A DNA stretch of 41,706 nt from Terriglobales bacterium (GTDB lineage Bacteria > Acidobacteriota > Terriglobia > Terriglobales > Acidobacteriaceae): assembly GCA_035624455.1 (NCBI GenBank), contig DASPRM010000117.1, positions 1 through 41,706 of the forward strand, given 5' to 3'. Position 1 is the stretch's first letter, and every line of letters begins with the position of its first letter. Positions 1 through 41,706 of this stretch are shown here, one piece after another. The notes below the pieces were generated by a model. It saw only the letters and a list, made by a program, of their open reading frames with translations, had not been told where the DNA came from and did not search any database. The position numbers and the translations under genes are program-made.

Positions 1-3
1 AAT

Positions 4-636
4 TCACTTGCGCTCTTTCGCCTGGCTGCGGGGTTTCTTGATCCTGGGCTGATTGGCGCGCAGCCACTCCAGCACTTCTTCTGCATTCTTATCCGGGGGG
101 AAGACAGGATAAAACACCTTCACGATTTTGCCATCGTCGGCGACCCATGCCAGTCGCTTAAGCAGGGTCTGGCGCGCCACTTTGAAATTTGGCAGGCGCA
201 TAGCTCGCATCAGGCGCAACTCGGAGTCGCTCAGCACGGGAAAGGGGACGTGCAGCCGTTTGACCATCTCTTGCTGGTAGTCGCTGGTCTGCGTACTTAG
301 GCCGTAGATCCGGGCGCCGAGCATCGTGAACTCGCCATAGAGATCGCGGAAGCCGCAGGTGTGAGGAGTGCAGCCCCGCGCGCCGGGAATCATGTCCCAG
401 TCGGGAGCAGGTGGAACCTGTCCAGGCCTGCCGGTTTTCGGATACGCGAACACAACCGCGCGCCCCGGCACCCGTGACAGGTCCACCGCACCTCCCATGG
501 TGGAATCCAGAGCGACGGAAGGAATCACTAAGTTTGTGAGATGTGACGCGGCGCCATCGTCCACCGGGCGAGGCAGATTTTCCGGCAAGGTAGTGAAATC
601 GGATTTCGCGGCACCGGGAACTGGCAGCTTTGGCAT
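4..636 (-). CDS. Peroxiredoxin of the BCP/PrxQ type
   Basis: Thiol peroxidase that would reduce H2O2 or organic hydroperoxides in the cytoplasm. The 210-residue protein carries GCTPHTCGFRD around residues 88-98. This matches the BCP/PrxQ signature GCTxExCxFRD, with peroxidatic Cys89 and resolving Cys94 five residues apart as in E. coli BCP. The thioredoxin-fold context follows (YGLSTQTSDYQQEM, then FPVLSD). The first ~45 residues and a basic tail (KKPRSQAKERK) lie outside the core. I use the ATG at 636: the frame stays open to a TTG at 675, but that codon sits in the T-tract of the upstream terminator and so cannot be in a message. No strong Shine-Dalgarno is seen. It lies downstream of the TolC gene on the same strand but is separated from it by that terminator, so it probably has its own promoter. 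Confidence 0.85.
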   Translation of the reverse strand: MPKLPVPGAAKSDFTTLPENLPRPVDDGAASHLTNLVIPSVALDSTMGGAVDLSRVPGRAVVFAYPKTGRPGQVPPAPDWDMIPGARGCTPHTCGFRDLYGEFTMLGARIYGLSTQTSDYQQEMVKRLHVPFPVLSDSELRLMRAMRLPNFKVARQTLLKRLAWVADDGKIVKVFYPVFPPDKNAEEVLEWLRANQPRIKKPRSQAKERK

Positions 637-673
637 ACGGCCTGGGTGACAAACAATAGTACATCCTTGACAC

Positions 674-702
674 AAAAAATCCCGGCACCTTGCGGTACCG
701 GG
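674..702 (-). terminator. Rho-independent terminator of the TolC-family gene
   Basis: Read on the minus strand this is a 9-bp stem (CCCGGTACC pairing with GGTGCCGGG, one G-U pair) closed by a GCAA tetraloop (GNRA class) and followed by ATTTTTTG. It lies about 95 bases after the TolC stop codon and before the peroxiredoxin start, so it should end the TolC message. Confidence 0.9.
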
Positions 703-797
703 TCTCAGGTTCGTGTACGAAAACTCATAATGGCCATTCGACCAGATCAGAGTCTGTCGAACGGGCCGATGCCCGGGCGGGAAACCGGCGCCTGTGG

Positions 798-2912
798 TTA
801 CTTCGGCTGCGTCTGCGGCTCCGACTGAGGCGGAGTTTGCGTGGCCGGTGGGACCGACGGCTGCGCGGGTTCCGCGTGAATTACTCCTGGAACCTGTGGC
901 GACTTCTCCACGTGCCCAGTCTCGGCGTCGGCCATTTCAATCCCCATATGCGGCAGCGTCAGGCCGATGGCGCGGTCGAGGTCCACCCGCGATTTCTCAT
1001 AAGCAGCGCGGGCAGCCACCAGGGTAGATTCCGCCTGCGCCAGGTCGCGTTGCGCCTGCAGCACCAGGGTATTGGTGGAAGCCCCAAGAGCGTACTTCTT
1101 CTGCTCCGCATCCAGGTTCTCTCGCCCAAAGGCGACCCCCTTGAGGGCCGCTTCCACGCGCGCACGGTTCTGCTGTAAAACGAATTGCGAGTTGCGTACA
1201 TCGATGCGAATCTGATTTTCGAGCTGCTGCAGGCGCATCTGCGCCTGGCGGAATTCGAGTTCTCCACGCACCTGATCCGCCTGGGCGGCGCGATTGCGGA
1301 TAGGGATGGTCAGATTGAAGCCCAAGCCGCGGTCGGGCGCAGACGTGTCGAACAGGCTGCTGAAGGTATCGCCGTAGCTACGCGAGGGAAAGCTGCCGGG
1401 GGGAGTGCAAAAACTGTTGGTATTGGCGGGGCTGCAGGTCGCAATGGCGCTCTGATCACCACCCAGCCCGGCGCCACCGTAGAAAGCATATAGGTCGAGA
1501 CTCGGCAGCAGCCCACTCCGCAGGCCCTTATTGTTCAGCGCACGGTTGGTGAGGTCGATGCGCGCCTGCGCCAGTTCCGGGCGATGGGAAAGTGCGTCGC
1601 TGATCAGTTCCTCGGTGGGCAGCACCGGCTCCTGGCCAGGCTCGGTCATGGTGTCGGTCGGAATGACTGGCGACGAGGCCAGCACATTGTCGGTGAGATT
1701 GCGGCTGATTGCATTCTTCATCAGCAGCTGCTGCAGTTGCAAATTGGTCTGAGAGACAATCAGGTCTTGGGTGCGAGTGGCAGCATCCGATTCCGCGCGC
1801 ACGATTTCGATCGGCGCCAGGGTTCCGATCTCCACCTGCTTGCGATTATCGGCGAGTGTTTTCTCCGCCAGCGCCAGAGAGCGCTCCTTCACTTTCACGT
1901 CCTCGTAGGCGTTGACCAGGTCCCAATAGATATTCTGGATCTGAACCACAGTGGCAATTACCTGTTGGCGGAACGCGACGTCAGAGATTTCTCGATTGTT
2001 CTTGGCGATCTTGATGCTGCGGGTGTTCACTCCCCAGCCCAAACCCTGCAGCAAGTGCTGCGTGACCGTCAGGCGAAAGTTGCTGCCCAGTTGCGGACTG
2101 AGAGAGTTGAACAAGCTGTTCGTGGTAACACGTGAGTTGTTGAAGCCCACGGCCATGGTTGTACCGGTAGCAAAGCCCTGGTTGTAGGTGAAGTTTGCGA
2201 GAGTGTTGTTCTGGGTGAGTTGCTCCGCGCCGGCCAGGATGCTGGCCTGTGGTGTAGTGGCGCGTTCAAACTGGACTGTGCCGCTGAGAAAGGGATCGTA
2301 AATGGGAGTGGTGGGGCCGCCACCCAGAGTCGAGATCACGATTCCACCCGCACCGGTAGCGGCACCGCCTGCCGCCGTTGTGGTGCCGCCCGCGCCCGGA
2401 CCTGAAGCACCGCTACCGAATCCGCCTACTCCGCCTCCGGGCGTGCCCTGCACCAGGCCGGTGTTGACGCCGCGAAAGGAAGCGCCTGCCTTGGTGCGCA
2501 AGATGTCCGTATCGGCGATGGACAGATTGTAGCGGGCAATGGCTAGATCCAAATTGTTCTCCAACGCGAGAGCCACCGCATCGTTCATGGACAGATACAT
2601 CGTGCCGTTACGGAACACCTGGTCGATGCGCGAGCTGTTGGTAAAACTCGGCGGCGCCACGTGGCGGGGAGAATAAGGGGCGATAACGTTGAAGATGTGC
2701 GAGCGCGGTTTAGAGTAGTCGGGCAGTCCCGTCGCAGTGGACGTGGAAGCCGGGGCCGGTGCGGGAGCAGGCGCCGCCGGAGTCGGCGCCGCCGGCAGAG
2801 ACGATGAATTGGTCTGACTCGCTTGATCTTGCGCTGCTGATATGGTGAGGGCTAAGACCGAAACCAGGACCAGACGGCTGGTCCAAAGCAAAGCACGACT
2901 GTATGAGCGCAT
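798..2912 (-). CDS. TolC-family outer-membrane efflux protein
   Basis: Predicted outer-membrane channel of a tripartite efflux or type I secretion system. The 704-residue product starts with a basic/hydrophobic signal peptide (MRSYSRALLWTSRLVLVSVLALTI, cleavage near SAAQ). A Pro/Ala-rich spacer (PAPAPAPAP) follows, then the first OEP repeat (LSMNDAVALALENNLDLAIARYNL). A Gly/Ala-rich insertion sits around residues 165-205. The second half is rich in long helices (LEFRQAQMRLQQLENQIRIDVRNSQF), as expected for the TolC coiled-coil barrel. It is longer than typical TolC (about 450-500) because of the N-terminal spacer and the Gly-rich insert. The frame is open to 3011, but ATG 2912 has GGAG eight bases upstream and directly begins the signal peptide. 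No inner-membrane or adaptor partner is in the window. Confidence 0.9.
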   Translation of the reverse strand: MRSYSRALLWTSRLVLVSVLALTISAAQDQASQTNSSSLPAAPTPAAPAPAPAPASTSTATGLPDYSKPRSHIFNVIAPYSPRHVAPPSFTNSSRIDQVFRNGTMYLSMNDAVALALENNLDLAIARYNLSIADTDILRTKAGASFRGVNTGLVQGTPGGGVGGFGSGASGPGAGGTTTAAGGAATGAGGIVISTLGGGPTTPIYDPFLSGTVQFERATTPQASILAGAEQLTQNNTLANFTYNQGFATGTTMAVGFNNSRVTTNSLFNSLSPQLGSNFRLTVTQHLLQGLGWGVNTRSIKIAKNNREISDVAFRQQVIATVVQIQNIYWDLVNAYEDVKVKERSLALAEKTLADNRKQVEIGTLAPIEIVRAESDAATRTQDLIVSQTNLQLQQLLMKNAISRNLTDNVLASSPVIPTDTMTEPGQEPVLPTEELISDALSHRPELAQARIDLTNRALNNKGLRSGLLPSLDLYAFYGGAGLGGDQSAIATCSPANTNSFCTPPGSFPSRSYGDTFSSLFDTSAPDRGLGFNLTIPIRNRAAQADQVRGELEFRQAQMRLQQLENQIRIDVRNSQFVLQQNRARVEAALKGVAFGRENLDAEQKKYALGASTNTLVLQAQRDLAQAESTLVAARAAYEKSRVDLDRAIGLTLPHMGIEMADAETGHVEKSPQVPGVIHAEPAQPSVPPATQTPPQSEPQTQPK

Positions 2913-2943
2913 CCGCTGTCTCCAGAAGAAAACATAATTTCCC

Positions 2944-2972
2944 TTAAGACTTCCCAAAACCCGATTCGTCAA
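2944..2972 (-). promoter_or_regulatory. Candidate sigma-70 promoter of the TolC-family gene
   Basis: On the minus strand TTGACG (2967-2972) is followed after 17 bases by TCTTAA (2944-2949). The start point would be near 2937, giving a leader of about 25 bases to ATG 2912. The -35 matches the consensus in 5 of 6 bases; the -10 is weak. Confidence 0.4.
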
Positions 2973-3011
2973 CCTTTGGATACGAAACTCTGGCCCGGTA
3001 GGTTCAAACAT

Positions 3012-3317
3012 TCTGCGGGCAGGACGCTTGCATCGCAGGATTTGGGAGTTTCACAGTATATCTGACGTGGACCTCGCCATCGGGTTAACACATTTACGAT
3101 TTCCGGTTCTTGAGATTTGAAATGGAACTACCAATTCAGGATGAGAAATCACTTGGCGCAACCCTGGGTAGGCAGTTACACACGGCATAGCCCGGCACCT
3201 GAGTGCCGGAATGAGAAAGTGAAGCAAACACTAGCCCCGACAGGGACGGCACATTCAGCCCCTGAGAGGCCTCCAGCCAAAACGGATCCCGCTGATGAAT
3301 AATGCAGATCAGAACTA
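3012..3317. repeat. Intergenic region with a short hairpin repeat
   Basis: There is no convincing gene between the TolC gene and truA. The part from about 3159 to 3276 looks like a repeat: a 7-bp hairpin CCGGCAC-CTGA-GTGCCGG (3192-3209), then AGCCCCGACAGGG and CAGCCCCTGAGAGG. Similar 'agccccgaaggggc' blocks are common between genes in Acidobacteria and Verrucomicrobia. That comparison is from memory and was not searched. Confidence 0.4.
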
Positions 3318-4109
3318 ATGACACGCAACATCAAACTCGTGCTGGCCTATGACGGGACGGATTTCAATGGCTGGCAGATTCAGCCTGGACTTCCCACCAT
3401 ACAGGGCGCCCTCGCAGATGCGATTTTTCGCCTGAGCGGTGAGCAGGTTCTGCCGCAAGGATCGGGGCGCACCGATGCCGGAGTTCACGCGCTCGGCCAG
3501 GTGGCTTCCTTTGTGACCAACTCTCCGATCCCGATTCAGAAGGTGGTCGTGGCATTAAATGATCTGCTGCCGGCAAGCGTGCGGGTTCTGGAAGCGGAGG
3601 AGGTGGCTGCTGACTTTCATCCGCGACGATCGGCGCGCGCCAAGACCTACCGCTACCGCATCTACCGCGAAGCTGTATGCCCGCCCTTTCTGGCGCGCTA
3701 TGTCTATCACCATCCGTATCCGTTGGCGGAGGCTTCTATGCGGGATGCTGCGCACCTCGTGGTAGGGGAGCACGATTTCACTTCCTTTGCAGCGGTGGAC
3801 GAGGAGCGGGTGGAGCGGATGCGGCAGGCACAGGAGAACGACGAGGATGGCCCGAATAATTTGCGCACGATTCTTTCGTCGGAGTTTCGCCGCGTCGAGC
3901 CGGAGCTGATTTACACGGTGCGTGGGAGCGGATTTCTCCATCACATGGTGCGGAATCTGGTCGGCCTCTTCCTGCTGGTGGGGAAGGGAACGGTAGCGCC
4001 GGAGGAGGTAACGCGCATTCTGCGAGCGCGAGATCGCTCCGCGAATCCGGGGGCAACCGCTCCGGCCGGCGGGCTGTATCTGGTTAACGTGGAGTATGGT
4101 TGCGAATAA
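3318..4109 (+). CDS. truA: tRNA pseudouridine(38-40) synthase TruA
   Basis: Converts U38-U40 in the anticodon stem-loop of tRNAs to pseudouridine. The 263-residue protein has the family signature GSGRTDAGVHALGQVASF with catalytic Asp53. It begins with the usual LVLAYDGTDFNGWQIQP segment and contains the second-half FLHHMVRNLVG motif. Length matches the family (about 250-270). The ATG at 3318 gives the canonical N-terminus although no clear Shine-Dalgarno precedes it. An acidic linker (VDEERVERMRQAQENDEDGP) between the two halves is slightly longer than in E. coli. It is followed by a heptamer array and a longer repeat, so it is probably monocistronic. Confidence 0.95.
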   Translation: MTRNIKLVLAYDGTDFNGWQIQPGLPTIQGALADAIFRLSGEQVLPQGSGRTDAGVHALGQVASFVTNSPIPIQKVVVALNDLLPASVRVLEAEEVAADFHPRRSARAKTYRYRIYREAVCPPFLARYVYHHPYPLAEASMRDAAHLVVGEHDFTSFAAVDEERVERMRQAQENDEDGPNNLRTILSSEFRRVEPELIYTVRGSGFLHHMVRNLVGLFLLVGKGTVAPEEVTRILRARDRSANPGATAPAGGLYLVNVEYGCE

Positions 4110-4112
4110 CAT

Positions 4113-4140
4113 TTAGCAATGCATTCAGCACTCAGCCGGC
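4113..4140 (+). repeat. Degenerate heptamer array, copy A
   Basis: Four consecutive 7-base units (TTAGCAA, TGCATTC, AGCACTC, AGCCGGC) just after truA. It belongs to the TCAGCAN family described in the findings. Confidence 0.6.
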
Positions 4141-4181
4141 GTAATGGAGCGACGCGGCGCCCTCGACTGCACGTCGGAGGA

Positions 4182-4282
4182 GTCGAGCTGCGCTCGACCT
4201 GAACGGACGAGACGTCCGTTCCCACGTGATTTTGGAAGAACTGCAGATTCCCTGACGGCATGAGAAGCCGCTCGTGATGACG
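4182..4282 (+). repeat. Intergenic repeat of about 100 bases, copy 1
   Basis: It begins with the palindrome GTCGAG-CTGCG-CTCGAC. A perfect 9-bp hairpin GAACGGACG-AGA-CGTCCGTTC follows (4201-4221), then CCCACGTGA, CTGCAGAT and a GTGATGACG end. The same order of blocks occurs at 10214-10310. Confidence 0.7.
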
Positions 4283-4385
4283 GGCGCGGCGCTCACTGGA
4301 ATGGGTAAGTCCGAAGTGGGACGGTGGGTCGGGTGGCGCTTTGGCTAACTTTCCAATCCTACTCATCTGGGATAATCTGCGGCTA

Positions 4386-5957
4386 ATGGCGAGTGAGCCC
4401 CAAGTCATCGCGCGGCACCTGGCCTCGCACAATCCTGCTGACGGTTCCCTGGTTGGCGAATACGCGATCGCCAGCACTGCCGAGGTACAGCATGCGGTCG
4501 ATCGCGCCCACGCCGCGCAGAAGCTCTGGCGTGATACCCCCTTGCGTGAGCGGATCGAAGTGATCCGCCGCTTTCAACGAGTCCTTCACCAACATAAAGA
4601 CGAAGTGGCCGAGGCCGTCACGCGTGAAGCCGGAAAGCCGCTGGTCGAGGCGCTACTGACGGAAGTGCTGGTAGTGCTCGATGCGGCGCGATTTCTGATC
4701 GAAAATGCCTTTCGCCTGCTGCGCCCCGAGGCGGTGCCGCACGGCAATCCCATCATGAAGACCAAACGCGGCAAGCTGGTTCGCGAACCCTACGGCGTCA
4801 TCGGCATCATTTCGCCGTGGAATTACCCGTTCTCGACGCCAGCGACCGAAACGCTTGGCGCGCTGGTGGCGGGCAATGCCGTGGTGCTGAAGCCGTCGGA
4901 ATTTACACCGGGAGTGGCTCTCAAGCTCGCGGAGTTGTTCGAAAAAGGCGGACTGCCGGAGGGTCTGCTTCAGGTAGTTGCAGGCGAGGGCGAAACTGGC
5001 GCGGCGCTAATTGCCTCCGGCATCGACAAGCTGATCTTCACCGGAAGCGTGGCCACGGGAAAGCGCGTAGCCCAGGCGGCAGCGGAGCGCCTGTTACCCG
5101 TAGTGCTGGAACTGGGCGGCAAGGACGCCATGGTTGTGCTGGATGATGTTGACGTGGACGTAGCTGCGGCCGGAGCGGTGTGGGGCGCGTTTGTCAATGC
5201 CGGGCAGGCGTGCCTTTCGGTCGAGCGCTGTTATGTGCACCGCAGTCTTTATGAACAATTCGCTGCCGCTTGCGCGGAAAAAACAGCGAAGCTGAGAGTG
5301 GGCAACGGATTGGATGCGGAAACAGATGTCGGTCCGCTGATCCATGACCGGCAGTTGCGAATCGTCGAAGAGCATGTGGCCGACGCGGTGGCGCGCGGCG
5401 CGCGAGTGCTGACAGGCGGCCGGCGGCTGCCCGCGCTGGGTCCCAACTTTTATGCGCCTACGGTGCTGGCAGGCGTAGATCACTCGATGCGCATTATGCG
5501 CGAGGAGACCTTTGGTCCGGTGCTGCCGATCATGGCCTGCGACAGCGAGAGCGAGGCGATCCGGCTCGCAAACGATTCCGAGTTCGGTCTGTCGGCAAGC
5601 GTGTGGACGCGTGACCGCGCGCGCGGCGAAAAGCTCGCCGCCCAACTCGATGCCGGCACAGTGATGGTGAACGATGCCGTGACGTGCTTCGGTATCAGCG
5701 AAGCGCCGCACGGAGGCTTCAAAGCCAGCGGCCTGGGCCGGACCCACGGGCGCATGGGGCTGGAGGAGATGGTGCGAGTGAAGTACATCGACTCCGACCT
5801 GCTGCCGTCTGTGAAGAAAGTCTGGTGGTACGGCTACGGCACCGAGTTCTCGCGGCAGATGCGGGGTTTCGTGGATTTTCTGTTTGCGCCGGGCCTTGGG
5901 AGGCGCTTGCGTGGAGGATTGCAGTCGCGGGCGTCACTGTTTCGCAAGCGGTTGTAA
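4386..5957 (+). CDS. NAD(P)-dependent aldehyde dehydrogenase
   Basis: Oxidises an aldehyde to the acid with NAD(P)+. The 523-residue protein has all core ALDH residues: oxyanion Asn146 in SPWNYPF, coenzyme segment KPSE (169-172) and FTGSVATGK, general base Glu242 in LELGGKD, catalytic Cys276 in GQACLS, and EETFGPVLP. It is about 40-50 residues longer than a typical ALDH. The extra C-terminus is hydrophobic/basic (VDFLFAPGLGRRLRGGL, ending RKRL) and may attach it to a membrane, as in fatty-aldehyde enzymes. The substrate cannot be told from sequence. I use ATG 4386, where homology begins; the frame is open to a TTG at 4341. No operon partner is evident. Confidence 0.92.
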   Translation: MASEPQVIARHLASHNPADGSLVGEYAIASTAEVQHAVDRAHAAQKLWRDTPLRERIEVIRRFQRVLHQHKDEVAEAVTREAGKPLVEALLTEVLVVLDAARFLIENAFRLLRPEAVPHGNPIMKTKRGKLVREPYGVIGIISPWNYPFSTPATETLGALVAGNAVVLKPSEFTPGVALKLAELFEKGGLPEGLLQVVAGEGETGAALIASGIDKLIFTGSVATGKRVAQAAAERLLPVVLELGGKDAMVVLDDVDVDVAAAGAVWGAFVNAGQACLSVERCYVHRSLYEQFAAACAEKTAKLRVGNGLDAETDVGPLIHDRQLRIVEEHVADAVARGARVLTGGRRLPALGPNFYAPTVLAGVDHSMRIMREETFGPVLPIMACDSESEAIRLANDSEFGLSASVWTRDRARGEKLAAQLDAGTVMVNDAVTCFGISEAPHGGFKASGLGRTHGRMGLEEMVRVKYIDSDLLPSVKKVWWYGYGTEFSRQMRGFVDFLFAPGLGRRLRGGLQSRASLFRKRL

Positions 5958-6031
5958 GGGAGGGTACCTGTCGTCAGGTTTGATGTGTCGGGACTTCCGC
6001 CAACCGCATCTCTCAGGAGTAGGAGCTTGTC

Positions 6032-6442
6032 ATGGTAAATGCACTTACCGATCAGATCGTCGCCTTACTTGATCGCCGTAATTTTGCGCATCTTGCAACC
6101 ATCATGCCGGATGGCTCACCTCACAGCGCGCCGGTGTGGTTAGGACGCGAAGGCCAGCACATCCTGGTCTGCACGTCGGAGAACTCCATCAAAGCGAAGA
6201 ATGCGCGCCGCGATCCGCGAGTTGCAATTTCAATTGTCGACCTGAAGGATCCTTACAGCGAAGTGCAACTGCGTGGGCGGGTCGTCGAGCAGCGGCCTGA
6301 TCCTGATTTGAAGCATCTGGATGCGATCTCGCAAAAGTACGTGGGCAAGCCGTTCCCGTTTCGCGACGAACCACAAGTGGCTCTGGTGATCGAGGTCGAC
6401 AAGGCCCGATACATGAAGGAGCCGTTCGAGCATGCAGCGTAG
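6032..6442 (+). CDS. PPOX-class flavin/F420-dependent protein
   Basis: 136-residue split-barrel protein of the pyridoxamine-5'-phosphate oxidase superfamily. Diagnostic stretches are FAHLATIMPDGSPHSAPVW at the N-terminus and the phosphate-binding NSIKAKNARRDPRVAISIVD. Its length and pattern match the 'PPOX class F420-dependent' family, which reduces substrates with F420H2 or FMN. Which cofactor is used is not visible, and no F420 biosynthesis gene is nearby. ATG 6032 is supported by AGGAG eight bases upstream. It follows the aldehyde dehydrogenase by 74 bases and could be co-transcribed with it. Confidence 0.85.
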   Translation: MVNALTDQIVALLDRRNFAHLATIMPDGSPHSAPVWLGREGQHILVCTSENSIKAKNARRDPRVAISIVDLKDPYSEVQLRGRVVEQRPDPDLKHLDAISQKYVGKPFPFRDEPQVALVIEVDKARYMKEPFEHAA

Positions 6443-6629
6443 GTCGTGAGTCACTTCACGCCGACGTATCATTCAGGTGGGTGACTTCCGCTTTGCGCCT
6501 GGCGTTGGCAGGCTCCAGCCGGGGGTTCCGGTGTGACCTGCGACCTTCATTGCTTTACCGCCTTCCGGTAGAATATCTGTGTTTCCCGCTTTTATTTCTG
6601 CGCATTCGTCTGCGCTCGCGAGGTAGATC

Positions 6630-6971
6630 GTGGCGACCATTGAGGCCAAAGTCGGAGAAGGTTCCATTCCGCAGCTCCCCAATCACAAGGTGAAGATCAA
6701 GAAGCCGGGGCAACGCGCCTGCAACGAGAAGGACGAGAAGAACAAGCTCTGCGGTGGGCACCTTAAGCGCTGGTACTACCTCGCGGATGTGTTGGAGCAG
6801 GAATGCGGCGATGTGGAGAAGACCTTCGGCCGCGATGCGGAAATCTATCGCTGCGAGCACTGCAAGACGCTATACCTGCCGAACTCGGTGGATCCGCGCG
6901 GACTCAACGTGGCCGGCCGCGGCCAGATCTCGACCTTTGGACTCACCTTGCCGCCGAAGGATGGAAAGTAA
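6630..6971 (+). CDS. Conserved hypothetical protein with zinc-ribbon-like cysteines
   Basis: I do not recognise a named family. The 113-residue protein is soluble and charged. Cysteines are at 31, 41, 59, 75 and 78; the pair C75-EH-C78 in YRCEHCKTLYLP and the earlier C31/C41 (CNEKDEKNKLC) could form a four-Cys zinc site. The GTG start at 6630 is preceded by GAGGT at a 5-base spacing, a good ribosome-binding site. The upstream gap (6443-6629) contains a TAGAAT -10-like box near 6569, but no matching -35. It is followed by a heptamer array. A nucleic-acid-binding or redox-sensing role is possible but unproven. Confidence 0.7.
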   Translation: MATIEAKVGEGSIPQLPNHKVKIKKPGQRACNEKDEKNKLCGGHLKRWYYLADVLEQECGDVEKTFGRDAEIYRCEHCKTLYLPNSVDPRGLNVAGRGQISTFGLTLPPKDGK

Positions 6972-6973
6972 GA

Positions 6974-7001
6974 AGCAACAACCAGCACTCAGCATTCAGC
7001 C
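6974..7001 (+). repeat. Degenerate heptamer array, copy B
   Basis: Four 7-base units (AGCAACA, ACCAGCA, CTCAGCA, TTCAGCC) start just after the stop codon of the zinc-ribbon gene. A separate hairpin GGACGGG-(8 nt)-CCCGTCC follows at 7025-7046. Confidence 0.65.
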
Positions 7002-7127
7002 ATAAGGAGCTGTCATCTTGAGGAGGACGGGGAGGAATTCCCGTCCGAGTCGAAAGACTGGGTGTTTGTTCTCACCACGAGCCTGTCCATTCGCGCTACA
7101 CTTCTTACAGATGTGGGTGTGCCGAGC

Positions 7128-8384
7128 ATGAATGTCTCCGAACTTATCTACGACTGGAACAATATTCCCGGGCCGGACTATAAGCCCAAAGGCCCGGTGT
7201 TGCTGAACGATGAGTCGCTGCGCGATGGTCTGCAATCGCCATCGGTGCGCGATCCAACCATTCCTGAGAAGATCGAGATCCTGCACCTGATGGAAACGCT
7301 CGGGATCAACATGCTCGATATCGGGCTGCCAGGCGCAGGTCCACGTGCCATAGAACACTCGCTCGCCCTGGCACGTGAGATTGCACAGCATCGGATGACG
7401 ATCAAGCCCAACTGCGCGGCGCGCACGCACGAGAACGATATTCGCCCCATCGCCGACATTTCGCAGCGTGCCGGCATTCCAATCGAGGCCGCCACGTTTA
7501 TCGGCTCCAGTCCCATTCGCCGCTACGCCGAGGGCTGGACCGACGAGTTCCTGCTTCGGACCAGCGAAAAGGCAGTGAAGTTTGCCCGCTCACTCGGTCT
7601 GGAAGTGATGTACGTCACCGAGGACACGACGCGCTGCGACCCAGAGACCGTGAAGCGGCTATATACGGCTGCGATCGAAGCGGGAGCGCGGGCCATTGTG
7701 CTATGCGACACCACCGGACATGCCACCCCCATGGGGGTTTTGCACCTGGTGCGTTTCGTGATCCACGAAGTCGTGGAACCCTCGGGCGAGAAGATCCGCG
7801 TGGACTGGCATGGCCACAGCGATCGCGGCATGGGGCTGGCCAACTCGCTGGCGGCGCTGATCGCGGGAGCACATTGCGTACATGCCTGTGGGCTGGGAAT
7901 CGGCGAGCGCGTGGGCAATACCCAGATGGACCAGATGTTGGTTAACCTGAAGCTGATGGGTATCGAGCCCTGGGACAAGCAGGATCTGACCTGCTTAAAG
8001 GACTATTGCCTGGCGATCTCGCGGGCCACCGGCCTGCCCATTCCGCGAAATTACCCGGTCGTGGGAGAAGATGCCTACCGAACCGGAACGGGAGTGCATG
8101 CGGCAGCGGTGATCAAGGCTTACAAGAAGAACGATTTGGAACTAGCTAACAGTGTCTATTCGGGTGTGCCGGCGCATCACTTCGGCCTGGAGCAAATCAT
8201 CGAGATCGGTCCCATGAGCGGCAAGTCGAACATCATCTTCTGGCTGGAGCGGCGCGGAATCCAGGCGCACGATGGGATCGTGGAACGCATTTATGAGCGC
8301 GCCAAAGCTTCAGATCGCGTGCTCACCGAGACAGAGATCCTGGCTTGTTGTGTGCCGGTGCGCGCGGCCGGAGCGCAGTCTTAG
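7128..8384 (+). CDS. DRE-TIM metallolyase, isopropylmalate/homocitrate synthase-like
   Basis: Predicted TIM-barrel enzyme doing Claisen-type condensation or retro-aldol cleavage with a divalent metal. The 418-residue protein has the DRE motif in NDESLRDGLQSPSV (Arg32, Asp33) and the metal-binding HGHSDRGMGLANS (His228, His230). The sequence then runs GERVGNTQMDQML, as in LeuA/homocitrate synthases. The motif is mixed: GLQ resembles HMG-CoA lyase, while the HxH...G and GERVGN parts resemble LeuA. The usual HxHND is HGHSD. At 418 residues it lacks the ~120-residue LeuA regulatory domain, so leucine feedback is unlikely. ATG 7128 fits homology better than GTG 7062. No leucine, lysine or mevalonate genes are adjacent, so the pathway is unknown. 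Confidence 0.8.
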   Translation: MNVSELIYDWNNIPGPDYKPKGPVLLNDESLRDGLQSPSVRDPTIPEKIEILHLMETLGINMLDIGLPGAGPRAIEHSLALAREIAQHRMTIKPNCAARTHENDIRPIADISQRAGIPIEAATFIGSSPIRRYAEGWTDEFLLRTSEKAVKFARSLGLEVMYVTEDTTRCDPETVKRLYTAAIEAGARAIVLCDTTGHATPMGVLHLVRFVIHEVVEPSGEKIRVDWHGHSDRGMGLANSLAALIAGAHCVHACGLGIGERVGNTQMDQMLVNLKLMGIEPWDKQDLTCLKDYCLAISRATGLPIPRNYPVVGEDAYRTGTGVHAAAVIKAYKKNDLELANSVYSGVPAHHFGLEQIIEIGPMSGKSNIIFWLERRGIQAHDGIVERIYERAKASDRVLTETEILACCVPVRAAGAQS

Positions 8385-8567
8385 AGAGCGGCTCCGCTAC
8401 TCCGAAGTAACTCACCAACGTCATGTTTCCTGTGGCCTTAGAGTCGGCTACACTGCAGGTGTTGTTCCGCTCGTACCCTCCCATAAACAAATAGTCTCTG
8501 CCCGGCCGAAGTGTTCTTCCGGCCAGCGAACCACCAGGAAGAGAATTTGGGAGATTCGAATCTGTCT

Positions 8568-8903
8568 ATGGCCTCTCCTTCTGATTTTGAGTCGCTGCTG
8601 GGAATCGCCCGTATGCCACTGGGCGAGCGCAATGAGGATCGCGTCCCCGCTGAGGACGAAGCTACTGTCTACGTGACCGATGGTGACCGCCTGTTTGAGG
8701 TACACGCGCGTCTGGTGGATATGAGCCCGCATGGCCTGCGCGTAATGCATCGCTATCCGGGGATGCCGATTGGGCGCGAGATTCGCGTGCTGCATCCCTG
8801 CGGAGCACAGAGGGCGCTGGTGATCTGGAACCGTAAAGTGGAAGGCGGATACGAGAGTGGAATGCGGATTGTAACAGAGATCATGGATTTAACTGGCCGA
8901 TAA
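8568..8903 (+). CDS. PilZ-like domain protein
   Basis: A 111-residue soluble protein, probably a small beta-barrel. It shows a PilZ-type arrangement: an Arg-containing segment (ERNEDRVP) followed by ARLVDMSPHGLRVMH, close to the D/NxSxxG half of the c-di-GMP site, and then GREIRVL and WNRKVEGGYESGMRIV. PilZ domains bind c-di-GMP; the spacing here is typical but the RxxxR half is weak, so binding is uncertain. The start is unclear. ATG 8568 lacks a close Shine-Dalgarno, whereas TTG 8547 lies four bases after AGGAAGAG and GTG 8511 is also in frame. A strong terminator follows, so this is the end of a transcription unit. Confidence 0.65.
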   Translation: MASPSDFESLLGIARMPLGERNEDRVPAEDEATVYVTDGDRLFEVHARLVDMSPHGLRVMHRYPGMPIGREIRVLHPCGAQRALVIWNRKVEGGYESGMRIVTEIMDLTGR

Positions 8904-8922
8904 GGGTCGCTTCCTCCTGCTT

Positions 8923-8954
8923 AGCCGCTCCGCGGGTTGGGGCGGCTTTTTTTT
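8923..8954 (+). terminator. Rho-independent terminator after the PilZ-like gene
   Basis: A 9-bp stem AGCCGCTCC / GGGGCGGCT with one G-U pair and a 7-base loop, followed directly by eight Ts. It lies 20 bases after the stop codon. Confidence 0.92.
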
Positions 8955-8955
8955 A

Positions 8956-9003
8956 AGCACTCAGCAACAGCAATTAACACTCGGCACTTAGCAACTAGCG
9001 CCC
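8956..9003 (+). repeat. Degenerate heptamer array, copy C
   Basis: Seven units, six of 7 bases and one of 6 (AGCACTC, AGCAAC, AGCAATT, AACACTC, GGCACTT, AGCAACT, AGCGCCC), immediately after the terminator T-tract. Confidence 0.65.
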
Positions 9004-9081
9004 GGCAGAACGCGGCTGGATCACGGAAGGCCGTGCTGGCGGTCACGGGTGTTCGGCGAGATTGTGGATAGGCTTTGATGT

Positions 9082-10122
9082 ATGGCGGAGATCCTTCACA
9101 GGGAGCGTTATGCTCCAATGGGTGCAGGTGAAGCCGGGCGGAGCCGACGAAGCCTTGTGCGAGTGCTGTGGTGTGCAGTTCTCGCCGTGCTCGGCGCAAG
9201 CGCCTTTATCTACTCCTCGTACCAGCGAGACATTCGAGCGGCGCGGGCACGGATTGCCTCGGGCAGCACGGTTGTGAACACTGCTTGCGGTCCGATTCAG
9301 TATGCGGAAGTGGGCCACGGTCTTCCGCTCCTGATAATTCACGGTGCAGGCGGGGGATTCGATCAGGGGCTGGATGCATTTGGCGGTCTGAGCGGTCAGG
9401 GCTTCCGGGTGATCGCGCCATCGCGATTTGGCTATCTGCGAACCCCGCTTCCTCAGGATGCGTCGCCTGCGGCGCAGGCGGACGCACATGCGTGTCTGCT
9501 GGACGCACTGGGAGTGCGCACCGCGGCTGTCATCGGAGCCTCCGCGGGAGGACCCTCCACGATCCAATTTTGCCTGCGCCATGCTGAGCGCTGCTCGGCG
9601 ATGGTGCTGCTTGTTCCTCTGGCTTATGCGCCACGTGCATCTGAGCCGAGGAGACCACCCGCGGTGGTCGCGAGAATCCTGGATGCCAGTCTGAAATCTG
9701 ATTTTGTCTTCTGGGCGATGATGAAGCTGGGCCGCGACACCATGATCCAGACAATTCTGGCTACGCCGATGGCCGACTTCAAGCGGGCTCCTGCCGAGGA
9801 GCAAAAGGCTGTGCTGCAGATGCTCGAACATATCCTACCTATCAGTCCGCGGGAACAAGGGCTGCGCAACGATGGGGCGATTGCAACATCGCTGCCCCGC
9901 GTCGACCTGGAGCACGTACGAGTTCCCACCCTGGCCATCAGCGTTGAGAACGACGGGTATGGGACCTTTGCCGGCGCTCGCTATACGGCCGATCACATCC
10001 CGGGTGCGCGCTTTGTCGGATACAAAAATGGCGGGCATTTGCTGGTTGGGCATCAAAGGGAGCTAACGAACGAGCTGGTGGAATTTCTGAGGTCTCACTG
10101 CGCGCGAGCCGGGGGGAATTAG
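9082..10122 (+). CDS. Membrane-anchored alpha/beta hydrolase
   Basis: 346-residue hydrolase. One N-terminal transmembrane segment (about residues 27-45, LVRVLWCAVLAVLGASAFIY) places the catalytic domain outside the cytoplasm or at its edge. The fold is shown by the oxyanion HGAGGGFDQ, the nucleophile elbow GASAGG (Ser154), a late Asp in ENDGYG (Asp291) and the catalytic His319 in GGHLLVGH. A cap region (residues 185-270) is helical. The substrate is not predictable. The ATG at 9082 has only a poor ribosome-binding site; ATG 9118 (M13) is an alternative and would still include the anchor. The gene starts after a heptamer array and is followed by two stacked repeat elements, so it appears to be transcribed alone. 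Confidence 0.8.
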   Translation: MAEILHRERYAPMGAGEAGRSRRSLVRVLWCAVLAVLGASAFIYSSYQRDIRAARARIASGSTVVNTACGPIQYAEVGHGLPLLIIHGAGGGFDQGLDAFGGLSGQGFRVIAPSRFGYLRTPLPQDASPAAQADAHACLLDALGVRTAAVIGASAGGPSTIQFCLRHAERCSAMVLLVPLAYAPRASEPRRPPAVVARILDASLKSDFVFWAMMKLGRDTMIQTILATPMADFKRAPAEEQKAVLQMLEHILPISPREQGLRNDGAIATSLPRVDLEHVRVPTLAISVENDGYGTFAGARYTADHIPGARFVGYKNGGHLLVGHQRELTNELVEFLRSHCARAGGN

Positions 10123-10151
10123 GTTAGGCGCTCTTTGAAATTCAACCGCGA

Positions 10152-10203
10152 GGTCCTTCGACTCGGACGCGGAGTGGTTCGCCGCGTCGTCGCTCAGGAT
10201 AAC
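10152..10203 (+). repeat. TCCTTCG...GGAT(A)AC hairpin element, copy 1
   Basis: Starts GGTCCTTCGACTCGG and ends CGCTCAGGATAAC, with an internal GACGCGG...CCGCGTC hairpin. It is one of six related elements in the window. Confidence 0.55.
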
Positions 10204-10213
10204 GTTACCGCAA

Positions 10214-10310
10214 GTCGAGCTGCGCTCGACCTGATCTGAGGAAAACGTTCGTTCCCACGTGACCTTGAAAACTGCAGATCTCCCTCGGTAAAAAACCACT
10301 CGCGATGACA
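10214..10310 (+). repeat. Intergenic repeat of about 100 bases, copy 2
   Basis: Carries the same blocks as 4182-4282 in the same order: GTCGAGCTGCGCTCGACCTGA, CGTTCGTTCCCACGTGA, ACTGCAGAT and CGCGATGACA. A separate palindrome GACAGGCGAGATCGCCTGTC lies just downstream at 10326-10345. Confidence 0.7.
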
Positions 10311-10392
10311 GTCTTGAATCTTGTGGACAGGCGAGATCGCCTGTCGCGCACCAACCTGCGCATGCGAAACTAGGGGTTGGAAGAAGGGCAGG

Positions 10393-11778
10393 GTGGCGAC
10401 AACGACTGAGCTATACCGGTGCGCGATTGCCGTTGTAATATCGCTAATCTTGTCTATGGGTCCTACTCCGTCAGCCGATACCGTATCGAGGGCAGAGGCG
10501 CCTTCGGCAGCGGCAGCGCGCCAGCAGGTCACGCGCATTGCCAGCCTGCCTGAGGTGCACGCCGGTTTCGACTGGCTGCAAGCACATCAGAGACAACTCA
10601 GCGATCTGCAACTTGAGCTGACCAACATTCCCGCACCCCCTTTCGGTGAGGCACAGCGGGCGCAGTGGCTTAAGCAAAAGTTTTCCAGTCTGGGCCTGGA
10701 ACAGGTAGACATCGACGAAGTTGGAAATGTGGTCGGATTGAGTCCGGGGTTGGATCCCTCGCCATCAAAATGCGTGGCGGTGACGGCGCACATCGATACC
10801 GTTTTCCCCGATAGGACCAAAGTGGATGCGCGCCGTGAGGGTGAGCGTCTCTACGGACCGGGGGTCTCCGATAACGCCGCCGGAGTCACCGCGATGCTGG
10901 CGCTGGCAGGAACGCTGCAGGCCGCGAAGATTCGCCATTCTGCTCCGATTCTATTTGTTGGAAACGTGGGCGAAGAGGGCGAAGGCGACGTGCGAGGGAT
11001 GAGGTTCCTGTTCTCGCAATCACCGTGGAAGGATCGAATCTCCGCCACTTTGGTGATTGACGGCGCGGGTACGGACAGCGTGGTGACCCAGGCTCTCGGC
11101 AGTCGCCGTTTCATGGTGACGGTACGCGGTCCGGGCGGTCACTCCTGGAGCGAGTTTGGTGTTCCCAATCCCATCATCGTGCTGGCGCGCGCGATCGATA
11201 AATTCAGCCGCGTTCCGGTGCCGCTGAGCCCCAAGACGACGTTCAACGTAGGCGTGATCAGCGGTGGAACTTCGGTGAATTCCATCCCCGAGTCGGCCAG
11301 TATGCGGGTGGACATTCGCTCCGCTTCCGTGAACGAGATCGAGCGGCTGGAGCAAGTATTGCGCTCGGCAGTGGAGTCTGCGGTTGCCGAGGCAACGCGA
11401 TCGCTGGAAAAGCAGGCCGGGAGCCGCAATGGAAATCCCGAGTTGAGCTACACGATCGAGCTGATCGGCGACCGGCCGGCGGCAGAACTCAATCCCAATG
11501 CGCGAATTTACACCCTGATCCACGCCGTGGATCAACATCTGGGCAATCGCGCGCGTGTGCAGCGGGCTTCTACCGATGCCAACATTCCCATCTCGCTGGG
11601 CTACGAGGCGCTGGCCATCGGTGGCGGCGGGCAAGGCGGTGGAGCGCACACCATCAACGAATGGTATGACCCAACGGGGCGTGATTTGGGACTGAAGCGT
11701 ATTCTGCTGAGCGTGCTGGCGCTGAGCGGGGTGCCCGCCCCAACGCGGCGTGGGCCCACAAATGCCGACGGGAAATGA
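10393..11778 (+). CDS. Exported M20-family metallopeptidase (PepT/ArgE-like)
   Basis: 461-residue zinc peptidase with a signal peptide (residues about 8-28, YRCAIAVVISLILSMGPTPSA), so it probably acts in the periplasm. The M20 metal ligands are in order: TAHIDTVFP (His133, Asp135), YGPGVSDNAAG (bridging Asp160), NVGEEGEGD (catalytic Glu194, ligand Glu195), and a C-terminal GGAHTINEW histidine. The dimerisation domain carries VRGPGGHSWSEFG. The substrate could be a peptide or an N-acyl amino acid. I prefer the GTG at 10393 (after GGGCAGG) because the upstream frame to 10321 is repeat-derived and Cys-rich. Its stop overlaps the next start (ATGA), so it is translationally coupled to the amidohydrolase. 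Together they may form a scavenging pair. Confidence 0.85.
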   Translation: MATTTELYRCAIAVVISLILSMGPTPSADTVSRAEAPSAAAARQQVTRIASLPEVHAGFDWLQAHQRQLSDLQLELTNIPAPPFGEAQRAQWLKQKFSSLGLEQVDIDEVGNVVGLSPGLDPSPSKCVAVTAHIDTVFPDRTKVDARREGERLYGPGVSDNAAGVTAMLALAGTLQAAKIRHSAPILFVGNVGEEGEGDVRGMRFLFSQSPWKDRISATLVIDGAGTDSVVTQALGSRRFMVTVRGPGGHSWSEFGVPNPIIVLARAIDKFSRVPVPLSPKTTFNVGVISGGTSVNSIPESASMRVDIRSASVNEIERLEQVLRSAVESAVAEATRSLEKQAGSRNGNPELSYTIELIGDRPAAELNPNARIYTLIHAVDQHLGNRARVQRASTDANIPISLGYEALAIGGGGQGGGAHTINEWYDPTGRDLGLKRILLSVLALSGVPAPTRRGPTNADGK

Positions 11779-13499
11779 TCTGCTACTTCTGCTGTATTCT
11801 CCTTTGCTTGAATGGGATGCAAAAGCCGCCGCAGATGGAGTCCGCGAATGCTGCCGCAGAGGCGGAGATCATCTTCGTCAACGGCGACATATTTCCGGGT
11901 GAGAGCCTCCTGGAACGATACATCGGCCACGCGAAGAGTGTATCTGCCGTGCCTGCCGAACGTGCGCAAGCTCTGGCGGTCCGCGATGGCCGCATCATTT
12001 CCGTAGGCAGCAATGCGGACATCGAGAAGCTCAAAGGCATGAAGACTGCTGTGGTCGATCTTGCGGGACACTTCGTCATGCCCGGCTTCAACGATGCTCA
12101 CGTGCATCTCGCCTATGGCGGCTTCGAGAGGCTGAAGGTCGAACTGGTGGGCACGAAATCGCTCGACGACATGAAATCGCGAATCGCTGCGCACGTGCAG
12201 AAGGCTGGGCCCGGCGAGTGGATCGAGGGCCGAGGTTGGGATCACACGCTTTGGCTGGACGGGAGGCTTCCCACCCGCCAGGATCTGGACGCCGTCACTG
12301 CTGGGCATCCGGCGATCTTTGGCCGCGTGGATGGTCATATCGCAGTGGCGAATACGGAGGCGCTGAAGCTGGCGGGCATTACCAGCAAGACCGCCGTTCC
12401 GCCGGGAGGCAAGATCGATCGCGATGCGCAGGGTGAACCCACCGGCATACTGCGCGAGGCCCCCGCGATGGAGTTGGTACGATCGAAGATTCCCAAACCC
12501 AATGCAGCGCAACGCCGGCGGGGCCTGGAGTTGGTGTTCGAGGAAGCGGCACGTTGGGGCGTCACCTCGGCACAAGACAACTCCGAGTGGGAAGATTTTC
12601 TGGTCTGCGAACAACTGAAGCGCGAGGGCAAGCTCACGCTGCGTATATCGGAATGGCTTCCGTTCAAGGCACCAATCGAAGAACTCAAGCAGCGGCGCGA
12701 CCATCATCCGCATTCCGATCTCATGCTGCACACCGGCATGCTGAAGGGCTTCATGGATGGCTCGCTGGGATCGCGCACGGCTGCTATGCTGGCGCCGTAC
12801 ACAGACGATCCGGGAAATTCCGGTTTGCCGCAATATGAGCAGGCGAAGCTGGATGCCATGACAAAAGAGCGCGCTGCCGCCGGTTTTCAGATCGGGTTTC
12901 ACGCCATCGGGGATCGGGGAGTTGATATGGCGCTGAAGACGTTCGCGGCTGCCGAGGCTGCCGCGCCGGATTCCAAGCGGCTCCGGTTTCGTATCGAACA
13001 TGCGCAGGTGCTGGCGCCTGGCGATATTGACCGTTTTCGCAAGCTGGGCGTGATCGCTTCCATGCAGCCGAGTCATCTGCTCACTGACATGAACTGGGCA
13101 GAAGCCAGAATCGGTCCGGAGCGTGCCAGGTTCTCCTACGACTGGAAGGGATTCGCACGCAACGGCGTGCCTCTGGCCTTCGGCACGGATTTTCCCGTCG
13201 AGCCGATCACTCCCTTTCGCGGGCTCTATGTGGCCGTTACGCGCAAGAACGAAGCAGGCACGAAGCAATATGTCTACGGCGAGCCGCTGAACATCGACGA
13301 GGCGATTGCGGCCTATACTGTGGGCGCCGCCTACGCCGAATTCGCAGAGCAGGATAAAGGATTCCTTGCCCCGGGAAAGCTAGCGGATTTCGTGGTTCTC
13401 GACCGTGACATCACCAAGATCGCGCCTGCGGAAATCCTGGGAACGAAAGTTCTGCGGACGGTGATCGGGGGTAAAACGGTTTACGCAGCGGAGAAATAG
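11775..13499 (+). CDS. Amidohydrolase family 3 protein (YtcJ-like)
   Basis: Metal-dependent hydrolase of the amidohydrolase superfamily, 574 residues. It has the N-terminal beta-sandwich piece (IIFVNGDIF ... ALAVRDGRIISVG), metal-binding GFNDAHVHL (His109, His111), a central GFMDGSLGSRTAAML typical of YtcJ, IGFHAIGDRG, RIEHAQVL, and the C-terminal FGTDFPVEPITPF. The closing GKLADFVVLDRDITK...GGKTVY is also diagnostic. YtcJ relatives act on N-formyl or N-substituted amide compounds; the true substrate is unknown. The ATG overlaps the stop of the M20 gene by four bases. The first ~20 residues (MICYFCCILLCLNGM) are hydrophobic and could be a short signal or lipoprotein-like leader; ATG 11817 is an alternative start. 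Confidence 0.88.
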   Translation: MICYFCCILLCLNGMQKPPQMESANAAAEAEIIFVNGDIFPGESLLERYIGHAKSVSAVPAERAQALAVRDGRIISVGSNADIEKLKGMKTAVVDLAGHFVMPGFNDAHVHLAYGGFERLKVELVGTKSLDDMKSRIAAHVQKAGPGEWIEGRGWDHTLWLDGRLPTRQDLDAVTAGHPAIFGRVDGHIAVANTEALKLAGITSKTAVPPGGKIDRDAQGEPTGILREAPAMELVRSKIPKPNAAQRRRGLELVFEEAARWGVTSAQDNSEWEDFLVCEQLKREGKLTLRISEWLPFKAPIEELKQRRDHHPHSDLMLHTGMLKGFMDGSLGSRTAAMLAPYTDDPGNSGLPQYEQAKLDAMTKERAAAGFQIGFHAIGDRGVDMALKTFAAAEAAAPDSKRLRFRIEHAQVLAPGDIDRFRKLGVIASMQPSHLLTDMNWAEARIGPERARFSYDWKGFARNGVPLAFGTDFPVEPITPFRGLYVAVTRKNEAGTKQYVYGEPLNIDEAIAAYTVGAAYAEFAEQDKGFLAPGKLADFVVLDRDITKIAPAEILGTKVLRTVIGGKTVYAAEK

Positions 13500-13504
13500 A
13501 TTTG

Positions 13505-13729
13505 GTGTGGCGCGGACACTCTTGTCCGCGGCCCTGGATTCTGCTGCGCTAGCATTGTTGTCCCGAGTTTGGCTGAGCAGCGTTTTGGGTCATTCTGAGC
13601 CCGAGTGGGCGAAGGATCTTTGTATTCGATGAGCGAGCAGCGGTCACCTTCGGGCATGTGCTCTTTACAGAGAGCAGCGGACGTCGCGACAAGAGTGTTC
13701 GCGCCACACAGGGATGTCCGCGCCACACA
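13505..13729. repeat. MITE-like unit with inverted ends
   Basis: The left end GTGTGGCGCGGACACTCTTG (continuing TCCGCG, to 13530) is mirrored at 13683-13709 by a near-complement ending GCGCCACAC. A second, shorter right end GTCCGCGCCACAC follows at 13716-13728. The interior has no gene but contains a GGATGAC-type element (13589-13619, reversed). Confidence 0.6.
13589..13619 (-). repeat. TCCTTCG...GAATGAC hairpin element, copy 2
   Basis: On the minus strand it reads GATCCTTCGCCCACTCGG and ends CTCAGAATGAC. It is nested inside the inverted-end unit 13505-13729. Confidence 0.5.
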
Positions 13730-13779
13730 GATAAAACTGAGGGAACGGAGGCCGCCTTCTCGCATCTAAACGAGCAACC

Positions 13780-14103
13780 ATGTCGCAAACCAAGGCTAGC
13801 TGGCAGGAACGAGAGAATTCGCTTCTAGTGGGAGCCCCGCTGGTGCTTCTGCCGGCGATTGCCATCCTGCCCACACTGGCGTTCCTCATCGTTTCGCCGC
13901 GATTCGCACATGCCCGGGCGCTGGGATGCATGCTGATTCCGCTCTACGGGGCAGCCGAGGTCTATGGCATGGGCCGGCTTGCCTTCTCCATGCGCAAGCA
14001 ATTCGACGTGATCTCCTTCTTCGCTGCTGGTGTGCTGTTTGTTCTAGTAGTGGTGATGATCTTCACCGGAGTAATGATGGTGGGCTTTCTGTTTCGCAGC
14101 TGA
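13780..14103 (+). CDS. Small integral membrane protein of unknown function
   Basis: 107 residues, no recognised family. Three hydrophobic segments are visible: residues 17-39 (GAPLVLLPAIAILPTLAFLIV), 47-62 (ALGCMLIPLYGAAEVYG) and 79-105 (FFAAGVLFVLVVVMIFTGVM). A charged N-terminus (MSQTKASWQEREN) precedes the first. The ATG at 13780 has no strong Shine-Dalgarno. It lies between a repeat unit and the convergent P450 gene, so it is probably transcribed alone. Confidence 0.6.
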   Translation: MSQTKASWQERENSLLVGAPLVLLPAIAILPTLAFLIVSPRFAHARALGCMLIPLYGAAEVYGMGRLAFSMRKQFDVISFFAAGVLFVLVVVMIFTGVMMVGFLFRS

Positions 14104-14134
14104 GGGGCTAGCGGAAGCAAAACGCCTCGCCACG

Positions 14135-15574
14135 TCACCTTCGCTCCAGGCTCATCTTTATCCCATATTTTGGCCGCAGCGTGATCACCGGCTTGGGTTC
14201 GACGGGGTGACCGGGAACCAGCCTCAGGCGCCATTTCTGTGCGATGGTCGCCAGCAGCAGCGTGCCCTCCATCCAGGCGAAGTCTTCGCCGATACACTGG
14301 CGCGGTCCGCCGCCGAATGGGAAATAAGCGAAGTTGGAGCGGGTTTCGCGCGCGCCGGGGCTCCAGCGATCGGGATCGAAGACCTCGGGATCAGGGAAGA
14401 AGCGCGCATCACGATGCATCACCCACTCGCTGACCAGCACGATCGCTCCCTTGGGAATGGTGTAGCCACCGATCGAATAGGGCTCTAGAGTCTTGCGGCC
14501 AACTCCCCAGGCGGGTGGGTAAAGCCGCATCGACTCCGCCAGCACGCGCCGGGTATAGGTGAGACGCGGGAGATCTTCCACCGTCGCCAGCCTCGAGCCC
14601 AGGCAAGAGTCTAATTCCGCGTGCAGCTTGGCTTCTGCGGCGCGGTTCTGCGAAAGCAAATACCAGGTCCAGCTCAGGGTCACCGCGGTGGTTTCATGTC
14701 CGGCGAGGATCAGCGTCACACATTCATCGCGCAGTTGCTCATCGCTCATTCCACCGGCGCTTCCATCGCCATCTTCTGCGGCTTCATTTTGCACGGCCAG
14801 AAGCATGGACAGGAGATCAATGCGCGAGCCGGTCTGCCCAGCCGCACGCGCACGAGCCTCTTCGATGATGCGATACACGATTCTGTCCAGCTTTTGCCGC
14901 GCTTTGTGTATCCGGCGGACCTGTGGCAAAGGAAGATGCTGGAGAATGTCCGAGAACGGGAGCATGACGAAATCGAAGACGTCGATGATAGCGTTGAGAG
15001 CGTCGCCGATTTCGCCCGACTTGTCCTGAATGTCAGTACCGAAGAGAGCCTTGGCAACCACAGCCAGGGTCAGACCCATCATTTCGGCGTGAATATCGCG
15101 AGTTTCGCCATGGCGCCAGCTTTGCTGCCAATTGTCGGCGTAATCAACCATCAGCCTGGCATAAGCAGCGATGTTGTCGTGCTTGAAAGCTGGCTGCATC
15201 AGCCGCCGCTGGCGAAGGTGCAGCGGATCCTCGCTGGTGAGCAGGCCCTCGCCGAGCACCTGCTTGGCGCGCTCGAGGATGCGTCCTTTTTTCAACTTGC
15301 GGTTATTGGTGACCAGGACATCCTTTACGTAGTCGGGATGATTCAGCAGCCAGACCTGCTGCGGTCCGAAATAGAAGCGCGCGATGTCGCCGTAGGTGCG
15401 CGCCAGTCGGGTTAGAAAACCCAGCGGATCGCGGCGATAGGTCAGCAGAGTGCGCGGAAGGACTCGGTCGCGCTTCGGACCTGGGACCTGGAGCACAGTA
15501 GGCGAGTTCTGTGGTTCCCCCGGCTTGTGAGTCGGAATGCCGCGTTCGAACGAAGTTGGCTGTTGCACGCTCAT
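14135..15574 (-). CDS. Cytochrome P450
   Basis: Haem-thiolate monooxygenase, 479 residues. All signature elements are visible: I-helix oxygen-binding AGHETTAVTLSW, K-helix ExxR in LAESMRLYPP, the PDRW aromatic region (FDPDRWSPG), and the haem loop FGGGPRQCIGEDFA with ligand Cys427. Its length and the LYPPAWGVGR and FRP-type motifs resemble the bacterial CYP102/CYP110-like fatty-acid or terpenoid hydroxylases rather than the short CYP101 type. There is no fused reductase and no ferredoxin gene in the window, so its electron donor is elsewhere. ATG 15574 has GGAG four bases upstream. The gene is convergent with the small membrane protein. Confidence 0.95.
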   Translation of the reverse strand: MSVQQPTSFERGIPTHKPGEPQNSPTVLQVPGPKRDRVLPRTLLTYRRDPLGFLTRLARTYGDIARFYFGPQQVWLLNHPDYVKDVLVTNNRKLKKGRILERAKQVLGEGLLTSEDPLHLRQRRLMQPAFKHDNIAAYARLMVDYADNWQQSWRHGETRDIHAEMMGLTLAVVAKALFGTDIQDKSGEIGDALNAIIDVFDFVMLPFSDILQHLPLPQVRRIHKARQKLDRIVYRIIEEARARAAGQTGSRIDLLSMLLAVQNEAAEDGDGSAGGMSDEQLRDECVTLILAGHETTAVTLSWTWYLLSQNRAAEAKLHAELDSCLGSRLATVEDLPRLTYTRRVLAESMRLYPPAWGVGRKTLEPYSIGGYTIPKGAIVLVSEWVMHRDARFFPDPEVFDPDRWSPGARETRSNFAYFPFGGGPRQCIGEDFAWMEGTLLLATIAQKWRLRLVPGHPVEPKPVITLRPKYGIKMSLERR

Positions 15575-15640
15575 TGGGCTCCAGGGGGCGGAGACGCGGT
15601 GCGTGAGATTAGTCTATCGGAATGTTGGCGATATGGGTTA

Positions 15641-15675
15641 CTGATTGCTAAGTGCTGATTGCTGACGGCTGACTG
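15641..15675 (-). repeat. Degenerate heptamer array, copy D (reverse orientation)
   Basis: Five exact-length 7-base units (CTGATTG, CTAAGTG, CTGATTG, CTGACGG, CTGACTG), i.e. the TCAGCAN family read from the other strand. It lies between the divergent starts of the P450 and the interrupted exported gene. Confidence 0.7.
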
Positions 15676-15693
15676 CTCAATTCGAGGTGTTGC

Positions 15694-16416
15694 TTGGTTA
15701 AAGGAATCGTATTCGCGGTTTTCCTGACTGTGTTCGCTGCGGCCCAGGTCAAGGCCCCGGAGCGCAGGGTTGAGAATAATGTGATTGTTTCTGAGCACGA
15801 TCCCAAAGTGCGAATCGAGCTGCCGAAATCCGCGCAGTACGTGGGAGCAGATCGATGAGATTTGTATCATATCGCCGATTGCGAACTGCATGTTTGGGTG
15901 GAAGCCGACAAGCAAAAGAATGTACAGCGGCTCTATTGGGTGCAGTTCGAGGGTTATCTGCCCACGAAACCCGATTTGCATCATACATACGATTCTCCGT
16001 GGCACACCACCATCGGCGGTCTGGATTTCTATGTGGATACCTGGACACGCGAGCGTGACCAGAAGACCCGACCCGGTTCAGACCGCGAGCACGTACAGAC
16101 GCTGATCCGGGCGAAGGGATACCAAATGCCAGCGGGAATGATGGACGTCCGCCTGGTGCACCTGTTGGACAAGCAGATGCGCAAAGAGCTGATGATTATC
16201 TATGGCGAAGATCTGGCGCCCACAGGACATTCCGCAGTCGACCTGAAGAAGGGCGGCGCCGCCTACGATCAATGGCCTGAGATCGAGAAGGGCCTGCTGG
16301 AGAGAGCGGAGAAGCAGGTGAAGATTGAGGCGGGCAGGCAATCCCAGTCAGCGCTTGGCATTCAGCAAATAATGGCAGCGGGAAATTTGTCGCTCGCGGT
16401 CTTCCCAACTCGCTAA
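15694..16416 (+). pseudogene. Exported protein gene interrupted by an in-frame TGA
   Basis: A single frame runs from TTG 15694 to TAA 16416, broken only by TGA at 15856-15858 (codon 55). The first part encodes a signal peptide (VKGIVFAVFLTVFAAAQ) and about 35 mature residues ending YVGADR. Directly after the TGA the frame continues DLYHIADCELHVWVEADKQ with no shift. The start has GAGGTG four bases upstream. The simplest reading is TGG (Trp) changed to TGA, either a real nonsense mutation or a sequence error; the downstream part (LYWVQFEGYLP, GGLDFYVDTW, a C-terminal helix) still looks like a selected protein. The family is not recognised. It overlaps the convergent channel gene by four bases. 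Confidence 0.7.
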
Positions 16417-17105
16417 CCCGGGGAACGGCGATAGGTGGTGATCAAGCGGGAGATCAGAACCGCGAGATAGAGTACGCCGAGGATGGCTTCGATCACGGAA
16501 AGCGAACGAGCATTGTCGGTGACTGGGACAATGCCGGTCGCGCCGACTGAGGTCATGGTGGCAAAGCTGTAATAAACGAAATCGAAGAGCCGGGGAACCG
16601 TGTGTGTGTTCGACAGGGGATCGAGGTAGAAAGAGCGTGGTTGCAGTCTGGCTAACGCGCCGTAAAGGCTGGCGAAACCGAATCCCAGCAGGAGATAGAT
16701 ACACAGCGCTCCATAGATGGTTTCGGAAGTCGATTCGTCGCGGGCGAAGATGCGACGAAAAATCACCGTGACTACGAATACGTCAAATACAAAGCTGAGC
16801 GCAGTGTTGAGAATGATGAACGAACCTGCATCCGCTCGCGAGAACAGGATCCGTTGCAAGAGGGCGGGAATGGCGAGCACAAGAGCAATAACCAGCAGGC
16901 TGCGCCGGAAGCTAACCGCATATACGCAAAGCAGAACGACAGCTGCCCCAAGGACACGGAACAACAGATAGATGAATCGGCTGGTTTCGATGTATGGGTA
17001 CACGATCAAAAAGACCAGCAGCAAGACGAACAGGAGAAAGAACCTGCGGCCGCTGCTGGCGTGTGCATTCCGACTAATTGCCGTTTGGAGCAACGTCTGA
17101 GACAT
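16413..17105 (-). CDS. Ion-channel family membrane protein with altered filter
   Basis: 230 residues with about six hydrophobic segments. The last two flank a pore loop (FVYYSFATMTSVGATGIVPVT), the layout of two-TM potassium-channel domains (Ion_trans_2). The usual filter TVGYGD is SVGATG here: the GYG core is lost, so K+ selectivity is doubtful. No cytoplasmic RCK/TrkA-N domain follows. I use ATG 17105; a TTG at 17156 would extend it into the DUF72 stop. It is downstream of the DUF72 gene on the same strand, 47 bases away, and could share its message. Its 3' end overlaps the interrupted exported gene by four bases. Confidence 0.75.
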   Translation of the reverse strand: MSQTLLQTAISRNAHASSGRRFFLLFVLLLVFLIVYPYIETSRFIYLLFRVLGAAVVLLCVYAVSFRRSLLVIALVLAIPALLQRILFSRADAGSFIILNTALSFVFDVFVVTVIFRRIFARDESTSETIYGALCIYLLLGFGFASLYGALARLQPRSFYLDPLSNTHTVPRLFDFVYYSFATMTSVGATGIVPVTDNARSLSVIEAILGVLYLAVLISRLITTYRRSPG

Positions 17106-17152
17106 AGCGGAAGATGCCGCCGATGGTACACCGTTTTCGCAGGACTGGGCAC

Positions 17153-17866
17153 TCAACTACGCAAAGAGTCCGCTGCCTGCAGCAATTCGCGCGCGTACAG
17201 GGCGCCCTCGGGTGTGTCCTCGTGCTTGAAAAACGCAAAGACTTCGCGGTTGCCGGCGAGCTCACTGAGGCGGGTTCCGATCATGCTCCGCTCGTCCGGT
17301 GAATACGATGTCTTACGCAGGCGGTAGTAGCTGAAACTGGCCGTGGTCACGTCGGGAGTTGCCAGGTCGTCGTCTTCGGCCACGCATAGAGCGGCGTTGC
17401 GCTCTGACAGAACATCGTAGATCTCGGGCGCAAACCAGGAGACGTGGCGGAACTCGAAACTGCAACGCAGTAGCTTCGGGAGCAAAGCCAGAAAAACCCG
17501 CAGCAAGTCGGCATTGGCTTTGAGATTTGGAGGCAACTGAAACAGCACCGGTCCCAGCCTGGCGGAACTCTCCAGCAAAGAGATCGAGGAAATGAAGCGC
17601 CGCAGAGGTTCCTCGGCGCCCTTCAGCCGCTTGATGTGGGTAATGTTCTGGTGCGCTTTAATTACAAAGCGAAATTCTGGCGGCGTCTCGGCGAGCCACT
17701 TGGTTATCGTCTTCTCACTCAGCATGTGACGGAAGGTGTAATTCACCTCCACCGCGTTCACCTGGCTGGCGTAATAACGCAGAAAGTCTTTCTGCGCGAG
17801 CTTCTCGGGATAAAAGGCGGGCTTCCACGTGGGGTAAGCCCATCCGGATGTGCCGGCGTAGAGCAT
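17153..17866 (-). CDS. DUF72 (YecE-like) protein
   Basis: 237-residue TIM-barrel-like protein of the DUF72/YecE family, whose biochemical role is not established. Family hallmarks are YAGTSGWAYPTWK at the N-terminus, YYASQVNAVEVNYTFRHM, FVIKAHQNITH, LGPVLFQLPPNLK, FEFRHVSWF and a C-terminal FFKHEDTPEGA. Length is typical (about 230-250). ATG 17866 begins the conserved MLYAGTSGW. A GGATGAC-type repeat lies just upstream. Together with the LigD gene further upstream on the same strand it may form a loose unit, but a 385-base gap separates them. Confidence 0.9.
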   Translation of the reverse strand: MLYAGTSGWAYPTWKPAFYPEKLAQKDFLRYYASQVNAVEVNYTFRHMLSEKTITKWLAETPPEFRFVIKAHQNITHIKRLKGAEEPLRRFISSISLLESSARLGPVLFQLPPNLKANADLLRVFLALLPKLLRCSFEFRHVSWFAPEIYDVLSERNAALCVAEDDDLATPDVTTASFSYYRLRKTSYSPDERSMIGTRLSELAGNREVFAFFKHEDTPEGALYARELLQAADSLRS

Positions 17867-18251
17867 GGTTTTCCTTGAAAGCTGGAAGTGCAGATCCCTC
17901 GACCGCTACGGCACCCTTGTGATGACAATAATAAAACGCGAGGACCGATGACAGGGTGGATGTTATGTATTCTAACCACCAATTTTCATTGCTTACCGGC
18001 GAGTCCTGTGGCACTCAAGCCATCTTTTAGCTCAAGGAGGCAGTTTACTGAGCGATCTCCGCGACAAAAATGATTTCTCGCGAGCGTGCGGCCGCGAAGG
18101 GACTGGCTTTCCAGTCCCCGAACACGTCATGCACCGCCGGCCCCGAACGCGCGATCAGGGCCTCTACATGTTGTCGCGATGGAAAGCGCAGCGTACTTGT
18201 CGTGGTGAGCGTCATGTCTGGAACGGACTTTACGGTTAACGCTCAAAACTT
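17867..18251. other. Intergenic region between DUF72 and LigD-polymerase genes
   Basis: No gene is supported here. It contains a GGATGAC-type element (17889-17927), an inverted repeat GGGACTGG-CTTT-CCAGTCCC near 18100, and an orphan AAGGAGG (18038-18044, plus strand) that is not followed by a usable start codon. Confidence 0.5.
17889..17927 (+). repeat. TCCCTCG...TGATGACA element, copy 3
   Basis: It reads GTGCAGATCCCTCGACCGC and ends CTTGTGATGACA. It matches the 3' half of the ~100-base repeats at 4182 and 10214 (CTGCAGAT...GATGAC). Confidence 0.55.
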
Positions 18252-19322
18252 TCACCGCTTGCTCGCGCCCGTTGAAGCTTTCGCTTTCGATTTCGATCTG
18301 CCCGCACGTTTAGGCGTCGCCGGACGCTCCGCCACGACAGATCTCACTTCTTCCACGCCCTTCTTTCCCGGACCTTCTCGCGCGAGGGCGGAACAGGCAT
18401 CCAGGAGCTTCTCCAGGCTGGGCAGCTTCTGCTTTTTCTTCAGCACATCCGCGTAGAGATCGCCGTGTTGCTCAGAGCGCTCGACAACCTGATCGCTCCG
18501 GAATACCAGTGTGTTCATATCTTTCTTCCTGAGGCAGTTCTCAACCTCATCCCAGGTTACCGGCGTCGAAACAGTGGGCTGTTCCCTGGCGCGCAAGGAA
18601 TACACGCAGATTGTGGTCTTGTGGTCGTCGTTCTGGCTCCAGTCCACCAGTACCTTGCCCACGCGTAAGGACTTCTTCATGTCCGAGACCACCTGCTGGG
18701 GAAAGATTTTTTCCAGCGCCCGAGCCAGGGTATGAGCGAATGACTTCGTCTCCTCATAGCCAACCGCGGTGTTCAGCGGCACATAAACCTGCAGGCCCTT
18801 GGAGCCTGAAGTTTTGGGAAAGCTATCGAGCGAGAGGCGATCGAAGAGGTCGCGAACCCATACTCCCACCTGGCAGCACTGCACGATATTGGCCGGTGGA
18901 CCAGGGTCGAGATCAAAGACCAGAAAAGTAGGACGGCTGATGTCCTTGCCCTGCGACAGCGATGTATGCAGTTCGATATCGGCGAGATTGGCGGCCCAGA
19001 CCAGTGAAGGCAGGTCTTCGATCAGGCAGTAGTCCATGTAGCGATTATTCCCTTCACTCCAGACAGCCACGGTTTTCAGCCATGGCGGCCGGTGGCTGGG
19101 ACAATTTTTTTCATAGAAGAATTGCCCGGTCACCCCGTTGGGGTAGCGCTTCATGGTAAGCGGACGTCCCTTCAGGTGAGGCAGCAGGACAGGCGAAATA
19201 CGCACGTAATAGTCGATGACCTGACCCTTGGTGAACCCAGCGTCGGGATAGAGCACCTTTTCCAGGTTCGATAAGCTCAGCTTGCGTCCTTCAATCTCGA
19301 CGGTCGTCGTCTTCGGGGCCAA
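18252..19322 (-). CDS. Stand-alone LigD-type polymerase/primase
   Basis: Polymerase domain of bacterial non-homologous end joining (archaeo-eukaryotic primase fold). It would add templated or untemplated, often ribo-, nucleotides at DNA breaks. The 356-residue protein starts LSNLEKVLYPDAGFTKGQVIDYY, as LigD-PolDom does. It has catalytic FDLDPG (Asp137, Asp139), SGSKGLQVYVPL and a third acid in VLVDWSQN (Asp227). After residue ~300 there is only a low-complexity basic tail (KKKQK, KRAGRSKSKAKAS), with no ligase or phosphoesterase domain. The TTG start at 19322 is well supported by CAGGAG seven bases upstream. No Ku gene is in the window. A heptamer array lies in its 5' region. Confidence 0.92.
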   Translation of the reverse strand: MAPKTTTVEIEGRKLSLSNLEKVLYPDAGFTKGQVIDYYVRISPVLLPHLKGRPLTMKRYPNGVTGQFFYEKNCPSHRPPWLKTVAVWSEGNNRYMDYCLIEDLPSLVWAANLADIELHTSLSQGKDISRPTFLVFDLDPGPPANIVQCCQVGVWVRDLFDRLSLDSFPKTSGSKGLQVYVPLNTAVGYEETKSFAHTLARALEKIFPQQVVSDMKKSLRVGKVLVDWSQNDDHKTTICVYSLRAREQPTVSTPVTWDEVENCLRKKDMNTLVFRSDQVVERSEQHGDLYADVLKKKQKLPSLEKLLDACSALAREGPGKKGVEEVRSVVAERPATPKRAGRSKSKAKASTGASKR

Positions 19323-19335
19323 GGGATTCTCCTGA

Positions 19336-19370
19336 ATTAGCGATTAGCGATCAGCAATCAGCAATCAGTC
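19336..19370 (+). repeat. Degenerate heptamer array, copy E
   Basis: Five consecutive 7-base units: ATTAGCG twice, ATCAGCA twice, ATCAGTC. It lies between the divergent LigD-polymerase and M16 genes, only three bases from the LigD Shine-Dalgarno. Confidence 0.75.
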
Positions 19371-19436
19371 AACGCCGGTTTGACAAACCTATGCACTCTC
19401 CATAACCTCGGAGACTGATTGTGGGACGGAGGTTGC

Positions 19437-20978
19437 ATGCGGTCGGGCGTTCGCCGAATTTCTCTTCTTCTACTGCTGCTCTCATCCTTTTTTTCTCCGC
19501 ACTCCCGGGCGCAGGACCTGGCGTCTTTTGAGAAGCGCATACAGGTTAAGAAGCTGCCGAATGGCCTAACGATAATACTTTGTGAACGCCACGAGGCGCC
19601 GGTCTTCTCGTTTTTCACACTGGTGAACGCCGGCTCAGCGCAGGATCCCAAAAGCAAAACCGGGCTGGCGCACATGTTCGAGCATATGGCATTCAAGGGC
19701 ACCGACACCATCGGGACTACGGATTATGCAGCGGAAAAAGTCGTGCTCGGGCAAATTGAAGAGGCGTATGCCGCGTATATCGCGGAACGCGACAAGCCTT
19801 TCGGTCGAGACGAGAAGAAATTGGCTGATCTGGAGAAGCGCTGGAAGCAGCTCGTCGAAGACGCCGAGAAATACGTGGTTCGAAATCAGTTTGGAACTTT
19901 CGTGGAAGATAATGGCGGCGTCGGCATGAACGCTCAGACCGCAGAAGATGAAACCATCTATTTCTACTCCATGCCCGTGAACCGGCTGGAGCGTTGGGCA
20001 TTTTTGGAGTCGTCGCGCTTCGCGCAGCCGGTGATGCGCGAATTCTACCTAGAGCGCGACGTCGTCTACGAAGAGCGGCGCATGAGCGTGGAAAGCCGAC
20101 CCATCGGGCGCATGATCGAGCAGTTCCTGTCTGCAGCCTTCATGGCGCATCCCTACCGCAATCCTGGGATTGGCTGGCCCTCCGACGTGCACAGCTTTTC
20201 GGCCACAGATGCGATGAATTTCTACGACACCTACTACGTACCCTCGAATATGGTGGTCGCGGTCGTGGGCGATCTCGATCCCGCTCGCGATTGGCCGGTC
20301 ATCGAGCGATATTTCGGACGCCTGCCTACGCGTCCTCAACCTGACGAGCGCACCACGACGGAACCGCCACAGAATTCCGAACGCCGCGTGGTGCTCAAGG
20401 AAACCGCGCAGCCGTTCTATGTCGAGGGATATCACCGCCCTGACTATCTAGACAAGGACGACGCCGTGTACGACGCCATCACCGACCTTGTGTCCAATGG
20501 CCGCACGTCGCGTCTCTATCGCGCGCTGGTGCGGGATCAGAAAATTGCGCTGGAGGCGGCGGGATTCAGCGGACTTCCGGGAACCAAGTATCCGCATCTG
20601 TTCGCGTTTTATGCGGTTCCTAACCGCGGACACACACCGGAGCAGGTCCGGAATGCGATTCACGCCGAAATCGAGCGCATCAAGAAAGAGGACATCTCCG
20701 ACACCGAATTGCAGATGTTCAAGACGCGCGCGCGGGCCGCGCTGATTCGCAGCCTGGGCAGCAATTCGGGATTGGCGCAGGAACTTGCCATCATGCAGAC
20801 TCGCTACGGGGACTGGCGGGAACTGTTTCGCCAACTCGATCGCATCGACAAAGTGACGCAGGCAGACATCCGGCGCGTTGCCAATGCCACTTTCAGTGAC
20901 ACAAATCGCACGATTGCAATCATTGAGACGGTGCAGCCAGCAGGGAAGGCGGCGAGCCAGCCCTCGGGAGGACAGTGA
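19437..20978 (+). CDS. M16 zinc peptidase, catalytic subunit
   Basis: Exported insulinase-family metalloprotease, 513 residues. A signal peptide (RRISLLLLLLSSFFSPHSRAQ) precedes the peptidase domain. The inverted zinc motif is intact: H78-x-x-E81-H82 in LAHMFEHMAFKG, with the distal glutamate at ERDVVYEERRM (about 211-212). A helical, charged insert of ~60 residues (about 90-150, IEEAYAAYIAERDKP...) separates motif and distal Glu more than usual. The second domain ends with the inactive M16_C fold. ATG 19437 follows GGAGG by four bases. Its stop overlaps the next start by one base, so it is co-translated with the non-catalytic partner. Such pairs form heterodimers that degrade peptides in the periplasm. 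Confidence 0.92.
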   Translation: MRSGVRRISLLLLLLSSFFSPHSRAQDLASFEKRIQVKKLPNGLTIILCERHEAPVFSFFTLVNAGSAQDPKSKTGLAHMFEHMAFKGTDTIGTTDYAAEKVVLGQIEEAYAAYIAERDKPFGRDEKKLADLEKRWKQLVEDAEKYVVRNQFGTFVEDNGGVGMNAQTAEDETIYFYSMPVNRLERWAFLESSRFAQPVMREFYLERDVVYEERRMSVESRPIGRMIEQFLSAAFMAHPYRNPGIGWPSDVHSFSATDAMNFYDTYYVPSNMVVAVVGDLDPARDWPVIERYFGRLPTRPQPDERTTTEPPQNSERRVVLKETAQPFYVEGYHRPDYLDKDDAVYDAITDLVSNGRTSRLYRALVRDQKIALEAAGFSGLPGTKYPHLFAFYAVPNRGHTPEQVRNAIHAEIERIKKEDISDTELQMFKTRARAALIRSLGSNSGLAQELAIMQTRYGDWRELFRQLDRIDKVTQADIRRVANATFSDTNRTIAIIETVQPAGKAASQPSGGQ

Positions 20979-22528
20979 TGAGATCCTGGCACCTGCAGCG
21001 CGCACTTGTACTGGGACTGATGGCCGCCAGCTTCATCTCTCAGGCGCCTGGTCAGGCGGTCGCGCCTGCGCAGGCTCCCGCGGCACGACAGGCTCCCGCC
21101 GGTGCGCCAGTCGCACCGCAGATCTCAAAAGGCGAGGCCGAACTCGACCGCATAAAAGTTCCTCCGCTGCCCGCTTTTCATCCCGAGGAGCCGCAACGAA
21201 TCCAGCTGGCGAATGGGCTGGTTATTTTTCTGCAGCCCGATCACGAGCTGCCGCTGATCACCGGCATTGCGCGTATTCGCGGTGGGGCGCGTTCGGTTCC
21301 GGCTGACAAAACCGGAATGATGGATATTTACGGCGAAGTCTGGCGGACCGGCGGCACCAAGGCGCGTACTGGAGATCAACTGGACGACTACCTGGAAGCG
21401 CGTGCGGCCAAGATCGAAACCGACGCCACCGGCGATTCCACCGTGATTTCCTTCAACTGCCTGAAGGCAGATCTGGACAACGTGTTCGCCGCTTTCCTGG
21501 AGCTGCTGCGCGAACCAGCGTTTCGCAACGACAACCTCGAGATCGCCAAGCAGCAGATGTATGCCATCATCGCACGGCGCAACGACGACTCGGGAAGCAT
21601 TGCCCAGCGGGAATCGATGAAGCTGGCCTATGGCAAGGACAACCCGTACGCCCGCGTTCCCGAGTATTCCACGGTGGCCGCGGTAAGGCGGGATGATCTG
21701 TTGGCCTGGCACAGCCACTACTTGCAGCCGGGCAACATAATCCTGGGAGTTGTGGGAGATTTCGATCCCAAAGCGATGGAGGCCAAGCTGCGGCAGAGTT
21801 TTGAGAGCTGGCCCAAAGGAGCGGTGGCGGAGAAACCAGCAATGGACTTCACGTCCGCCAAGGCGGGATATTACTTCATCGATAAAGAAGATGTGAACCA
21901 GAGTTCGGTGCACATGGTCGCGCTGGGAATCCGCCGCGACAATCCTGATTACTATGCCATTCAGGTGATGAATGAAATTCTCGGTGGGGGCTTCTCCTCA
22001 CGGCTCTTTCAGGTGATCCGCTCCAAGCTGGCGCTGGCATACACCGTTGGTGGCGGGGTCGGAGCCAGTTGGGACCATCCCGGAGTCGAGCAGTTCAGTC
22101 TGGGTACCAAAAGCGCAACTACGGCTCAAGCGATCCGCGCGGTGAATGAACAGCTCGAGGGCATGCTGACCGGGCCGCCGACCACAGAGGAGATGAAACA
22201 GGCGAAGGACTCGATCCTGAACTCCTTCATCTTCAACTTTGACTCTCGGGAGAAAGTTCTGGTCGAGCGGATGCGATATGAGTTCTACGGTTATCCAGCG
22301 GACTTTCTGGAACGCTATCGCGCGGGCATTGAGAAAGTTACCGTGGACGACGTGATGCGGGTGGCGCGCAAGCACATCCATCCCGATCAGCTCGCGGTGC
22401 TGGTGGTTGGGAATTCCGGTGAGCTTGGGGATCAGCTCAAGAGCCTGGGGCAGGTGACGACGATCGACATCACCATCCCGCCACCGCCCGGGATGCCGGC
22501 GGGACAGCCGGCGGCGCCGGGGAAGTAG
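20978..22528 (+). CDS. M16 peptidase-like, non-catalytic partner subunit
   Basis: 516-residue M16 homologue. It has a signal peptide (HLQRALVLGLMAASFISQAPGQA) and an Ala/Pro/Gln-rich linker (AVAPAQAPAARQAPAGAPVAPQ). At the position of HxxEH it reads GMMDIYGEVWRTG, so zinc ligands are lost and the subunit cannot be catalytic. It keeps the substrate-binding GGGFSSRLFQVIRSKLALAYTV (Arg/Tyr pair) that beta-type subunits contribute in trans. ATG 20978 overlaps the upstream TGA (TGATG) and is preceded by GGGAGG; a GTG immediately before is an alternative. The C-terminus is Pro/Gly/Ala-rich (PPPPGMPAGQPAAPG). Confidence 0.92.
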   Translation: MRSWHLQRALVLGLMAASFISQAPGQAVAPAQAPAARQAPAGAPVAPQISKGEAELDRIKVPPLPAFHPEEPQRIQLANGLVIFLQPDHELPLITGIARIRGGARSVPADKTGMMDIYGEVWRTGGTKARTGDQLDDYLEARAAKIETDATGDSTVISFNCLKADLDNVFAAFLELLREPAFRNDNLEIAKQQMYAIIARRNDDSGSIAQRESMKLAYGKDNPYARVPEYSTVAAVRRDDLLAWHSHYLQPGNIILGVVGDFDPKAMEAKLRQSFESWPKGAVAEKPAMDFTSAKAGYYFIDKEDVNQSSVHMVALGIRRDNPDYYAIQVMNEILGGGFSSRLFQVIRSKLALAYTVGGGVGASWDHPGVEQFSLGTKSATTAQAIRAVNEQLEGMLTGPPTTEEMKQAKDSILNSFIFNFDSREKVLVERMRYEFYGYPADFLERYRAGIEKVTVDDVMRVARKHIHPDQLAVLVVGNSGELGDQLKSLGQVTTIDITIPPPPGMPAGQPAAPGK

Positions 22529-22530
22529 GA

Positions 22531-22577
22531 TTCAGCACTCAGAAGCCGTCTTTGGTTTTGAAAGGGCACGGCTTCAA
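22531..22577 (+). repeat. Short heptamer array (copy F) followed by a truncated REP-like element
   Basis: TTCAGCA and CTCAGAA (22531-22544) are two heptamer units. From 22555 the sequence matches 23 bases of the REP-like element at 27656-27678 with one mismatch (TTTTGAAAGGGCACGGCTTC here), but the second arm of its hairpin is missing. Confidence 0.5.
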
Positions 22578-22700
22578 GTGGGAGGTGAAAACAAAGCCTC
22601 GACGCTCTCAGTCGCGCTTCAACTCTGTACGCCCCCGCGCAGCCCCCGGTACCTCCCTCGCCATTCCTGGCGTCCTCGGAACTATGAAAACATTCTGCGG

Positions 22701-23642
22701 GTGGCGTCTCTTCCAGCCAAAGACGCACTGCTGTCCACCTTTCTCGACTATTTGAAGGTCGAGAAGGGATTGGCGCAACTGACCGTCACTGCCTATGAAC
22801 GCGACCTGCTGCAGTTCGCATATCATTTAGCGAAGCAGAAGCGTAGCTTGCCCCAGGCTCGACGGCAGGATGTTCATGCATTTCTTGCGCGCCTTTTCTC
22901 CGACCAATTGGATGGACGCTCGGTGGCGCGCAAGCTCTCCGCGCTGCGTCACTTCTATAAGTATCTGCTGCTCGACCGCCACATCCAGGAAGATCCTACC
23001 CTGAACATCGAGACGCCGAAACAATGGAGGGTGCTCCCCAAGTCGCTCTCGCGCACGCAAGCGAAACAATTGATGGAGACGGAGCGGCCGCTGGCGGACA
23101 AGAAGCAACAACAGATGCTCATGGCGCGCGACCGCGCGCTACTGGAGATGCTGTACGGCGGCGGCTTGCGAGTTTCGGAGGTCGCCAGTGTCCGGCTGGA
23201 AGATTTGAAGGCCGACTTGGGATACGTGATGGTACGGGGCAAAGGAGACAAGGATCGCCTGGTCCCGCTTGGGCAGCCGGCGCTGCAGGCGATCAAGCAA
23301 TACCTGAGATCCTCGCGGCCTGCGCTTGAGGCCGGTAAGAACTCACCCTTCCTTTTTCTGGGCCGTGGTGCACGGCGGCTGACGCGGCAACGAATCTGGC
23401 AGATCGTACGCAACGCCGGTCAACCTGCGGGATGCCAAGCCAGCCCGCACATGCTGCGCCACAGCGCGGCGACGCACATGGTCGAAGGAGGCGCTGATCT
23501 GAGGACGGTGCAGACCATTCTCGGTCACTCCGACATCTCGACCACCCAGGTGTACACGCACCTGGCGCTCGATCGCCTCAAGAGCGTCCATCAGAAACAC
23601 CACCCGCGCGGGAAGAGAAGCGCGCGGGCTTTGGCAGTCTGA
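22701..23642 (+). CDS. Tyrosine recombinase, XerC/XerD type (first of two)
   Basis: Site-specific recombinase of 313 residues. An N-terminal SAM-like DNA-binding domain ([27 protein letters not shown]) is followed by the catalytic domain. Catalytic residues are recognisable in order: Arg in GGGLRVSEV, Lys in [11 protein letters not shown], His/Arg in [11 protein letters not shown], His in [10 protein letters not shown], Tyr in QVYTHL. Length and motifs fit XerC/XerD, which resolve chromosome dimers at dif. The frame is open to 22578, but that part reads through a repeat; GTG 22701 is the first sensible start. It is one base away from a second recombinase gene. Confidence 0.85.
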
Positions 23643-23643
23643 C

Positions 23644-24570
23644 GTGGCATCCGCGAGACCAAATCCGAAACCTCAAGGCGCAATGGAAAAAGCTGCCGCC
23701 CTGTTCGTTCAGGGACTGCGGGAGAGAAATGCTTCGGCGCACACGGTGCGGGCGTACACGCGCGACTTGGCCGAATTCGCGGCTCACGTAGGCAAGAACA
23801 GAAAGCCCGAGGCTGTAGATCATGTGCACATCCGAGGCTTCCTGTCCGAGCTTTACGGCCGCGGGTTGACCAAGTCGTCGGTAGCGCGGTCGCTGGCGGC
23901 GGTCCGCTCGTTTTATAAATGGCTGGCGCGCGAAGGGCTGGCTAAGCAGAATCCGGCGGCGCTGGTGAGTACGCCCAAGCTCCCGAAGAAGCTGCCGCGC
24001 GTGCCGACGGCGGAAGAGATCAATGCAGTGCTGGATAGCGACATGCCGGAGCATGCCGCTTTTCCGGAGCGCGACCGCCTGCTGCTGGAATTGCTTTACG
24101 GATGCGGGCTGCGCAACTCGGAACTGGTGGGGATCAACCTGGATGACGTCCACTGGTCGAATGAGGCGTTGCTGGTGCGAGGCAAGGGGAAGAAGCAGCG
24201 GCTGGTGCCATTAGGGGACGCGGCGGCGCAGGCCATCCGTGAGTATCTCCCGAAGCGGCAGGAGATCGCTCGCGCCAACAGCAGAGTTGCGCCGGCATTA
24301 CTGATCAATTTGCGTGGCGGACGGCTAACAACACGCAGCGTCGGCAGAATCGTGAAGGGGATCGCTGTTGCCAAAGGCTTGCCACCCGATGTTCATCCGC
24401 ACACGCTGCGCCATGCCTTCGGCACCCATATGCTGGAGGAAGGCGCGGATCTGCGCGCGATTCAGGAGATGCTCGGCCACGAGCGCCTTTCCACCACGCA
24501 GCGCTACACGCAGCTCTCGATGAAGCACATGCTCGAGGTGTACGACTCCACGCATCCGAGAGCGAAGTGA
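23644..24570 (+). CDS. Tyrosine recombinase, XerC/XerD type (second of two)
   Basis: 308-residue recombinase. The N-terminal core-binding domain reads [31 protein letters not shown]. The catalytic set is Arg in GCGLRNSEL, Lys in [31 protein letters not shown] and nucleophile Tyr in QRYTQL; all are present. GTG 23644 begins one base after the stop of the first recombinase, so the two are certainly co-transcribed. Overall similarity to its neighbour is moderate, so this is not a recent duplication. One may be XerC and the other XerD, but I cannot assign which. Confidence 0.9.
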
Positions 24571-24598
24571 ATCAGCACACAGCAGTCAGCATTCAGCA
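24571..24598 (+). repeat. Degenerate heptamer array, copy G
   Basis: Four consecutive units ATCAGCA, CACAGCA, GTCAGCA, TTCAGCA begin at the first base after the recombinase stop codon. A palindrome GTCGAGG-CGCA-CCTCGAC-like hairpin follows near 24637-24655. Confidence 0.75.
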
Positions 24599-24717
24599 CG
24601 GTCCCCATCCCAGCCGTTTTTTGGCTAGGTGGGAGGTCGAGGCGCAGCCTCGACAGAGCGCATCCCCTTTACTTCACCTTGCTGTTCCTGCGTGTCCTTT
24701 GTGGTTAATTTCTTTGG

Positions 24718-24752
24718 CTGATTACTGACCGCTGACTACTGACTACTGATTG
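24718..24752 (-). repeat. Degenerate heptamer array, copy H (reverse orientation)
   Basis: Five 7-base units CTGATTA, CTGACCG, CTGACTA, CTGACTA, CTGATTG. It faces copy G, giving an inverted pair around 24599-24717. Confidence 0.75.
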
Positions 24753-24813
24753 CTTCTGCTTCCACCCAGCCCCTGCCCCAAAGGACGTGTTCCTTAGTAC
24801 CTAAGTAATCTAC

Positions 24814-24865
24814 TGCCGGTCATGGCTTGCCGGTAAATTCTTGTAACTGCGCCGCAAGTACCGGC
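24814..24865 (+). promoter_or_regulatory. Foldable leader of the HD-GYP gene with competing stems
   Basis: GCCGGTA (24829-24835) pairs with TACCGGC (24859-24865), extended inside by CTTG (24840-24843) with CAAG (24855-24858). This makes an 11-bp stem with a 4-base bulge. An earlier copy of TGCCGGT (24814-24820) can pair with the same ACCGGCA side, so two mutually exclusive folds are possible. It does not match the GEMM c-di-GMP riboswitch pattern that I know. Confidence 0.45.
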
Positions 24866-24892
24866 CTCCATTCAGCCTGGAGAGTGTTTCCC

Positions 24893-25930
24893 ATGTCTTC
24901 GTCTGCCGTCACCCGGGAAGAAGTGAAGTTTCCCCACTACCATACTGCTCCCAAATCGTGGCTGGAGAGAGCCCGTGAGGCGGGCTTGCACAAGCTGCTC
25001 GAGGTAAATCGCGAGCTGTGGCTGGTCTTCTCCCTGTTTCTTCTGGCCTGGATTCTCAACTTTCTCGTGGACTCGCAGCGCATGGTGCTGGGGTTCTACA
25101 CCATCCCAACGCTGATTTCGGCCTACGTCTTTGGCCGGCGTCATGCGGTGCTCACCGCGTTTGCCAGCATCTTCCTGGTCGGGCTGGTGGTTTATTACAA
25201 CCCGACCGTTCCCGGCCATCGCCACATTGATCTTCCCATCGAAGACAAGTGGTTCGATCTCACGATCTGGGGTGGAATTCTGGTCATCACCGCCTACACC
25301 ATGGGGACGCTCTACGAGCACAAGCAGGCACACATCCAGGAATTGCGCGACACTTACAACGGCATCCTGATGATCCTGCAGCATTTCATCTCCAAGGACA
25401 AATACACGCAGAATCACAGCTATCGCGTGTCGGTGTATGCCACCAAACTGGCGGCCTGCATGGGGCTGAGCACGGATCGCATTGAGGATGTACGCGCGGC
25501 GGCGCTGCTGCACGATATCGGCAAGCTGGATGTAAGCCGCGAAATTCTCTACAAGGCAGCGCGCCTGACCCAGGAAGAATATGATTCGATGCGCAAGCAC
25601 GTGGAGATCGGAGTTGGACTGCTCTCGCCTGTAGGCGGATCGCTGCGCCGCATTCTGCCCATCATTCTCGCCCATCATGACCGCTACGATGGCAGCGGCT
25701 ACTATCCCAACAAAGGGGAAGAGATTCCGCTGGAAGCGCGAATTCTTGCCGTGGCTGATGTCTATGATTCCATGACCAGCGACCGTCCCTATCGCAAGGC
25801 CATGTCGCCCTTCGACGCCAAGGAAGTGATTCTGAAAGGCTCGGGTACGGACTTCGATCCGCACGTAGTAGCAGTCTTCATCGCCGCTTTCAATGACCGC
25901 AAGATGGAAGTACCGGAAGTGATCATCTAG
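24893..25930 (+). CDS. Membrane HD-GYP domain phosphodiesterase-like protein
   Basis: Likely hydrolyses cyclic di-GMP (or a related cyclic dinucleotide). The 345-residue protein has three or four transmembrane segments (about 42-60, 64-80, 84-102, 122-140) forming a sensor-like N-terminus, a short linker helix, then the HD-GYP domain. Metal ligands are in LLHDIGKLDV (His207, Asp208) and the following ILAHHDRYDGSGYYPNKGEEIPLEARILAVADVYDSM. The signature GYP is GYY-P here (269-272), a one-residue variation. ATG 24893 follows GGAGAG at nine bases. It stands alone behind a structured leader; a PilZ-like effector is coded at 8.6 kb. Confidence 0.9.
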   Translation: MSSSAVTREEVKFPHYHTAPKSWLERAREAGLHKLLEVNRELWLVFSLFLLAWILNFLVDSQRMVLGFYTIPTLISAYVFGRRHAVLTAFASIFLVGLVVYYNPTVPGHRHIDLPIEDKWFDLTIWGGILVITAYTMGTLYEHKQAHIQELRDTYNGILMILQHFISKDKYTQNHSYRVSVYATKLAACMGLSTDRIEDVRAAALLHDIGKLDVSREILYKAARLTQEEYDSMRKHVEIGVGLLSPVGGSLRRILPIILAHHDRYDGSGYYPNKGEEIPLEARILAVADVYDSMTSDRPYRKAMSPFDAKEVILKGSGTDFDPHVVAVFIAAFNDRKMEVPEVII

Positions 25931-25933
25931 TCA

Positions 25934-26058
25934 AGTTGGAAGTTTGATCTCCGAAGTTTGAAGTATTAATCAGTGCGTGGGCCCCTCCCTTCGAAATCCT
26001 TAGGGTCTACAAAATGGGAGCCAATGCGCCCCGTACTTACATAGGTACGCGGGGGGCG
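25934..26058. repeat. Second heptamer type and a GC-rich hairpin
   Basis: 25934-25968 has five 7-base units of another kind (AGTTGGA, AGTTTGA, TCTCCGA, AGTTTGA, AGTATTA). A hairpin with arms CGCCCCGTAC and GTAC-GC-GGGGGGCG follows at 26027-26058. It has no T-tract, so it is not a clear terminator. Confidence 0.45.
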
Positions 26059-26176
26059 GAGTGGTGCCTGGGTTATGAGCCAGCTCAGATAGAATCAGGT
26101 TCGTTCCGAACCCCGCAAAAGCGCGTACAGATCGTTCCATAGCTGCGGGAGATCTCTACTCGATGAGTCCGGATCT

Positions 26177-27619
26177 ATGGATGTGATGGCCTTAGGCGCG
26201 CCTCAGTCGAAGGAAGCCGAGTTGTCGGAGCAGCCTGGTCCGCAAATCCAGAGCTCTTCTCGCACAAAACTGGCATGGGTCTTCTGGACATTGCTGTTTG
26301 TCTATAGCCTCACCTGGGCCGGCCACTACACTTCCGGAGACGGAGCGCAGAAGGTCCAGTGGGCAAGACAAATACTCGCGGGCGGGCCCTACCTCACGGA
26401 CGTTGTAACCGGACATCCGCCCAAATATGGAGTGGGACATACGATTCTGGCGCTTCCGCCGTTGCTGCTCTCGAAAATTTTGCTGGCTGCAAGGGGTCTT
26501 CACTCTGAGGCTGCTCTTTATACGTTCCTGTTTGTGGTGAATGGCGCGTTCTTGCTGTATCTGATCGCACGCTATCTCTCGCTGCAGTATTCACCCAGGC
26601 AAACCTGGGCGGCAGTACTGATCGTCGGGCTGGCGACGAGCTGGTGGCCCTATACGAAGTTGGACTTCACGGAAGTTTTCGTCCTTACATTTTTCTTTGC
26701 TGGATTTCTTCTTTTGAAGTCGGAATACAACATTCTGGGATTCAGTTGTGCCGGTTTTGCGATTCTGTTGCGAACCGATTCGATCGTTTTGTTCGCGCTT
26801 CTCCTGATATGGCAGATCCGTCGCCAACGCCCAAAAAGAGCGGTACTGGAAGCCCTGGCAGGAGTGCTTCCCATTGCGATTGTGTACGTGACCGTGAACC
26901 TGCTTCGGTATGGCAGCATTCTTGACCACGGATATCCTGGCGAATCGTTCTCCAATCCTTTGCTGATCGGGCTCTACGGAATTCTGTTCTCGTCGGGCAA
27001 GAGTGTGTTCCTGTTTTCTCCGGCCCTGCTGCTCGGATTTCTGGGCTGGAAAAAATTTCGCCGAATATTGCCGCTGGATGCAGATTTGTTCCTGGAAGTG
27101 TTTCTCTGCGAGCTGCTGATCTACTCGAAGTGGTGGGATTGGTCGGGCGACGATTCCTGGGGTGTCCGCTACATGATTCCCGGCGTCATCCTCATGACCA
27201 TACCGTGCGTAGAAATGCTGGAGAGACGAGTTTTGACCGCATCGGTGGTCTTAATTGGATTGTGTATTCAGATTCCAGCCGTGCTGGTGTCAGGTCTGGA
27301 GTACGTAGTTGCTGTCCACGACTTCACGCTTAAACGTAAGGCGATGTATGTGGAAGGCTGGAACCGAATCGATGTCGACGACGTTCGATTTAATCCCAGG
27401 TATTCGCAGATTGTGGGAAACTATGAACTGCTCCGTCTGAAAGTGGGGAAAGCGAGAATATCAGGGTTTTCCGAAACGGAGGAGCAAACCGGCACACCTC
27501 TCGAGCAGTCATTGCGAGAAAAAAAGATACCTCAGACCGGAACCTGCAGTCTGGATCTGATCTGGTGCGGAATACACCGGCAGAAAGGCTCGAATCAACA
27601 ATCTGTCCCGGGAAATTAA
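26177..27619 (+). CDS. Polytopic membrane protein, probable GT-C-type glycosyltransferase
   Basis: 480 residues with about nine to eleven hydrophobic segments. The first extracytoplasmic loop has an acidic motif, SGDGAQKVQWARQIL, in the place where GT-C glycosyltransferases (PMT/ArnT-like) carry their catalytic Asp. Further features are the aromatic-rich WWDWSGDDSWGVRY loop and a soluble C-terminal ~120 residues. These fit a lipid-linked-sugar-dependent mannosyl- or glucosyltransferase, but I cannot name the substrate. GC content looks somewhat lower than its neighbours. ATG 26177 has a weak ribosome-binding site. No partner genes are adjacent; repeats flank it on both sides. Confidence 0.6.
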   Translation: MDVMALGAPQSKEAELSEQPGPQIQSSSRTKLAWVFWTLLFVYSLTWAGHYTSGDGAQKVQWARQILAGGPYLTDVVTGHPPKYGVGHTILALPPLLLSKILLAARGLHSEAALYTFLFVVNGAFLLYLIARYLSLQYSPRQTWAAVLIVGLATSWWPYTKLDFTEVFVLTFFFAGFLLLKSEYNILGFSCAGFAILLRTDSIVLFALLLIWQIRRQRPKRAVLEALAGVLPIAIVYVTVNLLRYGSILDHGYPGESFSNPLLIGLYGILFSSGKSVFLFSPALLLGFLGWKKFRRILPLDADLFLEVFLCELLIYSKWWDWSGDDSWGVRYMIPGVILMTIPCVEMLERRVLTASVVLIGLCIQIPAVLVSGLEYVVAVHDFTLKRKAMYVEGWNRIDVDDVRFNPRYSQIVGNYELLRLKVGKARISGFSETEEQTGTPLEQSLREKKIPQTGTCSLDLIWCGIHRQKGSNQQSVPGN

Positions 27620-27655
27620 GACTGAACCAGAAAGCGTACACTCTGAGAAGCAATC

Positions 27656-27724
27656 GGTTTTGAAAGGGCGCGGCTTCAGCCGCGCCGTCCAGAGCCGCGT
27701 AAATTCTGGGCTTTAGCCCCAGAG
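27656..27724 (+). repeat. REP-like double hairpin
   Basis: The perfect hairpin GGCGCGGC-TTCA-GCCGCGCC (27667-27686) is followed by CTGGGCTTTAGCCCCAG near 27706-27723. The start matches the truncated copy at 22555. Confidence 0.65.
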
Positions 27725-27785
27725 GGAAAAAGACGTTTGCCCCCTCGGTTCATTATGAGATAGCTTCTGACTGCTCGCATCCTGC

Positions 27786-28622
27786 ATGACCATCCTTCTC
27801 TTTACCGCCCTGGTCTGGATTGGCGCAGTGATCGCCGGATTTCTGGGTGCGCTCACAGGACTGGGGGGTGGGGTAGTGGTGGTACCGCTGCTGACGATTC
27901 TGCTCCACGTGGATATCCGTTACGCGATCGGCGCCTCGCTGGTATCGGTGATCGCGACCTCCTCGGGGGCGGCCGCCGCCTACGTGAGGGAAGGGTTTTC
28001 GAACATCCGCATCGGCATGTTCCTGGAAGTGGCAACCACTTTCGGCGCGCTGCTGGGAGCTTACATAGCCGCGATAGCGCCAACCAAGGCGATCGCCATC
28101 GTGTTCGGACTTGTGCTGTTGCTGTCCGCTTTTCTCTCTGCCAGGGAGAAACATGGTTCTCGGCTCGTCAAGCCTCCAGATCCGTTGGCTACGCGCTTGC
28201 GCATGAATGGCAGCTTTCCTGCGACAGGTGGCCTTGAGCACTACAACGTCTACAACGTGCCCGGAGGGTTCAGCCTGATGTTTGCGGCTGGCACCTTGTC
28301 GGGTCTGCTGGGAATCGGGTCGGGCGCGGTGAAGGTCCTGGCCATGGACCAGGCGATGAAGATCCCCTTCAAGGTTTCGACGACCACCAGCAACTTCATG
28401 ATTGGTGTTACCGCCGCTGCCAGTGCCGGTTTATATCTGAGCCGAGGCTGGATCGATCCCGGGCTGGCGATGCCGGTCATGCTTGGAGTTCTGACGGGTT
28501 CGATCATCGGCGCACGCGTGCTTGTAGGAGCGCGGGTGAAGGTTTTGCGGTATTTGTTCAGTGCCGTTATCGTGGCACTTGGGCTGGAGATGATCTACAA
28601 CGCGCTCAGAGGAAGACTATGA
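27786..28622 (+). CDS. TauE/SafE-family sulfite/anion exporter
   Basis: 278-residue inner-membrane transporter of the TauE/SafE (DUF81) family, which moves sulfite, sulfoacetate or related organosulfur anions. The two-fold repeat is visible: GFLGALTGLGGGVVVVPLL near the N-terminus and GTLSGLLGIGSGAVKVLAM in the second half, each with the Gly-rich helix. About seven to eight transmembrane helices, plus a short cytoplasmic loop (REKHGSRLVKPPDPLATRL). ATG 27786. The stop overlaps the next start by four bases (ATGA), coupling it to DUF1634, a frequent neighbour of this family. Confidence 0.9.
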   Translation: MTILLFTALVWIGAVIAGFLGALTGLGGGVVVVPLLTILLHVDIRYAIGASLVSVIATSSGAAAAYVREGFSNIRIGMFLEVATTFGALLGAYIAAIAPTKAIAIVFGLVLLLSAFLSAREKHGSRLVKPPDPLATRLRMNGSFPATGGLEHYNVYNVPGGFSLMFAAGTLSGLLGIGSGAVKVLAMDQAMKIPFKVSTTTSNFMIGVTAAASAGLYLSRGWIDPGLAMPVMLGVLTGSIIGARVLVGARVKVLRYLFSAVIVALGLEMIYNALRGRL

Positions 28623-29008
28623 CGGATCAACGAGCTGCCTGGAGCGATGAAAAGACGGAACAGATTATTGGCAATCTCCTGCGCTTCGGGGTGATGACCG
28701 CCGCCGGCGTCGTGCTCGGCGGAGGCATTCTTTATCTGGTTCGCCATGGCGGCGAGCACGTTAACTACCGAGTGTTCCGTGGCGAGCCGGAGAATTTTCG
28801 CAGCTTGCCCGGCATAGTTTCCTCGGCGCTATCGCTGCACGCCCGGGGAATTATCCAGTTTGGCTTGTTGCTGCTGATTGCCACCCCCGTCGCGCGCGTG
28901 TTGTTCTCCGCGTTTGCTTTCGTATTGGAGCGCGATTGGCTCTACGTAGTCGTTACCCTGATTGTGTTCGCCGTTCTGGTCTTTAGTCTGATGGGTGGGA
29001 AGGTCTGA
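28619..29008 (+). CDS. DUF1634 membrane protein, TauE partner
   Basis: 129-residue membrane protein of the DUF1634 family. Three hydrophobic segments: residues 21-41 (LLRFGVMTAAGVVLGGGILYL), 78-98 (IIQFGLLLLIATPVARVLFSAF) and 105-126. The central LHARGIIQFGLLLLIATPVARV is the family hallmark. Its start overlaps the stop of the TauE/SafE gene, and this pair is conserved widely, so it probably assists the exporter. Function is otherwise unknown. Confidence 0.88.
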   Translation: MTDQRAAWSDEKTEQIIGNLLRFGVMTAAGVVLGGGILYLVRHGGEHVNYRVFRGEPENFRSLPGIVSSALSLHARGIIQFGLLLLIATPVARVLFSAFAFVLERDWLYVVVTLIVFAVLVFSLMGGKV

Positions 29009-29210
29009 TCGAGCTGCGTTGTGCGCGTGAGGACTGTGTCGTGTCCGCCTGCACTCGCGACCTTCTTTCACTTTACTTCGGGCATGTCAATTGAGAATGA
29101 GCCGAAGGTAACTTGGCCCCTGCGGCCGTGCGAACTAGCATTACCCCCTATGGTCGCCTTTCAGGCGACTGCTTTCGATTTCCCTCGGACTTGCACTCCT
29201 TACTGTCGCC

Positions 29211-29426
29211 ATGCCTTTGGCGGTGAGACCTCCCAATACCAACTTGTCAATCCGAGGGAGCGTGGTGCTTGGAGCCGCATGGGTTGCAATCCTTGCATAC
29301 GCTTTTGTCAGGTTCAAAAAGCGCGGTTGCTGGTTTCTGCTCGGCACACCTCTGATTGGGTTCTGGTTTTTCGTCCTGTTTTTGATTGCTTGGGGCTGTG
29401 CCCACAATCCAAGGGCTTGTCCCTAA
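29211..29426 (+). CDS. Possible small membrane protein, start uncertain
   Basis: 71 residues from ATG 29211, unrecognised. Two hydrophobic segments (SVVLGAAWVAILAYAFV and GTPLIGFWFFVLFLIAWG) flank a basic patch (RFKKRG). The frame is open upstream to 29139 and encodes another hydrophobic run (LLSISLGLALLTVAMPLAV) that looks like a signal peptide but has no start codon before the stop at 29136. A lost start or a frameshift is possible. No Shine-Dalgarno precedes 29211. Confidence 0.4.
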   Translation: MPLAVRPPNTNLSIRGSVVLGAAWVAILAYAFVRFKKRGCWFLLGTPLIGFWFFVLFLIAWGCAHNPRACP

Positions 29427-29653
29427 TGAGTGCAATGGGAATTTGTCGCCAACTATTCGCGTAATACGATGCGCGGGATGGGACAACCCGTGGACGGTGG
29501 ACAACAAAGCCCTGCCCGGCTTCGCAGAATCGGATTTAAGGTGCGGGTTATGAGCCGCTACGGATCGTTCGCGCTCCCCCCGGCGCCTAGGGCGATTTTC
29601 GCGCGCAAACCTGCGTAGCCGGGGGAGTTGCCTGAACGAGGTAAGATGGCGAA

Positions 29654-29728
29654 GTGATTACCATCCTGATTGCCGTGCTCGTGCTCATCGGCCTCATCAC
29701 GCTTATCCGCGCCGCGTTTGAAAAGTAG
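29654..29728 (+). CDS. Possible 24-residue single-pass membrane peptide
   Basis: A GTG-started frame encodes MITILIAVLVLIGLITLIRA followed by AFEK: almost all one transmembrane helix with a charged C-terminal end. GAGGT lies at 29638-29642. Overlapping its start is a three-codon frame ATG-GCG-AAG-TGA (29646-29657) that sits at a better distance from the GAGGT, which could couple the two. The region is otherwise empty. Too short to prove from sequence alone. Confidence 0.35.
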   Translation: MITILIAVLVLIGLITLIRAAFEK

Positions 29729-29826
29729 TTGCTCTTCGGCCGGGTAGCAAGGGAGCACAATCGCGGGCAAGAGTCTCTACGCCACTCGGTTTGAAAATCG
29801 GCTGATCCCGATTACCTGGTGCGAAA

Positions 29827-30489
29827 TCACTTCGTGATCACCACCGGCTTGGGTTGGTCATAGGGTTCGACGACCACCGCCAGCGACTTTCGTTTCTCGA
29901 AGTCGTCTTTGCTCACAGGAAAACTGACTATGATGGTTCCTTTCGCCTTTCCTCCAGGCGCAATCTTGGTTTCCGGCACCAGCGGCGGCAGCGCGTTGTA
30001 TTTCAGCTCAGGGAACGCCTGAAAATAACGGTCAAAATCAACCGCAGAAGCAGCATCGTCGCTCCACTCACCCTTATCCGTCGTCAGCCTGGCTTTGAGG
30101 TTGTGTACCCAGAAGGATTTCTGGGTAGGGTTGTCGAGGGAAACATTGATTGCCACCATCACGCTATTCTCAGGGACGCTGACTGCGGTCACATCTGTGA
30201 GTTGACCCTCAGCACCTGGCTTAGCCCGAGTTGTCCAGGAGACCGCCAGCAAAACGATGCCCACGGCAACAACAGCGATGACCAGGATTTGCAGCGGCGG
30301 CATGGTCCAGCGGGCTCGGTCAAACTCCTCCGTCAGCGGGACATGAGCGGGATCGATGGGTTCTTCCGGCGCTCGCTCTAGCTTCTTCGTCAGCTTCTTC
30401 AGCTGCACTCTCTTGAGCTGCACCTTTTTTAGGATTACACGCCGCTTGGGAGCCTGCTCTGAAGGGGATGGCTGAGACTCTTCGTTCAT
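29827..30489 (-). CDS. Membrane-anchored conserved hypothetical protein
   Basis: 220 residues, family not recognised. A cytoplasmic N-terminus with a strongly basic repetitive stretch (residues 17-35, built of VxLKK/VQLKR units) precedes one transmembrane helix (about 62-81, LQILVIAVVAVGIVLLAV). The extracytoplasmic domain looks beta-rich (SVMVAINVSLDNPTQKSFWV, APGGKAKGTIIVSFPVS) and resembles Ig-like or DUF4352-type folds. ATG 30489 is fixed by an AAAGGAGG at five bases, the best Shine-Dalgarno in the window. It follows PolX by 65 bases on the same strand and may be co-transcribed. Confidence 0.75.
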   Translation of the reverse strand: MNEESQPSPSEQAPKRRVILKKVQLKRVQLKKLTKKLERAPEEPIDPAHVPLTEEFDRARWTMPPLQILVIAVVAVGIVLLAVSWTTRAKPGAEGQLTDVTAVSVPENSVMVAINVSLDNPTQKSFWVHNLKARLTTDKGEWSDDAASAVDFDRYFQAFPELKYNALPPLVPETKIAPGGKAKGTIIVSFPVSKDDFEKRKSLAVVVEPYDQPKPVVITK

Positions 30490-30554
30490 GTTGCCTCCTT
30501 TATTCCCAACCTCCGCCAGCAGAGGGCGAGAGGGTGGGGCACCCGAGCTCATAT

Positions 30555-32315
30555 TCAAGCCGCCAGGTTTTGGTCCCACTCTTTCTTCATGGCCCGGGCG
30601 AATCGGTCCACCGGCAAGGTATTCAACACCTCGGCTTTGGTGAGCCAGCCGCGGCGAGCCTGCAGCACACCATAGCGAATCTTCTCCATATGCGACGTGT
30701 GGTGGGAATCGGTATTAATCACGGTTTTAACGCCACGCTCTTTCGCCATACGAAGATGCCGATCGTTGAGATCGAGGCGGTCGGGATAGGCATTAAGCTC
30801 CATCGCAACCCGGTTTTTCGCCGCCGCTGCCATCACCGCTTCCATGTCGTAGGGATAAGCGTCGCGCCGCAACAACAGACGCCCGGTTGGATGGCCGAGA
30901 ATGGAAACATGCGGGTTGGCCAGGGCTTTCAGCAGACGATCTGTCATTTCCTGCGGCCCTTGATTGAAGTGTGAGTGCACACTGGCGATCACCAGATCCA
31001 TCTGTTCCAACACAAAGTCGGACAGATCCAGCGACCCATCCGCCAGAATGTCCACCTCAACTCCAGCAAATACTTTGATGCCCTCAATCTGCTGATCTGC
31101 GGTACGAATTCTGCGGATATGCTCGAGCGCTCGTTCGTCATCCAGGCCGTTGGCGAAGGCCAGATTCTGAGAATGATCCGTGATGGCCATGTACTTGTAA
31201 CCGCGGGCGCGTGCGGCCTCGACCATTTCTTCGATCGTGTTGCGCCCGTCGGTTTCGACGGTGTGCATGTGAACGTCGCCAAGCAGGTCCTGCTCCGTGA
31301 TCAACGTCGGCAGCGTCCCGGATTCGGCCGCTTCAATCTCGCCCTGGTTTTCGCGCAGCTCGGGCGGGATGTATTGCAATCCCAGCTTCTGATAGATCTC
31401 CTCCTCCACGCTTCCCGCCACGCGCTCCTGGTTGTCGAGCCGAGCCAGTCCGTATTCGCTCAACGTGTAACCCATTTTCAGCGCCCGCTGCCGCAGGCTC
31501 ACGTTGTGTGACTTCGACCCGGTGAAGTACTGCATGGCCGCGCCAAACGAATCACGGGGAAGCAGGCGAACGTCCACCTGCATAGTGCTGCGGAGTTTGA
31601 AGCTGACCTTGTTATCACCTCGGGCAAGCACATCCAGAATTCCGGGAAAGCGAAGGATATGGTCAATCAAGGCAGCGCGCTGGCCGGAATCTTCGCAGGC
31701 GGTGCCCGTAACCAGGATGTCGAGGTCGCCAACCGTTTCCCGGCCGCGGCGCAATGAGCCGGCAGGCGTGACCTTATCCACGCCCTGGATTTTCCTTATG
31801 TGATCGCTTAGTCTATGTGCCACCTGTTCCGCATCGTCGAGGAGAAAACGTCCGGCGATTCGCTTATAGTCGGCGATGGATTTCAGAATTCTCTCTTCCT
31901 GTTTTTTCCCCATGCGGGGCAGCTCGCGAATCTTGGCTTCGCGCGCCAATTTTTCTACACCATCCACATCCGCGATCTGATAGGCGCTCCAGATCAGCGC
32001 GATCGTCTTGGGACCCAGGCCGGAAATCTTCAAAAGCTCAAGCATCGTAGGACGATATTTGGTGAGCAGTTCGGTGTGTAATTGCAGTTTGCCTTCCTGA
32101 CAAATCTCCCTCACATTGGCGGCCATCCCTTTGCCGATGCCGGGGATTTCCAGCAGTTTCTTGGGATCACACAACAGAGACTCCGCCGGCTCGGTCAGGC
32201 TCTCGATGGCTTCGCCGGCGCGACGATAGGAGCGGATGCGAAAGGGATCGCCGCCATCGATCTCGATCAGATCTGCGGTTTCGTAGAGGATGCCTGCTAT
32301 CGTCCTATTGTCCAC
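30555..32315 (-). CDS. polX: PolX-family DNA polymerase with PHP domain
   Basis: DNA repair polymerase of family X with a C-terminal PHP 3'-5' exonuclease/AP-endonuclease domain, 586 residues. N-terminal 8-kDa domain (DNRTIAGILYETADLIEI) and HhH motifs (LEIPGIGKGMAANV; LLKISGLGPKTIALIW) come first. The nucleotidyltransferase core follows, with GSLRRGRETVGDLDILV (two Asp) and VDVRL (third Asp). The PHP domain then begins at DVHMHTVETDGRNTIEEM, with TDHSQ, GVEVDI, ASVHSHF, HPTGRLL and NTDSHH metal ligands. Length is normal for bacterial PolX (about 570-590). The start is GTG 32315 with a poor ribosome-binding site. Confidence 0.95.
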   Translation of the reverse strand: MDNRTIAGILYETADLIEIDGGDPFRIRSYRRAGEAIESLTEPAESLLCDPKKLLEIPGIGKGMAANVREICQEGKLQLHTELLTKYRPTMLELLKISGLGPKTIALIWSAYQIADVDGVEKLAREAKIRELPRMGKKQEERILKSIADYKRIAGRFLLDDAEQVAHRLSDHIRKIQGVDKVTPAGSLRRGRETVGDLDILVTGTACEDSGQRAALIDHILRFPGILDVLARGDNKVSFKLRSTMQVDVRLLPRDSFGAAMQYFTGSKSHNVSLRQRALKMGYTLSEYGLARLDNQERVAGSVEEEIYQKLGLQYIPPELRENQGEIEAAESGTLPTLITEQDLLGDVHMHTVETDGRNTIEEMVEAARARGYKYMAITDHSQNLAFANGLDDERALEHIRRIRTADQQIEGIKVFAGVEVDILADGSLDLSDFVLEQMDLVIASVHSHFNQGPQEMTDRLLKALANPHVSILGHPTGRLLLRRDAYPYDMEAVMAAAAKNRVAMELNAYPDRLDLNDRHLRMAKERGVKTVINTDSHHTSHMEKIRYGVLQARRGWLTKAEVLNTLPVDRFARAMKKEWDQNLAA

Positions 32316-32502
32316 TGGTATTGTCGTCCCCCGCCCGGGACTGGGCCAGGGGCTGAGCTACTGGCAAGAATTGTAGCTCCCGCGCAACCTTCTGTCCCGC
32401 AGTCGCACGCCTACGGCGAGTAGGGTTCTCCCGCCCACGGCCTCCCGTCCATTGCGGCCGGCGTGGCTATCGAATCGACGACACAATCGGCGCCGATTGC
32501 AG

Positions 32503-32718
32503 CTATTGTGCGACGGCTTTGGTGACGTTGGCGGCTTGCGGACCCTTCTGACCGTCAACAATTTCAAACTCCACGTCATCGCCCTCCTGCAGGCTGCGGT
32601 AGCCTTCGGCGGTGATTCCTGAGTAGTGCACGAACACGTCCGGACCATCGTCGCGCCCGATGAACCCGTACCCTTTGGCGTTGTTGAACCACTTTACCTT
32701 TCCCTTAATACGAGCCAC
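32503..32718 (-). CDS. Cold-shock domain protein
   Basis: 71-residue single-strand nucleic-acid chaperone of the CspA family. RNP1 (KGYGFIGRD) and RNP2 (VFVHYSG) are intact, and [16 protein letters not shown] is canonical. It starts with GTG 32718, preceded by GGAGGAAGGTGAG. A good promoter at 32874-32902 would give a leader of about 150 bases, as in cold-regulated cspA messages. The 16-base palindrome CAATCGGCGCCGATTG directly after the stop (32484-32499) may act in 3'-end formation although no T-tract follows. Confidence 0.95.
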
Positions 32719-32873
32719 TTTCTCACCTTCCTCCGCTGATTTAGCTGGTTAAAGAACTCAGGCAAGCCGCCTCGGCCCAGCATTGGAACCCGAATACACA
32801 GACGAATCCCGGACGTGGGCTGTATGGCGCGTGGGACCAAGTGGAAGGGCGGATCGGCTGCTCTATTACTTCT

Positions 32874-32902
32874 ATTCTCCAAAGCCGTGGAAACGTTGTC
32901 AA
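32874..32902 (-). promoter_or_regulatory. Sigma-70 promoter of the cold-shock gene
   Basis: On the minus strand a perfect TTGACA (32897-32902) is followed after 17 bases by GAGAAT (32874-32879). The start point would be near 32867, about 150 bases before the GTG. Confidence 0.55.
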
Positions 32903-32928
32903 CCCGAGAAACAGCAAAAACAGCGCAT

Positions 32929-33540
32929 CTACGGCGACTTTTCGACCCTTTTTCTGTCCAGCCATAGAGTGCCGATGATCGTCTTAGCATCTGCAATACC
33001 CCCGTTCATCACCATGCGGACAGCCTGGGAGAGCGAGAAGAAGCGGGTGCGAATCGCTTCATCGTCTTCCGGTTGCGCTACGCCCCGATCCAGCCCGGTA
33101 GCTAGGTAGATGGCCATGGTCTCATCCAGGAAGCCCGGACTGGGATAAAAGTAGAGGACGCGTCGCCAGTGTTTTGCCTTAAACCCGGTTTCCTCCAAAA
33201 GTTCTCGTTGGGCGGCCGGAAGTTCGTCCTCGCCCTCATCTATCCGTCCCGCCGGCAGTTCCCAGAGGAACTGATTGGCGGCATACCGGTACTGTCGCTC
33301 TAGTAGGATGCGAACTTCCTGCCTCGCGACGCCTGATCGGCCTTTATTGGTTTTGCCGCCTTCGTCTAGCGCCAGGATCACTACCGAACCCGAGTGCCGC
33401 ACAATGTCCCGCCACGTCTGGATGCCGCCGGGTTCCTTCACCTGGTCGCTGGTGACCTGAAACACCGGCCCGCGATAGGGCACTTTGGATGACAGGATTC
33501 GTACAGAAGTGGTACTGGCCTTTTTCGTTCTCTTGCGCAT
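32929..33540 (-). CDS. Nudix hydrolase, ADP-ribose pyrophosphatase-like
   Basis: 203-residue hydrolase of nucleoside diphosphate derivatives. The Nudix box is complete: GRIDEGEDELPAAQRELLEETGF matches GX5EX7REUXEEXGU. The upstream LERQYRYAANQFLWELPAGRI and downstream FYPSPGFLDETMAIYLATGL are typical of the ADP-ribose/GDP-mannose pyrophosphatase (NudF-like) subgroup, which also adds an N-terminal beta-sheet as seen here (VFQVTSDQVKEPGG). ATG 33540. The basic N-terminus (MRKRTKKAS) is unusual. It lies upstream of the cold-shock gene on the same strand but that gene has its own promoter. Confidence 0.9.
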   Translation of the reverse strand: MRKRTKKASTTSVRILSSKVPYRGPVFQVTSDQVKEPGGIQTWRDIVRHSGSVVILALDEGGKTNKGRSGVARQEVRILLERQYRYAANQFLWELPAGRIDEGEDELPAAQRELLEETGFKAKHWRRVLYFYPSPGFLDETMAIYLATGLDRGVAQPEDDEAIRTRFFSLSQAVRMVMNGGIADAKTIIGTLWLDRKRVEKSP

Positions 33541-33676
33541 CCCCCCAATATAGGCGAGAAGCGCAACTTGTGGGTGCCTTGCCTTTGCTATCCGTCAGGT
33601 GTTGCCTTTGTGGCCGATGCCTGCATTTTGTCAGTTGACGTATATTTCTCCCCGCCAATGGTGAATCTGCTTGCAA

Positions 33677-33844
33677 CTAGCTGGAATCTGGCTTGGCCCG
33701 TCCCGGGTTGCGGCTTTCTCGTAGTTCTTTTTCACGCTTTTCAAACGCCTGATTGATCCGTTCAACCAACTTCATGAGCTTGTCGGGATCCAACTCCTTA
33801 CTCGCTTGTTCGCACAATTCTCGCCATTCCTTATCTCCGGACAT
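33677..33844 (-). CDS. Small hypothetical protein
   Basis: 55 residues, probably all helical and highly charged (WRELCEQASKELDPDKLMKLVERINQAFEKREKELRE). No family recognised; similar short proteins are common in Acidobacteria (from memory). ATG 33844 follows GGGAGT at four bases, a fair ribosome-binding site. The frame continues to 33880 but the extension is Cys/His-rich and looks like chance. The D-P-D-K-L turn between two helices suggests a helical hairpin. Confidence 0.6.
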   Translation of the reverse strand: MSGDKEWRELCEQASKELDPDKLMKLVERINQAFEKREKELRESRNPGRAKPDSS

Positions 33845-34172
33845 GAGACTCCCTGGAAACCCGTGGTGAATGCAGCGCAAATCCTGGAAAAATGTAAGGA
33901 AAAACCGCTATCGCCGTCTGTCAGGCATCCGACAAAGCTGCAGCGTCGCGCCGAGGTAGGAGGGTGGTCGGAAACTGCCGGTGTCCCGGGTTCGCGTCGT
34001 GCAGTTCGGCGCTAACCTGGGATGAATACTCTCAAGACTGCCTGATCTGGAAGTGGGGGTCTCCGCGAGATTGACGGGATCGTGAGTGTCCTCAGGACCG
34101 ACGCAGATGTCACAACAGATCCTACTCGTGCTGCCTCTGGCCTGATATCCTGCGCGGTCTCTGTGATTTCAG
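33845..34172. other. Intergenic region upstream of the DUF2520 gene
   Basis: No gene is supported. It holds one copy of the CGTGCAGTTCGGCGC repeat (33991-34024), related to those at 35153 and 40241. No clear promoter is seen. Confidence 0.45.
33991..34024 (+). repeat. CGTGCAGTTCGGCGC repeat, copy 1
   Basis: It reads TTCGCGTCGTGCAGTTCGGC and continues GCTAACCTGGGATG. Related copies are at 35153-35188 and 40241-40275. Confidence 0.55.
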
Positions 34173-35045
34173 ATGGCGAAACCAACCATAACCATTGTTG
34201 GGACGGGAGCGCTGGGGACGGCGCTGCTGGTAAATCTGGCGCGCAAGGGCTATCCGATCAAAGAAATCGTATCCCGAAAAGGGCGCCTGCCCTTGATTGG
34301 TAACAGGGCTTTGCCTCGAGCGAAGAGTCTTTCGCCTAAGCTAATCTCGCCCGCCGGCGCGCGATTATCTGCAAAGGTCATCTGGATCTGCGTGCGTGAT
34401 TCGGGCATCCGAGAATGTGCCGAGGGCTTCGCGGATCGGATTGATTGGCGCGGGCACATCGTCTTGCATTCCAGCGGTGCGCTGACCTCCGACGAGCTCT
34501 CCGCCCTGCGAGTTCGTGGCGCTGCGGTGGCTTCTGTTCATCCCATGATGACGTTTGTTTCCGGCGCGCAACCTCGTCTAGAGGGGATCTGGTTCGCGAT
34601 TGAAGGCGATATTGAGGCACGCCGCGTCGCGGAGCGGATCGTGGCAGACTTCGGAGGGCACAGCTTTGTTATCCCCAAGTCGAAGAAGCCGCTCTACCAC
34701 ACGTTTGGAGCATTTCTCTCGCCGCTGATCATTGCTCATCTGGCACTTACGGAACGCCTGGGGGCAGCCGCCGGTGTTCCAGGCTCGCGCGTGCAGTCGG
34801 TGATGCGGCCAATTCTGGAGCAGACGCTGGCCAACTACACCAAATTGGGGCCGGCAGGTGCTTTGAGTGGACCACTCGCCCGAGGAGATGTCGAAACGAT
34901 AAGACGTAACCTCAAAGCTCTATCGAAACTCGCGGATGCAAAACAGATTTACATTGACTTGGTGCGTTCCGCTATGCGGACACTGCCGGTTAAGAATCGG
35001 AGAGGGCTACAAGAAATGCTGCGCGGCGCTGTCACTCGGCGCTAG
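34173..35045 (+). CDS. Rossmann-fold NAD(P)-binding protein with DUF2520 domain
   Basis: 290 residues. N-terminal dinucleotide-binding fold with ITIVGTGALGTALLVNLARKG (GxGxxG at 10-15), a ProC/6-phosphogluconate-dehydrogenase-like arrangement. It contains VLHSSGALTSDEL and VHPMMTFV, hallmarks of the Rossmann-like/DUF2520 family. The C-terminal half (from about 165) is helical: YHTFGAFLSPLIIAHLALTERL. Family members are probable oxidoreductases of unknown substrate, often beside pantothenate genes; none are here. The ATG at 34173 begins the conserved fold. It stands alone, facing the ribA gene. Confidence 0.85.
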   Translation: MAKPTITIVGTGALGTALLVNLARKGYPIKEIVSRKGRLPLIGNRALPRAKSLSPKLISPAGARLSAKVIWICVRDSGIRECAEGFADRIDWRGHIVLHSSGALTSDELSALRVRGAAVASVHPMMTFVSGAQPRLEGIWFAIEGDIEARRVAERIVADFGGHSFVIPKSKKPLYHTFGAFLSPLIIAHLALTERLGAAAGVPGSRVQSVMRPILEQTLANYTKLGPAGALSGPLARGDVETIRRNLKALSKLADAKQIYIDLVRSAMRTLPVKNRRGLQEMLRGAVTRR

Positions 35046-35152
35046 GAAGCTTATTGGAGACCAGCCAAGAGCGGCGAGGAGCTGTTGTTCTACGCTGCAG
35101 AATGGCTACTTCTTTGGCCAGGGTGGGGTAGTTCCACACTCATGGTGACCCG

Positions 35153-35188
35153 GTTCGCGCCGTGCAGTTCGTCGCATCAGGTCCCGGC
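35153..35188 (+). repeat. CGTGCAGTTCGGCGC repeat, copy 2 (diverged)
   Basis: It reads TTCGCGCCGTGCAGTTCGTC, then diverges from copy 1. It lies between the convergent DUF2520 and ribA genes. Confidence 0.45.
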
Positions 35189-35198
35189 TAGCGAACGT

Positions 35199-35840
35199 CT
35201 AAAACTCCTTGAACAGATGCCCTAATTTTTCTTTCTTGGTCTTCAGATAGGTTTCCGAATAAGCCGAGCCCGGCTCCACTTCGCATGGGACACGTTCGAC
35301 TACCTCGACACCCGCCTTCTGCACCGCCGAGACCTTCTCTGGATTGTTCGATAGCAGCCTGATCCGTTGCAGTCCCAGTGCCTTGAGCACGGCAGCGGGA
35401 AGCTCGTATTCGCGCTCGTCGGCTTTAAAGCCCAGGCGCTCGTTAGCTTCCACGGTATCGAGGCCGGCGTCCTGCAGGGCATAGGCTTGCAGTTTGGCCA
35501 TTAACCCGATGCCGCGGCCCTCCTGCTGTTCGTACACCAGAACCCCGGAGCCGGCGTCTGCAATCAAGCTCAAGGCCATCTCCAGTTGCTGGCGGCAGTC
35601 GCAACGCAGGGAGTGGAACACATCGCCGGTAAGACACTGCGAGTGAATACGCACCAGCGGGGGCGCGCTCTGGAGATCTCCCATCACCAGCGCGACGGCG
35701 CTTTCCGCCTGACGCTCCCCCACAAGATGCGCAGTCGTGGCGCTGTCTGGGACCGCTGGCATTACTTCTTCAAAGCCATAAATCCGAAAATGTCCCCAAC
35801 GGGTAGGGAAATCGGCCTCCGCCACCTTCTTTACCTGCAT
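35199..35840 (-). CDS. ribA: GTP cyclohydrolase II
   Basis: First step of riboflavin synthesis: GTP to 2,5-diamino-6-ribosylamino-pyrimidinone phosphate. The 213-residue protein has zinc Cys69, Cys80 and Cys82 in SQCLTGDVFHSLRCDCRQQ, then YEQQEGRGIGLMAKLQAYALQD with the catalytic residues, and RLLSNNPEKV. It is a monofunctional RibA without the RibB (DHBP synthase) domain. The frame is open to 36149, but residues beyond 35840 come from reading antisense through the tRNA gene and from repeats. ATG 35840 starts the homologous part; GTG 35852, four codons earlier, is an alternative. A TATAAT lies only 12-19 bases before these starts. Confidence 0.93.
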   Translation of the reverse strand: MQVKKVAEADFPTRWGHFRIYGFEEVMPAVPDSATTAHLVGERQAESAVALVMGDLQSAPPLVRIHSQCLTGDVFHSLRCDCRQQLEMALSLIADAGSGVLVYEQQEGRGIGLMAKLQAYALQDAGLDTVEANERLGFKADEREYELPAAVLKALGLQRIRLLSNNPEKVSAVQKAGVEVVERVPCEVEPGSAYSETYLKTKKEKLGHLFKEF

Positions 35841-35858
35841 GGAAAGGGTCACCCCTGA

Positions 35859-35896
35859 ATTATAAGCGGCAGGTAGGGCGCGAAGCGCCCTTGCCT
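35859..35896 (-). promoter_or_regulatory. Candidate -10 box and upstream palindrome before ribA
   Basis: On the minus strand TATAAT lies at 35859-35864, just before GTG 35852 and ATG 35840; no convincing -35 is found. Upstream (35871-35896) is a near-perfect 12-bp palindrome, AGGCAAGGGCGC-TTC-GCGCC and on, that looks like a repeat or an operator. Confidence 0.35.
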
Positions 35897-35935
35897 GACC
35901 AGAAGAGTGTGCGCGGTATTCACAAGACGGCAATT

Positions 35936-35977
35936 TTGTTGTTCGTTGACGTGATCTTGTTACTCGTTGACGTAATA
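35936..35977 (+). promoter_or_regulatory. Tandem 21-base repeats upstream of tRNA-Ala
   Basis: Two adjoining 21-base units (35936-35956 and 35957-35977) share 17 of 21 bases around the core TCGTTGACGT. The 21-base period is two helical turns, so both would face the same side of the DNA. They end 22 bases before the tRNA -35 box. Confidence 0.5.
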
Positions 35978-35999
35978 GCAATGAAATGCCGGGTGGCTT

Positions 36000-36028
36000 T
36001 TGCGCGTGCGCATACGCGCTGATAAAAT
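36000..36028 (+). promoter_or_regulatory. Sigma-70 promoter of tRNA-Ala
   Basis: TTGCGC (36000-36005), a 17-base spacer, then TAAAAT (36023-36028). The start point would be near 36035, about 22 bases before the mature tRNA. Confidence 0.6.
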
Positions 36029-36056
36029 CGTGAATGTTCCCAGTCTTCTCTGTCGT

Positions 36057-36132
36057 GGGGCTATAGCTCAGCTGGGAGAGCGCATCGTTCGCAACGATGA
36101 GGTCGTCGGTTCGATCCCGACTAGCTCCACCA
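36057..36132 (+). tRNA. tRNA-Ala (anticodon CGC)
   Basis: A complete cloverleaf. The acceptor stem GGGGCTA/TAGCTCC contains the G3-U70 wobble that identifies alanine tRNAs. The D arm is GCTC/GAGC and the anticodon arm CATCG-TTCGCAA-CGATG has CGC at 36090-36092. The T arm is GTCGG-TTCGATC-CCGAC. Discriminator A at 36129 and an encoded CCA at 36130-36132. It reads GCG codons. Confidence 0.97.
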
Positions 36133-36181
36133 TGTATCGTCTGCCGCACAGACCTTGCTAGCTGCCTGTCCGCTGAAGCTT

Positions 36182-36760
36182 TCAGCTCGCCGTGAATTTT
36201 CGAAACAGCCAGAGCGGACCGACGCTTAGAAATCTAGCAATTGCCACCGGGAGTTGGCGCAGGTCCTCCAGAAAAGAAGTACGATTCGCTCCTACCAGCA
36301 AATTTCCCTGACACATCACGTACCAATTGAACAGGGCAGACACCGCCGCAATCACTGAAGAAACAAGAACCGCGGTGTGGCGGTGCGGCGTTCCGCGATA
36401 CGCATGCACCCACCATTCCAGTGCCTGTCCGGCTGTGGGAACCCCAATGATTATTACCAAAGCGGAAACCCACAGGGGCCGAAAATTGCGCATCAACTGC
36501 ACGATCGAGGCCAGGAATCCGGCATTAACGGCACTCACCGCGACTTCCACCAGCACCGTGGCTGTGATGGCCCGCAGTCCGCTTCGCGCAGCGGCAATGG
36601 CGAACACGGGGGCGCGCAGCATGATGCTCAAAAGCGCGGATTTCCAGTTCCAGAGCGCGATTACAAGCAAAACGTTGCGCACGAAGGAAGGGTTCTTGGA
36701 TCTGAGCTTGCCAGGCTCGGCCGAGGGGGAAATGACTTTTATCGCGATAAGGCGCTGCAT
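36182..36760 (-). CDS. Polytopic membrane protein of unknown function
   Basis: 192 residues, unrecognised. Four or five hydrophobic segments: about 28-52 (VLLVIALWNWKSALLSIML), 55-80 (FAIAAARSGLRAITATVLVEVAV), 82-95, 103-120 (LWVSALVIIIGVPTAGQALEW) and 130-150 (AVLVSSVIAAVSALFNWYVM). A C-terminal cytoplasmic tail reads RTSFLEDLRQLPVAIARFL. ATG 36760 is chosen; the frame extends to a GTG at 36883 but the extension is Cys/His-rich and poorly conserved in character. No ribosome-binding site is obvious. It is divergent from the PHP operon. Confidence 0.65.
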   Translation of the reverse strand: MQRLIAIKVISPSAEPGKLRSKNPSFVRNVLLVIALWNWKSALLSIMLRAPVFAIAAARSGLRAITATVLVEVAVSAVNAGFLASIVQLMRNFRPLWVSALVIIIGVPTAGQALEWWVHAYRGTPHRHTAVLVSSVIAAVSALFNWYVMCQGNLLVGANRTSFLEDLRQLPVAIARFLSVGPLWLFRKFTAS

Positions 36761-36937
36761 GGCAAGGAAGCGGCCCAAAACTGCAGTATAGGAATGAGCG
36801 TTGCGGCTGTGTGTTAAAAGTCGGTGACAAATAACCCAGCACAAATTAACAGAAAAATGTTTGAAACATAATCTTGGTTTCACGTCCGTTGCGGATACTC
36901 CTAGCTGAAATTCGACGGTTCAGGACAGGAGGTCCGC

Positions 36938-38095
36938 GTGCACAATCCGCTCACCTACCTCTGGCAGGATCCAACAGCGGCGCAGAATTCGAAGACCGCT
37001 GTTTCCCTTCACGGTCACACCAACCATTCCAAAGAAAGCCTATATTTCATTATGCAGTTCGCGCAGCAGTACGGGCTGCTGCGCTGGGCGCTGGAGCAGA
37101 AGGAGAAACGGGCCCAACAGGATTCTGCGATCAAGCTGGACTTCTGGAAGGCGTACTGGACGCCGCCTCTGCCAGCCCTGGCCGCGTACGACATCGAGCG
37201 GCGACAGATCGAGGAACAACTGGAAATTGAAGCCATGATCTCCTTGACCGATCACGACAACATAGAAGCTCCCATGCTGTTGCGAGTGGTACCCGAGGCG
37301 AGGCGCATTCCCGTATCGCTGGAATGGAGCGTGCCGTACGAGGAGACCATCTTTCATCTCGGCGTTCACAACCTCCCAACCGCGGAAGCCGAGCCGTGGA
37401 CGATGCGCCTTCTCGATTATGCGAAGAAACCCGATCCTGCCCAACTGCGCAGCTTGGTGGCAGCACTGTCGGACATCCCGCAGGTACTTCTGGTCTTTAA
37501 TCATCCGTTGTGGGACCTCCCCAGGGTTGGCCGTGATCGGCACCTGGAACTGGTCCACAGATTTGCCTCCGAGATTGGGGAATTTCTGCACGCCTACGAA
37601 CTCGGAGGACTGCGCGGGTGGGAAGAGAACGAGGGAGTGATGCAACTGGCGAAAGCCTATGGCAAGCCAGTGATCTCGGGTGGAGACCGCCATGGATGCG
37701 AGCCCAGCGCGATTCTCAATCTCACGAACGCCACGAGTTTCTCTGAGTTCGTCGACGAAGTTCGACATGGTCAGAGCCACGTGCTATTCATGCCGCAGTA
37801 TGCAGAGTCGACAACTCTGCGGACCATCCAGACTCTACTGGATGTGATTCGCAACTATCCTGAACACCCGGCTGGATTCCGGTCCTGGGATGAACGAGTG
37901 TTTCATCCCGATCGCGAGGGCGTTTGCCGCCCACTGGCTGCGCTGTGGCGCCAGCCGCCGGCTTTCATTGGACAGACCTTTGCAGTGCTGAGACTGTTTG
38001 AGTGTGAGCCGATTCGCGGCGTTCTGCGGATGGCGAACGGCTGGAGGCAAGGCTTGCGTGTCAATCTGGGTGAAGGACAGGAGGCGCTTCCGTGA
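36938..38095 (+). CDS. PHP-domain metal-dependent phosphoesterase
   Basis: 385-residue protein of the PHP superfamily, a trinuclear-metal phosphoesterase fold. Metal-binding motifs in order: VSLHGHTNHSKES (residues 23-35), SLTDHDNIEAP (about 103), HLGVHNLP (about 141), VFNHPLWDL (about 187) and SGGDRHGCEP (about 250). After residue 260 comes a domain without known similarity (residues 260-385). GTG 36938 follows a perfect AGGAGGT at five bases. The stop overlaps the GT4 start by four bases (GTGA), so the two proteins are made together. A role in dephosphorylating a glycosylated product is an inference from that coupling. Confidence 0.8.
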   Translation: MHNPLTYLWQDPTAAQNSKTAVSLHGHTNHSKESLYFIMQFAQQYGLLRWALEQKEKRAQQDSAIKLDFWKAYWTPPLPALAAYDIERRQIEEQLEIEAMISLTDHDNIEAPMLLRVVPEARRIPVSLEWSVPYEETIFHLGVHNLPTAEAEPWTMRLLDYAKKPDPAQLRSLVAALSDIPQVLLVFNHPLWDLPRVGRDRHLELVHRFASEIGEFLHAYELGGLRGWEENEGVMQLAKAYGKPVISGGDRHGCEPSAILNLTNATSFSEFVDEVRHGQSHVLFMPQYAESTTLRTIQTLLDVIRNYPEHPAGFRSWDERVFHPDREGVCRPLAALWRQPPAFIGQTFAVLRLFECEPIRGVLRMANGWRQGLRVNLGEGQEALP

Positions 38096-39312
38096 GCGAA
38101 AGTCAGATCAAGGTGGCCTTTTTTCCCGATACCTACCTCGAGGTGGATGGGGTAGCAAACACGGCACGACAATTCGAAGCGTATGTCCGCCGCCACGATC
38201 TGCCGATGGTGCTGGTTTACGGGGGCTATGAGGACAAGATCAAGAACGATGGGAATGTCACCCTCATCGAGCGCAAACGCGGCCCGATTGCTTTCGGAGT
38301 GGACAAGAAACACGATTTTGATCTTCTCTTTCTTCGCCACTACGAGAAAATCGCGAAACTGCTGCGGGCCACAAAACCCGACGTGATTCATATTACCGGA
38401 CCAAGCGACGTCGGGATCCTTGGAGTTCTTGTCGCACACTATCTGCGGATTCCGCTGATCGCCTCCTGGCATACCAACCTCCATCAATACGCGGAGCAGC
38501 GGGCGCTGGCGCTGCTGCGCTTCCTGCCTGAGGGAATGCGCCGCGGAATGGGCCCACGAATTCGGGCGTGGAGTTTTCAGGCACTGGCGCGCTATTACCG
38601 CATTCCGCGAGTCCTGCTGGCTCCAAACCGCGAACTGGAGGAACTGCTGGAGCAACACACGACAAAACGGTGTTTCCCGATGGGGCGGGGTGTCGATACC
38701 TCGCTTTTTGATCCTCGGCGGCGCACCCGCACAAATGAGAGCTTCACGATTGGCTACGTGGGCCGGCTCACGGTCGAGAAGAGCGTGGAAGTGCTGGCCC
38801 AATTGGAGAAAGCGCTGCTGGCGGCCGGTCTCTCCGATTTCCGCTTCCTCATTGTAGGACAGGGCTCGAGCGAGCCGTGGCTACGTCAAAACATGCAGAC
38901 CGCCGAATTCGCGGGAGTCCTGCACGGCGAGAAGCTAGCTGCGGCCTACGCCAACATGGACGTGTTCGTGTTTCCCTCGCTTACGGATACCTTCGGGAAT
39001 GTAGTTCTGGAGGCGTTGGCGTCGGGGGTACCCTCAGTTGTGAGCAACTGCGGTGGGCCACAGTTCATCGTACGACAGGGAGACACAGGATTTGTGGCCA
39101 AGAGCCTGGCAGAGTTCGTGGAGAGCATTCGGCGGTTGCATGCAGACCGCCAGTTGCTCGGGCGAATGAGAAGTGCCGCGCGCCAGCAGGCACTCGCATG
39201 TTCGTGGGACAGCATCTTCGATGGGGTCTACAAGGCCTATGAAGAAGCACTGAGCATGAGCGCAACCCGGGCCCGCGTGCCGCTGTCGAGCCGTCAAGTG
39301 TCGATTATATGA
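38092..39312 (+). CDS. GT4-family glycosyltransferase
   Basis: Retaining, GT-B-fold glycosyltransferase of 406 residues, probably cytoplasmic or membrane-associated. N-terminal acceptor domain: FFPDTYLEVDGVANTARQFEAY and PDVIHITGPSDVGILGV. C-terminal nucleotide-sugar domain: IGYVGRLTVEKSVEVL (Arg/Lys contacting diphosphate), LIVGQGSSEPWL, and FPSLTDTFGNVVLEALASGVPSVVSNCGGP. The first Glu of the EX7E motif is replaced by Asp (TDTFGNVVLEA). It resembles the MgtA/SqdX-like mannosyl- or glucosyltransferases of glycolipid synthesis. GTG 38092 overlaps the PHP stop. The LolA-like gene follows 15 bases later. Confidence 0.88.
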   Translation: MSESQIKVAFFPDTYLEVDGVANTARQFEAYVRRHDLPMVLVYGGYEDKIKNDGNVTLIERKRGPIAFGVDKKHDFDLLFLRHYEKIAKLLRATKPDVIHITGPSDVGILGVLVAHYLRIPLIASWHTNLHQYAEQRALALLRFLPEGMRRGMGPRIRAWSFQALARYYRIPRVLLAPNRELEELLEQHTTKRCFPMGRGVDTSLFDPRRRTRTNESFTIGYVGRLTVEKSVEVLAQLEKALLAAGLSDFRFLIVGQGSSEPWLRQNMQTAEFAGVLHGEKLAAAYANMDVFVFPSLTDTFGNVVLEALASGVPSVVSNCGGPQFIVRQGDTGFVAKSLAEFVESIRRLHADRQLLGRMRSAARQQALACSWDSIFDGVYKAYEEALSMSATRARVPLSSRQVSII

Positions 39313-39327
39313 TTTGGGAGACTTGAA

Positions 39328-40143
39328 ATGGGACCGGTCAAAGGGCTGAATCTGGCGCTAACCCTCCTGGCTCTGTTATCCGCGTTTGCGGTCCGTGGAT
39401 TGACACAAGAGCCCGCGTCGGAGCAGGCTCCTGCAACGAAGCTTGACTCGCCGCTGACCGTAGATCAGGTGGTCGACAGGCTGGAGCGCAAAAACGCGGA
39501 GCGCAAGCAGGAAATGGCACGGCTGGAAGGGAGACGCATCTACCGCCTAGTTTATCGCGGATTTCCCGGCGATCGCGAGGCCCAGATGCAAGTGCGTTGC
39601 GTGTACCAAAATCCTGACGATAAGCAGTTCTTCATTCAGCAGTCGAGCGGTTCGAAGGTAATCCTGGATAAGGTTTTCCAGAAGCTGCTGGAGGGTGAGC
39701 AGGAGGCGACACAACCGCAGAATGAGCAGCGCAGCATTCTAAGCCGCGATAACTATAGTTTCACCCTCGTCGCTTATGAGCAAGGACCGGAGGGAACCAC
39801 CTACGTGCTACAGGTCGAGCCCAAATCCAAGAACCGCTTTTTGTATGTGGGGCGGATCTGGGTGGATGGCGACGATTTCGCGGTGAAAAAGATAAGAGCA
39901 GAACCCGCGAAGAACCCATCCTTCTGGACCAAGAAAAACGAAATCGAACATGAATATATGAAGGTGGGCGATTTCTGGGTCCCGGTGCGGAATCGCTCTG
40001 TAAGTTCCACCCGGCTTGGCGGGACCGCCACCCTGACAATCGAATACAGCGATTACGAAATCAAAAGCAAACAAGGCGAGACCGCCTCATCCGACCGGCC
40101 ATCTACCGCATCCGCGAAGAGAATGCATGGCGAAGAGCAGTGA
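39328..40143 (+). CDS. Exported protein, LolA/outer-membrane-lipoprotein-sorting-like
   Basis: 271 residues with a signal peptide (MGPVKGLNLALTLLALLSAFAVRGLTQE) and a periplasmic domain. The domain has the alternating beta pattern of LolA-like folds (RLVYRGFPGDREAQMQVRCVYQ, TYVLQVEPKSKNRFLYVGRIWVDGDDFAVKKIRAEP, FWVPVRNRSVSSTRLGGTATLTIEYSDYE). Such folds bind lipids or lipoproteins. An Ala/Pro spacer follows the signal peptide. ATG 39328 is preceded by GGGAG eight bases upstream. The C-terminus is Ser/Thr/Ala-rich. Close spacing makes it the last gene of the PHP-GT4 operon. Confidence 0.75.
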   Translation: MGPVKGLNLALTLLALLSAFAVRGLTQEPASEQAPATKLDSPLTVDQVVDRLERKNAERKQEMARLEGRRIYRLVYRGFPGDREAQMQVRCVYQNPDDKQFFIQQSSGSKVILDKVFQKLLEGEQEATQPQNEQRSILSRDNYSFTLVAYEQGPEGTTYVLQVEPKSKNRFLYVGRIWVDGDDFAVKKIRAEPAKNPSFWTKKNEIEHEYMKVGDFWVPVRNRSVSSTRLGGTATLTIEYSDYEIKSKQGETASSDRPSTASAKRMHGEEQ

Positions 40144-40168
40144 GAGCGGCAACCTGAAAATTTCAGCC

Positions 40169-40210
40169 GGTCATCCTGAGCGCGGGCCGAGGAGCGGGTC
40201 GAAGGACCCG
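40169..40210 (-). repeat. TCCTTCG...GGATGAC hairpin element, copy 4
   Basis: On the minus strand it reads GGTCCTTCGACCCGCTCC and ends CGCTCAGGATGACC. It is the clearest copy of the family. Confidence 0.6.
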
Positions 40211-40240
40211 GGTTCTACGCGATAGAGAGGAACTTGAGGG

Positions 40241-40275
40241 TGCCCGCGCCGTGCCGTTCGGCGCTAACCTGGGAC
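40241..40275 (+). repeat. CGTGCAGTTCGGCGC repeat, copy 3
   Basis: It reads CGCGCCGTGCCGTTCGGCGC and continues TAACCTGGGACGG. It is closest to copy 1. Confidence 0.55.
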
Positions 40276-40557
40276 GGAGTAGGCACTCGAGCACCGCAAG
40301 GGCAGAACAGGATAGCTTGTGGGCGCGCATACGATCACAATTCTTCTCGCTGCTTACTACCGTTCCTGCAATCCTTTTCGAACCTAAGTTCATAGTGGGC
40401 TTTAAATCACGCCACGGCGTTCTAACGCCAGGGCTGAAAGAAGGACTACGCCCAAGAGCCCAACTTGGTGTAAGGTTCTCCTCACATCTTGCCAGCAATC
40501 CTGTTTTGCAGCCGAGCGCGAGCAGTGAATCGGTCAAAATTCGAGTGGTCAAGGCAA

Positions 40558-41238
40558 ATGCGCGATTTTGGCCCGTTGGATTCAGAGGTGCCTTGGTGTT
40601 TCTTCCGTCATCGGAGTGTTACCGGAGCCGAGAGGAGCGCACGTTCAGCGGGATTCTCTCTGGTCGAAATGATGACCGTCGTTGTGATCATAGTCATCAT
40701 CGGCGCAGTTGCTATACCCTTCTTGATACATGTTATGGCTGCTTACAGGATGTCATCCGCAGCCAAGTCTCTGGCCTTCGAGCTCAATATGACGCGCGTC
40801 CGAGCGGCTTCCAAATTCAACCTCGCCCGGTTGAGCTGCGACAACACGAGCGCCCCGGCGAGCTGCAAAATCGAACTTTGCAACGTGCAAGCTGGAAACG
40901 GCTTGTGCGATAACACCGCGTCGCCGGCATGGATATCCGATGGTGAGGCGCTGCCCCTTCCTGCGAACGTTTATTTTGGTTTTGGCTCGATCTCGAAAAC
41001 TCCGACAGCAGCCCTGTCCGCGAATGCTGAGACTTACCAGATTGTGTTTAACTCCCGCGGCTTGCCCGTGGATATAACCGGGGCCAAGCAGATACCCAAG
41101 CCGGACTATGCACTTTACATAAGGGATGCGGCAAATCCTAATAATGACGACGCCACATACGCGGTTACGGTGGCAGCGTCGGGAGCGGTAAGCGTCTGGC
41201 AATATAGCTCCGCGAACAACGCCTGGGGGACCCGGTGA
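40558..41238 (+). CDS. Type IV pilin-like / pseudopilin protein (GspH/FimT type)
   Basis: A prepilin with the class III cleavage site SAG^FSLVEMM (cleaved after Gly, Glu at +5) followed by the hydrophobic helix VVVIIVIIGAVAIPFLIHVM. The globular part has four cysteines (LSCDNTSAPASC and LCNVQAGNGLC) that may form disulfides, then beta strands (YQIVFNSRGLPVDI). The FNSRG and overall length (~170 mature residues) resemble GspH/FimT minor pilins that prime pilus assembly. The start is uncertain: ATG 40558 gives a ~31-residue leader, and GTG 40588 a 22-residue one. Its stop overlaps the next prepilin start (GTGA). Confidence 0.8.
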   Translation: MRDFGPLDSEVPWCFFRHRSVTGAERSARSAGFSLVEMMTVVVIIVIIGAVAIPFLIHVMAAYRMSSAAKSLAFELNMTRVRAASKFNLARLSCDNTSAPASCKIELCNVQAGNGLCDNTASPAWISDGEALPLPANVYFGFGSISKTPTAALSANAETYQIVFNSRGLPVDITGAKQIPKPDYALYIRDAANPNNDDATYAVTVAASGAVSVWQYSSANNAWGTR

Positions 41239-41706
41239 GAACAGTCATGCTATTAAACCCGATGTGTGGTAAGCACTCCGGGCGGGAGCACGGCACGACC
41301 ATAATCGAAACTGTGATTGCAGCGGGAGTTCTTCTGACCTGTATCGCAGGCGTGCTCTCACTATTTACGCTGTCGACAGGATTGAACGCGGGCCACGGCG
41401 AAAACGCCACTCGCAACACCGAATTTGCTGCGGCCAAGATCGATCATCTGATGGCATTGCCGTTTAATGATCCCGGTCTGGGAGGAAGCATGAGTGCCAG
41501 CAGCACGGCAGGAGGAATTGATCCGGCATCGCCCGTCAGCGGCTATGTGGACTATCTCGATAGGGCCGGCGCCTTGCTGAGCGGGGCAAGCAACGCTGCC
41601 TACATACGGCAGTGGCAGATCGTCAGCAGCGCAGCCGTGGATAGCTCGGGCGCGCCGCGGCTTAAGACCATCACCGTGGTGACGCGCACTGCTAACAATG
41701 TAAGCG
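41235..41706 (+). CDS. Type IV pilus prepilin, PilV/GspI-like (partial, runs off the end)
   Basis: 157 codons are visible before the window ends. The leader ends HG^TTIIETVIA (Gly before cleavage, Glu at +5), followed by a hydrophobic helix AAGVLLTCIAGVLSLFTLST. After it comes EFAAAKIDHLMALPFND, the A/xxKxxxLxxLPF pattern of PilV/GspI-type minor pilins. GTG 41235 overlaps the stop of the previous gene by four bases; ATG 41247 is an alternative. It shows that the cluster (probably PilW/PilX-like genes next) continues beyond the window. Confidence 0.8.
   Translation, partial: MRTVMLLNPMCGKHSGREHGTTIIETVIAAGVLLTCIAGVLSLFTLSTGLNAGHGENATRNTEFAAAKIDHLMALPFNDPGLGGSMSASSTAGGIDPASPVSGYVDYLDRAGALLSGASNAAYIRQWQIVSSAAVDSSGAPRLKTITVVTRTANNVS

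What the first reader, a model, noticed from the sequence alone, without database searches (positions are those of the whole stretch)
4113..24752. At least eight degenerate heptamer arrays (TCAGCAN) in intergenic DNA
Eight non-coding spots (4113, 6974, 8956, 15641, 19336, 22531, 24571, 24718) contain 2-7 consecutive 7-base units related to TCAGCAN, almost all kept in exact 7-base register although the unit sequence varies. Most copies sit right after the stop codon or terminator of plus-strand genes; two are in reverse orientation. Heptamer arrays of this kind (STRRs) are known from cyanobacteria; I know of no described function in Acidobacteria. A second 7-base family (AGTTTGA) is at 25934. 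The register suggests slippage plus some length selection, or a mobile repeat seed.
Basis: seen in the sequence. Interest (0 to 1): 0.6.

Follow-up and report, generated by a model that had tools for sequence, protein, structure and literature searches.

The report
Degenerate heptamer arrays at gene edges
Short DNA arrays whose units share six letters and have a nearly random seventh sit against gene ends in some soil bacteria; they are real and turn over fast, they resemble heptamer repeats described in other bacteria, and simple copying slippage does not explain them well.

Summary
The window carries 9 two-unit TCAGCAN seeds against 0.1 in shuffled DNA. In 418 kb of its genome, period-7 arrays number 27 between genes against 0.4 in shuffles. 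Six positions of the unit are largely fixed; the seventh is nearly random. In 47 of 49 arrays the nearest coding edge lies behind the TCAGCAN strand, in 24 a stop codon within 9 bp. About half of the longer arrays have a complementary partner in the same gap.

Plain slippage fits badly: neighbouring seventh bases are not more alike than chance, and arrays do not share seventh-base strings. Elsewhere TCAGCAN arrays are mostly homogeneous (90 of 119 loci; other Acidobacteriota families), with reversed polarity in two of those sets. Between two species at 88% identity, 5 of 13 sites keep the array, 2 carry another heptamer array, 6 lack it.

The architecture is not new: GGGAATC heptamers in Xanthomonas and Nostoc show the same gene-edge polarity and inverted pairs (PMC4692102), discussed there with G-quadruplexes, which TCAGCAN cannot form. 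I call it a new variant of a known kind; the generating process is unknown.

The parts
4113..4137 (+). Weak array after the stop codon of the gene at 3318-4109 (tRNA pseudouridine synthase): one unit out of step, then TCAGCAC TCAGCC
   Evidence: sequence; detected at 4125-4137, 15 bp from the 3' edge; Pfam
6975..7001 (+). Array GCAACAA CCAGCAC TCAGCAT TCAGCC, 3 bp after the stop of ORF 6630-6971
8956..8999 (+). Loose array (AGCACTC AGCAA CAGCAATT AACACTC GGCACTT AGCAACT AGC) about 50 bp after the stop of ORF 8511-8903, behind a GC-rich stretch and a T run
   Evidence: one search detects only two units (8954-8966)
15639..15679 (-). Six-unit array; TCAGCAN on the minus strand, between the P450 gene 14135-15574 (minus) and a small ORF called at 15694 (plus; call uncertain)
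19336..19370 (+). Five-unit array about 14 bp upstream of the called start of the LigD primase-polymerase gene 18252-19322 (minus), reading away from it
22531..22544 (+). Two units TCAGCAC TCAGAA, 3 bp after the stop of the M16 peptidase gene 20978-22528
24571..24598 (+). Four-unit array 1 bp after the stop of the tyrosine recombinase gene 23683-24570; left arm of an inverted pair
   Evidence: complementary partner found (4 of 100 shuffles as good)
24718..24752 (-). Five-unit array, TCAGTAN type on the minus strand; right arm of the inverted pair with 24571-24598
25934..25966 (+). Second family: GAAGTNN-like repeat right after the stop of the HD-domain gene 24893-25930

Best explanation
These are intergenic heptamer arrays of a kind already seen in a few bacterial lineages, in a lineage-specific degenerate form. 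My reading is that the lineage has, or recently had, a process that writes new 7-nt units (six preferred bases plus one nearly free base) into DNA next to genes. Arrays then change quickly by 7-bp indels, whole-array changes of unit type, and loss. Selection against damage to genes confines them to intergenic edges; about half end up with an inverted partner and can fold into intergenic hairpins. Shown: unit structure, lack of likeness between neighbouring seventh bases, gene-edge polarity, pairing, turnover, and mostly homogeneous counterparts elsewhere. Inferred: that arrays arise already degenerate and that no single locus carries an essential function. Unknown: the enzyme or process, and why the polarity is so strict.
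For: Unit profile in G000, 240 units: positions 1-6 agree with TCAGCA in 82-97%; position 7 is A 90, G 63, C 47, T 40. Adjacent seventh bases equal: 23 of 136 in G000 (0.264 expected if independent), 28 of 93 in G049 (0.259), 6 of 20 in G018 (0.298); by contrast 15 of 15, 101 of 103 and 9 of 9 in three sets from other families of the phylum. Among listed exact three-unit matches the first two N agree in 4 of 19 (G000), 8 of 41 (G018) and 7 of 30 (G049), and in 111 of 114 listed for 20 genomes outside the family (typed from the lists; the list is capped per genome, and only 3 of the family's 24 positive genomes were counted). No excess sharing of N strings between arrays. One unit type dominates: 35 of 46 intergenic period-7 arrays found de novo in G000 have a TCAGCAN consensus. 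Turnover: of 13 orthologous sites between G063 and G066 (88.0% identity) 5 keep the array with 7n indels or substitutions, 2 carry another heptamer array in the same place, 6 show none (my reading of the alignments; 1 of the 6 has a doubtful ortholog). In the five one-sided sites with a clear ortholog (L264, L268, L270, L273, L276) the two N inside the exact three-unit core differ. Gene-edge polarity 47 of 49; after merging neighbours 44 of 46 against 23 expected, and 28 of 46 within 10 bp of an edge against 7.6 expected.
Against: No enzyme is identified. Gain cannot be told from loss at the one-sided sites, because no outgroup was placed; if all were losses, the arrays could be old and N could have drifted under selection on the other six bases. 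Polarity is weaker in other genomes of the family: 25 of 35 in G049, 6 of 8 in G018. 36 of 60 genera of the family show no exact match. Mixed N is not confined to this family: 29 of 119 loci of the cross-phylum scan have at least one mixed array, many with a single odd unit but some well mixed, for example L153, L178, L179, L203 and L231. In the few aligned orthologous arrays, differences fall on several positions besides N (Y 8/23, R 10/23, after-C 11/23, N 14/22; G and C were fixed by the search), so N is not uniquely variable there. In G000 neighbouring N are less alike than chance and N two units apart more alike (36 of 92), so they are not strictly independent; a 14-bp duplication step is one possibility.
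Confidence: 0.4

Rival explanations
1. Binding arrays: a nucleic-acid-binding protein recognises TCAGCA spaced every 7 nt; purifying selection holds six bases, the seventh is free. Proposed in similar form for TAACTGA repeats (PMC4679880) and for the Geobacter metallireducens classes (PMC2700814).
For: Unit profile with one free position; one dominant motif in the genome and the same motif in 24 of 60 genera; strict location and polarity.
Against: Sites turn over fast and switch to other unit types in place; TCAGCAC arrays of other families have reversed polarity; the genes next to arrays in the window share no evident function.
Confidence: 0.25
2. Hairpin elements: the arrays are arms of intergenic stem-loops that end or protect transcripts, comparable to bacterial palindromic units.
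For: All 26 pairs folded (gaps under 330 bp; G000 9, G049 5, G018 3, f26 set 9) pair at least part of one arm with the other, z -1.3 to -17.4 against 30 mononucleotide shuffles each; in G000 convergent gene pairs are over-represented, 15 of 46 against 58 of 393 gaps over 60 bp; polarity sign does not matter for a hairpin, which fits the reversed polarity.
Against: Only 19 of 39 (G000) and 16 of 30 (G049) arrays of three or more units have a complementary partner beyond chance; in G049 convergent pairs are not over-represented (5 of 32 against 40 of 232); arms of a pair are not more alike than arms of different pairs (p 0.38 and 0.60); solitary arrays keep the polarity; pairs also occur between divergent genes.
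Confidence: 0.2
3. Ordinary slippage repeats (long simple sequence repeats) that decay with age.
For: 7-bp and 14-bp indels between orthologous arrays; long arrays with few N types exist in the genus, for example about 18 units with almost only C or T at N in G065; heptamers are common among bacterial repeats (PMC4679880 introduction, citing Mrazek 2007).
Against: Decay would hit all seven positions; only one is random. N is not alike between neighbours. The polarity is unexplained.
Confidence: 0.15
4. Mobile element ends: arrays are terminal inverted repeats of short elements inserted between genes.
For: Inverted pairing; one-sided presence at orthologous sites; Y1 transposase genes occur in 24 of 24 array genomes against 28 of 36 others (Fisher p 0.017; counts per genome also higher, p 0.003), with no correction for kinship or genome size.
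Against: Spacers have no common body; no shared N strings; arms not alike.
Confidence: 0.07

Closest known systems
GGGAATC / (GGGANTN)n heptamer repeats of Xanthomonas and GGGGA(C/T)T of Nostoc (Rehm 2015, PMC4692102; abstract, sections 10, 14, 15, 16 and found passages read)
   Same: Seven-base units with free positions; 2-26 units; mostly intergenic; nearer to the ORF behind the repeat strand (Xanthomonas: 28 against 160 nt) irrespective of ORF direction; sense strand after stops, antisense before starts; 70 and 75 convergent inverted cases in the two Xanthomonas genomes; no preferred gene class.
   Different: Their units form G-quadruplexes and prefer four units; TCAGCAN has no G run. [quoted passage not shown] here 5 of 13 at 88% identity.
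TAACTGA direct repeats of Beggiatoaceae, Cyanobacteria and Bacteroidetes (MacGregor 2015, PMC4679880; abstract, introduction, parts 1-2 of 5 of the results, summary section read)
   Same: Intergenic heptamers, a CTGA core, CTGA on the sense strand before start codons, that is TCAG reading away from the gene; some sets split by variant units.
   Different: One exact unit with few variants; mostly at start codons (147 of 170 sets towards a start codon); one inverted repeat only.
Predicted global regulator binding sites classes 1-3 of Geobacter metallireducens (PMC2700814; section 14, supplement legends and found passages read)
   Same: Short tandem repeats with degenerate positions (GTTGCTYN, TCTCCGTS, MTYCTGA); classes 1 and 2 in pairs on opposite strands at variable distance, class 3 drawn in the same strand-switching way.
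   Different: Octamers and others besides heptamers; position relative to genes was not given in what I read; IHF/HU binding is proposed, untested.
Cyanobacterial STRR heptamers (recalled, no paper read)
   Same: Tandem heptamers between genes.
   Different: Unit sequence; homogeneous units as recalled.
Homogeneous (TCAGCAC)n arrays in other Acidobacteriota families
   Same: Same six-base core, gene-edge location, inverted pairs.
   Different: N almost always C; opposite polarity: the nearer coding edge lies ahead of the TCAGCAC strand in 21 of 22 and 6 of 7.

Membership tests
Heptameric intergenic repeats of the Xanthomonas/Nostoc kind (PMC4692102) | Seven-base unit, two or more tandem units, mostly intergenic | tested here: met
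   27 intergenic, 0 coding at that threshold; 52 of 56 outside genes
Heptameric intergenic repeats of the Xanthomonas/Nostoc kind (PMC4692102) | Close to the ORF behind the repeat strand, whatever the ORF direction | tested here: met
   47 of 49 in G000; 25 of 35 in G049, 6 of 8 in G018; for the null
Heptameric intergenic repeats of the Xanthomonas/Nostoc kind (PMC4692102) | Convergent inverted pairs | tested here: met
   9 pairs in the G000 sample, 6 in G049, 3 in G018
Heptameric intergenic repeats of the Xanthomonas/Nostoc kind (PMC4692102) | G tract able to form a G-quadruplex | tested here: not met
   Unit TCAGCAN has no run of three G
Slippage-type simple sequence repeat / STRR | Neighbouring units identical, or decayed evenly at all positions | tested here: not met
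Slippage-type simple sequence repeat / STRR | Length changes in steps of one unit between relatives | tested here: met
   site A (7 bp), (L267 7 bp, L271 14 bp)
REP/MITE-like mobile element | Conserved body shared by many copies | tested here: not met
Known structured RNA (Rfam) | Match at gathering score over an array of the window | tested here: not met
   only a tRNA at 36057-36129
Protein-binding arrays | A protein that binds the unit | not testable with these tools
   No binding data

The most novel reading that the evidence does not exclude
A repeat-writing process, not slippage, makes these arrays: each round adds six specified bases and one untemplated base, for example repeated staggered breaks at a preferred hexamer, filled in by an end-joining polymerase that adds one extra base (the window itself encodes a LigD primase-polymerase), or a templated repeat-adding enzyme akin in logic to telomerase.
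Probability: 0.15. Interest if true: 0.85.

Novelty: new variant of a known kind. Interest (0 to 1): 0.45.

Why it matters
The same odd architecture (7-nt units, gene-edge polarity, inverted pairs) is published for G-rich heptamers, where G-quadruplexes were the focus. TCAGCAN arrays cannot form quadruplexes yet show it, so the cause is likely something more general about 7-nt repeats near genes. The contrast between degenerate arrays in one family and homogeneous arrays in others of the same phylum gives a clean comparison for how bacterial tandem repeats are made, and the arrays turn over fast enough to catch in closely related strains.

Tried and rejected
All-frame stop codon signal: after a stop the sense strand TCAGCAN carries no stops, and polarity is reversed in other families. 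Rho loading site: same objection, and arrays at 5' edges face the wrong way. Reverse-transcriptase generator: 7 of the 14 genomes with five or more matches have no RVT_1 hit, although RT is somewhat commoner in array genomes (14 of 24 against 10 of 36, p 0.031). End joining as a requirement: Ku in 21 of 24 array genomes and 28 of 36 others, p 0.50; G021 and G059 (99 and 100% complete) have two exact matches each and no Ku hit, G036 (53% complete) one match and no Ku hit; all 14 dense genomes do have Ku. Hairpin arms copied from each other: not supported in G000 and G049; in the pooled set of another family p was 0.04, which may reflect pooling of four genomes. Ordered N series along the array: no clear order, only fewer T near the gene. 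Literature search with the sequences themselves: 11 papers, judged from the listing to be unrelated. Limits: gene calls come from my own crude codon-bias caller, so start positions are approximate and 3' edges firmer; sets G000, G049 and the f26 set were fetched around known matches.
Full report
What is there. The window is contig C117 of a 4.39-Mb draft genome. Its phylum is Acidobacteriota: genome G295 of the same phylum shows the same counts and match coordinates as G455, the genome holding L149, a record titled Acidobacteria bacterium ACE_ACI1. The eight reported spots exist. Seeds of two TCAGCAN units number 9 in the window against a mean of 0.1 in 40 dinucleotide shuffles. The register is broken at 4113 and 8956 and kept in the other six, one of which has only two units.

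Genome-wide test. The exact three-unit pattern occurs 19 times in the genome, its reversed control never. De novo period-7 arrays in 418 kb number 27 between genes against 0.4 in shuffles, and 0 inside genes; at a lower threshold in 659 kb there are 46 between genes, 35 of them with a TCAGCAN consensus, and 15 inside genes, all of other types. In the same 659 kb (the window plus the stretches; contigs chosen mostly because they hold exact matches) I found 56 TCAGCAN arrays: 4 inside genes (all of two units), 52 outside, 49 with both neighbouring coding edges known. Other six-base cores gave 1-3 where TCAGCA gave 81.

Unit structure. In 240 units positions 1-6 agree with TCAGCA in 82-97%, with C-to-T as the main variant at positions 2 and 5; position 7 is close to random. 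Adjacent seventh bases agree in 23 of 136 cases, fewer than the 0.264 expected (permutation p 0.008, within-array p 0.0002); at distance two they agree in 36 of 92, more than expected. In G049 and G018 adjacent agreement is near chance (28 of 93, 6 of 20). N strings are not shared between arrays beyond a first-order Markov null in G000 or G049.

Contrast with other lineages. In 90 of these 119 every such array has one constant N; 29 have at least one mixed array (102 of 132 arrays constant, which extends the 80 loci). Of the eight loci titled as Acidobacteria or as subgroups of them, L135, L145, L193, L204 and L209 are mixed, L149, L227 and L238 constant. Mixed arrays also occur elsewhere, for example L153 (Betaproteobacteria), L178 (Thermoflexales), L203 (Poribacteria) and L231 (Saprospiraceae). 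In 396 genomes of the window's phylum 24 match, 20 of them outside its family; of 114 matches listed for these 20, 111 have equal N.

Position and polarity. Of the 49 arrays, 33 have a 3' coding edge behind them and 16 a 5' edge; in 47 the edge behind the TCAGCAN strand is the nearer one. After merging close neighbours: 44 of 46 against 23 expected, and 28 of 46 within 10 bp of an edge against 7.6 expected. The rule is weaker in G049 (25 of 35) and G018 (6 of 8). In two sets from other families the polarity is reversed: the nearer edge is behind in only 1 of 22 (G290, G094, G106, G345) and 1 of 7 (G295); a third, G258, gave 1 of 3 with 4 of 7 arrays inside ORFs. So the six-base core has no universal outward meaning; what recurs is hugging of coding edges and inverted pairing.

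Pairs and hairpins. I found 9 inverted pairs in the G000 sample, 6 in G049, 3 in G018, 9 in the pooled f26 set and 3 in G295. The 26 with gaps under 330 bp in the first four sets were folded, and in all of them at least part of one arm pairs with the other. Counting any complementary partner in the same gap, 19 of 39 arrays in G000 and 16 of 30 in G049 have one. Arms of a pair are not more alike than arms of different pairs in G000 or G049. In G049 some gaps are nested imperfect palindromes, with a GGAGGA-rich inner layer inside the heptamer layer.

Turnover. In nine species of the G049 genus (74-88% identity), orthologous gaps hold different heptamer arrays, an octamer array, or none. Between G063 and G066 (88.0%), 13 of 14 queried flanks had a match in the other genome, one of them doubtful. 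Reading the alignments, 5 sites keep the array with 7n indels or substitutions (L267, L269, L271, L272, L275), 2 have a different heptamer array in the same place (L265, L266), and 6 have none (L264, L268, L270, L273, L274, L276; the array of L268 lies inside an ORF; L274 is the doubtful ortholog). Aligned in-register arrays also show whole-array changes such as TCAGCAN to TTGGCAN.

Candidate genes. Y1 transposases, reverse transcriptases and Ku were counted in 60 genera. Reverse transcriptase is not needed, Ku is not strictly needed, and Y1 transposases are commoner in array genomes, without correction for kinship or genome size. The window encodes a LigD primase-polymerase beside an array, and a PolX-like polymerase; this may be coincidence.

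What is known. Rehm et al. 2015 (PMC4692102) describe GGGAATC and heterogeneous (GGGANTN)n heptamers in Xanthomonas, and GGGGA(C/T)T in Nostoc, with the same gene-edge polarity; convergent pairs are reported for Xanthomonas. MacGregor 2015 (PMC4679880) describes TAACTGA repeats facing start codons. The Geobacter metallireducens genome paper (PMC2700814) describes paired inverted degenerate octamers and heptamers. In what I read, none explains the architecture; the G-quadruplex idea cannot apply to TCAGCAN. My searches found no report of TCAGCAN arrays, within a library that holds only open-licence papers.

Verdict. Real, abundant in this genome, and in its degenerate form largely a trait of this lineage among those sampled; a new variant of a known, unexplained kind of bacterial repeat. 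The most informative new fact is that the seventh base is nearly random, and unlike between neighbours, in arrays that turn over fast, which plain slippage does not predict. The process and any function remain open.

Noticed in passing
L085-L100 (G049 stretches), for example L100:9403-9701 and L092:9010-9283: Gaps built as nested imperfect palindromes: heptamer arrays outside, a TTGAAACACGGAGGAACGGAGGA-like layer inside, its complement on the other side.
   Followed up: partly
L110:3050-3070, L121:6258-6286, L120:2711-2731: Octamer arrays of the type CGATCACC/CGATCTCC; the one in L110 stands at the gap where G049 has a heptamer pair.
   Followed up: no
G115, G178, G303, G438: The reversed control pattern is itself abundant in some other Acidobacteriota genomes (51, 44, 23 and 11 matches), so other heptamer families exist.
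   Followed up: no
window 18252-19322 (minus) and 30555-32315 (minus): A LigD primase-polymerase gene and a PolX-like polymerase gene lie in the same 42-kb window.
   Followed up: partly
window 22701-24570: Two adjacent tyrosine recombinase genes; array units stand before the first (22531) and right after the second (24571).
   Followed up: no
L244-L253 (G295:C1): TCAGCAC arrays, four to five units in six of the seven homogeneous ones and three in the other, often with a CTTCTTC or CTTTCTTC flank; possibly ends of a repeated element.
   Followed up: no
L268 (G066:C133): An array inside an open reading frame where the orthologous frame in G063 has a non-array sequence of almost the same length.
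   Followed up: no
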